Shown here: positions 1 to 36,344 of the stretch, piece after piece | How positions within the stretch are numbered: position 1 is the first letter of the stretch | How the letters are laid out: each line of letters begins with the position of its first letter | Origin: an uncultured Oscillospiraceae bacterium | GTDB lineage: Bacteria; Bacillota; Clostridia; Oscillospirales; Oscillospiraceae | Direction: 5' to 3' | DNA length: 36,344 nucleotides | NCBI GenBank assembly: GCA_934589145.1 | Contig: CAKTNW010000016.1 | Span: forward strand, 1 to 36,344 | Position numbers and translations under genes: made by a program | The notes under the pieces: generated by a model | The model's input: the letters and a program-made list of their open reading frames with translations, nothing else | Databases searched by the model: none | What the model was told of the DNA's origin: nothing

Positions 1-60
1 CTCGCTTCTGCCCACAATACTTGGCTGGAGACGGCCCGGGAAGATAGGTAGCGCCAACAC

Positions 61-95
61 AAAACCCCTGTGACGAATGTCATGGGGGTTTTACT
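61..95 (+). terminator. Intrinsic terminator
   Basis: A 14-nt arm (61-74, AAAACCCC then TGTGAC) pairs imperfectly with GTCATGGGGGTTTT (79-92), with loop GAAT. The flanking A and T runs would let it act in both directions. It ends the first copy of the duplicated unit. Confidence 0.65.
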
Positions 96-210
96 TTTTC
101 TCAACATAGTTCGGGATGCCTTCGACACTATCCCGTGACAGGTCAGTTAAGCTCGCTTTCGTCCTTCGATACTTATCTGAAGGCAGGCAGAGAAAATAGG
201 CAGCGCCAAT

Positions 211-251
211 AAAAAAAGAAACACCATCCATTTGGATGGTGTTTCTTTTTT
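211..251. terminator. Strong bidirectional terminator
   Basis: Perfect stem: AAACACCATCC (219-229) pairs with GGATGGTGTTT (234-244) around loop ATTT. It is flanked by an A-run on the left and TTTTTT on the right. It ends the second copy of the duplicated unit. Confidence 0.8.
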
Positions 252-368
252 ATGTGTAATTCCGCTTCGCTCAAATTTCTGGGCGGGGCATACCCTCCCC
301 GTCCAGACCCGCCCCATGCGGAGCGGTGGCTGTTATGGTTATGCGGCGGCGATTGTAATGAACCTCTA

Positions 369-395
369 AGCCTGTGACGTTAGTCACAGGCTTTT
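369..395. terminator. Intrinsic terminator
   Basis: AGCCTGTGAC (369-378) pairs perfectly with GTCACAGGCT around loop GTTA and is followed by a short T-run. Its CCTGTGACG core resembles the terminator at 61-95. It is the third terminator in 400 bases with no recognisable gene between them. Confidence 0.65.
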
Positions 396-482
396 GTCAT
401 ATCCAAAAGTGCAGTAGAGTGGTGTTTTTATTTTGTAGGGCGCGATACCCACATCGCGCCGCCGGGGATCGGACAGAATGTC

Positions 483-511
483 TTGCGTACCTCGCTGATC
501 TTTGCTACAAT
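483..511 (+). promoter_or_regulatory. Sigma-A promoter for the small Cys-rich protein
   Basis: TTGCGT (483-488) and TACAAT (506-511) are separated by 17 bp, about 20 bp upstream of the start codon at 533. The mRNA leader would be very short. Confidence 0.55.
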
Positions 512-532
512 ATCCCCAAGGGGTGATTTACA

Positions 533-787
533 ATGCCTGATTACAGCAAGACCGGTTCCTCGACTGCGGAGCAGGCGGTGCGGCTCTGTACCTGCACCAA
601 TGTCCGGTGCCCTAACCATCCCCGGAACCACGACCGGGGCTGCACGCCCTGCATCCAGAAGAACCTGAGCCGCCATGAGATCCCGGCCTGCTTCTCCAAC
701 GTCTATCCGGATCATGAGAAAATGGAGGGCTACACCTACGAGGCGTTTGCCCGGTTCGTGCTGCGCCACGGGGAGACAACAAAATGA
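533..787 (+). CDS. Small cysteine-rich protein, DUF6485-like
   Basis: 84-residue protein with cysteines at about 19, 21, 26, 37, 40 and 53 in a CTCT...RCPNHPRNHDRGCTPC...PACF arrangement. The Cys/His spacing suggests a bound metal, probably zinc or iron-sulfur. It resembles the small clostridial and sulfate-reducer proteins filed as DUF6485, whose function is unknown. The start is supported by AAGGGGTG about 7 nt upstream and a promoter at 483-511. It stands alone and converges on the acetyltransferase, with which it shares the bidirectional terminator at 787-817. There is no signal peptide, so it is probably cytosolic. The family assignment is from motif memory only. Confidence 0.7.
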   Translation: MPDYSKTGSSTAEQAVRLCTCTNVRCPNHPRNHDRGCTPCIQKNLSRHEIPACFSNVYPDHEKMEGYTYEAFARFVLRHGETTK

Positions 788-817
788 AAAACGGGAAGGC
801 TGCGGCCTTCCCGTTTT
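787..817. terminator. Bidirectional terminator between convergent genes
   Basis: AAAACGGGAAGGC pairs with GCCTTCCCGTTTT around loop TGCG, with A and T tracts on both sides. It serves the gene ending at 787 (plus) and the gene ending at 827 (minus). Confidence 0.85.
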
Positions 818-826
818 TTGCTGCGG

Positions 827-1459
827 TCAGAGGATCGCCCGGATCTTCGACAGGTCGCCGCTGCACAGAGCGTCCAGATTGCGGAAGATTTTCTCCGCGT
901 CCCAATTCCACCACTGCAGCTCCAGCAGATAGGCGGTCAGCTCCGGGTCAAACCGGGGGCGGATCACCCGGCAGGGGTTGCCCGCGGCGACGGTATAGGG
1001 CGGGATATGGTCAGACACCACGGAATTGGCCCCGATGATGGCCCCATCGCCGATGTGAACGCCGGGCAGCACCGTGACATGCTGGCCGATCCACACGTCA
1101 TTGCCCACCACGGTGTCGCCCTTCAGGGGAAGCTGGGCCAGCGAGGGGGCGCATTTCTCCCAGCCGTGGCCGAAAATGTTGAAGGGATAGGTGGAGGGGG
1201 AGGCCATCCGGTGGTTGGCGCCGTTCATGATGAACTCCACGCCCCGGCCGATGGCGCAGAATCTGCCGATGATGAGCCGGTCGCCGATGAAGTCATAGTG
1301 GTGGGTCACATGCTCCTGGAACCGCTCCGCGCCGTCCGGGTCGTCGTAATAGGTATAGTCCCCCACGAGGATGTTGGGGCGGGTGATGACGTTTTTGATG
1401 TACACCACCTGGCGGATGCTCTCGTTGGGATAGATGGCGTTGGGATCCGGGCCAAACAT
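827..1459 (-). CDS. Vat/CatB-family xenobiotic O-acetyltransferase
   Basis: 210-residue left-handed beta-helix acetyltransferase of the XAT class. Members transfer acetyl from acetyl-CoA to hydroxyls of streptogramin A, chloramphenicol or other small molecules. Visible features are the N-terminal PDPNAIYPNESI segment, the NGANHRM segment carrying the likely catalytic His, the conserved GNDVWIG and repeated hexapeptide turns (VHIGDGAIIGANSVV), and the C-terminal AGNPCRVIRPRF. The length is typical. The ATG at 1459 is chosen because AGGAGGTG lies just upstream; the longer open frame has no such support. The substrate cannot be told from sequence, and a housekeeping or sugar acetyltransferase role is equally possible. 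It has its own promoter (1491-1519) and stands divergent from the TetR gene. Confidence 0.88.
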   Translation of the reverse strand: MFGPDPNAIYPNESIRQVVYIKNVITRPNILVGDYTYYDDPDGAERFQEHVTHHYDFIGDRLIIGRFCAIGRGVEFIMNGANHRMASPSTYPFNIFGHGWEKCAPSLAQLPLKGDTVVGNDVWIGQHVTVLPGVHIGDGAIIGANSVVSDHIPPYTVAAGNPCRVIRPRFDPELTAYLLELQWWNWDAEKIFRNLDALCSGDLSKIRAIL

Positions 1460-1490
1460 GGCGGCACCTCCTGTCGTTTTTATATGCTTC

Positions 1491-1519
1491 ATTGTATCAG
1501 CTTCGCCGCGGCGGCGCAA
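1491..1519 (-). promoter_or_regulatory. Promoter of the acetyltransferase gene
   Basis: On the minus strand TTGCGC (1519-1514) and TACAAT (1496-1491) are 17 bp apart, upstream of the start at 1459. Confidence 0.5.
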
Positions 1520-1549
1520 GGGCGGGCGGAAGAATTTGTCGAAAGGGGC

Positions 1550-1594
1550 TTGACAAACGGGGAAGGGCTGACTATAATTCATAACGCAGTTATG
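1550..1594 (+). promoter_or_regulatory. Consensus promoter plus palindromic TetR operator
   Basis: Perfect TTGACA (1550-1555), a 17-bp spacer and TATAAT (1573-1578). An inverted repeat CATAAC-GCA-GTTATG (1580-1594) begins two bases after the -10 box. That position over the start site is typical of autorepression, so the adjacent TetR protein probably binds here. Confidence 0.75.
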
Positions 1595-1624
1595 AAACGG
1601 TGTTACAGATAAAGGAGCGGCACA

Positions 1625-2248
1625 ATGGCAAAGCAGATCGAAGGCGTTTCCCAGCGAATATTGGACTGCGCCAGGGCGGAGTTCCTGGACAAGGGGTACA
1701 CGGACGCCTCGCTGCGCAGCATCGCGGCGGCGGCCAATACCAGCACCAACTCCATCTATGTGCGCTTCGGCGACAAGGAGGGGCTGTTTTCCGCCATCGT
1801 GGAGCCGGTGCTCAACGAGATGACGGAGCGGTTCCTGAAGATTCAGGAGGAATTCCACCGCATGGAGCGGACGGCCCAGGCGGCCCACATGGCCGAGTAC
1901 GCCGACGGCGGCACCATGGAGCTGGTGAACTACATGTACGACCACCTGGACGAATTCCGCCTGCTGCTGGACGCCTCCTACGGCACGCGGTTCCACAACT
2001 TCGTGGACGCGCTGGTGGGCATCGAGGTGGAATATACCTACAAATACATGGAGACGGTGGGCTATCCCACCCGGCTGGGGGACGCCACCACGGAGAAGCT
2101 GCTGCACATCGTCACCACCTCCCGGTTCGAGAGTATCTTCGAGGTCATCCGCCACGGCATGAGCCGGGAGGAGGCCGCCGAGTATATCGACCTGCTGAGC
2201 CGGTATCACCGCACCGGATTCTTCGCGGTGTTCACGCCTCAGTCATAA
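1625..2248 (+). CDS. TetR/AcrR-family transcriptional regulator
   Basis: 207-residue one-component repressor. Residues about 7-55 form the TetR helix-turn-helix (AEFLDKGYTDASLRSIAAAANTS followed by IYVRFGDKEGLF). The C-terminal two thirds is a helical ligand-binding domain with no recognisable specificity. The start has GGAG upstream. The gene sits 78 bp ahead of the two ABC subunits on the same strand with no terminator between, so it may be co-transcribed with them as their regulator. Its own promoter carries a palindrome at 1580-1594. The inducer is unknown. Confidence 0.9.
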   Translation: MAKQIEGVSQRILDCARAEFLDKGYTDASLRSIAAAANTSTNSIYVRFGDKEGLFSAIVEPVLNEMTERFLKIQEEFHRMERTAQAAHMAEYADGGTMELVNYMYDHLDEFRLLLDASYGTRFHNFVDALVGIEVEYTYKYMETVGYPTRLGDATTEKLLHIVTTSRFESIFEVIRHGMSREEAAEYIDLLSRYHRTGFFAVFTPQS

Positions 2249-2293
2249 CGTCAGGCAGGCTGCCGGAAACGGAAGCTTTCCATAAAACTATAA

Positions 2294-2309
2294 GTTAGCA
2301 AGCGCTAAT
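2294..2309. promoter_or_regulatory. GTTAG-N6-CTAAT element before the ABC pair
   Basis: GTTAG, six bases, CTAAT, ending five bases before the AGGAGG ribosome site. A -10-like TATAAG (2289-2294) touches its left edge. The same element with the same spacing lies at 12683-12698 and 28538-28553. TTAG-N6-CTAA is also one of the half-site spacings inside the IdeR/DtxR iron-box consensus; that link is an inference. Confidence 0.5.
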
Positions 2310-2326
2310 CAAAAGGAGGAATCCAC

Positions 2327-4069
2327 ATGGAAAAGCAAAGCCCTGTCCAGCGGATCTGGGAGCTGGGCGCGGCGCAGCACGGCAGGCTGATCACGGCGGT
2401 GATCCTAGCCGTGGTGGGCGTGGTGTGCGGCATGGTGCCGTATTTCGCGGCGGCCAGGATCATTGCCCTGCTGCTGGCGGGAGAGCGGGCCCTGTCCGCC
2501 TATACCGTCTGGCTGCTGGCGGCGCTGGGTGGCTATCTGGCCCGGACGGTGCTGTATAACGGCGCACTGGGCCTGTCCCACAAGGCCACCTTCGACATTC
2601 TGAAGACCATCCGGCAGCGGCTGCTGGCCAAGCTGCCCCGGCTGCCCCTGGGCACGGTGATGGACACCTCCAGCGGCAAGCTGAAGCAGATCATCGTGGA
2701 TCAGGTGGACAGCATGGAGACCACCCTGGCCCACCTGTTCCCGGAGATGACGGCCAACATCGTGGCCCCGGTGCTGACGCTGGTGTATCTGTTCGTGCTG
2801 GACTGGCGGCTGGCGCTGCTGTCGCTGGCGGTGTTCCCCATCGCCTTCTTCTTCATGATGATGGTCATGGGCGGCTATGCCAAGGACTACGCCGGCGCGG
2901 TGCAGGCCACCAATGAGATGAGCGGCGCCATGATCGAGTACATCCACGGTATCGAGGTCATCAAGGCCTTCAACCAGGGCAAGAAGTCCTATACCCGCCT
3001 GGTGGACAAGGTGAAGGCCAACGCCCAGTACTACTTCGACTGGATGCGCCGCAGCCAGTTGGGCATGTCCATGGCCTACGCCTTCTTCCCGGCGCAGATG
3101 CTGACGGTGCTGCCTCTGGGCTGGGTGTTTTACAGCCACGGCACGCTGACCGTCGAGACCTTCATCACCGTGATCATCCTGTCCCTGGGCATGTCCGCCC
3201 CCGTTGTGGCGGCCTTCAACTTCGTGGATACCCTGGCCCAGGTGGGCACCACCGTGGCCCAGGTGGACGAGATCCTGAAGGCCGAGGAGCAGCAGCACGC
3301 CGCGGCGCCCGTGACCTTCACCGGCCACGATATCCAGGTGCGGGATGTGTCCTTCGGCTACCATGACGACAAGGAGATCCTCCACCACGTCAGCCTGACC
3401 ATCCCCCAGGACGGCATGACCGCCCTGGTCGGCCCCTCCGGCAGCGGAAAGTCCACCCTGGCCAAGCTGATCGCGGGCTTCTGGGATGTGAAGAGCGGCG
3501 CCATCACCATGGGCGGCCACGATCTGAAGGACATCCCCCTGACCCAACTCTACGACCAGGTGGCCTTCGTGTCCCAGGAGAACTACCTGTTTGACGACAC
3601 CGTGCGGGAGAACATCCGCATGGGCCGCCGCACCGCCACCGATGCCGAGGTGGAGGCCGCCGCCCATGCCGCCGGATGCGACAGCTTCATCGGCGGCCTG
3701 GAGAAGGGCTATGACACCCTGGTGGGCGGCGGAGGCGCGCACCTGTCCGGCGGCGAGCGGCAGCGCATCGCCATCGCCCGGGCCATGCTGAAGGACGCGC
3801 CCGTCATCGTGCTGGACGAGGCCACCGCCTATATCGACCCGGAGAACGAGGCGGTGATCCAGCGGGCCGTGGCCCGGCTGGTGGCCCACAAGACGGTGAT
3901 CGTCATCGCCCACCGCCTGTCCACCATCACCGGCGCGGACAACATCGCCGTGGTGCGGGACGGACAGATCGCCGCCCAGGGCACCCACCAGCAGCTTCTG
4001 GAGAGCTGCCCGCTGTATCAGGAAATGTGGCAGGCCCATATGGGCGCAAAGGATGGTGAAACGGCATGA
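2327..4069 (+). CDS. ABC transporter, fused membrane/ATPase subunit (IrtA/YbtP-like half)
   Basis: 580-residue half-transporter: type-IV membrane domain at about 20-310 with roughly six helices, NBD at about 335-575. Walker A GPSGSGKST (369-377), Q-loop VSQENYLF, signature LSGGERQR (473 on), Walker B VIVLDEAT (493-500) and H-loop AHRLS are all canonical. The start follows AGGAGG. It overlaps the next subunit by ATGA, a sign of translational coupling and a heterodimer. The membrane-domain style (YIHGIEVIKAFNQGKKSY, FFMMMVMGGYA) recalls IrtA/YbtP siderophore importers, which have an exporter fold; drug export cannot be excluded. The GTTAG element just upstream fits metal-linked control, which is an inference. 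Confidence 0.88.
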   Translation: MEKQSPVQRIWELGAAQHGRLITAVILAVVGVVCGMVPYFAAARIIALLLAGERALSAYTVWLLAALGGYLARTVLYNGALGLSHKATFDILKTIRQRLLAKLPRLPLGTVMDTSSGKLKQIIVDQVDSMETTLAHLFPEMTANIVAPVLTLVYLFVLDWRLALLSLAVFPIAFFFMMMVMGGYAKDYAGAVQATNEMSGAMIEYIHGIEVIKAFNQGKKSYTRLVDKVKANAQYYFDWMRRSQLGMSMAYAFFPAQMLTVLPLGWVFYSHGTLTVETFITVIILSLGMSAPVVAAFNFVDTLAQVGTTVAQVDEILKAEEQQHAAAPVTFTGHDIQVRDVSFGYHDDKEILHHVSLTIPQDGMTALVGPSGSGKSTLAKLIAGFWDVKSGAITMGGHDLKDIPLTQLYDQVAFVSQENYLFDDTVRENIRMGRRTATDAEVEAAAHAAGCDSFIGGLEKGYDTLVGGGGAHLSGGERQRIAIARAMLKDAPVIVLDEATAYIDPENEAVIQRAVARLVAHKTVIVIAHRLSTITGADNIAVVRDGQIAAQGTHQQLLESCPLYQEMWQAHMGAKDGETA

Positions 4070-5796
4070 TCGAGACCTTCAAGAAGATCTGGCAGTTTGC
4101 CGGAGACGAGAGAAAGAATATCAACAAGTCTGTTTGGGTCAGCTTCCTGACCGCCGTTTTGCAGATGTTCCAGGTGGGCGCCATCTATCTGGTGGTGCGG
4201 GCCCTGACCCAGGGCGCGCAGGGCGGCCGGACGGCCTGGCTGGCGCTGATCTTCGAGCTGATCAGCATTTTCGGCAGCGCCGTTACCGCCAGCACCTCCA
4301 AGATGTACCAGACCCACGCGGGCTATTTCATGGCGGCTGACCGCCGCATCGCCATCGCCGACCGGATGAAGAGCGTGCCCATGGGCTTCTTCAACGCCAA
4401 CAGCCTGGGCCAGGTGTCCGGCGTGTGCACCACTGTGGTCAGCACCATTGAGACCATGGTGCCCATGGTGCTGGTGAACATCCTCAGCGGCCTGATCACC
4501 ACGGCGGTGTTCACCGTCGTGATCCTGGTATTCGACTGGCGCATCGGCCTTATTGCCCTGGGCGGCATTGCCCTGTATCTGCTGGTGGTGTCCGCCATGG
4601 AGAGAAAGTCCGCCGCCATCGCCGACGACACCCAGAAGTCCCAGACCGCCCTTATCGAGGCGGTGCTGGAGACGGTGCAGGGCATGAGCGTCATCAAATC
4701 CTTCAACCTGACCGGCAAGGGTGACAAGAAGCTGCAGGACGCCCTGGAGTATCACCGCCGCAGCAATCTGCAGGTGGAGCACGTCATGACCCCCTATACT
4801 GCCGCCCAGGAGGCGGTGCTGCAGATCACCGGTGTGGCCATGATGTTGGCCGCCGTGGCGCTGTGGATCGGCGGCAGCATGACGCTGGCCAACGCCCTGA
4901 TGACGCTGGTGGTGTCCTTCCTGGTGTTCAGCCAGGTGAAGCTGTTCGGCATGGGCGTGTCCATGCTGCGGCTGGCCGCCGCGGCCATCGACCGCACGGA
5001 GGAGACGGAGCGGATGCCCCGGATGGACGAGAACGGCAGGGCCGTCACCCCCGCCAGCCACGACATCGCCTTTGACCACGTCAGCTTTTCCTATGAGCAG
5101 AAGCCTATCCTCCGCGACGTCACCGTGACGCTGTCCGATAAAACCACCACCGCCATCGTCGGCCCCTCCGGCAGCGGCAAGACCACCCTCTGCAATCTGG
5201 TGGCCCGCTTCTGGGACGTGGACAGCGGCAGCGTGAGGATCGGCGGCACGGACGTGCGGGACTACACCCTGGCCTCGCTGATGGATCAGATCAGCATGGT
5301 GTTCCAGAACGTGTACCTCTTCGCCGACACCATCGAGAACAACATCAAGTTCGGCTGCCCCGACGCCACCCATGAGCAGGTGGTGGCCGCGGCGAAGAAG
5401 GCCTGCTGCGACGACTTCATTGAGGCGCTGCCCGATGGCTATCAGACCGTCATCGGCGAGGGCGGCGCGTCCCTGTCCGGCGGCGAGAAGCAGCGGATCT
5501 CCATCGCCCGGGCCATGCTGAAGGACGCCCCCATCATCATTCTGGATGAGGCCACCGCCAACGTGGATCCGGAGAATGAGGATCGCCTGCAGAAGGCCAT
5601 CGAGGCCCTGACCCACGAAAAGACCGTCATCATGATCGCCCACCGACTGAAGACCGTCCGGGGCGCGGATCAGATCCTGGTGCTGGACGGCGGCCGCATC
5701 GTCCAGCAGGGCAGACATGAGGAGCTGATCCGCCAGAGCGGCATCTATGCCGATTTCGTCACCGGCAAGCGGGAGACCACCGGCTGGAAGCTGTAA
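4066..5796 (+). CDS. ABC transporter, fused membrane/ATPase subunit (IrtB/YbtQ-like half)
   Basis: 576-residue partner of the preceding subunit. Membrane domain at about 20-310 (VPMGFFNANSLGQVSG intracellular loop, MSVIKSFNLTGKG), NBD at about 335-570. Walker A GPSGSGKTT (366-374), signature LSGGEKQR (470 on), Walker B IIILDEATANVDPE (490 on) and the H-loop histidine are intact, so both ATP sites of the dimer look catalytic. The start ATG overlaps the upstream stop codon. The MGFF-ANSLG-VSG loop is shared with YbtQ/IrtB-like proteins as I remember them. No substrate-binding protein or siderophore biosynthesis gene is nearby. A strong terminator follows at 5811-5842. Confidence 0.88.
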   Translation: MIETFKKIWQFAGDERKNINKSVWVSFLTAVLQMFQVGAIYLVVRALTQGAQGGRTAWLALIFELISIFGSAVTASTSKMYQTHAGYFMAADRRIAIADRMKSVPMGFFNANSLGQVSGVCTTVVSTIETMVPMVLVNILSGLITTAVFTVVILVFDWRIGLIALGGIALYLLVVSAMERKSAAIADDTQKSQTALIEAVLETVQGMSVIKSFNLTGKGDKKLQDALEYHRRSNLQVEHVMTPYTAAQEAVLQITGVAMMLAAVALWIGGSMTLANALMTLVVSFLVFSQVKLFGMGVSMLRLAAAAIDRTEETERMPRMDENGRAVTPASHDIAFDHVSFSYEQKPILRDVTVTLSDKTTTAIVGPSGSGKTTLCNLVARFWDVDSGSVRIGGTDVRDYTLASLMDQISMVFQNVYLFADTIENNIKFGCPDATHEQVVAAAKKACCDDFIEALPDGYQTVIGEGGASLSGGEKQRISIARAMLKDAPIIILDEATANVDPENEDRLQKAIEALTHEKTVIMIAHRLKTVRGADQILVLDGGRIVQQGRHEELIRQSGIYADFVTGKRETTGWKL

Positions 5797-5810
5797 AACC
5801 GCAGACGTAC

Positions 5811-5842
5811 AAAAACACGGAGCCCCGCGGCTCCGTGTTTTT
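5811..5842. terminator. Bidirectional terminator after the ABC operon
   Basis: AAAAACACGGAGCC (5811-5824) pairs perfectly with GGCTCCGTGTTTTT (5829-5842) around loop CCGC. It also serves the minus-strand phosphatase gene ending at 5848. Confidence 0.9.
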
Positions 5843-5847
5843 ATGTG

Positions 5848-6306
5848 TCATGCCGGATGGGTCAGGCGGCGCAGCAGGCATTTGCAGCCCTCCCGCACAT
5901 CCTGCCAGGTGGCTTCAAAGTCCCCGGTGTACCAGGGATCGGCCACGTCGCCGGGGCGGCCCGTGTAGTCCAGCAGCAGGTGGAGCTTTCCCTCCGGGGC
6001 GCCGCCGCAGATCCGCCGCATGTTCCGCAGATTGGCCTGATCCATGCCCACCAGCAGGTCATAGGCGTCGTAATCCTCCCGCGTCAGCTGCCGTGCCGCG
6101 TGTCCGCCGCAGGTGATGCCGTGCTCCGCCAGCTTCCGCCGGGCAGGTGGATAGACGGGGTTTCCAATCTCCTCCCTGCTGGTAGCGGCGGAGGCAATGA
6201 GGAATTCTGCCGTCAGACCGGCCTTTTTTACCAAGTCCTTCATCACGAATTCCGCCATAGGACTGCGGCAGATATTGCCGTGGCAAACGAATAAGATCTT
6301 TGTCAT
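5848..6306 (-). CDS. Low-molecular-weight protein-tyrosine phosphatase
   Basis: 152-residue cytosolic phosphatase of the LMW-PTP/arsenate reductase fold. The N-terminal P-loop VCHGNICRS supplies the nucleophile Cys8 and Arg14 (C-X5-R). The DPWYTGDF motif at about 123 supplies the general-acid Asp and the substrate-lining Tyr. Family members dephosphorylate phosphotyrosine proteins or act on low-molecular aryl phosphates. The length is normal and all key residues are present. The start ATG is preceded by AGGAGG. It lies downstream of the deformylase/ferredoxin pair on the same strand with an 18-base gap, so it is likely co-transcribed with them. The protein substrate is unknown. Confidence 0.93.
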   Translation of the reverse strand: MTKILFVCHGNICRSPMAEFVMKDLVKKAGLTAEFLIASAATSREEIGNPVYPPARRKLAEHGITCGGHAARQLTREDYDAYDLLVGMDQANLRNMRRICGGAPEGKLHLLLDYTGRPGDVADPWYTGDFEATWQDVREGCKCLLRRLTHPA

Positions 6307-6324
6307 GACCGTTTCCTCCTGATG

Positions 6325-7074
6325 TCACAGGGCCTCGAAATGATACCGGGGCTTGTCCAGGCTCTTTTTGCCGTACTCAATGGCTTCCGTGGGGCAATAG
6401 CAGATGCAGGCCATGCAGTGGGTGCAGCTGCCGCCCCAGACGGGCCGTCCGTTTTGCAGTGTGATGTTGTTGGTGGGGCAGCGGGCCGCGCACTGGCCGC
6501 AGCCCACGCAGGCGTCCGATACGGTGAAGGCGTCCGCCTTCACGAAGCAGGAATAGAAGATAGGATTCACCGGGCCGCTCATGAAGCGGTCATAGAGGTT
6601 ATCGCGGGTGGGCGGAAATGCTTTCCCCGCCGCGACGGCGGCAATGGCCTGGTCGATGCTCGGCTCTGCCCCGGCCACGATCTGCCGGGCCTCCTCCGTC
6701 TGGGGCGCGTTGAACATGGCGATGTAGTTCTCCGGCATGATGATCTGCGCCGTCCCCATGCAGGTCAGGTGCTTTTCCTGACAGAGTGCGCGGTTGTACT
6801 TGTCGGCGCTGCCGATCTCGCTGCCGCAGGTCATGACGAACCACGCCTGCTCTGCGCCGGTCAACGCCGTGCGCAGCAGCCAGTCCCGGACGATCCGGGG
6901 GATACGCCAGGCATAAGTGGGCGTGACGATGATAAGCCGCGCACCGGTCTCCACCGGGGCGGTGTCGCACGCTTTGATACGGTCGTTCATATCGCAGAGC
7001 GGCTCGTTCAGGGCGTCCGCCATGCGCCGGGCCACATATCTGCTGTTGCCGGTGCCGGAATAATACAGGATCAT
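6325..7074 (-). CDS. EFR1-family ferredoxin-flavodoxin protein
   Basis: 249-residue two-domain electron carrier. The N-terminal flavodoxin-like fold opens with YYSGTGNSRYVA, the FMN phosphate loop. The C-terminal ferredoxin domain carries two 4Fe-4S motifs: CVGCGQCAARCP (Cys 189, 192, 195, 199) and CTHCMACICYCP (Cys 217, 220, 223, 227). EFR1 proteins are common in anaerobic Firmicutes and are thought to shuttle low-potential electrons; the partner is unknown. The start ATG overlaps the upstream deformylase stop by four bases (7071-7074), implying translational coupling. A longer frame exists but belongs to the deformylase region. No signal peptide, so cytosolic. Confidence 0.9.
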   Translation of the reverse strand: MILYYSGTGNSRYVARRMADALNEPLCDMNDRIKACDTAPVETGARLIIVTPTYAWRIPRIVRDWLLRTALTGAEQAWFVMTCGSEIGSADKYNRALCQEKHLTCMGTAQIIMPENYIAMFNAPQTEEARQIVAGAEPSIDQAIAAVAAGKAFPPTRDNLYDRFMSGPVNPIFYSCFVKADAFTVSDACVGCGQCAARCPTNNITLQNGRPVWGGSCTHCMACICYCPTEAIEYGKKSLDKPRYHFEAL

Positions 7075-7481
7075 ATCAATACCCCCTCGCAGTGGTCGAT
7101 CTCGTGCTGGATGATCTCCGCCGTCCAGCCGGTAAAGGTCTTGCGTCGGGTCTGGAACTTCTCGTTCTGCCACTGCACCTTGATGGTTCGGAACCGCTTT
7201 ACCTTCCGGCGGCCGGTGAGAGACAGACAGCCCTCCTCGGCCTCATAGGGGCCGTCGCGCTTCACGATGACGGGGTTGAACATGACCTGATACTTCCCGT
7301 CGTCATCAAAGACGATGATGCGCTTGTTGACGCCGATCATGTTGGCGGCCATGCCCACGCAGCCCTCCCTGTGGGCGGCCAGCGTGTCCAGCAGATCCTG
7401 CGCCGTGCCGAGATCCTCCGCTGCGGCGGTCTCGGCCCTCTGCGACAGAAACGCCTCGTCTTTACAGATATCACGGATCAT
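7071..7481 (-). CDS. Short peptide deformylase-like protein
   Basis: 136-residue metallohydrolase that by family removes formyl from the initiator Met of nascent proteins. Motif II EGCLS (83-87) and motif III QHEIDH (125-130) provide the metal-binding Cys and two His plus the catalytic Glu. Motif I reads GMAANMIG, so the usual Gln after AA-x (oxyanion stabilising in E. coli PDF) is Met. I recall this variant from clostridial short PDFs, but activity is not assured. The protein lacks the C-terminal extension of about 30 residues of standard PDFs. The ATG at 7481 has GGGAGG upstream. It heads a coupled pair with the EFR1 gene and is divergent from the membrane protein gene. Confidence 0.87.
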   Translation of the reverse strand: MIRDICKDEAFLSQRAETAAAEDLGTAQDLLDTLAAHREGCVGMAANMIGVNKRIIVFDDDGKYQVMFNPVIVKRDGPYEAEEGCLSLTGRRKVKRFRTIKVQWQNEKFQTRRKTFTGWTAEIIQHEIDHCEGVLI

Positions 7482-7614
7482 ATGCCATCCTCCCGCGTGG
7501 TGTTTTTCTTCGGCGCACAGCCGACGCTTTATGCTATTATGATACCGCCGCCGAAGGGAAAAAGCAACCTCCCGGGCGGAGATCACGGAAGATTCCTGCT
7601 GGCGGCACAAATCC

Positions 7615-7643
7615 TTGCCGCCGGACGGTATTTTTGCTATACT
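7615..7643 (+). promoter_or_regulatory. Promoter of the membrane-protein gene
   Basis: TTGCCG (7615-7620), a 17-bp spacer, TATACT (7638-7643), about 37 bp ahead of the start at 7680. Confidence 0.55.
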
Positions 7644-7679
7644 ATAAGCTGCACAAAAAGCCGGAAGGGGAGAACGATC

Positions 7680-8696
7680 ATGGAAATGCGGCGCTATATC
7701 AGGTACTCCAACGGCTGGTGGTGGCTTGCCGCCGTGTGTATGGCCATCGCCGTATGCTGCGCGGTAAAGGCCGCGCAGGTGCAGAAGGACAGGGAAGCGA
7801 TGACCCCGGCGCCGCTGCTGGTGGGCGAAGAGCAGGCGGGGGATTACCGCTATATTGACGCGGTGTACATGACCGAATGGGTCTATCGGGTGACAGACAG
7901 AGGCGGCCGGGAGAAGGTTTTTTACTTCGCCGGGGATGCTGACGGCTACGTCTATCTGGTGCGGCTGGGCGACGGGCAGTATGCGGAATTTGCGGATATG
8001 ACGGACGCATTGCCGGTTCGCCTGGTGGGCGTGCTCTGCACCGTGCCGAAGGCATATCTTCCCGATCTTGCGGAGGTCGACGGCTCCACCGTCGAGGAAT
8101 ATGTGGATTACTACGGCGACTACTACATCGACGCCGCCATGACGCCTGCCGACCTGAATAACGGCTTCCGGACAGGCGCCGTATCGGCTTTTGCTGTCGG
8201 AGTGATCCTCCTGCTCCAGAGCGTTGCATTTTCCGTGCAGTTCAGGAAAGAACTGAAGCAACTGGAGAGGAGGGGCCTGCTGGAGCGGGCGGAGTACGCG
8301 TTCCAAAATGCCCGGGGCGACCTCTACGGGGATGTGCGGCTCAGTGATACGTTCATTTACGGCAGGCACGCCGCGCTGGCGCGGCCCCTGACGGATGTGC
8401 TGTGGGTCTATTGGCATGAGAAGACCGGCGCGGTGGATGTGCATTTGCTGACCGCCGATGGCCGCGACTGTATGCTGCGGCTGTCCGGCCAGGCGGCCCG
8501 CCGCAATGCGGAGGAGATCCTGCAGGCGGTGGCTGCGCGCAATTCCGGCGTGCTGGTGGGCCGGACGCGGGAAAATGGCCTGCGCTACGACCGGCAGGTG
8601 CCCCGTATCAGGCAGCAGCGCGTTCACCGGATTGTGCTCTGGGGCGTATGGCTGGCGGCGGCTGCCGCGGCCTTTGCAGTCTTGGCCCTCACCTGA
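7680..8696 (+). CDS. Unknown membrane protein with three transmembrane segments
   Basis: 338-residue protein not recognised with confidence. Hydrophobic helices lie at about residues 12-31, 165-186 and 318-337. The first two bracket an acidic, tyrosine-rich domain of about 130 residues (YVDYYGDYYIDAAM), probably outside. The second and third bracket a basic soluble domain of similar size (about 187-317, with RKELKQLERRGLLERAEYAF) that would lie inside. This layout could suit a membrane sensor or regulator, but no known catalytic motif was seen. GGGGAG precedes the ATG. It is a single-gene unit with its own promoter, bounded on the right by the AT-richer island. Confidence 0.75.
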   Translation: MEMRRYIRYSNGWWWLAAVCMAIAVCCAVKAAQVQKDREAMTPAPLLVGEEQAGDYRYIDAVYMTEWVYRVTDRGGREKVFYFAGDADGYVYLVRLGDGQYAEFADMTDALPVRLVGVLCTVPKAYLPDLAEVDGSTVEEYVDYYGDYYIDAAMTPADLNNGFRTGAVSAFAVGVILLLQSVAFSVQFRKELKQLERRGLLERAEYAFQNARGDLYGDVRLSDTFIYGRHAALARPLTDVLWVYWHEKTGAVDVHLLTADGRDCMLRLSGQAARRNAEEILQAVAARNSGVLVGRTRENGLRYDRQVPRIRQQRVHRIVLWGVWLAAAAAAFAVLALT

Positions 8697-8851
8697 GCCA
8701 TTGCGCCGCCGCGGAAAATATGGCCTGATGGCGTTGACCTCGCTGGGGCGTCAGTCGAATAAAGGCACCTGCTGAAAGTGTTCTGCGGAACGGCAGTTAC
8801 GGTGAAGACGGCGGATCTGTCAATAGATGATATTGTATATGTGAAACGATA

Positions 8852-8880
8852 TTGACAAATCAACGGACTTTGCCTATAGT
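8852..8880 (+). promoter_or_regulatory. Strong promoter ahead of the PP-loop gene
   Basis: TTGACA (8852-8857), a 17-bp spacer, TATAGT (8875-8880). The expected start near 8887 falls directly at the base of the hairpin at 8888-8930. Confidence 0.7.
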
Positions 8881-8887
8881 TAAGTAT

Positions 8888-8930
8888 ACACTGTGCTACA
8901 TTCTGAAGCTTGTAATGCAGTGTCTTTTTT
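8888..8930 (+). terminator. Attenuator-like terminator in the PP-loop gene leader
   Basis: ACACTG (8888-8893) pairs with CAGTGT (8918-8923). Inside, CATT pairs with AATG beyond a five-base bulge on the 5' side. A run of six T follows (8925-8930). Transcripts from 8887 would form it at once, so it could make a short RNA of about 44 nt or regulate read-through. Confidence 0.55.
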
Positions 8931-9026
8931 GCAGTATATTCCTACTTGACTGGTATGTTTAAGCAAGCGGCGTTTATCTGCGTCAATGAGTGGAAAAGAC
9001 CAGAATGGGTGAAATGGAGAAAACAA

Positions 9027-10124
9027 ATGAAACAAAATACAGCAAATGTGGAGCAGATTGATTCTGAGAGCAAAATTTCCAGCTTTAAGGTAAAACAAAA
9101 CATGCCATATGAATTTAAGGTCAATTACGCGCGGATCAGGGCCTGGGAGTTTTATAACGAGTGCGGAAAGCGGGATTTAGATTGCTATGTATCTGTTGGC
9201 GGGCTTGACAGTATTACGCTGTTCTTCTTTTTGAAATCTATCGGGATCAATGTACCGGCGGTATCTGTCTCATCTCTTGAAGATGTCAGTATACAGAAAA
9301 TTCACAAGGAAATCGGTGTTATTTCTTTGCCTCCCGCCATGAGAAAGGACGGCACACGCTGGAATAAACAAAAATTGCTCCAGGAGTTTGGTTTTCCGGT
9401 TCTTTCCAAGGAGACTGCCCGCAAGATTGAGTTGCTGCAGAATCCAACGCCCAATAACAAAACGGTCAGACATGCTATCGTTACAGGGGAAACTGGCGCG
9501 TATGGCGGCTTTCAAAAGAACTCGAAGATGAAGCTTGCCCAGAAATGGCTTGAGAAATTCGGCGGCTTGGAAAACGAAGAGGAAGGCGTGGATTATCAGA
9601 TCGCGCCATTCAAAGTGTCGTCAAAGTGCTGCTATTACCTGAAAGAAAAGCCTTGCTCCGACTGGGCAAAGGAGCATAATTGCGTGCCCTATTTGGGACT
9701 GATGGCTTCTGAGGGCGGAAGAAGAGAAAAAACGCTGATGCTGCATGGCTGCAACTATTTCGGACAGAGTACGATTCGCTCCGCGCCGTTTGCGATTTTT
9801 AACAGGCAGGATTTGTTGCAATTGGCGTTAGATCTGAAAGTCCCTGTTCCGGAAATCTATGGAAGCATACTAAGGGATGATGAGGGACGCCTGTACACTT
9901 CCGGAGAACAGCGGACAGGATGCTCCATGTGTGGTTTTGGGATCCAACTTGAAAAGCGTCCGCATCGATTTGACCGGCTTCGTGAGCGGAATTATAAGGA
10001 ATGGGATTTCTGGATGAATAAGTGCTGTGTGGATGAAAATGGAATCCATTACGGCTGGGGAAGAGTTTTGGATTATCTTGGAATCGGCTGGAAGGACATT
10101 CCGGATACGGAGTGTAAAAAGTAA
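9027..10124 (+). CDS. PAPS-reductase-like PP-loop protein (phage/mobile type)
   Basis: 365 residues from the ATG at 9027, chosen for GGAG seven bases upstream; the frame stays open to 8946. The overall plan matches phosphoadenosine-phosphosulfate-reductase-like proteins often found on phages and islands: the PP-loop (YVSVGGLDS, about 54-62), FPVLSKE, SSKCCYYLKEKP with a Cys pair at 201-202, YLGLMASEG and TGCSMCGFG (297-305). The canonical PP-loop is SGGxDS; here the first Ser is Val, which may weaken nucleotide binding. The conserved cysteines could hold an iron-sulfur cluster. The gene is visibly AT-richer than both neighbours, fitting recent acquisition. Substrate and partner are unknown, and it is probably not a true sulfate-assimilation enzyme. 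Confidence 0.8.
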   Translation: MKQNTANVEQIDSESKISSFKVKQNMPYEFKVNYARIRAWEFYNECGKRDLDCYVSVGGLDSITLFFFLKSIGINVPAVSVSSLEDVSIQKIHKEIGVISLPPAMRKDGTRWNKQKLLQEFGFPVLSKETARKIELLQNPTPNNKTVRHAIVTGETGAYGGFQKNSKMKLAQKWLEKFGGLENEEEGVDYQIAPFKVSSKCCYYLKEKPCSDWAKEHNCVPYLGLMASEGGRREKTLMLHGCNYFGQSTIRSAPFAIFNRQDLLQLALDLKVPVPEIYGSILRDDEGRLYTSGEQRTGCSMCGFGIQLEKRPHRFDRLRERNYKEWDFWMNKCCVDENGIHYGWGRVLDYLGIGWKDIPDTECKK

Positions 10125-10173
10125 CATCGCGTTATAACAGTACGTTTCATACGTTGGCTTGTGCCTGATCACA

Positions 10174-10211
10174 TTGACCTCGCCTGTGCTTTCCGCTATA
10201 ATCGAATTATA
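10174..10211 (+). promoter_or_regulatory. Promoter with palindrome over the -10 box
   Basis: TTGACC (10174-10179), a 17-bp spacer, TATAAT (10197-10202). The -10 box is the left arm of TATAAT-CGA-ATTATA (10197-10211), a perfect inverted repeat suited to a repressor. No regulator gene adjoins it. Confidence 0.6.
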
Positions 10212-10253
10212 CGATACACGCTGCCACAAAACGAACGATAAGGAGGCTGGCCT

Positions 10254-11093
10254 ATGACGAACCGACCTGCGTATCAGGAGACCCATTACGGAGACTGTGC
10301 CCACAGACCGGGTATGCACAGCATACTTGTTCCGGGAAAACGGGGAAGGCTGTTTTCTGTGCTCTATACGGCGGCGGGGGAGGGGCCCCATCCCACCGTA
10401 CTGCTGCTTCACGGCATCCCCGGCTGTGAGCGGAACTTCGACCTGGCCCAGGCCCTGCGCCGCGGCGGCTTCCATGTGATGACCTTCCATTACAGCGGCA
10501 GCTGGGGCAGCGACGGCGATTACTCGCTGGCCCACGATCTGGAGGACGCCCACACGGTGCTGGACTTCATCCTGCAGAGCGAGAGCTATGGCATAGACAA
10601 GTCGCGTGTTTACGCCGTGGGTCACAGCCTGGGCGGCTTCGTCTGCGGACAGCTTGCCGCGGCGCGCCCGGAGATCAGGGCAGCGGCGCTGCTGATGCCC
10701 TGCGACATCGGGCGGATGCCGAAGATCGCCCAGGAGGATCCCGTGGCCTTCCGGGCCATCCGCAAGGAGCTGGAAGAGAGCGGCGGCTGGCTCTGCGGCA
10801 CCAGCGGCGAAGCCCTGTGGCAGGAGGCCCGGGCCCACAGCGACGATTACTGCCTGGAGAGCGCAGCGCAGGCGCTGGCGCACAAGCCGGTGCTCTGCGT
10901 CGGCGGCACGCTGGATACCTGCACGCCCCCGGCCATGCACTGCGAGCCCTTGGCCAGGGCCGTAAAGGCGGCGGGCGGAACCGCCTTCCGGATGCAGTAC
11001 TTTACCACCGACCACGTCTTTTCGGACTATCGTCTCACGGTGGCGGAAGAGGTGACGGCCTTCCTGCAGGAGGAAGCCGCGAAAACGGAATAA
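10254..11093 (+). CDS. Alpha/beta-hydrolase (esterase/peptidase type)
   Basis: 279-residue soluble serine hydrolase. It shows the oxyanion HG motif LLLHGIPGCE (about 50-59), nucleophile elbow GHSLGG with Ser125, an acid at GGTLDTCTP and the catalytic His in TTDHVFS near the C-terminus, so the triad is complete. The central insert forms a cap with several Cys. It most resembles dienelactone-hydrolase or acyl-peptide-hydrolase-like proteins; the substrate cannot be assigned. AAGGAGG precedes the ATG. It is a single-gene unit with a promoter carrying a palindrome and a long terminator at 11099-11146 shared with the convergent cupin gene. Confidence 0.88.
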   Translation: MTNRPAYQETHYGDCAHRPGMHSILVPGKRGRLFSVLYTAAGEGPHPTVLLLHGIPGCERNFDLAQALRRGGFHVMTFHYSGSWGSDGDYSLAHDLEDAHTVLDFILQSESYGIDKSRVYAVGHSLGGFVCGQLAAARPEIRAAALLMPCDIGRMPKIAQEDPVAFRAIRKELEESGGWLCGTSGEALWQEARAHSDDYCLESAAQALAHKPVLCVGGTLDTCTPPAMHCEPLARAVKAAGGTAFRMQYFTTDHVFSDYRLTVAEEVTAFLQEEAAKTE

Positions 11094-11098
11094 TAGAA

Positions 11099-11146
11099 AG
11101 CCCCCCGCTTTTCACGCCTCAACACGAGGAATGAAAAGCGGGGGCT
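11099..11146. terminator. Bidirectional terminator
   Basis: AGCCCCCCGCTTTTCA (11099-11114) pairs with TGAAAAGCGGGGGCT (11132-11146), one base off perfect, around a 17-nt loop. It lies between the convergent hydrolase and cupin genes. Confidence 0.75.
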
Positions 11147-11151
11147 GTGCG

Positions 11152-11481
11152 TCAGACTTTCGCGTCCTCCCGCGCGGTGGAGATCTTAATGACCACCGCT
11201 GTTTTCGCGCCGTTGTTCCAGATGGAGTGGGGCGTCATGCCGTCCACAAAGACCGACTGATCCTTTCCGGCGATGATCTCCCTGTCGCCGGTGACGATCC
11301 GCACCTCGCCGTCCACCACGATGAAGATGTGGTTGTCGCTGTGGGTGTGGTTGTTTTCCGGGCCGCCTCCGTTTTCCGAAATGTACGCGATGGCGCCCCA
11401 CTGGATCCGGCCCATCTCGTTGAACAGCTTCTTGGCCAGAAAGCCCTTGTGGCCCTCCGGTGTGATAAATGTGGTTTCCAT
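11152..11481 (-). CDS. Small cupin-domain protein
   Basis: 109-residue single-domain cupin. The metal-binding motif 1 is seen in NNHTHSDNHIFIVVDGEVRIVTG, with three His available, and motif 2 in TPHSIWNNG near the C-terminus. It has no catalytic partner domain, so it could be a small-molecule isomerase or dioxygenase, or a binding protein; specificity is not visible. GAGGAG lies eight bases before the ATG at 11481. It is downstream of the TetR-DUF2087 pair on the same strand with a 37-base gap and may be part of that operon. It is not closely similar to the second cupin at 18441. Confidence 0.85.
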   Translation of the reverse strand: METTFITPEGHKGFLAKKLFNEMGRIQWGAIAYISENGGGPENNHTHSDNHIFIVVDGEVRIVTGDREIIAGKDQSVFVDGMTPHSIWNNGAKTAVVIKISTAREDAKV

Positions 11482-11518
11482 AGGTGTTGCTCCTCTCTTT
11501 GCTGTGTGATCTTTCTGA

Positions 11519-11824
11519 TCAGATATACTGCGCCATAAACGCCGCAAGGGGCGGGATATCCTCCGCCCGCCAATAGCTGGCGCCATCCGCCGTCCGGTGC
11601 AGGAGCCGCTTGTTGAAAAGCTCCCGCCGCAGGGTGGCTGCGTCGTGGAAAAGCGTCCACTCGTCCAGCAGATCGTTGATCTCCTGCTGGGTGTACTGCC
11701 GTCCGGCCTCGATCTTCCCCGCCAGGTACCAGAGGGCCATCAGCTTCTTCTTGTGCTTGGCCGGAAGGGCGGTGAGCCGCCCGTTCGCGTCACAAAACGG
11801 CATCAACTGGGATAGCTCATTCAT
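11519..11824 (-). CDS. DUF2087 domain protein
   Basis: 101-residue protein matching the DUF2087 pattern from about residue 20: KHKKKLMALWYLAGKIE, then RQYTQQEINDLLDEWTLFHDAATLRRELFNKRLLHRTADGASYW. This is a winged-helix-like fold often fused to ArsR-type regulators; here it stands alone. A role as a small DNA-binding or partner protein is likely but unproven. ATG 11824 is taken as the start; a GTG at 11830 in the same frame is an alternative. Either overlaps the end of the TetR gene, implying translational coupling and a shared function. Confidence 0.85.
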   Translation of the reverse strand: MNELSQLMPFCDANGRLTALPAKHKKKLMALWYLAGKIEAGRQYTQQEINDLLDEWTLFHDAATLRRELFNKRLLHRTADGASYWRAEDIPPLAAFMAQYI

Positions 11825-12413
11825 TTTCACACCCCGCTTCTCCCGCTCTGGCCTTCACCAGCAGCATCATGGCCTGGAACTCGGTGGACAGCATCCGGCC
11901 CAGCTCCTCCTCGGAGAAATGGCAGACCCGCGTGGCGCACAGCGCGCCCACGCCGAAGGTATAGATCCACACGTTTTCAAACAGCAGCCTGGCGTCCGCC
12001 TTGCTCATGCCGTACTCCTCCCGGATCAGGGCGATGCAGGTCGCTGCCGTGGGGCCCAGTACGCCGAACACGTCATCAAAGCTGACGGCGTCCCGGTTCT
12101 CCTGCATAAAGAGGAGCTGATACAGCTTCGGCTCACGGACACCGAATAAGACCATCCGCATGCCCACCTGCTTGAACAGGGGCATGTCAGGCAGCTTCCG
12201 TGGGGCAAAGCTCTCGAACCGGCCCATGGCGGCGTCCCGCACTGCCTCCTGTACCTCCTTCATGCTGTTGAACACGGTGAAGATGGGGCGGGCCGAGCTG
12301 CCCAGGGCATCGCCCAGCTCCTTGGCGGTCAGTGCCTCGACGCCCTTCCGGGAGACCACGTCCAGCGCGGCCTGCACGATCTCCTCTTTTGTGAATTTCG
12401 GTTTCGGCGGCAT
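11817..12413 (-). CDS. TetR/AcrR-family regulator, paralogue 1
   Basis: 198-residue regulator. The HTH lies at about 8-55 (FTKEEIVQAALDVVSRKGVEALTAKELGDALGSSARPIFTVF). It is clearly related to the protein at 15655-16272: both begin with P-K-x-KFTKEE, both have LTAK, PIF and SM in the HTH region and a Y-x-LLF segment mid-protein. The C-terminal domain has Cys residues (GALCATRVCHF) whose role is unknown. Its promoter (12479-12507) and a palindrome downstream of the -10 box suggest autoregulation. It heads an operon with DUF2087 and perhaps the cupin. Confidence 0.88.
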   Translation of the reverse strand: MPPKPKFTKEEIVQAALDVVSRKGVEALTAKELGDALGSSARPIFTVFNSMKEVQEAVRDAAMGRFESFAPRKLPDMPLFKQVGMRMVLFGVREPKLYQLLFMQENRDAVSFDDVFGVLGPTAATCIALIREEYGMSKADARLLFENVWIYTFGVGALCATRVCHFSEEELGRMLSTEFQAMMLLVKARAGEAGCENE

Positions 12414-12442
12414 GGCGATCCTCCTTGCTATATGAAAATGCT

Positions 12443-12454
12443 CATTTTAAAATG
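12443..12454. promoter_or_regulatory. Perfect 12-bp palindrome, likely TetR operator
   Basis: CATTTTAAAATG lies between the minus-strand promoter and the TetR start codon. AAAATGC also occurs twice in the same direction here (from 12436 and from 12449). Position and symmetry suit autorepression. Confidence 0.5.
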
Positions 12455-12478
12455 CGCGTTCTGCATCGAACGTTTTTG

Positions 12479-12507
12479 ATTATAGTCCCGATTGCCGTAC
12501 CTGTCAA
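12479..12507 (-). promoter_or_regulatory. Promoter of TetR paralogue 1
   Basis: Minus strand TTGACA (12507-12502), 17-bp spacer, TATAAT (12484-12479): a full consensus promoter. Confidence 0.75.
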
Positions 12508-12578
12508 TAGCCATGCAAAAAAAGCCGCCATATGGCAAGGATGAAAGGGAGCGCGGCATTCAATCACAAAACACCATC

Positions 12579-12607
12579 TTGCAAAACGAAAGCGCCAATG
12601 CTACAAT
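12579..12607 (+). promoter_or_regulatory. Promoter of the first ATC-hydrolase-like gene
   Basis: TTGCAA (12579-12584), 17-bp spacer, TACAAT (12602-12607). The block GCTACAATATGAC at the -10 matches GCTACGATATGAC at the second ATC locus (28459 on) in all but one base. Confidence 0.65.
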
Positions 12608-12622
12608 ATGACTGTCAATATT

Positions 12623-12669
12623 CCGGTCGTGAGGCCGGGCGGCATAGAGGCTGCCGAAGGGCGGCTTTT
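12623..12669 (+). terminator. Leader with two hairpins and alternative pairing (attenuator candidate)
   Basis: Hairpin 1: CCGGTC (12623-12628), loop GTGA, GGCCGG (12633-12638). Hairpin 2: GCTGCC (12650-12655), loop GAAG, GGCGGC (12660-12665), then TTTT, an intrinsic terminator. GCTGCC can instead pair with an identical GGCGGC upstream (12638-12643), which would abolish the terminator. The switch between forms could be set by a ligand, protein or translation. Confidence 0.55.
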
Positions 12670-12682
12670 CAAAAGATTGATA

Positions 12683-12698
12683 GTTAGATAAGACTAAC
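12683..12698. promoter_or_regulatory. GTTAG-N6-CTAAC element, ATC locus 1
   Basis: GTTAG (12683-12687), six bases, CTAAC (12694-12698). It lies after the leader terminator and 42 bases before the start codon. It could be a protein operator acting as a roadblock, or an RNA stem of five base pairs. Confidence 0.5.
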
Positions 12699-12740
12699 CG
12701 CCGCGGACTATGTGTGCGCGGCATGAAATGAGGTGCGAAA

Positions 12741-13343
12741 ATGAAAGAAAGCTACCTTACGGTACATTTTCGGGAAACTGCCGCGCAGCGTTTTCCCGCG
12801 CAGGCGGAATGGCTGAACGCCGCGTTTGACGCGCGGCTGGCGGCGCTGCGGACGGAAAACGCCGGGGCACGGAAAGAAAAGCTGCGGCACCTGGAGCATC
12901 AGATCCTGCCGGGCATCGCGGCGTATAAGACATTGCAGACCGTCATGCCGAAGGAGGAAGCGCTGCAAACGGTTCACGGCTATGTGGAGCAGAAGGCATG
13001 GCGGCAGAAAAAGGCGTTTCTCAAGCTGATGCGGATCCCCGGACTGTACCGGCTGGTGCCGGGTATCTTTTCCAGGGAGACGCCCAAGCTCTTCGGCCCC
13101 ACGGCAGGCTTCGCGTCCACGGATCTTCAGACCACCGGCGGCGTCTGGCGCATTGACATGACAAAATGCCCCTACCACGACGCCTGTGTACACTACGGCT
13201 GCCCGGAGCTGTGCCGCTGCTTCTGCGACAGTGACGACATTACCTACGACGGCCTGCACCCCAAGCTTTACTGGCACCGGACAAAAACACTGGGACGCGG
13301 CGGAGACTGCTGCGATTTTTGCCTGAAGCTTCTGGAAAAATAA
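12741..13343 (+). CDS. ATC-hydrolase-like Cys-rich protein, paralogue A
   Basis: 200-residue protein resembling the L-2-amino-thiazoline-4-carboxylate hydrolase family (PF14196), whose founder opens the thiazoline ring on the way to cysteine. The core lies in the C-terminal third: KCPYHDAC (Cys143, Cys149), PELCRCFC (158, 160, 162), an Asp at about 166, and the terminal RGGDCCDFC (190, 191, 194). The N-terminal helical half is basic. Shared with paralogues B and C are C-P, E-L-x4-C (C at 162 here), and G-G-x2-C-D-[FY]. GAGGTG precedes the ATG. The many Cys suggest metal binding, but family substrates in Firmicutes are unknown. Its leader is shared in plan with the 28582 locus. Confidence 0.78.
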   Translation: MKESYLTVHFRETAAQRFPAQAEWLNAAFDARLAALRTENAGARKEKLRHLEHQILPGIAAYKTLQTVMPKEEALQTVHGYVEQKAWRQKKAFLKLMRIPGLYRLVPGIFSRETPKLFGPTAGFASTDLQTTGGVWRIDMTKCPYHDACVHYGCPELCRCFCDSDDITYDGLHPKLYWHRTKTLGRGGDCCDFCLKLLEK

Positions 13344-13450
13344 GGCAGGCGCGGCCTGCTGCCGGGTCAAAAGGCCGCTTCACGCCAGCGGATGACCGAG
13401 AAGCTGAAAGGTCAGACGCGGGGAAATCATCATGAAAGGAGCCAACAGCG

Positions 13451-14341
13451 ATGTCTCAAGCGGAGAAATATACATATCGTGTCGAATCAGACGGATTTTA
13501 CGGCGAGCTGATCCTTCCGGAGGAGGACAGATATCCGGGAAAAGCGCTGATCTGCTTCAGCGGCAGCGATGGGGGAATTGAGTTGTCCCGTATGCTGACT
13601 GGCGTTTTTCAGGCCCACGGGCTGACAACGCTGGCCCTGGCCTATGTGCTGGAAGAGGGGCTGCCCAAGCAATTTTCCCGTATCCCGGTCGACTTCCTGG
13701 AGAGGGCGGCAAAACGGCTGCACGATATGGGCTATGAAAAGGTGGGCCTGTGGGGCATCTCGAAGGGAGCCGAGCTGGCGCTGACGGCAGGCAGCCTTTT
13801 ACCGGGGCTTGTCAACGCCGTGATCGCGGTTGCGCCGATGAATACCGTATGCCAGGGGTTTGTCAAGGACAGAGGTGTCTCCTTCGTGCCGGGCAGCAGC
13901 TGGAGCTTTCACGGAACGGAGATCCCCTATACCCCCTATGAAACGGAGAAGTTCCCACTCTGGCAGATCCTGCGGAAGAGCATCCGTGCGGGTGAGATCA
14001 CCATGTATGACCTCTACCTGCCGCTTGTGCGGCATCCCGTCCCTGCCGCGGTGATCCAGGTGGAAAAAATAACCGGCCCCATCCTGCTGATCTCCTCTAA
14101 AATGGATACCATGTGGCCGTCCGAGCTTGCGGCGAAGCAGATGATACAGCGCCTGCAGGCGCATCATTTCCCCTATGCCTGCCGGCATTTGAGCTATGAC
14201 TACGGCAGTCATCTGTTTGTCCCTATGGAACTGCCAAGCGCGAAGTTCTTCAGGGGAGAACGCGGAAAAAATAAAGAGCCTGCCCGGAAAGCCCGTATGG
14301 ATTCCCTGACGCAAACCCTGGCGTTTATTTCTCAATGGTGA
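13451..14341 (+). CDS. Acyl-CoA thioesterase/BAAT C-terminal-like hydrolase
   Basis: 296-residue alpha/beta-hydrolase matching the C-terminal catalytic domain of bile-acid-CoA:amino acid acyltransferase and acyl-CoA thioesterases. Visible: strand LICFSGSDGGIELS, nucleophile elbow GISKGAE (Ser104; many members use Cys here), the acid in SSKMDTMWPS and His in YDYGSHLFVP. Conserved family landmarks SSWSFHGTEIPYTPY and AVIQVEKITGPILLISSKMD are present. It lacks the N-terminal immunoglobulin-like domain, as bacterial stand-alone versions do. The substrate is unknown. AAAGGAG precedes the ATG. It follows paralogue A on the same strand after 107 bases with only a small hairpin between, so co-transcription is possible. 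Confidence 0.85.
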   Translation: MSQAEKYTYRVESDGFYGELILPEEDRYPGKALICFSGSDGGIELSRMLTGVFQAHGLTTLALAYVLEEGLPKQFSRIPVDFLERAAKRLHDMGYEKVGLWGISKGAELALTAGSLLPGLVNAVIAVAPMNTVCQGFVKDRGVSFVPGSSWSFHGTEIPYTPYETEKFPLWQILRKSIRAGEITMYDLYLPLVRHPVPAAVIQVEKITGPILLISSKMDTMWPSELAAKQMIQRLQAHHFPYACRHLSYDYGSHLFVPMELPSAKFFRGERGKNKEPARKARMDSLTQTLAFISQW

Positions 14342-14420
14342 GATCGCCGAAGTAAGCGGAGCCGATCTGTGAAAAAGGCGCTGTCCCCGGATTCATTGCT
14401 GTTTTCCTGTTCTGCTTTTG

Positions 14421-14465
14421 AAAAGACGCGGCGCGATACCAAACGGTATCGCGCCGCGTCTTTTT
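14421..14465. terminator. Very strong bidirectional terminator
   Basis: AAAAGACGCGGCGCGATACC pairs with its exact complement across loop AAAC, ending in TTTTT. It separates the plus-strand hydrolase from the minus-strand lipoprotein gene. Confidence 0.95.
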
Positions 14466-14499
14466 CAGTGTGCGTTGCGTTCTGTTCTGCGCTGATGCT

Positions 14500-15324
14500 T
14501 CACCGCAGTCCCGCCGCCTGCATGATGGCCTCCACGGTGTCCAGCGGCTGGCTGCCCCAGGTGATGGCGGTGTCGCCGCATCCGGCGCTGTCCATCATGG
14601 CCTGGGCCTCGTCGGTCAGCAGCTTCTGACAGGCGTCATCCACCAGCGACAGCTTTTGCAGGAACTCCTCCAGGTTGTCGTTCCTGGCGGACAGCCATGT
14701 GGTGGCCGCGTCGCTGATCTCGCTGGCGTCAAGGCCCGTGTCCGCGCCCCAGGTCAGCAGCTTGACCGCCGCCTGCACCGCCGTCAGAGAGGAGCCGGAG
14801 GTGCCCACCGTCACGGTCGTGTCGATCTCGTCCAGAATGGGCAGCGTCAGCACCGGCGCCACGTCGGCCACCGCGTCGGGCGCGTCGGAGGTGGAGCAGG
14901 TCACGCCATCGGCGCCGATGGTCACATACAGCTTCTCCTGCGACTCGTCGTAGAGGAACGTGCCCTCGCCCAGCAGCATATCATTCGCGTCCGTCGCCCC
15001 CACGGTAAAGAGGACGGCGCAGTGCTCCTTCCGGGAGAGCTCCACCAGATCCTCGCCGGTGAAGATCCATTCCCCGGCCTTCAGCGGCGAACCGTCGGCA
15101 TTCTCGCATACCTTCGAGAAGCTGCCGCCGTGGATGTAGACGGAGCTGGCGCCATCCTGCTCCAGCTTCACATACACGCCGAATTCCCCGGTCTCCGCCG
15201 GTGTGCCTGTCGTGGACGGCGTGTTGTCCTTCACCTCTGTCAGGCGGGTGCATCCGGTCATAAGGGCGGCGCACAGCAATGCTGCCGTCAGCAGCGTCAC
15301 AGTTGTTTTCAAAAAGCGTTTCAT
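14500..15324 (-). CDS. Predicted lipoprotein of unknown function
   Basis: 274 residues. The N-terminus MKRFLK plus a hydrophobic stretch ends in LMTGC, a lipobox with Cys25, so the mature protein should be anchored on the outer face of the membrane. A Thr/Pro-rich linker follows (about 28-45). Residues about 48-140 look like a beta-rich domain (FGVYVKLEQDGASSVYIHGGSF, GEWIFTGEDLVEL). Residues 170-274 are Ala-rich and probably helical. No enzyme motif was found. ATG 15324 follows AAAAGGAGA. It is downstream of the TetR/KTR genes on the same strand, with the dispersed 38-bp repeat between. The function could be substrate binding or envelope sensing. Confidence 0.8.
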   Translation of the reverse strand: MKRFLKTTVTLLTAALLCAALMTGCTRLTEVKDNTPSTTGTPAETGEFGVYVKLEQDGASSVYIHGGSFSKVCENADGSPLKAGEWIFTGEDLVELSRKEHCAVLFTVGATDANDMLLGEGTFLYDESQEKLYVTIGADGVTCSTSDAPDAVADVAPVLTLPILDEIDTTVTVGTSGSSLTAVQAAVKLLTWGADTGLDASEISDAATTWLSARNDNLEEFLQKLSLVDDACQKLLTDEAQAMMDSAGCGDTAITWGSQPLDTVEAIMQAAGLR

Positions 15325-15414
15325 AGTTGTCTCCTTTTGCGTGATAAGATCCCCGGCAGTGGGGCGGCGCACAGGCAGCGCGCCGCATCTGCCGCGGTAC
15401 CTTCCAAAATAGAA

Positions 15415-15452
15415 ACGCAGCACAGGCCGTTTTTGTGGCATGCACTGCGTCT
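15415..15452. repeat. Dispersed 38-bp repeat, copy A
   Basis: Identical to 33226-33263 except one base (37 of 38). Its ends ACGCAG and CTGCGTCT are inverted copies, so the unit can fold into a stem-loop. It touches the stop codon of the Cys-rich KTR gene and lies upstream of the lipoprotein gene. Confidence 0.75.
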
Positions 15453-15639
15453 AAGCGTCTGGCGTTCTGATCTCTTCCATTTTCCCGTTCCGGAACCGGA
15501 TCACACAGGTATACTTGCACTTCGGGCAGAAGAGGGGAAAATCCTCCAGCACCGTGTGTGCCCGGATCTGCGTCCGTGTCTTGCCGCCGCATTTGGGGCA
15601 GCAGAGCCAATCCAGCCTTTCGCTGCGGTGTTCATCCAT
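15451..15639 (-). CDS. Cysteine-rich KTR-domain mini-protein
   Basis: 62-residue protein of the cysteine-rich KTR family: CCPKCGGKTRTQIRAHTVLEDFPLFCPKCKYTCVI. Two CPKC knuckles form a probable zinc ribbon, with the KTR signature after the first. The family is common in Firmicutes, often near regulators or mobile elements; function is unknown. ATG 15639 is chosen because CAGGGGTG lies just upstream. It begins 15 bases after the TetR stop codon, so it should be co-transcribed with TetR paralogue 2. Its stop codon abuts the dispersed repeat. Confidence 0.85.
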   Translation of the reverse strand: MDEHRSERLDWLCCPKCGGKTRTQIRAHTVLEDFPLFCPKCKYTCVIRFRNGKMEEIRTPDA

Positions 15640-15654
15640 ACGGCGCACCCCTGC

Positions 15655-16272
15655 TTACCGGCCGATCAGCCCGCGAAAGGCGTCGTCACGGTCGAAGGTG
15701 CCTGCCGCAAAGCCGGGGATCTCCTTGATGGACTTGCAGATGCTGAGACTGAAGCCTGTCAGGATCTGCCCGATCTCCCGGTCGGAATAGGGGCAGTCGC
15801 CGGTGACGATCAGCGTGGACAGGCTGTGCACCACGAACCACAGGTCACGGAAGTAGAGGTCGGCCTCCTCAGCGGTGACGCGATAGACCGACATCAGCGT
15901 GGGGCGAACCTGCTCCTGCAGATGCGCCATGGACTGTATGGCACTGTAGCCCTGTGCCCGGTTCAGAAACAGCAGGCGGTACAGCTCCGGCTCCTCCCGG
16001 GCAAAGCGGATGTACTGCATGCCCACGCCGAAGAAGGGGATCTGCTCCTTCAGGCCCGCGTCCGTATAGCGGTCATACACCGCCACCGCCGCGGCATAGA
16101 CCTCCTTCTTCACGCCGTCCATAGAGCCGAAGCCCGTAAAGATCGGCTGGGTAGAGGTGCCCAGCTCGTCGGCCATGGTTTTCGCCGTCAGGCCGTCGAT
16201 GCCCTTGGCCCGCACCACCCGCAGCGCCGCCGCCACCATTTCTTCTTTCGTGAATTTGTTCTTCGGAGCCAT
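15655..16272 (-). CDS. TetR/AcrR-family regulator, paralogue 2
   Basis: 205-residue regulator, HTH at about 6-52 (FTKEEMVAAALRVVRAKGIDGLTAKTMADELGTSTQPIFTGF). It is a paralogue of the regulator at 11817, about 3.2 kb away, sharing the N-terminal signature and mid-protein Y-x-LLF. The start ATG 16272 has GGGGTG upstream; an in-frame upstream ATG is less well placed. Its promoter (16334-16362) is followed by an inverted repeat CAATGCA/TGCATTG, the likely autoregulatory site. It probably controls itself, the KTR mini-gene and perhaps the divergent LysR unit. Confidence 0.88.
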   Translation of the reverse strand: MAPKNKFTKEEMVAAALRVVRAKGIDGLTAKTMADELGTSTQPIFTGFGSMDGVKKEVYAAAVAVYDRYTDAGLKEQIPFFGVGMQYIRFAREEPELYRLLFLNRAQGYSAIQSMAHLQEQVRPTLMSVYRVTAEEADLYFRDLWFVVHSLSTLIVTGDCPYSDREIGQILTGFSLSICKSIKEIPGFAAGTFDRDDAFRGLIGR

Positions 16273-16304
16273 CGTCCGCACCCCTTTCCATAAAAGCTGG
16301 CCAT

Positions 16305-16330
16305 CAATGCATATCAGCTAATGTGCATTG
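16305..16330. promoter_or_regulatory. Inverted-repeat operator for TetR paralogue 2
   Basis: CAATGCA (16305-16311) and TGCATTG (16324-16330) are perfect inverted arms 12 bases apart, directly downstream of the minus-strand -10 box. Confidence 0.65.
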
Positions 16331-16333
16331 ACC

Positions 16334-16362
16334 ATTATACTAACAGCCGGCCCATTTGTCAA
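16334..16362 (-). promoter_or_regulatory. Promoter of TetR paralogue 2
   Basis: Minus strand TTGACA (16362-16357), 17-bp spacer, TATAAT (16339-16334): full consensus. Confidence 0.8.
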
Positions 16363-16412
16363 TAGGAAGGCGCAGTAAGCCGGTGAGCGTCGCGCGGCAC
16401 CGTATAATTGCC

Positions 16413-16441
16413 TTGCAAAAATGCCCGGTTTGCGCTATGAT
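16413..16441 (+). promoter_or_regulatory. Promoter of the LysR gene
   Basis: TTGCAA (16413-16418), 17-bp spacer, TATGAT (16436-16441), 17 bases before the LysR start codon. Confidence 0.6.
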
Positions 16442-16458
16442 TTCCTTGAGGTGATGGT

Positions 16459-17325
16459 ATGGAACTGCGGGTCTTGCGCTATTTTCTCGCCGTGGCGCGG
16501 GAGGAGAATATCACAAGGGCGGCGGCGCTGCTTCATGTGACGCAGCCCACGCTTTCCCGCCAGCTGATGCAGCTGGAGGAGGAGCTGGGCGTCAAGCTTT
16601 TCCGCCGCAGTCAGTACAGGGTCATCCTGACGGAGGACGGCATGCTGCTGCGCCGGCGGGCGCAGGAGATCGTGGAGCTGGCGGACAAGGCGGAGCGGGA
16701 ATTGCAGCATCGCGAGGAGGAACTGACCGGTGAGGTCGCCATCGGCTGCGGCGAGACCGCGGCCATGACGTTTTTGTCGGAGTGTATCCGGGAATTCCGT
16801 GGGCGGCATCCGCTGGTACAGTTCCGCATTTATAGCGCCATTGCTGACGATGTGAAGGAACGCGTCGAGAAGGGCCTGCTGGATATGGGGCTGCTGGCCG
16901 AGCCGGTGGATATCGGGCGCTATGCGTTTCTGCGTATGCCGCAGCGGGATCGCTGGGGCGTATTGCTGCCCAAGGCGCATCCGCTGGCCCGGAAAGAGGG
17001 CGTTACGCCAAACGACTTGCTGGGCATCCCGCTGCTGATCAGCGGCCGTGAGACGGTTCGCAACGAGCTGGCGGGCTGGTTTGGCGACGCCTATGAGAAG
17101 ATCGAGGTGGCTGCCACCTTCAATCTGATCCTGAACGCCGCCAACATGGTGAAAAACGGCGTCGGCGCGGCGCTGTGCTATGATTTCGGCAATCTCTCCG
17201 ACGCACTGACCTTCGTGCCCCTTTCGCCGAGGTTGGAGACGGGAACGGTGCTGGCCTGGAAGAAGGATCAGGCATATTCCCCGGCGGCGCAGCAGTTTCT
17301 CAACGACATCAAAAATACCCTTTAG
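16459..17325 (+). CDS. LysR-family transcriptional regulator
   Basis: 288-residue LTTR of normal length. The HTH occupies about residues 1-60 (LRYFLAVAREENITRAAALLHVTQPTLSRQLMQLEEELGVKLFRR), followed by a linker helix and the periplasmic-binding-like effector domain (about 90-285: GEVAIGCGETAAM, VEKGLLDMGLLAEP, MVKNGVGAALCYDF). The start is backed by GAGGTGATGGT. It lies immediately upstream of the flavodoxin/cupin cluster on the same strand but ends at its own terminator. LTTRs of this type often control nearby flavodoxin or aldo-keto-reductase genes, so the redox cluster is the likely target. The effector is unknown. Confidence 0.92.
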   Translation: MELRVLRYFLAVAREENITRAAALLHVTQPTLSRQLMQLEEELGVKLFRRSQYRVILTEDGMLLRRRAQEIVELADKAERELQHREEELTGEVAIGCGETAAMTFLSECIREFRGRHPLVQFRIYSAIADDVKERVEKGLLDMGLLAEPVDIGRYAFLRMPQRDRWGVLLPKAHPLARKEGVTPNDLLGIPLLISGRETVRNELAGWFGDAYEKIEVAATFNLILNAANMVKNGVGAALCYDFGNLSDALTFVPLSPRLETGTVLAWKKDQAYSPAAQQFLNDIKNTL

Positions 17326-17352
17326 GCATTTCTGATGCATCAAAACAGGTAT

Positions 17353-17381
17353 TCGACATAGGGAATAAAACGTTATATAAT
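17353..17381 (+). promoter_or_regulatory. Promoter overlapping the LysR terminator
   Basis: TCGACA (17353-17358), 17-bp spacer, TATAAT (17376-17381). The expected start near 17388 is inside the left arm of the hairpin at 17379-17409, so transcripts beginning here cannot form the terminator that stops LysR transcripts. Confidence 0.6.
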
Positions 17382-17416
17382 ACAGGCATCCCAACAGGAT
17401 GCCTGTATTTTATTTT
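17379..17416 (+). terminator. Terminator of the LysR gene
   Basis: AATACAGGCATCC pairs perfectly with GGATGCCTGTATT around loop CAACA, followed by TTATTTT. It ends LysR transcription 14 bases before the next gene. Confidence 0.85.
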
Positions 17417-17429
17417 AGGAGCGAGGGCT

Positions 17430-17783
17430 ATGACAAAAGAAGAAGCCAGCCAGCGTTATCATATCCCGCCTCACATTCTGGACGAATATGAGAGCTGGGG
17501 ACTGTGCGGCGCGGTAAAGCTGGTGTGCGGCGTATGGCAGTATGATGACGAGGATCTGGAACGGCTCAGCACCGTCATGACGCTGCACGACATCGGCTTT
17601 ACCGCCGAGGAGGTGGAGACCTATATGCGCCTGCTGCTGGAGCAGCCGGACAGCGACAAGAAGCGTCTGCGGATGATGGAGGAAAAGCGGCAGGAGACTC
17701 TGGAGGAGATCCATTTCCGTGAACGGCAGCTGCAGCGGCTGGACTATCTGCGCCATGAGATACAAAAAGAAAAAGGAGTGTGA
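17430..17783 (+). CDS. MerR-like regulator
   Basis: 117-residue protein with a MerR-type winged HTH at about 1-70 (EEASQRYHIPPHILDEYESWGLC, then WQYDDEDLERLSTVMTLHDIGFTAEEVETYMRLL) and a C-terminal coiled coil (about 75-117) for dimerisation. No effector domain or metal-binding cysteines were seen at the C-terminus. The HTH departs from typical MerR in lacking the usual R-Y-Y-E motif (here LDEYESWGL), so the call is good but not perfect. AGGAGCGAGG precedes the ATG. It opens a four-gene run (MerR-like, flavodoxin lipoprotein, cupin, flavodoxin) with short gaps and is probably the local regulator. Confidence 0.8.
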   Translation: MTKEEASQRYHIPPHILDEYESWGLCGAVKLVCGVWQYDDEDLERLSTVMTLHDIGFTAEEVETYMRLLLEQPDSDKKRLRMMEEKRQETLEEIHFRERQLQRLDYLRHEIQKEKGV

Positions 17784-17787
17784 CCAC

Positions 17788-18417
17788 ATGAAGAAACTGC
17801 TTTCCCTGCTGCTGGCGGCAGCCATGCTGCTGACGCTGGCCGCCTGCGGCATGACCAACACGGACAACAGCGCCGCTGATGAACCGAAAAGTGACGCCGT
17901 TGACCAAGTACCCGCTGATGACGCACCGGAGAGCACCGGCGGCAAAGTACTGGTGGCCTATTTCTCCGCCACCGGCCATACCAAGACCATCGCGGAATAC
18001 CTGCAAACGGCGCTGGATGCCGACCTCTATGAGATCGTGCCCCAGGAGCCCTATACCGCCGCCGACCTGGACTATAACACCGACGGCTGCCGGGCCAACC
18101 GGGAGCAGAACGACGATGCCGCCCGCCCCGCCATCTCCGGCAGTGTGGACAACATGGACGGTTACGACGTGGTGTTCATCGGCTATCCCATCTGGTGGGG
18201 ACAGGCGCCGAAGATCGTCGATACCTTCCTGGAGAGCTACGACTTTTCCGGTAAGACCATCGTTCCCTTCTGTACCTCCGGCGGCAGCGGCATCGACGGC
18301 AGCCTCGGCGGCATTCAGGCGCTGGCGCCTGACGCCGATTGGCTGGCCGGGCAGCGGTTTTCCGCTGGTGCCAGCGAAGCGGATGTGCAGAGCTGGGTGG
18401 ATGATTTAGGACTATAA
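17788..18417 (+). CDS. Flavodoxin-fold lipoprotein
   Basis: 209 residues. The signal peptide and lipobox end in TLAAC with Cys20, followed by an acidic linker of about 30 residues. From about residue 52 a flavodoxin fold begins, KVLVAYFSATGHTKTIAEYL, whose S-A-T-G-H-T-K-T loop holds the FMN phosphate. It continues with PIWWGQAPKIVDTFLESYDFSGKTIVPFCTSGGSGI. This is the flavodoxin_4 type common in gut Firmicutes. Export of a flavodoxin to the outer face of the membrane suggests extracytoplasmic electron transfer. The second flavodoxin at 18903 is a cytosolic paralogue. It starts four bases after the MerR-like stop, with AAAGGAG as ribosome site. Confidence 0.9.
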   Translation: MKKLLSLLLAAAMLLTLAACGMTNTDNSAADEPKSDAVDQVPADDAPESTGGKVLVAYFSATGHTKTIAEYLQTALDADLYEIVPQEPYTAADLDYNTDGCRANREQNDDAARPAISGSVDNMDGYDVVFIGYPIWWGQAPKIVDTFLESYDFSGKTIVPFCTSGGSGIDGSLGGIQALAPDADWLAGQRFSAGASEADVQSWVDDLGL

Positions 18418-18440
18418 AATAAAAAAGGAGCGTGTACAGT

Positions 18441-18878
18441 ATGAAAACAATGGACAAAGAAGCCTTTGCACGGCAGGACGCCTTCGGCATCGGCGCACCC
18501 AACGACGCGTATGCCAAGTATTTTATCGGCCAGTCCTATCTGAAGCCCCTGACGCAGCCGGGCGCGTCCGCCGTATTCCTGGCCAACGTGACCTTTGAGC
18601 CGGGCTGCCGGAACAACTGGCACATCCATCACGCAACCAAGGGCGGCGGACAGCTTCTGATCTGCACGGCCGGTGAGGGCTGGTATCAGGAGGCGGGCAA
18701 GGACGCCATCAGCCTGACCCCCGGCACGGTCATCACCATCCCGCCGGAAGTGAAGCACTGGCACGGGGCCAAGGCCGATTCCTGGTTCAGCCACATCGCG
18801 GTGGAGGTGCCCGGAGAGAACACCAGCAACGAGTGGTGTGAGCCGGTCACGGACGAGGAATACGCCAAGCTGAAATAA
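18441..18878 (+). CDS. Cupin-domain protein
   Basis: 145-residue cupin. Motif 1 is CRNNWHIHHATKGGGQLLICTAGEGWYQEAG (His at about 58, 60 and 61) and motif 2 is PPEVKHWHGAKADSWFSHIAVE. This matches the cupins that partner carboxymuconolactone-decarboxylase and flavodoxin genes in Firmicutes. Substrate and reaction are unknown. The ATG at 18441 follows AAAGGAG. It sits between two flavodoxin genes with gaps of 23 and 24 bases, so it is part of the redox operon. Confidence 0.88.
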   Translation: MKTMDKEAFARQDAFGIGAPNDAYAKYFIGQSYLKPLTQPGASAVFLANVTFEPGCRNNWHIHHATKGGGQLLICTAGEGWYQEAGKDAISLTPGTVITIPPEVKHWHGAKADSWFSHIAVEVPGENTSNEWCEPVTDEEYAKLK

Positions 18879-18902
18879 ATCTGAATTGTGGAGGAGCATA
18901 AT

Positions 18903-19379
18903 ATGAAAGCATTAGTCGCCTATTTTTCCGCCAGCGGCCAGACCGCGAAGCTGGCAAAGACCATCGCCGGTGTCACCGGCGGCGACCTCTTTGAGATCGC
19001 GCCCGAGACGGCCTATACCGCCGCCGACCTGGACTGGATGGACAAGAAGAGCCGCAGCACCGTTGAGATGAAGGATCCCAAGAGCCGTCCTGCCATCGTG
19101 GGCAAGGTGGCGGACATGGCGCAGTACGACACCGTGTTCGTGGGCTTCCCCATCTGGTGGTATCAGGCCCCGCGCATCATCGAGACGTTCCTGGAGAGCT
19201 ATGACTTCTCCGGCAAGACCGTCATCCCCTTTGCCACCTCCGGCGGCAGCGGCATGGGCGGCGAGGATATTTTGAAGGCTGCCTGCTCCAAGGAGACCAA
19301 GTGGCTGCCCGGCAAACGTCTCAGCAGCCGCGAGAGCGCCGCATCCGTACAGAAATGGGTGGAGAGCCTGGGCCTGTAA
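18903..19379 (+). CDS. Flavodoxin
   Basis: 158-residue cytosolic flavodoxin. The N-terminal KALVAYFSASGQTAKLAKTIA carries the FMN phosphate loop, and FPIWWYQAPRIIETFLESYDFSGKTVIPFATSGGSGMGG the second half. It is a close paralogue of the lipoprotein at 17788, without signal peptide or linker. It should carry electrons on FMN for a reductase not present in this operon. GGAGGAG precedes the ATG. It is the last gene of the operon, followed by a long hairpin at 19391-19426. Confidence 0.92.
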   Translation: MKALVAYFSASGQTAKLAKTIAGVTGGDLFEIAPETAYTAADLDWMDKKSRSTVEMKDPKSRPAIVGKVADMAQYDTVFVGFPIWWYQAPRIIETFLESYDFSGKTVIPFATSGGSGMGGEDILKAACSKETKWLPGKRLSSRESAASVQKWVESLGL

Positions 19380-19390
19380 TTGGTAAGAGG

Positions 19391-19430
19391 AAGCACCCCC
19401 TCCGGTGGAATCCGGAGGGGGTGCTTGTCA
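19391..19430 (+). terminator. Terminator-like hairpin after the redox operon
   Basis: AAGCACCCCCTCCGG (19391-19405) pairs perfectly with CCGGAGGGGGTGCTT (19412-19426). The T-run is short, so termination may be partial. Confidence 0.65.
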
Positions 19431-19533
19431 TATGCTGTCCTTTCCGCAGGCGCGGGCAGTCCGCTTTTTGCACAGGCTTTCCCCGCAGCCATGCGCGCCC
19501 GTCCGCTGAGGGCTGCTATCCTGGCCGCCGTTG

Positions 19534-20064
19534 TTATAGCTCCTTGCCCAGTGTATAGGCGCGGTTCAGATCGTCCTCGCTCAGATCATCGGCGGTGGAA
19601 GCGCTGCGCGCGTTCAGGATGCCCGCGTTTTCCCAACCCAGATATCCGGTCATCTGTCGGAACATCTCGTTGCCGGCCAGCGCCGAACCCATCTCCGTGT
19701 CCGCCATGGCGGTGATGAGGACGGCCTTTTTTCCGCCCATCAGCGCCTCGTTGTTGGCATAGAACCGGTCGATGACCGCCTTGAGCTGGGCGTTGATGGT
19801 AAAGTAGTAGACAGGCGAGACGAACACCACCGCATCCGCCGCCAGCAGATGGGGATTCAGCAGCTTCATGTCGTCCGCGGCAAAGGTGCACGTCCCCGTG
19901 CGGCGGCACTTGTCGCAGCCGATGCAGGGGTGGATATCCTGGAACGCCGCGTCGAAACGGTAGACCTCATGTCCGGCGTCCAGCGCACCCTGCTGGAATC
20001 TGTCGGCCAGCGTCGCGGTGGTGCCGTGACGGTGCGCACTGCTGGTGATGATGACGATTTTCAT
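19534..20064 (-). CDS. NAD(P)H-dependent FMN reductase / flavodoxin-fold oxidoreductase
   Basis: 176-residue protein of the NADPH-dependent FMN reductase type. The FMN loop is KIVIITSSAHRHGTTATLADRF. HPCIGCDKCRRTGTC gives four cysteines typical of the iron-sulfur flavoprotein subgroup. SPVYYFTINAQLKAVIDRFY is the family core. ATG 20064 follows AAGGAGG; the longer frame lacks support. It converges on the flavodoxin operon and is a likely redox partner, though this is inferred from position. An inverted repeat CAAAT-TCTG-ATTTG (20080-20093) just upstream of the ribosome site could be an operator, and TATAAT on the minus strand (20107-20102) is a possible -10 box. Confidence 0.9.
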   Translation of the reverse strand: MKIVIITSSAHRHGTTATLADRFQQGALDAGHEVYRFDAAFQDIHPCIGCDKCRRTGTCTFAADDMKLLNPHLLAADAVVFVSPVYYFTINAQLKAVIDRFYANNEALMGGKKAVLITAMADTEMGSALAGNEMFRQMTGYLGWENAGILNARSASTADDLSEDDLNRAYTLGKEL

Positions 20065-20143
20065 GTTGTTGTCCTCCTTCAAATTCTGATTTGTCAACCT
20101 GATTATATCACATTTTCCACACGCTTAATATGGTTAAAGCACC

Positions 20144-21790
20144 TTACCTCATCTGCGGCTTGATCTCGATCGTCCGGCCGCCCAGGCTCTCATAGACCCG
20201 GTGGGAGACGGAGAGAACGGTGCGCCCCTGAGAGGCTTGCCGCAGGGCTTCCAGCACACGGGCCTCGGTCTCCGCATCCAGATTAGCGGTGATCTCGTCC
20301 AGCAGCAGCACGGCGGGATCTGCCGCCGCGGCACGGGCGATGGACAGAAGCTGCCACTCGCCCTGGGAGAACATGCCGTCGGTGCACACCGCAGCATAGC
20401 CCTCCGGCAGCGCCTGGATGGCCTCGTCGATCCCGGCCAGCCTGGCCGCGCTGCGGGCCATTTCGACCGTGATCCGGGGATCGTTCAGAGTGATCTGCTC
20501 CAGCACCGTTCCCGGCACGCGGGAGAAATGCTGCTCCACGCAGCCGATGCAGGCGCGCCGCGCCCCGTCCGGGATGGCGGCGGCGTCCACGCCGCCGATG
20601 GTGACCGTACCAGCCTGGGGCGGATAGAGCCCCAACAGCAGCTTGAACACGGTGCTTTTTCCCGCGCCTGTCCGGCCCACCAGCGTGACCTGCTCTCCCT
20701 GCTTTACGGTCAGGGAGAGATCCTTCAGCACCGGTTTTTCCCCATAGCCGAAGGTCACATGGGAGAGCACCACATCGCCCCGCGGGGCTGTTTCCGTCTC
20801 CGGGGGAACGGTGCGCTCCGGCTGGGCCAGGAACGCGTCGATCCGCTTGACGCCCGCCATGGCCGACTGGATGGTCTGGATCTCCATGCCGAGGCTTTCA
20901 ATGGGGGCGAAAATGCGGGAGATGTAGTTGATGACCGCCACCGAGGTGCCCACCGACATGCCGAACAGGGTCAGGATCTCCGCTTTGCCGGAGGCGGAGA
21001 GCAGCATGACGGCGCCCACCACAACGGCGTTCAGCAGCAGCACCACCGGCGAATAGACCGCGTCATAGAAGTTGGTGCGCTCCATGGCGGCATAGCTGTC
21101 GCCGATGCGCCGGTCATAGCGGCGCTCCATATAGGCTTCCAGCCCCAGCGCCCGGATGGTGCGGATATTGTGCAGCGTCTCCGGTACCTGGCCGGACACG
21201 GCGGCGACGGCGCGGCGGTTGTCCAGCTGCGCCGCCAGCATCCGCTTCTGCACATGGCGGGTGAACGCCGCGAACAGCGGCAGCACCAGCAGCAGGATCA
21301 GCGCCAGACCGGTGTTCTTCACGGCGATCACCGCCATGATGGAGATGATCCGGCAGGCGTCCGCCACCATGCTGATGATGCCGGAGGTGAACAGCGCCTC
21401 CACGGTGTCCACATCGCCGGAAAAGCGGGCGGCCACCTGGCCGGGATTCTGCCCCGCCAGCGTACCGGCGGGCAGCCGTGTCAGCTTCTGGGACATCTCC
21501 GAGCGCAGCGCGTGGGTCATCTTCTGGCCGAACAGCACCAGCAGGCTTTCCTGCGCCGAGGAGAGCACGCCCTCCAGCGCGAGACTGTCGAAGTACAGCA
21601 GCACCGCCAGAAGGGTCAGCGGGATGCCGGCGGTCAACCGGTCGATGACGCGCCCCAGCAGCAGCGGCGGCAGCAGCGACGCCGCCACCGATGCCGCCAC
21701 GCACAGAAGCGTCCCCACGGTCAGCAGATGGTGCGCCCTCGCCGCCATCCCGATGGCGGTGAACACGCCGTTTTTGCGTGCCTTCCTCAT
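20144..21790 (-). CDS. ABC exporter subunit with intact Walker B and degenerate signature
   Basis: 548-residue half-transporter: membrane domain at about 20-310, NBD at about 335-540. Walker A GRTGAGKST (372-380), Q-loop Gln in GCVEQHF, Walker B AVLLLDEITANLD with catalytic Glu (about 499), H-loop SHR. The signature is FSQGE (474-478) instead of LSGGQ. Its partner has the opposite defects, so the pair should form one consensus and one degenerate ATP site, as in heterodimeric exporters of the TM287/288 and BmrCD kind. The start overlaps the partner's stop by ATGA. The substrate is probably a drug or peptide. Confidence 0.88.
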   Translation of the reverse strand: MRKARKNGVFTAIGMAARAHHLLTVGTLLCVAASVAASLLPPLLLGRVIDRLTAGIPLTLLAVLLYFDSLALEGVLSSAQESLLVLFGQKMTHALRSEMSQKLTRLPAGTLAGQNPGQVAARFSGDVDTVEALFTSGIISMVADACRIISIMAVIAVKNTGLALILLLVLPLFAAFTRHVQKRMLAAQLDNRRAVAAVSGQVPETLHNIRTIRALGLEAYMERRYDRRIGDSYAAMERTNFYDAVYSPVVLLLNAVVVGAVMLLSASGKAEILTLFGMSVGTSVAVINYISRIFAPIESLGMEIQTIQSAMAGVKRIDAFLAQPERTVPPETETAPRGDVVLSHVTFGYGEKPVLKDLSLTVKQGEQVTLVGRTGAGKSTVFKLLLGLYPPQAGTVTIGGVDAAAIPDGARRACIGCVEQHFSRVPGTVLEQITLNDPRITVEMARSAARLAGIDEAIQALPEGYAAVCTDGMFSQGEWQLLSIARAAAADPAVLLLDEITANLDAETEARVLEALRQASQGRTVLSVSHRVYESLGGRTIEIKPQMR

Positions 21791-23517
21791 GCCTGCTCAC
21801 CTCCCGTTTGGCTTTCGTACAACTGGCGGTACACCGGCTCGGATGCCATCAGCGCCTCATGGGTGCCGACGGCGATCCTGCCGTCCTCCATGAAGATTAC
21901 CTGCCGCATCTGGGGGAAGTGATACAGCCGGTGGGAGATCAGGAACACCACCTTATCCTTGGCGTAGGTCTGTAAATTCGCAAATACGATATCCTCGGTA
22001 TTGCGATCCAGGGCGGAGAAGGGGTCGTCCAGCACCAGAACCGGCCGGGGATGGGCCAGCGTCCGGGCCAGTGCCAGACGCTGGGCCTGTCCGCCGGACA
22101 GGCGGGTGCCGCTGCTGCCGATGACGGTGTCGGCCCCGTTTTCCATGGCCTGTACCTCCGCCTCCAGCGCCGTCGCGGCCAGATACGGCGCGGCGTCCTG
22201 TTCGTCGCCGCACAGGACATTGCTCCGGATGGTGTCGGCGCTCAGCTCCGGGTCGTGGCCCAGATAGCCCACGGTGGCGGCGATCTGCCGGGATGTCAGG
22301 GCAGAGAACTCCTTCTGCCCGAATTTGGCCGAGCCGCCATAGGGCGCTTCGCACAGGAATACCCGCCCGAAGGTGGACTTGCCGCAGGCCACCGGCCCGG
22401 TGACGCCGATGATATCGCCGGGATGGGCCGTCAGCGTCAGGCCGGAGAACACCGGCTCGTCCCCATAGGCGAAGGACAGCTTGTCCAGCGTCACATCGGC
22501 AGGGGCCGGGATGGCCAGCGGCGCCAGCGCCTCCGGCGTTTTCATCAGCGGCTTGATACGCTTCCAGGAGACCTCTGCCTTCTGCACGGCGTTGAACAGC
22601 TTGGCCACCTTGGAGGATTTCACCGTCAGCTTGGTGAAGCAGGAGAGAAACGTGGTGAACGCCGCGATGTCCCAGGCGTTCCAGCCGGTGCCCAGCACGT
22701 TTTTCGCGCCGAACCACAGGATGAACAGCGTGCCCGCACCTGATACGGCCAGATACAGCGGCGGCAGGGCCGACTGCCACACATTGCTGCGCACGGCGGT
22801 TTTTTCGTAGGTATCCAGCGCGTCCTCATACCGCGCCTCACGGGCGCTCTCGCAGCCGTAGATGCGGTAGGTCACGGCGTTCTGGGCGCGGTCCAGCGTG
22901 GCCGCGCTGAGTGCGCCCGCCGCCTTCTTATAGGCGGCGCCTGCCCGCTGCACCGGCTTTTTCATCCACGCCGCGCAGAAGTAGGACACCGGCGTGAACA
23001 GCAGGCTCAACAGCGCCAGCCGCCAGTCGTACACCAGCAGCATCACGGCGTAACCGGCCAGGGCCACGCCGGTGTCGAAGATCTCGGTGGTGAATTTCCG
23101 CATGCCCTCCACGCAGTCGTCCACGTCGGAGATGGCCTTGGTCATCAGCTCGCCCGCGCCCTCCTGCTCCAGAGCGGCACGGCTCTGCCGCACCAGATTG
23201 GCGTACAGGATGCCCTTCATCCGGCGGTTGATATTGTTGGCAAAGCGGCGGACATAGAACCGCTTGATGAACCGGGCGGCCTGCACCAGCAACGTCACGG
23301 CGATATAGGCCAGCACCAGTATCACCATTCCGGCGGCGGTCTCATTGCCGCCCAGAATGTCGGCAAGGCACTGGGCCAGCCGTCCCTCGAACCACGGTGT
23401 GGCCAGCAGACCCACGTTGTAGATCAGCCCCGAGACCGTCACCAGCAGCAGCGACAGCCACTCTGCGCGGAAATAGGCGCCGATCCTGTCGGGGCGAAAG
23501 GTCTTGTCACGCTTCAT
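21787..23517 (-). CDS. ABC exporter subunit with degenerate Walker B and Q-loop
   Basis: 576-residue half-transporter and partner of the 20144 product. Membrane domain at about 18-310, NBD at about 340-575. Walker A GPVACGKST (374-382) and LSGGQAQR (473 on) are intact. Walker B reads VLVLDDPFSALD, with Asp in place of the catalytic Glu, and the Q-loop position is His (YLGHDPEL). The protein therefore lends its LSGGQ to the active site while its own site is weakened. ATG 23517 is used; it overlaps the MarR gene end by 11 bases. The preceding GTG at 23529 is too close to GGAGG to be the start. It is co-transcribed with MarR. Confidence 0.88.
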   Translation of the reverse strand: MKRDKTFRPDRIGAYFRAEWLSLLLVTVSGLIYNVGLLATPWFEGRLAQCLADILGGNETAAGMVILVLAYIAVTLLVQAARFIKRFYVRRFANNINRRMKGILYANLVRQSRAALEQEGAGELMTKAISDVDDCVEGMRKFTTEIFDTGVALAGYAVMLLVYDWRLALLSLLFTPVSYFCAAWMKKPVQRAGAAYKKAAGALSAATLDRAQNAVTYRIYGCESAREARYEDALDTYEKTAVRSNVWQSALPPLYLAVSGAGTLFILWFGAKNVLGTGWNAWDIAAFTTFLSCFTKLTVKSSKVAKLFNAVQKAEVSWKRIKPLMKTPEALAPLAIPAPADVTLDKLSFAYGDEPVFSGLTLTAHPGDIIGVTGPVACGKSTFGRVFLCEAPYGGSAKFGQKEFSALTSRQIAATVGYLGHDPELSADTIRSNVLCGDEQDAAPYLAATALEAEVQAMENGADTVIGSSGTRLSGGQAQRLALARTLAHPRPVLVLDDPFSALDRNTEDIVFANLQTYAKDKVVFLISHRLYHFPQMRQVIFMEDGRIAVGTHEALMASEPVYRQLYESQTGGEQA

Positions 23518-23983
23518 CGTCCGTGTCACCTCCTACCGGCTTTTGAAAGTGCGGAAAGCCCGCGCGGCTTTCCGTCTTGGATGCTGTGTACAGCTTGTCC
23601 AGCGCCGCCGCGAAGGTGGCCTCCTCCTCCGGGGTTAAGACGCTGGTCAGATACTCGTAAAAGGCCGCCTCGATCTCCGCCTTGGAGGCTTTCAGCCCCT
23701 CCGCTTTTTCTGTGGGGTACAGCAGCTGGCTGCGCCGGTCGTTGGGGGTGTCCTTGCGGACGAGATACCCCTTTGCCTCCAGATTCCTGGTTCGCCGGGC
23801 GATGGCGGCCTTGTCGGCGTGCAGAAGCTCCGCCAGCGCCGCTTGGGTGCAGCCGGGATTGTGGCGCAGCGCGTGGATCAGGTCGATCTCCGCCGTCCCC
23901 ACGTCCTTCTCCCGCAGCGTCCGCAGCACCAGCTTTTCCGCCTCCCGGGCGATTTTTGTGATCTTCCGTTCCGTAATATCCAT
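23507..23983 (-). CDS. MarR-family regulator
   Basis: 158-residue regulator with a central winged helix (CTQAALAELLHADKAAIARRTRNLEAKGYLVRKDTPNDRRSQLLYPTEKA, about 52-103). The DRR motif of the wing is intact. ATG 23983 has AGGAGGTG upstream; longer frames are unsupported. It heads the operon with the two ABC subunits, the standard layout for MarR-controlled multidrug exporters. A perfect palindrome GTTGTATATACAAC lies just after its -10 box, the expected autoregulatory operator. The inducing ligand is unknown. Confidence 0.92.
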   Translation of the reverse strand: MDITERKITKIAREAEKLVLRTLREKDVGTAEIDLIHALRHNPGCTQAALAELLHADKAAIARRTRNLEAKGYLVRKDTPNDRRSQLLYPTEKAEGLKASKAEIEAAFYEYLTSVLTPEEEATFAAALDKLYTASKTESRAGFPHFQKPVGGDTDDEA

Positions 23984-24022
23984 GAGCACCTCCTGAATTC
24001 CAAGGAAAGTTGCAGCTACATC

Positions 24023-24036
24023 GTTGTATATACAAC
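24023..24036. promoter_or_regulatory. MarR operator palindrome
   Basis: GTTGTATATACAAC is a perfect 14-bp palindrome starting two bases beyond the -10 box, in the usual form of MarR sites. Confidence 0.8.
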
Positions 24037-24037
24037 T

Positions 24038-24065
24038 ATTATAGAACACTTTCTCCGTTTGTCAA
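24038..24065 (-). promoter_or_regulatory. Promoter of the MarR-ABC operon
   Basis: Minus strand TTGACA (24065-24060), 16-bp spacer, TATAAT (24043-24038). Confidence 0.75.
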
Positions 24066-24074
24066 GACAAACCA

Positions 24075-24115
24075 ATAGGGCGTGAGTCTCTTTCATAAGA
24101 CTCACGCCCTATTTT
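24075..24115. terminator. Perfect hairpin with flanking A/T runs
   Basis: TAGGGCGTGAGTCT pairs exactly with AGACTCACGCCCTA across an eight-base loop (CTTTCATA) and is followed by TTTT. It lies just upstream of the MarR promoter and would stop transcription entering from the right or from the plus strand. Confidence 0.7.
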
Positions 24116-24116
24116 C

Positions 24117-24283
24117 AGCCTGTCAAAAAGCTTCGCAGAATTCGCCGCCCGCCATGGCGGCGAACAATTTGGATTGTTTTTCGCCGCAGCATGTATGTGG
24201 CGAAAAACACTTTGCGCGGAGAGAGTGTTTTTTCGCCCATTTATGGGCGGAAAAGCGCGGGTCGGAGCGATTCCTGATTTTGT
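24117..24283. other. Hairpin-dense non-coding region
   Basis: No gene found. At least three stem-loops follow one another: TTCGCCGCC with GGCGGCGAA (near 24141-24164), TTTTTCGCC with GGCGAAAAA (near 24177-24208), and CGCCCAT with ATGGGCG (near 24234-24249). The words TTTTTCGCC and GGCGAAAA alternate through the region, so several alternative folds exist. It could be a structured RNA, a decayed small mobile element (MITE-like) or a nucleoid/boundary repeat. Confidence 0.45.
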
Positions 24284-24284
24284 C

Positions 24285-24307
24285 AAAAAAGGGCTATGCC
24301 CTTTTTT
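24285..24307. terminator. Terminator after the histidine kinase gene
   Basis: AAAAAAGGGC (24285-24294), loop TAT, GCCCTTTTTT (24298-24307), symmetric and thus bidirectional. It lies four bases from the kinase stop codon. Confidence 0.9.
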
Positions 24308-24311
24308 GATA

Positions 24312-26252
24312 TTAGGCGCGGGGAAGGGTGATGTCGGCGCGGAACAGGTCGCCGTCGATGGACAGGGCAAACGTGCCGTTCATGAGACGCACCAGACTTC
24401 CGGCGATGGAAAGCCCAAGACCGCTGCCCTCGGTATGGCGGGAGGCGTCGCCCCGGACGAAGCGCTCCATCAGCTCGTCGGGGGAGATGTTCAGCTCGGC
24501 CCGGGAGACATTCTTGAAGCTGATGGTGACGGTCTCATCGTCACTGGCGGCCACGACGTAGACGCGGGTGTCCTCCAGGGCGTATTTGCAGATATTGCTG
24601 ACCAGATTGTCCATGACACGGCTGAGGAGCTTGCCGTCAGCCCGAACGGAGACGGGCGTCTCCGGCGGACGGGCCACCAGCGTCAGGCGGCAGTCGGCCA
24701 GCCGCTCCTGATACTCGCCCACGATCTGGTCGAACAGCACGGCCACATCCGTAGGCTGAAGCTCCACCGGCAGCGCGCCGGAGGACGCCTTGGACGCCTC
24801 CACCAGATCTTCCGTCAGCTTTTTCAGCCGGCGGCTCTGGCGATCCAGCACGGCGATATACTCCCGTGCCGTCTCCGGCTGGACATCCACCTTCTGCAGC
24901 AGATCCACATAGTTGATGATGGAGGTCAGGGGGGTCTTGATGTCGTGGGATACGTTGGTGATCAGCTCGGTCTTCATGCGCTCGGCCCTGGTCTGCTCCT
25001 GCACCGCCCGCTCCATGCCGGTGCGCAGGTCATTCATCCGCTGGCCGTAGCGCCTGAAGTCGCCGATCAGCGGCCTGGTGTCGATGCTCTGGGAGAGGTC
25101 GCCCTCCGCCAGCTTCTCGCCGCCCTTCTGCAGGATGCGCAGGTTCAGGGCGATGTACAGGATGGCGAGGAACTCCACCAGCTTCATCACTATAAAGATG
25201 CCGTCCACGGAGCCGTAGCCCGCCAGCACCAGAAGCATCTCGAGGAAGAACAGGCCCACCGTCACCAGCGCGGTTTTCCAGATCAGGGGCAGGCCCGCGA
25301 CGGTGCGGTACAGGCCCCGGCCCACGGCCCTGATGATGCGCCACACCAGCCGCAGTACCCGCGCGATCAGCGAGCCCCGCAGCAGCGTCCCCGCCTTGCA
25401 CTGGGCGCTGAACACGCACAGGAACAGCAGAAGGAAGGGCGCCAGCAGAGCGACAAAGACCAACTGTGTTTCCGTGTCATAGCGGAAGCTGTCCCAGCCG
25501 ATGAAGAAGGCGCATACCAGCGCCAGCAGCCACACGTCCGCCGGAATTTTGTCCAGCCATGTCAGGTGGATGCCCTCCCGACCCGTCCAGTGTCCGGCGG
25601 AAGCCATGGAAAAGCAGAAGCAGAACAGCACCAGCAGCAGAAACAGCGCCGTCAGGAACACTGTCAGTCCGGTGTGCTCCAGCAGCCACACGCCTAACAG
25701 ATAGGAATAGCTGGGGACATCATCCGTAGTCAGCAGGTCGGCGATGATGGTAAACTCCTCCGTGTGCCCATCGGCAAAGGAGAGCGAAAAAGTCTCCTGC
25801 GCGGAATACAGCGGCTTGTCGCTGTCCGTCAGCGCAAAGTTTTCAAAGGTGATCTCGCCGGTATCCTTGTTGGCAACCGCCAGATGGCAGGAGGTGTCCT
25901 CGCGGGGAAATCTTCCGGCGAATGCGCCGGGCAGGTCGTTTATTGCCTGCTGCAGCTCCCCGGAGGTGATATCTGCGCTGTGGGTAGTGCTGTTGTCCGT
26001 GCCGGACGTGTCGTCGGCCAGCGATTCCCCATTGGCCAGCAGGTCGCGCAGATAGTTGCGGGCGCTGTAAATGGCGTCTATGCACTGAGACTCGTACAGT
26101 GTCTGACGCAGGTGCGTACCGCCGTCCAGAAACGCGTCGTAGCTGGCGAGAATACCGACGCCGATACCGCTCAGCACCGTCAGCGCGAGGAATACCAGCG
26201 TCAGAAAGAAGGCCGTCAGCTTGGCCCAGGTCTTATCCAGAAGTCGCTTCAT
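24312..26252 (-). CDS. Membrane sensor histidine kinase
   Basis: 646-residue kinase. TM1 is at about 11-36, then an extracytoplasmic domain to about 183. Several further helices follow between 184 and 370 (near 190-215, 238-256, 263-283, 325-345 and 350-370). A short HAMP-like stretch (GEKLAEGDLSQSID) precedes the dimerisation helix with NVSHDIKTPLTS, whose His436 is phosphorylated. The ATPase N-box DNLVSNICKYA and G2-box GSGLGLSIA are intact. The unusually large membrane part suggests sensing in or at the membrane, perhaps envelope stress; the signal is unknown. The start overlaps the response regulator stop by ATGA. Confidence 0.92.
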   Translation of the reverse strand: MKRLLDKTWAKLTAFFLTLVFLALTVLSGIGVGILASYDAFLDGGTHLRQTLYESQCIDAIYSARNYLRDLLANGESLADDTSGTDNSTTHSADITSGELQQAINDLPGAFAGRFPREDTSCHLAVANKDTGEITFENFALTDSDKPLYSAQETFSLSFADGHTEEFTIIADLLTTDDVPSYSYLLGVWLLEHTGLTVFLTALFLLLVLFCFCFSMASAGHWTGREGIHLTWLDKIPADVWLLALVCAFFIGWDSFRYDTETQLVFVALLAPFLLLFLCVFSAQCKAGTLLRGSLIARVLRLVWRIIRAVGRGLYRTVAGLPLIWKTALVTVGLFFLEMLLVLAGYGSVDGIFIVMKLVEFLAILYIALNLRILQKGGEKLAEGDLSQSIDTRPLIGDFRRYGQRMNDLRTGMERAVQEQTRAERMKTELITNVSHDIKTPLTSIINYVDLLQKVDVQPETAREYIAVLDRQSRRLKKLTEDLVEASKASSGALPVELQPTDVAVLFDQIVGEYQERLADCRLTLVARPPETPVSVRADGKLLSRVMDNLVSNICKYALEDTRVYVVAASDDETVTISFKNVSRAELNISPDELMERFVRGDASRHTEGSGLGLSIAGSLVRLMNGTFALSIDGDLFRADITLPRA

Positions 26253-26944
26253 GTGAGAGTTCCCTCCATTTTATAGCCCTTGCCCCAGACCACCTTGATG
26301 TACCGGGGCTCTGAGGGGTTGATCTCCAGCTTTTCCCGCAAATGCCGGATGTGTACGGCGATGGCCCCTGTGGCGTTCAGCGGTACGTCTCCCCACACCC
26401 GGCGGTAGATCTCGCTGGGGGAGAACACCGTCCCTGCGTTCTGCATGAGAAAGCGGAGAATGTCGTATTCCTTTGGTGTCAGCGCCGCCGCTTCGCCGTC
26501 CACGGTGACGGTCTTGGCATTGTCGTCCAGACAGATGCCGCCGATGACCAGCGTGGATGGCCGCACCTGTCCGCCGCCCAACTGGAGATACCGCCGCAGT
26601 TGAGAGCGCACCCGCGCCAGCATCTCCACCGGGTTGAAGGGCTTGGTGATGTAATCGTCCGCGCCCACGTTCAGGCCCAGCACCTTGTCGGTGTCCTCGC
26701 CCTTGGCGGTCAGCAGGATCACGGGGACGTTGCTGGTCTGCCGCAGCTGGGCCATGGCGGTCAGGCCGTCCATGACCGGCATCATGATGTCCATGAGAAT
26801 GAGATGTACATCCTCGCGGGCGGCCACGGCCAGGGCCTCCTTGCCGTTATAGGCGGCCAGCACCCGGTAGCCCTCGGCCTTGAGATATATTTCCAGCGCG
26901 GAGACGATGTCCTTTTCGTCGTCAACGACTAAGATCGTATACAT
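26249..26944 (-). CDS. OmpR/PhoB-family response regulator
   Basis: 231-residue two-domain regulator. Receiver domain 1-120 with the acidic pocket DDE at 8-10, phospho-acceptor Asp52 (LILMDIMMP), Thr79 (LLTAKG) and Lys101 (ITKPF). The C-terminal winged helix runs from about 135 to 228 (LTPKEYDILRFLMQNAGTVFSPSEIYRRVW, AVHIRHLREKLE, YIKVVWGKGYKM). It is the partner of the overlapping kinase gene. GGAGGT precedes the ATG. It lies downstream of the glycosyltransferase on the same strand and also has a likely promoter of its own at 26982-27010. TTAAG direct repeats upstream of the glycosyltransferase are candidate target sites. Confidence 0.94.
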   Translation of the reverse strand: MYTILVVDDEKDIVSALEIYLKAEGYRVLAAYNGKEALAVAAREDVHLILMDIMMPVMDGLTAMAQLRQTSNVPVILLTAKGEDTDKVLGLNVGADDYITKPFNPVEMLARVRSQLRRYLQLGGGQVRPSTLVIGGICLDDNAKTVTVDGEAAALTPKEYDILRFLMQNAGTVFSPSEIYRRVWGDVPLNATGAIAVHIRHLREKLEINPSEPRYIKVVWGKGYKMEGTLT

Positions 26945-26981
26945 AGATGACCTCCTGTGGGGGTGAGTTTGTCATACCTCT

Positions 26982-27010
26982 ATCATACCCTTTCGCGCTC
27001 GATTGCACAA
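26982..27010 (-). promoter_or_regulatory. Candidate internal promoter for the two-component genes
   Basis: Minus strand TTGTGC (27010-27005), 17-bp spacer, TATGAT (26987-26982), just past the glycosyltransferase stop codon. Confidence 0.4.
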
Positions 27011-27012
27011 GG

Positions 27013-28269
27013 TCAATTCTTGGCGGCGGGGTAGGGAAGGGACGTCAGGTTCACGCTGTGGTGGATGGGCTTCCACTCCACCTTCATGAACAGCGCCGCC
27101 AGCGAGATGGGGAGATACGTCAGCATGAACAGCGGGAAGGTCAGCGTATAGGCGATCTTTTTCCACGCCGGGGCGTGGATGCGCCGCCATTCGCTGGCCA
27201 CGGTGATGCCGCCCAGTACCAGCAGCGTGGCCAGGATGCTGCCCATGCACTCCAGCAGCGACCGCATGGCGAACCACAGCCCGTCACCCTGCATCAGCCC
27301 CAGCACCGACAGCGTGATGTTGGCCAGCAGGCACAGCGCCGTCAGGATAAAGGCCGGCAGGATGGACATGGACATATCAAAGCAGCTCCAACTGCCCTTG
27401 GCGGTGCCCTTCAGCAGCGCCGCGCCGTACCGGCGGAACACCTGGATGTACCCCTTGGCCCAGCGCAGCCGCTGCCGCACCGACTGGCGGAAGCCGGTGG
27501 GCTGCTCGTCGTACAGCACCGCGTCCTCGCAGATGACGATCCTCTCGCCCCGCAGGATGTGGTAGATGGAGAACTCGATATCCTCGGTCAGCAGATAGAA
27601 GCGCCAGCCGTGGCTCTCGTCCAGGATCCGCTGGGAGAACAGGAAGCCTGTGCCGCCCACGGCGGCGCTGCTGCCCAGGCGGGTGCGGGCGCCGTTGAGA
27701 TAGCGGCTCTCCCGCAGGAACCACAGAGCGTAGCCCGCGCTGATCCAGTTGTCGCCGAAGTTCTTGCTGTTGCGGTAGCTGGTGACGATCTCGTGGCCGT
27801 GGGAGAACATTTCGTTCATCCGCTCTATGTAATCCGGGGCCAGCAGGTTGTCAGCGTCAAACACGAAATAGCCGTCAAAGCCCGCCGGATAGTCCGCGCC
27901 GATGTGCTGCAGCAGGAAGTCCAGGGCATAGCCCTTGCCCACGTTCAGCTGGTTGAACCGCTCATATACCACCGCGCCGTGGGCCCGGGCGATGGCGGCG
28001 GTGCGGTCGGTGCAGTTGTCCGCCGCCACGAACACCGTCACAAGGGACATGTCGTAGGTCTGCGCCCGGAGGCTCTCCAGCAGGCCGGAAATGACGTTCT
28101 CCTCGTTCCGGGCGGCGATCAGCACCGCGTAGCGGTGCTGCCTGGCAGGTGCGGCAAGGGCCTTCGGCTTTTTGGCCAGCACCAGGGGGATATAGAGGAA
28201 CTGATAGGTATAGCAGATAAAAAACAGCGCCGAGATAATGGCGTTGATGGTGCGCAGCGTGGTCTCCAT
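27013..28269 (-). CDS. Family-2 glycosyltransferase, membrane-bound
   Basis: 418-residue processive-type GT2. An N-terminal helix (about 8-31) precedes the catalytic domain: VLIAARNEENVI (nucleotide binding), DAD (138-140, metal site), TED (228-230, catalytic base) and QRLRW (266-270, acceptor site), the D,D,D,QxxRW set seen in cellulose-, hyaluronan- and poly-GlcNAc-type synthases. Three or so C-terminal helices (about 300-395) would form the translocation part. The product is not predictable; an envelope polysaccharide is likely. The start at 28269 has AAAGGATG upstream. It has its own promoter (28302-28330) flanked by TTAAG repeats, and the two-component genes follow on the same strand. 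Confidence 0.92.
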   Translation of the reverse strand: METTLRTINAIISALFFICYTYQFLYIPLVLAKKPKALAAPARQHRYAVLIAARNEENVISGLLESLRAQTYDMSLVTVFVAADNCTDRTAAIARAHGAVVYERFNQLNVGKGYALDFLLQHIGADYPAGFDGYFVFDADNLLAPDYIERMNEMFSHGHEIVTSYRNSKNFGDNWISAGYALWFLRESRYLNGARTRLGSSAAVGGTGFLFSQRILDESHGWRFYLLTEDIEFSIYHILRGERIVICEDAVLYDEQPTGFRQSVRQRLRWAKGYIQVFRRYGAALLKGTAKGSWSCFDMSMSILPAFILTALCLLANITLSVLGLMQGDGLWFAMRSLLECMGSILATLLVLGGITVASEWRRIHAPAWKKIAYTLTFPLFMLTYLPISLAALFMKVEWKPIHHSVNLTSLPYPAAKN

Positions 28270-28301
28270 AGAGGCACATCCTTTCTTCTCTTTCTGCCTC
28301 T

Positions 28302-28330
28302 ATGGTAGCAAACGCCGGATTAAGAAACAA
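28302..28330 (-). promoter_or_regulatory. Promoter of the glycosyltransferase gene
   Basis: Minus strand TTGTTT (28330-28325), 17-bp spacer, TACCAT (28307-28302). The weak boxes suggest need for an activator. Confidence 0.5.
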
Positions 28331-28358
28331 TCACGGGGGAGATTAAGGTTTTCTTAAG
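28320..28358. promoter_or_regulatory. TTAAG direct repeats, candidate response-regulator sites
   Basis: TTAAG occurs at 28320-28324, 28343-28347 and 28354-28358, with start spacings of 23 and 11 bases, close to helical turns. All face the same way and adjoin the -35 box. This fits OmpR/PhoB-type tandem binding by the regulator at 26249. Confidence 0.45.
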
Positions 28359-28436
28359 ATGGCGGCGGTGCATAGCGCAGCATGGAGCCGCGGATGATTT
28401 TTGCGAACGTGTACATAAGGATCGTCCGGTGGTATC

Positions 28437-28465
28437 TTGACAGCGAAAGTAAAATTTGCTACGAT
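28437..28465 (+). promoter_or_regulatory. Promoter of the ATC-hydrolase-like pair
   Basis: TTGACA (28437-28442), 17-bp spacer, TACGAT (28460-28465), inside a GCTACGATATGAC block shared with the promoter at 12602. Confidence 0.7.
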
Positions 28466-28503
28466 ATGACCGAAAAAACAGCGTGGTTTTTGTCGTTGAA
28501 GGA

Positions 28504-28524
28504 GCCGCGGAGACGCGGCTTTTC
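28504..28524 (+). terminator. Leader terminator with alternative pairing, ATC locus 2
   Basis: GCCGCG (28504-28509), loop GAGA, CGCGGC (28514-28519), then TTTTC. The upstream CGTGG (28482-28486) can pair with CCGCG (28505-28509), with a few weaker pairs extending it, which would break the terminator. It occupies the same place in the leader as the hairpin at 12650-12669. Confidence 0.6.
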
Positions 28525-28537
28525 TATACGACAGCGG

Positions 28538-28553
28538 GTTAGCCGACTCTAAC
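28538..28553. promoter_or_regulatory. GTTAG-N6-CTAAC element, ATC locus 2
   Basis: GTTAG (28538-28542), six bases, CTAAC (28549-28553), extended by one more pair to GGTTAG/CTAACC. It lies 14 bases after the leader terminator and just before the ribosome site AAAGGAG. As RNA it could form a six-pair stem; as DNA it is a repressor-sized dyad. Confidence 0.55.
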
Positions 28554-28581
28554 CAAATCCGGCGGAAAAGGAGAATTACCG

Positions 28582-29241
28582 ATGAAAAGAGCTTACCGCA
28601 GATCCAAGTACGCAAAGCCGTGTGAGCGGTACTGCCGGGAGGTCTACCCCCATGAGGCCGACGTGATCTTCCAAAAAGCGGAGGAATATTATCTTACATT
28701 CATGAAGGACATGCCCGACCTGGGCGAAAACATGATGGCGAAGAATATGCTGGACTGGTTCACGATCCTGGCCTTCTATGAGGCCAGCGGCCACAGAATG
28801 GACGGCGAGACGCTGCTGACCATCAAGCGCCGGGCCGTGGAGCGGATGAAATTCCTGGGAAAGCTGGTGGACGGCAACAAGCACCAGTGGCCGTACCGGC
28901 TGTTTGAAAAAATGTACACCAACTTCATAAAAATGCAGGAGGAACACCAGGCAAAGGGCGAGTGGATGGACAGCTGGAAGATCCAGCTGAACCCCGACCA
29001 CCGGACAGAGGGCTTCTGCTTCCACCTTACCGGCTGTCCCATCGCCAGGCACGCCAAGGAGCACGGTTATGGGGAGCTGCTGCCGTACCTCTGCAAGACG
29101 GATCACCTGCTGGCCGAGGTCATGCACGCCCGGCTCATCCGCACCTGGACAGAAGCCCTGGGTGGCGACTGCTGCGACTATTGGTATGTGGGGGACAAGA
29201 GCCCGGCCCTGGCGCAGTATCGGGATCTGGAACAGATCTGA
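28582..29241 (+). CDS. ATC-hydrolase-like protein, paralogue B
   Basis: 219-residue member of the L-2-amino-thiazoline-4-carboxylate-hydrolase-like family (PF14196, by motif). A helical N-terminal half (about 20-125) is followed by the core: GFCFHLTGCPIARHAKEHG (Cys147, Cys152), ELLPYLCKTDH (Cys171, Asp174) and GGDCCDYWYVGDK (Cys197, 198). The final Gly-Asp-Lys is shared with paralogue C. The Cys/Asp set is consistent with a metal or thiol active site. The ATG follows AAAGGAG. It is co-transcribed with paralogue C after a 16-base gap, behind a structured leader. It lacks the extra cysteines of paralogue A, so the three may act on different substrates. Confidence 0.8.
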   Translation: MKRAYRRSKYAKPCERYCREVYPHEADVIFQKAEEYYLTFMKDMPDLGENMMAKNMLDWFTILAFYEASGHRMDGETLLTIKRRAVERMKFLGKLVDGNKHQWPYRLFEKMYTNFIKMQEEHQAKGEWMDSWKIQLNPDHRTEGFCFHLTGCPIARHAKEHGYGELLPYLCKTDHLLAEVMHARLIRTWTEALGGDCCDYWYVGDKSPALAQYRDLEQI

Positions 29242-29257
29242 CGGGAGGAAAGTCGGG

Positions 29258-29884
29258 ATGAAATATAACGGTTTCTATTTCTGGATGTTCAAGGGCTCCA
29301 TGAAGAAGGTGCTGGCCGAAAAGTACGGCAAAGCGTATGCCGCGGAGGTCATGGACAAGAGCAAGACGGTCTACCGGCAGCTGGTGGAAGAGGCGGACGA
29401 CATCGGCGACGACAATCCCATGGCGTACAACGAGCTGTTCGCGCTGGCCTTTGTGGCGCCGTATGTGGCCAGCGGGAAGAAGATCCCGCCGGAGACCGTG
29501 CAGGAGATGATGCGCCGCGCCCTGTATCACATCAAGTGGTACTTCGGCAGGACTGATCTGAACACGGACAGGGGCAAGGCGGAGAACAAGAAGAGCGTCG
29601 TCAAATACGCCAAGTGGTACACGCCGGAAAAGGAGCGGCGGTACCCCACCTCCTTCAAGGTGGATTTTGTGGGACAGCCCTATGAGGGCGCCTGCTACTA
29701 CCGCATCACCCGCTGTCCCATCTGTACTTACGCGGAAAAGCTGGGCGTCTCCGAGCTGATGCCCCTGTTCTGTGAGCTGGACGCGGTGATGATCACGCTC
29801 CAGCACGGCGTGCTGCACCGCCGGCAGACCATTGCTTCCGGCGGCGCGTATTGCGACTACTTTATCACCGGAGACAAAGAGTAA
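29258..29884 (+). CDS. ATC-hydrolase-like protein, paralogue C
   Basis: 208-residue partner of paralogue B. The N-terminal helical part (about 10-120) is similar in plan. The core reads GACYYRITRCPICTYAEKLG (Cys147, 153, 156), ELMPLFCELD (Cys172, Asp175) and GGAYCDYFITGDKE. The GGD-C-C of paralogues A and B is GGA-Y-C here, so one Asp and one Cys of the motif are lost. It may be a divergent or inactive subunit pairing with B, which is an inference from the missing residues and the operon. GGGAGG precedes the ATG at 29258. A perfect terminator follows two bases after the stop. Confidence 0.78.
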   Translation: MKYNGFYFWMFKGSMKKVLAEKYGKAYAAEVMDKSKTVYRQLVEEADDIGDDNPMAYNELFALAFVAPYVASGKKIPPETVQEMMRRALYHIKWYFGRTDLNTDRGKAENKKSVVKYAKWYTPEKERRYPTSFKVDFVGQPYEGACYYRITRCPICTYAEKLGVSELMPLFCELDAVMITLQHGVLHRRQTIASGGAYCDYFITGDKE

Positions 29885-29885
29885 G

Positions 29886-29923
29886 AAAATTCCTCTGAAA
29901 TCGCTGATTTCAGAGGAATTTTT
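29886..29923. terminator. Perfect bidirectional terminator
   Basis: AAAATTCCTCTGAAATC pairs exactly with GATTTCAGAGGAATTTT around loop GCT, followed by more T. It ends the ATC-like pair and would also end the minus-strand transcript starting near 30004. Confidence 0.95.
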
Positions 29924-30004
29924 GCTGGAGGGATGCAGCGGCCCTGCTATGGGGGCTCTTGCAGCCTGCCGCGCCGCGGACGGCCAGAGAGTGACCGCTT
30001 GATG
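29886..30004 (-). ncRNA. Candidate small RNA (about 119 nt)
   Basis: A minus-strand promoter at 30039-30011 points into a 120-base stretch that ends in the perfect hairpin and T-run at 29923-29886. No ATG lies in the transcript and no ribosome site was seen, so it looks non-coding. Its middle is GC-rich with small internal stems such as GGCT/AGCC. Promoter, operator and terminator together are what a stand-alone regulatory RNA would show; no family was recognised. Confidence 0.4.
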
Positions 30005-30005
30005 A

Positions 30006-30039
30006 CGTTTGTTATAGTTATCAAACGGTTGCTTGTCAA
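30006..30039 (-). promoter_or_regulatory. Orphan promoter with inverted repeat
   Basis: Minus strand TTGACA (30039-30034), 17-bp spacer, TATAAC (30016-30011). CGTTTG (30006-30011) and CAAACG (30022-30027) form an inverted repeat that straddles the -10 box, so it looks repressible. No gene lies downstream on this strand before the terminator at 29886-29923. Confidence 0.55.
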
Positions 30040-30085
30040 GCGGGAGCCCGCCTGTCCTTAGCCCCTGGATGGCCGGGCGCTGCGT

Positions 30086-30610
30086 TCAAGCGTTGGCCTT
30101 TTCCTGCGTCTGTGCCGTCCAATACTGCGCGCCCCAGTGTTCAAAGTCCCACTGCTCCATGTAGGCGTTGCACTCGTAGTCGATGTAGTAGAGCGTTCCG
30201 CCCCGCGGGACGAAGTTGGTGGGGAAGTAGTCGATGTTCAGACCCGCCGGGTATAAAAGGCCGCACATGGCCCGCACCTGGGTGAGCCAGTCGGGCGACA
30301 TCTGCCCCTCGCGGAGCAGCTCCGCCACCGTCGGCCCGGCGATGTACTCCTTCAGGAGCCGCTCCTGCGGGACATCCGCCGCCAGCAGCCGCGGCATGGG
30401 GATGCCGAGTTTCCGAAGCGTCTCATAGTCCCGCAGCTCCGCTTGCAGCTTGTCGCCGAAGGTGTAGTATTCGCAGGGCTCGTGGTGGATCTGCTTCAGG
30501 ACGTACTGCGCCGCGCCGTCCGTCACCAGATAGGAATAGCCGCCCTTGCCCTTTCCAAGAAGCCGGATCACGGTATATTCAGCGCCGTTTACCGTCAATG
30601 TGTCAGGCAT
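30086..30610 (-). CDS. Small atypical protein-kinase-like phosphotransferase
   Basis: 174-residue kinase-fold protein. It shows a Gly-rich loop LGKGKGGYSYLV (17-28), VAIK-like Lys39 (YVLKQI), a hinge KEYIAGPTVAELL, the catalytic loop NIDYFPTNF (Asp127, Asn132) and a DFG-like YIDYE (Asp144). It is much shorter than normal Ser/Thr kinases, lacking most of the C-lobe, as in minimal RIO/Bud32-like kinases. The catalytic His before Asp is replaced, as in such atypical forms. It may act on protein or small molecules. The start overlaps the DUF3795 stop by eight bases, so it is the last gene of a six-gene operon. Confidence 0.75.
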   Translation of the reverse strand: MPDTLTVNGAEYTVIRLLGKGKGGYSYLVTDGAAQYVLKQIHHEPCEYYTFGDKLQAELRDYETLRKLGIPMPRLLAADVPQERLLKEYIAGPTVAELLREGQMSPDWLTQVRAMCGLLYPAGLNIDYFPTNFVPRGGTLYYIDYECNAYMEQWDFEHWGAQYWTAQTQEKANA

Positions 30611-30962
30611 TGTTTTGTTTCAGCCGCTTCAGATTCTCCAGCACGAACGGGCTGTTTACGGCGATGCGCCCCAGCGTCGGACAGCCGTCCATCTGCCCGC
30701 AGCCGGCGCAGGTATCCAGGCCCTTCTCCCGGACGCAGTTATGTACCGGGCAGAGCTTGTCGCAGAAGGGCGTTTTCGCGCCCTCCACGCGGCAGCCGGT
30801 GCAGTGGATCATGTCCGGCGTGATGGGCACGCCGTTGAGCTTCGTCCACAGCGCGGCGGTCTTTTCCCGCAGGGCGTTGTCGTTTGTGACGGTTGCGATC
30901 CTGGCGTCGCACGCTTCGCAGTCCAGGCCGCAGCAGCCGATCAGTTGGTTTGTATTTTTCAT
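30603..30962 (-). CDS. DUF3795 Cys-rich protein
   Basis: 119-residue protein with the DUF3795 plan: GCCGLDCEACDA at the N-terminus, then HCTGCRVEGAKTPFCDKLCPVHNCVREKGLDTCAGCGQMDGCP. About a dozen cysteines in CxxC pairs imply zinc or iron-sulfur binding. The family is widespread in anaerobes; function is unknown. ATG 30962 is preceded by GGAG at the right distance; an in-frame upstream ATG at 30974 is less likely. It is coupled to the kinase-like gene by an eight-base overlap and lies 22 bases after an acetyltransferase. Confidence 0.87.
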   Translation of the reverse strand: MKNTNQLIGCCGLDCEACDARIATVTNDNALREKTAALWTKLNGVPITPDMIHCTGCRVEGAKTPFCDKLCPVHNCVREKGLDTCAGCGQMDGCPTLGRIAVNSPFVLENLKRLKQNNA

Positions 30963-30984
30963 AGTTGTCTCCATAAGCTGGAAT

Positions 30985-31467
30985 TTATAATGTCAATTCC
31001 ATAATATTGTACTCGTTTTCCGAGATCCTATAAAATCCGTTCTTCTGCCAAAAAGAATTGCTCTGTGGATTTCCTTTATCCACCCCAATGCGCACTTTCT
31101 GATAGCCTGATCGTTTTAGATAGCGGCAAGCATCTCCTATCATACGGGAGCCAACGCCTCTATTCTGGTAATGCACATTTGTCATAAACAGTCCAATGAA
31201 GGCGATTTCGTCTGTTGGATAACCTAAAATCAAATCCATATTGGCGACCAGCGCATCGCCCTCAAAAAAACCGATGTAATACTTATCACGGTAGCTCTTG
31301 CCCGGCGGCAATGCTTTCATATCCTCTATAATACTGTCCTTTGTGACAAACGGCGGGTGATATTGATAGTAAATTTCGTTTTTGCGGCTCATATCATAAA
31401 TAATATCGACATCATTGCTGTCCAATGTACGCACCTGATATTCTTTTGATAATGATCTGATATCCAT
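30985..31467 (-). CDS. GNAT-family N-acetyltransferase 1
   Basis: 160-residue GNAT. The acetyl-CoA loop is in YQNRGVGSRMIGDACRYL (about 106-123), and the C-terminal VRIGVDKGNPQSNSFWQKNGFYRI is motif B. The substrate is unknown. The gene is visibly AT-richer than its neighbours, suggesting separate acquisition into the operon. It starts 21 bases after the second acetyltransferase. Confidence 0.9.
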   Translation of the reverse strand: MDIRSLSKEYQVRTLDSNDVDIIYDMSRKNEIYYQYHPPFVTKDSIIEDMKALPPGKSYRDKYYIGFFEGDALVANMDLILGYPTDEIAFIGLFMTNVHYQNRGVGSRMIGDACRYLKRSGYQKVRIGVDKGNPQSNSFWQKNGFYRISENEYNIMELTL

Positions 31468-31488
31468 ACCAATCTCCGTTCATCCGCA

Positions 31489-31905
31489 TCAGAGCAATTC
31501 CTTCGTGTAATAGTGCCGCTTTCCGGTGTAGGGATAGTTTTCGAGGGTAAAGACCTCACGGTATCCATGATTCTTGTAAAATGCGGGAGCCTGAAAGGAA
31601 AAGGTATCCACAAACGCGTATCGGCAGCCGCGCTGTCTGGCTTCTGCCTCCGCCGCCGCCAGCAGTTTGCTTCCGATCCCCTGGCCCCTGAGCCGTTCGC
31701 TGACGAAAAGATATTGGATGCAGAGCCAGTTGCCAAAGGTCTCGCCGGTCAGTCCGGCCAGCTTTTGGCCCGCCCCGTCCTCAAGGAATGCACCGATGGG
31801 TACGCTCTGGGACGCCTCGCGGTGGCTGCGATTGTATGCCCGCAGCATCTCATGGATCTCATGGATATCGCGTTCGTTTCCGTCATTCGTGATTCTGATA
31901 TTCAT
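31489..31905 (-). CDS. GNAT-family N-acetyltransferase 2
   Basis: 138-residue GNAT with CoA loop RLRGQGIGSKLLAAAEAEARQRG (about 70-92) and motif B FSFQAPAFYKNHGYREVF. Substrate unknown. The start ATG 31905 lies four bases beyond the CPBP stop codon; an in-frame GTG at 31917 would overlap that gene. It differs clearly from acetyltransferase 1, so the two are not a recent duplication. Confidence 0.9.
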   Translation of the reverse strand: MNIRITNDGNERDIHEIHEMLRAYNRSHREASQSVPIGAFLEDGAGQKLAGLTGETFGNWLCIQYLFVSERLRGQGIGSKLLAAAEAEARQRGCRYAFVDTFSFQAPAFYKNHGYREVFTLENYPYTGKRHYYTKELL

Positions 31906-31909
31906 ACGC

Positions 31910-32653
31910 TTATTCACCAGCCTTACATAGATTTTTCGGCAGCGTTCTTGTGAGGAGCAGGGTATAGGCCACCGTTATGGCGATCAGAACGGCGAGGTGG
32001 AGCAGGTGCGCTTCCACGGTAAGGCCCGCATCGTTGGCAAAGGTGCCCAGCGTGTTGATGGCGGCATGGACGAGGATGCAGGGGATCAGGCTGCCGCCGC
32101 GATAGAAGATCGTCACCAGCAGGAAGCCCACCGCGATGGCAAAGACGATCTGGCACAGGCTGCTCACCAGATCCATCCCGCTGCCGTTGAACAAATTGAT
32201 GATATGCCCGATGCCGAAGGTGACGCTGGAAATGATGATGGCGGACTTGACGTTGTCCTTTGCGATGGCCACAAACAGCAGCCCCCGGAAGATCACCTCC
32301 TCCAGGAAGCCGACGCACAGCATACACACGACCCGGCAGATCGTTTCCGCCAGTGAATAATTGACCGCGAAACCGTTCCACAGATTTCCCGACGCCAGAA
32401 CAAGCAGCGGCACATAGTAGAGGAACCGCCAGGCGGGGACAGACGATCCGCAAAGGCCATACCGCTTCTGCAGGCCGTTCTGCCGGATAAAGGCGAAAAG
32501 AACGATGGCCTGCAAAACGCAGAAAGCGGCGCTTGCCGCGTATGCGATGCCAATGGCCTTGTTCAGGGGATTTGCCAGCGATTGCAGGACGCAGTACACC
32601 GCGATCCACACGAGGGCAAAGGTCAGCTCATTTTTCTCATACAGTTTTTTCAT
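31910..32653 (-). CDS. CPBP-family intramembrane metalloprotease
   Basis: 247-residue multi-pass membrane protein with about seven helices. It carries the full CPBP (Rce1/Abi) motif set: EEVIFR (Glu118, Glu119, Arg123), FGIGH (His150) and HAAIN (His196, Asn200). Family members cleave in the membrane for prenyl-protein processing, bacteriocin self-immunity or maturation. No bacteriocin gene was seen nearby. AGGAGG precedes the ATG at 32653. It is the second gene of the operon. Confidence 0.92.
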   Translation of the reverse strand: MKKLYEKNELTFALVWIAVYCVLQSLANPLNKAIGIAYAASAAFCVLQAIVLFAFIRQNGLQKRYGLCGSSVPAWRFLYYVPLLVLASGNLWNGFAVNYSLAETICRVVCMLCVGFLEEVIFRGLLFVAIAKDNVKSAIIISSVTFGIGHIINLFNGSGMDLVSSLCQIVFAIAVGFLLVTIFYRGGSLIPCILVHAAINTLGTFANDAGLTVEAHLLHLAVLIAITVAYTLLLTRTLPKNLCKAGE

Positions 32654-32680
32654 GTCATTCCTCCTGCACGGCCGCGGCAC

Positions 32681-33175
32681 TCACGCCCCCGTGACCTGGG
32701 AGAGCGTCACGACCGAGCAGCCCTTGCTTTCATAATACGCAAGCATCTCCGGCAGCTTCTTTTTGTCGTAGCTGGTGATGCAGTCCGACAGCACATGGAC
32801 GGTATAGCCGGTTTTCCGCATATTATAGCTGGTGGATTTGACGCAGGCCGCGGCGTCGGCCCCGGCAAGATAGAACTCGGTAATGCCATGCTCCTGAATA
32901 AAGGCGGCAAACGCCTCGCAGGTCAGGGCGCTGCTCTTTACCTTCGTGAAGATATGGTCGGACACGACCTTCATCTCCGGCACCAGCTCGGCACCACGGG
33001 TGCCGGGCTTGAAGGTTTTCGTCCCCGCGGACAGGTTGTTGTGCTGGATGTAAATGACCCACAGCTCCTTCTGCGCGGCCCAGTCGATGGCCGCATTGAC
33101 GTTGTCTATGATATCCCGGTAGTTTTTCGTAATGTCATTCTGCAGGTCGATGACCACCAGAGCGCTGTTTTTCAT
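32681..33175 (-). CDS. Isochorismatase-family cysteine hydrolase
   Basis: 164-residue hydrolase with the catalytic triad: Asp10 (LVVIDLQND), Lys at about 80 (FTKVKSSAL) and Cys111 (GADAAACVKST, after the cis-peptide turn). Members hydrolyse nicotinamide, isochorismate, N-carbamoyl amines and similar compounds. The founder of the ATC-hydrolase route yields N-carbamoyl-L-cysteine, which needs an amidohydrolase; a link to the paralogues elsewhere in the window is speculative. GGGAGG precedes the ATG. It is the first gene of the six-gene operon behind the palindromic promoter at 33314-33360. Confidence 0.9.
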   Translation of the reverse strand: MKNSALVVIDLQNDITKNYRDIIDNVNAAIDWAAQKELWVIYIQHNNLSAGTKTFKPGTRGAELVPEMKVVSDHIFTKVKSSALTCEAFAAFIQEHGITEFYLAGADAAACVKSTSYNMRKTGYTVHVLSDCITSYDKKKLPEMLAYYESKGCSVVTLSQVTGA

Positions 33176-33225
33176 GCTTTTTTCCTCCCTATTCTCCGTT
33201 TTGCCTCGGTCGCCCCAAATAATAG

Positions 33226-33263
33226 ACGCAGCACAGGCCGTTTTTGTGGCATACACTGCGTCT
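33226..33263. repeat. Dispersed 38-bp repeat, copy B
   Basis: 37 of 38 bases match 15415-15452. It lies in the 5' leader of the isochorismatase-like gene, about 50 bases from its start codon. The inverted ends can form a hairpin in the mRNA. Confidence 0.75.
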
Positions 33264-33313
33264 GTCATGCTGCTCTCTTCGATGTCTGTACCGCTTGCAC
33301 AAATATGTACACG

Positions 33314-33360
33314 CGTCGATGTATAATCAATATTATACATCGACGAATATAACTTGTCAA
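33314..33360 (-). promoter_or_regulatory. Consensus promoter buried in a 32-bp palindrome
   Basis: Minus strand TTGACA (33360-33355), 17-bp spacer, TATAAT (33337-33332). CGTCGATGTATAAT (33314-33327) and ATTATACATCGACG (33332-33345) are perfect inverted arms around CAAT. One arm includes the whole -10 box, so a bound dimer would silence the promoter. The adjacent TetR (33469) is one candidate binder. Confidence 0.8.
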
Positions 33361-33424
33361 TCCCACCGGCACAGATTTTACAAGTCCAACAGGGCAAGGG
33401 GGAGCCATATCGCTCTCCGCGCAT

Positions 33425-33458
33425 GAAAAACCGGAGCCATTCCGGCTCCGGTTTGGGT
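33425..33458 (-). terminator. Terminator of the TetR gene; repeated at 35702
   Basis: CCGGAGCC and GGCTCCGG flank a five-base loop, with TTTTT following on the minus strand. The 34-base block is the same as 35702-35735 except for one base. Confidence 0.85.
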
Positions 33459-33468
33459 CAAAAACGGG

Positions 33469-34089
33469 TCAAGTGGGGACATCCACGGATTCCGTCGCTG
33501 CCGCTTGCCACCGTAGCTGTGCGCCTCGGATGTGATCCTTGAACATCCGGTCGGCAAAGGCCACCATCTGTTCCGGCGTGCGCTCGATCTCGCCCAGCAG
33601 CCAGCTTTCGATCACGCCCGAGACAGCGACCACATAAATGTGCGTCATCAGCGCGATATCCTCCTCGCTCACGCCGCCCAATAGCGCCCCGACCTCCTGG
33701 CCGACCTGCTCAACGACACGGTGGATGATCGCATGAATATCTGCCTTAAAAAAGCGTTTCAGATGCTCTCGCCCGACAGATTTTAAGGCACACAGACAGA
33801 CGGCCCGGTTGTCCTCTATGTAACGGAATAGCTGCAAAAGCCCCTCCTGCCAGAGGAGCATCCCCTCATGCTGCTTGAGCAGCGCAACGGCTTCCTCCTG
33901 AAACATCCAGCGCATCAGGTCATAGACATCCTCAAAGTGATAATAGAAGTTCTGCCGGCGGATGCCGGCCCGCTCCGTGATGTCATGGATGGTGATCCTG
34001 TCGATGGGCTTTTGCGCCATCAGTTCCTTCAGCGCCTCGGCCAGGGCGCGGCGGGTCTGATCAGATGAGCTGCGTATGATCCTATCCAC
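33469..34089 (-). CDS. TetR-family regulator with C-terminal domain of DhaS type
   Basis: 206-residue regulator starting at GTG (34089), eight bases after GGAGGG. The HTH lies at about 8-55 (TRRALAEALKELMAQKPIDRITIHDITERAGIRRQNFYYHFEDVYDLM). The C-terminal half resembles the TetR_C_8 (DhaS-like) domain. It is divergent from the amidohydrolase gene across about 195 bases and probably controls it. The isochorismatase operon with its palindrome lies downstream of its terminator and is another possible target. The ligand is unknown. Confidence 0.9.
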   Translation of the reverse strand: MDRIIRSSSDQTRRALAEALKELMAQKPIDRITIHDITERAGIRRQNFYYHFEDVYDLMRWMFQEEAVALLKQHEGMLLWQEGLLQLFRYIEDNRAVCLCALKSVGREHLKRFFKADIHAIIHRVVEQVGQEVGALLGGVSEEDIALMTHIYVVAVSGVIESWLLGEIERTPEQMVAFADRMFKDHIRGAQLRWQAAATESVDVPT

Positions 34090-34285
34090 AAGTCATCCCT
34101 CCTTTTCTCCGCATTATAGCATACCGGCGGCGGTTTTTTATAGGTCAATTTGCCGGCCGGTGTCATGAACCAGACAGATGGCGGGAAGTTGACCCTTGCT
34201 TTGGAGGGGGCGCTGCCGTAAGATGGCCTTGCTTTGCCAGGCGGTCTCAGCCCGGCGGAAAACGGAAGAAAGGTCAAAAAAAGAC

Positions 34286-35257
34286 ATGAAATATTCCCGT
34301 AAGATCGACTTTCAGGCGCATTACCTCCCCAAAGCCTACTATGACTTTTTAGAGGAGGAAGGACTGTATTGCCCAGACGGCTTTCCGACACCGGATTGGG
34401 ACGAAGCGTGGCAGCAGGAGGCCATGGGTGAACTTGGCATCGCCTATGCGCTGCTCTCCATTTCTTCTCCCAGCGTTTACACCGGCAACAAGTTCCGCAG
34501 CCGGGAGCTGGCGCGTAGGATCAACGAGCAGGGGGCGGAGATCGTTTCCCGTGCACCGGGCAATCTCGGCTTTCTGGCGACGCTGCCGCTGCCCCATGTC
34601 CACAGCAGCATTTTTGAGGCCCGCTATTGCCTGGACGAGCTGCACGCGGACGGCGTGGGACTGATGACGAACTACGGCGGCGTGTATCTGGGCGACCACC
34701 GGCTGGATGAGCTGATGGAGGAGCTGGACGGGCGCGGCGCGCTGGCCGTCATGCACCCGACGCAGCCCGCTGTCATGCAGCCGAACGTCAACGAAGAGAT
34801 CCCTGTCCCGGCCTTTGAGTATTTCGTGGAGACCACGCGCACCTTTGTCAATATGGTACAGAACGACACCTTTACCCGCTACCCCAATATCAAATGGGTC
34901 ATTCCCCACGGCGGCGCATTTCTGTCTGTGTTGGCTGACCGGTTCGAGAGCTTTGCGCTGATGCTGCGGTTTGCCGACCCTGACCGGCGGGCGGACATCA
35001 TGGAGGACATGGCCCATGTTTACTATGATATGGCTGGTTTTTCCGAACAAAAGCAGCTTGAAATGCTGCTGCGCAATGTGGACGAGAGCCATCTGCTCTA
35101 TGGCTCCGACACCCCCTACACGGACATTACCGCCTGCGTCGGCCAGGCGGAGGCTCTGGAAAATACGGAAAAGATCACCCAGCGGCAGAAGCAGATGCTT
35201 TTTACGGACAACGCCCTTGCGCTGCTGCCGAAACTGAATAAGAAATTGATAAAGTGA
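34286..35257 (+). CDS. Amidohydrolase-2 family metal-dependent hydrolase/decarboxylase
   Basis: 323-residue TIM-barrel enzyme of PF04909 (ACMSD, gamma-resorcylate decarboxylase, OH-DDVA hydrolase group). Metal ligands are visible in order: IDFQAHYLP (His near residue 12), MHPTQP (His at about 155), IPHGGAF (His at about 210) and the Asp in LYGSDTPYTD (about 273). The first strand has a single F-Q-A-H in place of D-x-H-x-H, a variation seen in this family. It likely decarboxylates or hydrolyses an aromatic acid; the exact substrate is open. ATG 34286 has a weak AAAGG upstream. A small unknown gene follows ten bases later. Confidence 0.88.
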   Translation: MKYSRKIDFQAHYLPKAYYDFLEEEGLYCPDGFPTPDWDEAWQQEAMGELGIAYALLSISSPSVYTGNKFRSRELARRINEQGAEIVSRAPGNLGFLATLPLPHVHSSIFEARYCLDELHADGVGLMTNYGGVYLGDHRLDELMEELDGRGALAVMHPTQPAVMQPNVNEEIPVPAFEYFVETTRTFVNMVQNDTFTRYPNIKWVIPHGGAFLSVLADRFESFALMLRFADPDRRADIMEDMAHVYYDMAGFSEQKQLEMLLRNVDESHLLYGSDTPYTDITACVGQAEALENTEKITQRQKQMLFTDNALALLPKLNKKLIK

Positions 35258-35267
35258 GGTTATAAAA

Positions 35268-35585
35268 ATGACGGAAGTAAATCATGAACAGTACGATATT
35301 CAGCTTAAATCCCCTATGGGCTGGATCAAGGTCAAGGCGGATCTTGTCGTAGATTCTGAAACGGAATTTCACGGAGAGGTCAAGCTGCTGGGTCTTACCG
35401 TGCCGATGGTGGATTGTGTCAAAAATGCCTTTACCTATCAGTTCAAGGCTTCGCCAAAGCTGCCGTTTGGCGTATTGGAGGTCACGATCACCGCGGAAGT
35501 TCATGCCGATGGCAGTGTCACCGGCATTGCCAACGCCCCCCGGCACAAGCCTATGGAGATCAAGGGTCAGCGGGTACGGGCATGA
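35268..35585 (+). CDS. Small protein of unknown function downstream of the amidohydrolase
   Basis: 105 residues, not recognised. It has no signal peptide, no membrane segment and a single cysteine. The pattern of alternating hydrophobic residues (YDIQLKSPMGWIKVKADLVV, FGVLEVTITAEVHADGSVTGIANA) suggests a compact beta-sandwich, perhaps a lipid- or ligand-binding fold. It starts ten bases after the amidohydrolase stop with a GAGG ribosome site, so the two are very likely co-transcribed, and it may be an accessory subunit or ligand-binding partner. Confidence 0.7.
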   Translation: MTEVNHEQYDIQLKSPMGWIKVKADLVVDSETEFHGEVKLLGLTVPMVDCVKNAFTYQFKASPKLPFGVLEVTITAEVHADGSVTGIANAPRHKPMEIKGQRVRA

Positions 35586-35701
35586 CCTCGCATCGCAGCG
35601 CCATTTAAGGGAAAGGGTCTAGCCCGACATGGAGCAAGTACCGGAATATGGAACCGGCTTCATGGTGAAGTCCGCTGCCTTCATTGCGGGTTGCCTCCAA
35701 A

Positions 35702-35735
35702 GAAAAACCGGAGCCGTTCCGGCTCCGGTTTGGGT
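35702..35735 (-). terminator. Terminator of the MerR gene; copy of 33425
   Basis: 33 of 34 bases match 33425-33458. CCGGAGCC and GGCTCCGG flank GTTCC, with TTTTTC on the minus strand. It lies 20 bases past the MerR stop. Confidence 0.85.
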
Positions 35736-35755
35736 TATTTACGGCTGTCTGGAAT

Positions 35756-36178
35756 TCAATGCGTCGGCCGGTTCTCCGCCGTCCAGTTCTTCGGGTTCGT
35801 ATCATCCGGGGCCAGGCCCGCCAGGATCGCCTCATAGTGGGCCGCCTTGCCGTCCATATACTTCACCGTGGCCTGGGCCTCCTCCAGCCGCTTATAGGCT
35901 TCCGCCCGCTGCTTCAGGATGATGGCATATCTTGCCCGGAGGTTTTCCTCGGATCCTTCCAGCAGGCACAGCCGGCAATACTCCTGAATGGCCTCGATAG
36001 ACGCGCCGCAGCCCTTCAGACATTGGATGCCCTGCATCCAGTTGACGGATTCCTCGTTGAACACCCGGCGGTTGCCGCCGTCCCGCTGACAGGGCAGCAG
36101 CCCCTTATCCGTGTAGAACCGCAGGGTATGCTCCGTGACGCCGAACATCTCGGCCATCTGCTTGATGGTATAATCCAT
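35756..36178 (-). CDS. MerR-family regulator
   Basis: 140-residue regulator. The N-terminal winged helix (YTIKQMAEMFGVTEHTLRFYTDKGLLPCQRDGGNRRVFNEESVNWM, about 3-48) is a textbook MerR HTH. A dimerisation coiled coil follows at about 80-115. Three cysteines occur in CLKGCGAS and CRLC between 54 and 72, but no defined metal-binding loop. GAGGTG precedes the ATG. The divergent intergenic region holds a 19-bp-spacer promoter typical of MerR activation. The activated gene would lie right of the window, or MerR regulates itself. Confidence 0.93.
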   Translation of the reverse strand: MDYTIKQMAEMFGVTEHTLRFYTDKGLLPCQRDGGNRRVFNEESVNWMQGIQCLKGCGASIEAIQEYCRLCLLEGSEENLRARYAIILKQRAEAYKRLEEAQATVKYMDGKAAHYEAILAGLAPDDTNPKNWTAENRPTH

Positions 36179-36199
36179 AGCCGCACCTCAAATTTCCTC

Positions 36200-36230
36200 T
36201 TGACTTCGTGTTACTCGAACTTGTTACAAT
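36200..36230 (+). promoter_or_regulatory. MerR-type promoter with 19-bp spacer and dyad
   Basis: TTGACT (36200-36205), a 19-bp spacer, TACAAT (36225-36230). The spacer contains a near-palindrome, TTCG-T-GT-T-AC-T-CGAA. Extended spacers with dyads are the hallmark of MerR-activated promoters. The target gene is not inside the window. Confidence 0.65.
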
Positions 36231-36231
36231 C

Positions 36232-36260
36232 ATGATAGCATAGCGGCCGCGCGTATGCAA
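36232..36260 (-). promoter_or_regulatory. Candidate promoter of the MerR gene
   Basis: Minus strand TTGCAT (36260-36255), 17-bp spacer, TATCAT (36237-36232), directly upstream of the MerR dyad. Confidence 0.5.
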
Positions 36261-36302
36261 ATACAAGTTTGGAGTCCTGCAAATAAAAGTCAATAGCAAA
36301 AA

Positions 36303-36328
36303 CAAAAAAGCCCCGCAAAATTTGCGAG
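36303..36328 (-). terminator. Terminator entering from the right edge
   Basis: CCCGCAAA pairs with TTTGCGAG with one mismatch, and the plus-strand A-run at 36304-36309 becomes a T-run on the minus strand. It probably ends a minus-strand gene located beyond the window. Confidence 0.55.
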
Positions 36329-36344
36329 ACTGAAAATGGGTACA

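Follow-up and report, generated by a model that had tools for sequence, protein, structure and literature searches.

Why should one short dyad, GTTAG-N6-CTAAY, stand before three separate sets of genes of an uncultured Oscillospiraceae bacterium, one coding for a pair of ABC transporter subunits and two for proteins that resemble ATC hydrolases, and what could it control there? The window considered here (the whole stretch of DNA analysed, 36,344 bases) holds exactly three copies in a full pattern scan, each located 5' of a gene, as the initial annotation had it (Table 1). The dyads end 17 nt (ABC), 42 nt (ATC-A) and 28 nt (ATC-B) before the start codon, and the six bases at their centre are CAAGCG, ATAAGA and CCGACT. 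The core TTAG-N6-CTAA is found three times against a shuffle mean of 0.08, with none of 100 shuffles reaching three. Allowing two mismatches yields nine matches in the window against 5.4 expected; because 8 of 100 shuffles reach nine, degenerate copies are at about chance level.

Table 1. Features of the window discussed in the text, with the evidence behind each.
Feature	Position	Strand	Basis
Sigma70-type promoter TTGACA-17-TATAAT, 5' of TetR gene	1550–1578	+	promoter scan, 12/12 matches
Dyad TTCATAAC-GCA-GTTATGAA at start region, possible TetR self-operator	1578–1596	+	function inferred
TetR-family regulator gene	1625–2248	+	PF00440
Hairpin GCTGCC-GGAAAC-GGAAGC, ends 17 nt 5' of dyad 1	2259–2276	+	hairpin scan
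Dyad 1, GTTAGCAAGCGCTAAT, putative DtxR-family operator	2294–2309	.	pattern scan; dyad also at orthologous ABC leaders
ABC subunit, transmembrane and ATPase domains	2327–4069	+	domain search
Second ABC subunit, transmembrane and ATPase domains	4066–5796	+	domain search
Promoter match without TG	12425–12453	+	promoter scan, 9/12
Promoter-like TTGCAA-17-TACAAT with TG	12579–12607	+	promoter scan, 9/12
Hairpin GCTGCC-GAAG-GGCGGC then TTTTC, ends 17 nt 5' of dyad 2	12650–12665	+	hairpin scan
Dyad 2, GTTAGATAAGACTAAC, putative DtxR-family operator	12683–12698	.	pattern scan
ATC-hydrolase-like protein A (ATC-A)	12741–13343	+	PF14196; AlphaFold model pLDDT 88
Alpha/beta hydrolase (BAAT_C)	13451–14341	+	domain search
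Promoter-like TTGACA-17-TACGAT with TG	28437–28465	+	promoter scan, 10/12
Hairpin GCCGCG-GAGA-CGCGGC then TTTTC, ends 18 nt 5' of dyad 3	28504–28519	+	hairpin scan
Dyad 3, GTTAGCCGACTCTAAC, putative DtxR-family operator	28538–28553	.	pattern scan
ATC-hydrolase-like protein B (ATC-B)	28582–29241	+	PF14196
ATC-hydrolase-like protein C (ATC-C)	29258–29884	+	PF14196; listed ORF opens at 29069

The dyad in related genomes

Is the dyad at chance frequency elsewhere? It is not: in 299 genomes of relatives it occurs 1766 times against 552 for its reversed control, an approximately threefold excess, with 230 genomes above the control, 39 below and 30 equal. A second sample of 146 genomes gives 420 against 167, with 100 genomes above and 22 below. 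The dyad is also kept 5' of the gene in five orthologous ABC leaders (L001, L002, L003, L004 and L006), where its central six bases differ. The genes found 3' of dyads in relatives include feoB, FecCD, ZIP, ABC and flavodoxin genes. Taken together, these observations, which pass two of the tests that the initial annotation had set for its own refutation, support the dyad as a real regulon element. To be sure, since the reversed control itself matches 552 times in the 299 genomes, a share of the single sites must be there by chance.

A probable DtxR-family partner

The genes next to the dyads point to a family of regulators. Two to four dyads are present at 13 of the 19 DtxR-family loci that dyad-rich genomes yielded, and in 11 of these 13 the DtxR-family gene lies head to head with feoB, the dyads in between. 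At six of the 11 feoB loci the -10 element of a feoB-facing promoter, TTGACA-17-TATACT or TTGACA-17-TAAACT, is inside a dyad. PF02742 is present in all 24 dyad-rich genomes against 16 of 22 dyad-free ones (p 0.008); presence alone is a weak test, because so many dyad-free genomes carry the family too, and in at least two of these ATTAG variants are found at the DtxR/feoB locus. The initial annotation had guessed at a metal regulator; in the sequences of relatives this guess, in the form of one-dimer DtxR/IdeR operators, is now well supported because of the dyad excess, the iron-uptake genes among the targets and the dyads placed between the DtxR-family gene and feoB.

The window was searched for a DtxR gene and none was found; the repressor would be encoded elsewhere in the host genome. 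Seven aligned regulators of the family are 123 to 141 aa long, nearest to the NCBIfam MntR models and below the cut-offs of these. The signs as to DtxR-type or MntR-type metal ligands are mixed. A putative Cys ligand, at the position aligned with a Glu ligand of MntR, is present in all 41 proteins fitting the extraction pattern, drawn from 46 loci, and is found in dyad-free genomes too. The N-terminal ligand position is Asp or Asn in six of the seven aligned proteins.

A hairpin at fixed distance and no promoter at the site

The position of the dyad is peculiar at about a fifth of its sites. A hairpin ends 16–18 nt upstream of 49 of 251 non-redundant sites, against five of 251 on the opposite side taken as a control, and all three window dyads belong to this class, 17–18 nt beyond their hairpin. 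The measure has a history. In its initial form it let A-U pairs lengthen the stems into the T tract, and strong hairpins were spread over 1–25 nt; the revised form, in which the stem is closed by a G-C pair, was chosen after the data had been seen. In the first set it finds a hairpin at 16–18 nt in 35 of 189 sites (control 4 of 189; shuffles 2–9). The same measure, unchanged save for slightly wider masking of neighbouring dyads, then gives 18 of 108 against 2 of 108 in loci fetched after the hairpin idea, and 14 of 62 against 1 of 62 in the second sample, with a peak at 17 nt. While the distance from hairpin to dyad is fixed to 1–2 nt, the gap between dyad and start codon ranges from 12 to 258 nt in the first set.

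At least four T are found in the 8 nt that follow 25 of the 35 first-set hairpins, the others having A runs, and in the second sample the tails appear by eye as broken U/A mixtures. None of the three window hairpins, whose U-tracts are short (3–4 U), appears in the output of a standard terminator scan. Rfam gives no match at the gathering threshold in the window or in 18 loci, which speaks against a known riboswitch or leader RNA.

Where does transcription start? In consensus scans a local promoter scores above chance at only two of 49 hairpin sites, against 69 of the 202 remaining sites. In the window, a -10-like TATAAG had been noticed at the ABC dyad and taken to favour a DNA operator; it reaches only the 86th percentile of shuffles, and a scan of the + strand at this dyad lists no promoter. 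Promoter overlap is rejected for the three window sites, where the local promoter scores no better than chance. A -10 element inside the dyad fares no better at sites of this type, the three central hexamers not being -10-like. With no local promoter, transcription should enter the hairpin sites from upstream, through the hairpin. At the ABC locus the promoter 5' of the TetR gene matches the consensus perfectly, and a TTGACA promoter is found at the corresponding place in 10 of 12 TetR units, the window unit counted.

A proposed gate on elongation

In the reading that we prefer, with a probability of roughly 0.6, the dyad is a DtxR/IdeR-type operator, and at about a fifth of its sites the repressor gates elongation, coupled to the hairpin at fixed distance. 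The dyad would bind one dimer of a compact metal repressor of this family, most likely sensing iron. At many sites, where dyad and promoter overlap, the bound repressor would block initiation. At the hairpin sites, including all three in the window, the metal-loaded repressor would instead block a polymerase that is already elongating, and hairpin and AU-rich tail would act on the same halted enzyme, favouring a long pause or termination. Under low iron the DNA would be freed of the repressor and polymerase would read through. At the ABC locus the perfect promoter 5' of the TetR gene would feed transcription through the hairpin, which would give the locus two inputs, TetR at the promoter and iron at the internal gate. 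Polymerase footprints weigh against such a gate, in that with a simple roadblock the enzyme might come to a halt while the hairpin is still inside the exit channel.

A bolder version, possible and yet one that we would not bet on, sees a recurring module of the Clostridia made of hairpin, 17–18 nt, DtxR-family operator and start codon, in which the repressor, rather than guarding a promoter, would make a complete stop out of a weak terminator or pause, with iron gating read-through. The start of the transcript would then be set by another signal, which would be a TetR ligand in the case of ABC and ECF units and perhaps nothing at the ATC loci.

If the hairpin spacing does work in this way, a repressor roadblock and an intrinsic terminator would no longer count as separate devices, and their relative placement would create a post-initiation switch, adding a second input onto a promoter under other control. 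In any event, the result is a putative metal-control operator for the Clostridia, derived from sequence alone, that can be scanned for in any genome of the group.

Other explanations

The most serious competitor, unlikely in our opinion, is that these are plain DtxR-family operators throughout, served by a weak or non-consensus local promoter, with the hairpins as insulating terminators and the fixed distance as compact packing. Promoter overlap at the 69 other sites fits this, as do TATAAG, 5' of the dyad at the ABC locus of the window, and TATAAC, 5' of that of L002. Furthermore, 22 of the 35 first-set hairpins have the end of a co-directional ORF no more than 120 nt away, so that the hairpin could be the 3' end of that gene; however, 13 of the 35 have no such ORF end, and a strong promoter (at the chosen score) lies 5' of the hairpin at 11 of 35, the ATC-B site among them, while ATC-A has one too. 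The chance-level promoter score at hairpin sites and a hairpin distance far stricter than the start-codon gap likewise argue against plain operators. Another protein, FUR-family, TetR-family or other, may bind the dyad, with the DtxR linkage indirect. This is less probable still: FUR-family genes are present in 21 of 24 dyad-rich genomes (and in 19 of 22 dyad-free ones), one of them (L210) has a hairpin-type dyad of its own, and many sites adjoin TetR genes, but three dyad-rich genomes lack a FUR match whereas none lacks PF02742, five TetR units out of 12 have an exact inverted repeat of another sequence 5' of the TetR gene, and the half-site spacing equals the one published for IdeR (PMC8464063).

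That the dyad works as RNA in hairpin-type leaders, GUUAG-N6-CUAAC forming a hairpin that a protein reads or part of an attenuator and the two hairpins a single element, seems to us quite improbable. Both hairpins do fold in the window leaders (z -3.6, -2.4 and -2.8), the spacing is fixed, and GGCGGC could pair alternatively with GCTGCC in the ATC-A leader. Against this, a comparison of the orthologous leaders shows no exchange of pairing partners between the arms (at other sites the search pattern itself dictates the arms), this dyad also lies over promoters in front of other genes, and the Rfam search was negative. As for the chance recurrence of a short palindrome, a probability next to nil is all that the frequency of the reversed control can claim for it: the shuffles, the conservation in five orthologous leaders and the threefold excess refute it for the dyad set as a whole.

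Known systems

The initial annotation placed TTAG-N6-CTAA as a half-site spacing inside the IdeR/DtxR iron box. TTAG and CTAA arms with six bases between them make the one-dimer half site of IdeR, described as such in Saccharopolyspora erythraea (PMC8464063). Arms, gap, a DtxR-family protein and iron-uptake targets are common to the iron box as presented there and to the present sites (PMC8464063). The present search, by contrast with that account, looked for and found sites for a single dimer, variable at their centre. The regulators differ from IdeR, as far as it is described, by their 123–141 aa, their nearness to MntR models and the Cys at the position aligned with an MntR Glu ligand.

A parallel for the gate is YtgR of Chlamydia trachomatis, which stops read-through in the trpR-trpBA intergenic region in an iron-dependent way (PMC6504234; PMC7755916). 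This system shares with the ABC locus a DtxR-like repressor, an operator within a unit whose first gene encodes another repressor and, on the preferred reading, the iron-dependent stop; it concerns one locus, unlike the recurring fixed spacing of 17–18 nt reported here, and the words hairpin and terminator are absent from the main text of PMC6504234. An operator 3' of a promoter, with none at the operator itself, is also what consensus scans find at window-type sites. DNA-bound LacI, PurR, GalR, CcpA and CodY are known to halt polymerase elongating downstream of a promoter, with no operator coupled to an RNA hairpin at fixed distance in the accounts consulted (PMC10310618; PMC4132739). Neither the dyad in Clostridia nor an operator at fixed hairpin distance is described in the openly accessible literature that was searched (PMC10310618, PMC9674144, PMC4132739, PMC7755916, PMC8464063 and PMC6504234 included).

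The genes under the dyad

The proposal that one regulon joins the ABC pair with the ATC-like genes holds for the regulon element and is only partly borne out for the ATC genes. In relatives a dyad is found anywhere at 15 of 38 ATC loci and heads the operon at six, two of these six having 280–460 nt between the first gene and the ATC gene; ATC genes are not universal members of the regulon, and their membership is therefore a lineage trait. Genomes G003, G004 and G006 give no PF14196 match. In the genomes searched, the orthologues of ATC-A with leaders come to 5 of 395 (31–40% identical) and 1 of 391 (36%), too remote for footprinting; dyads are near the last of these only.

All three window proteins pass the Pfam cut-off of PF14196 (ATC_hydrolase), and thiazoline ring opening would be their putative activity. 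A PhlB-like match of ATC-A (E 0.37) and the weak likeness of its model to Bet3, H-NOX and XylR-type sensor folds (best E 0.0096) do not suffice to assign a function. The alpha/beta hydrolase probably belongs to the ATC-A operon, and ATC-C probably starts at the Met at 29258.

The window transporter is, like the siderophore importers YbtPQ and IrtAB, a pair of exporter-fold ABC half-transporters. Among the 60 matches listed for its first subunit, YbtP is the best of the bacterial solved structures, followed by IrtA and YbtQ; YbtP and IrtA rank above Sav1866, MsbA and BmrA, and below eukaryotic ABCB exporters. The dyad places PF14196 and the YbtPQ-like, TetR-linked ABC pairs, both orphan families, in a putative context of metal starvation; on the bolder version of the gate, the ATC-like proteins and alpha/beta hydrolases under its control could process imported thiazoline metallophores.

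The dyad and its excess in relatives

Three operons of the window are preceded by the dyad GTTAG-N6-CTAA[C/T], a putative DtxR-family operator, at the places and with the arms and six-base spacing that the initial annotation had described, and an exact fourth copy was not found in the window. The core, TTAG-N6-CTAA, is present there in 3 copies against 0.08 expected, and none of 100 shuffles had three. The dyad ends 17 nt before the start of the first ABC gene, 42 nt before that of ATC-A and 28 nt before that of ATC-B. Each ABC gene codes for transmembrane and ATPase domains; the three ATC-like proteins all pass the PF14196 cut-off. In a sequence search YbtP/YbtQ and IrtA came nearest to the first ABC subunit among the bacterial chains listed, but eukaryotic ABCB transporters scored higher; as a result, the earlier label 'siderophore-importer-like' is reasonable though unproven. 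A search of the window showed no DtxR gene.

Conservation supports the regulon element that had been proposed. A scan for orthologues with the ABC protein gave 11 loci, six of them in Lachnospiraceae or similar MAGs (48-82% identity). The dyad keeps the same form and place before the ABC orthologue in L001, L002, L003, L004 and L006 (L and G numbers denote loci and genomes of relatives; L003 and L004 are near copies), L005 being left unjudged as its match starts within a longer ORF. Six whole genomes hold 1, 10, 8, 13, 17 and 10 dyads, against 1, 0, 5, 5, 0 and 2 matches to the reversed pattern used as a control. The family of G003 has 1766 dyads against 552 reversed in 299 genomes (dyad over control in 230 genomes, under in 39, equal in 30), the family of G002 has 420 against 167 in 146 genomes (100 above, 22 below) and the genus of G001 has 229 against 45 in 47 genomes. 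The two large samples were taken as two families because no genome is common to both.

Target genes and the likely metal

Maps of 32 stretches at sites of six genomes, with families checked for some proteins and others named by eye, place the dyad before feoB, FecCD permeases, a Znu-like system and ZIP transporters, before TetR units with ABC pairs and ECF units with ABC pairs, and before DUF3793 with flavodoxin, DUF2325, enolase, DtxR-family and histidine-phosphatase-family (phosphoglycerate mutase-like) genes. The flavodoxin, feoB and FecCD targets point to iron as the metal; with its ZIP and Znu-like targets the dyad could also answer to manganese or zinc. DUF3793 genes follow the dyad in L062 (2373-3522, Pfam-checked; flavodoxin next) and L074 (905), an arrangement that would fit an iron-sparing response. 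Enolase genes are so preceded in L052, L072 (2321), L126, L129, L141 and L205 (421), Pfam-checked in L052 and L205 and elsewhere identified by eye; in L052, where the stretches concerned are 5934-7352 and 14639-15530, a phosphoglycerate-mutase-like gene is preceded as well, hinting that lower glycolysis may be under metal control.

The probable regulator

Among the 299 genomes, 24 are dyad-rich (at least 12 dyads and at most 3 control matches) and 22, all those with none, dyad-free. PF02742 occurs in 24/24 against 16/22 (Fisher 0.008), FUR in 21/24 against 19/22, a FUR match being absent in three dyad-rich genomes. Loci were obtained for 30 DtxR-family places, 19 from dyad-rich genomes, and 13 of these 19 carry two to four dyads: in 11 feoB lies head to head with the regulator, dyads between, one is tandem and in one feoB was not seen within the locus. 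The feoB-facing promoter, TTGACA-17-TATACT or -TAAACT, has its -10 inside the dyad in six of the 11, and feoB of L057, L064 and L067 has the same promoter. At least two dyad-free genomes (L085, L088) have ATTAG-N6-CTAAC at the DtxR/feoB spot.

The regulators are 123-141 aa long (seven aligned), with MntR models as best NCBIfam matches, below cut-off. Among 46 loci, 41 gave a regulator that fitted the extraction pattern, and by alignment all 41 have Cys in place of the Glu of MntR, as in DtxR, whether the genome is dyad-rich or dyad-free. As had been suggested, TTAG-N6-CTAA has IdeR spacing: it equals that of the IdeR site bound by one dimer, whose proposed consensus is TTAGGNNNNCCTAA (PMC8464063).

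Hairpins at a fixed distance

Hairpins ending about 17 nt before many dyads were first seen while reading site contexts. With an initial measure the signal was blurred; the second required a G-C pair closing the stem and -6 kcal/mol or better, with neighbouring dyads masked. Among 258 unique sites, a simple start-codon rule oriented 204 by the downstream start (51 without start, 3 ambiguous), and removal of upstreams 80% alike left 189, those of related genomes still not being fully independent. An upstream hairpin with its end 16-18 nt from the dyad is present in 35/189, against 4/189 on the other side, opposite strand, and 2, 5, 9, 3, 3 and 2 in six shuffled sets. Counts are 7, 23, 22 and 7 at 16, 17, 18 and 19 nt, and 0-3 at other distances. 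Since the idea arose from part of the first data, most weight lies on loci fetched later, with 18/108 against 2/108. In the family of G002, where 63 of 92 unique sites could be oriented and 62 were used, the figures are 14/62 against 1/62, and the commonest distance is 17 nt (11 sites); the combined sets give 49/251 against 5/251. All three window sites belong here (17, 17 and 18 nt). At least four T follow within 8 nt in 25/35, other tails being A-rich; the U tracts are short, and a standard terminator scan listed none of the window's three hairpins.

Two classes of site

Non-hairpin sites commonly have a sigma70-like promoter (all promoters are consensus matches) whose -10 falls in or close to the dyad, reaching the 95th percentile of shuffles in 59/154 of the first set and 10/48 of the second. 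By contrast, hairpin sites do so in 1/35 and 1/14, as by chance. In 19/35 of the latter no more than 45 nt separate dyad and start codon, so that there is scarcely any space for a promoter beyond it; transcription should therefore arrive from upstream, through the hairpin. A -10-like sequence had been claimed at the ABC dyad, but the promoter scan lists no + strand promoter at any window dyad.

Features of the window
Feature	Position	Strand	Remark
DUF6485 protein gene, small, Cys-rich	533-787	+	upstream of TetR-ABC unit
Promoter TTGACA-17-TATAAT	1550-1578	+	promoter scan; 5' of TetR gene
TetR-like gene	11817-12413		divergent
Promoter TTGACA-17-TATAAT	12479-12507	-	perfect; faces the divergent TetR-like gene; 72 nt from ATC-A promoter
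Promoter TTGCAA-17-TACAAT	12579-12607	+	promoter scan; equal match count also at 12425-12453 (+)
Second ABC half-transporter pair	21787-23529, 20144-21790	-	20144-26944 region; without dyad
Two-component system	24312-26944	-	near second ABC pair
Glycosyltransferase gene	27013-28269	-	divergent; upstream of dyad 3 (28538-28553)
Promoter TTGACA-17-TACGAT	28437-28465	+	promoter scan

Since the gene upstream of dyad 3 is divergent, the hairpin there does not close a gene read in the same direction; that of the ABC locus starts 10 nt past the TetR stop codon. A TTGACA promoter lies directly 5' of the ORF preceding the dyad in 10/12 units (exact inverted repeat in five), six such ORFs being TetR by Pfam and the others by eye, with L003/L004 near copies; L054, one of the two units without it, probably has a mis-called start. 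The DUF2325 gene of L235, L246 and L247 has one dyad at its promoter and another past a hairpin. Hairpin-type dyads also lie 29 nt 5' of a FUR-family gene (L210, 497), making cross-control of two metal regulators possible, and 75 nt 5' of an IMP dehydrogenase match (L195, 499), an odd member of a metal regulon.

A repressor sitting 72 to 715 bp past the promoter could hardly act on initiation. The fixed distance from hairpin to operator is about half a polymerase footprint. Hairpin and putative repressor would act on one and the same elongation complex, with either termination or a long pause as the outcome. YtgR of Chlamydia trachomatis, a DtxR-like repressor, is described as promoting iron-dependent termination of trpR transcripts at its operator before trpBA (PMC6504234), an order that TetR, operator and ABC genes mirror here. 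The novel element is a hairpin at a constant distance, recurring over many genes and two families.

The ATC-like genes

Among 38 ATC loci of relatives a dyad lies within 15 and, by eye, heads the operon in 6 (L044, L046, L050, L051, L119, L123; gaps of 280-460 nt in L119 and L123). G066, with FUR match absent, has two dyads before a remote relative (L258). Partners vary: leucine-carboxyl-methyltransferase-like proteins, other methyltransferases, alpha/beta hydrolases and DUF6796. AlphaFold models ATC-A with confidence (pLDDT 88), the fold having a weak likeness to Bet3, H-NOX and XylR-type sensor domains. Cys143, Cys162 and Cys191, invariant in 46 sequences, could bind a metal. Our guess, prompted by the name of the Pfam family and by the YbtPQ-like partner, is that these enzymes may open thiazoline rings of imported metallophores. 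In L046 and L051 a dyad is followed by a leucine-carboxyl-methyltransferase-like gene (Pfam-checked in L051), then by an ATC-hydrolase-like gene, and a single predicted protein, P0104, has both PF14196 and PF04072.
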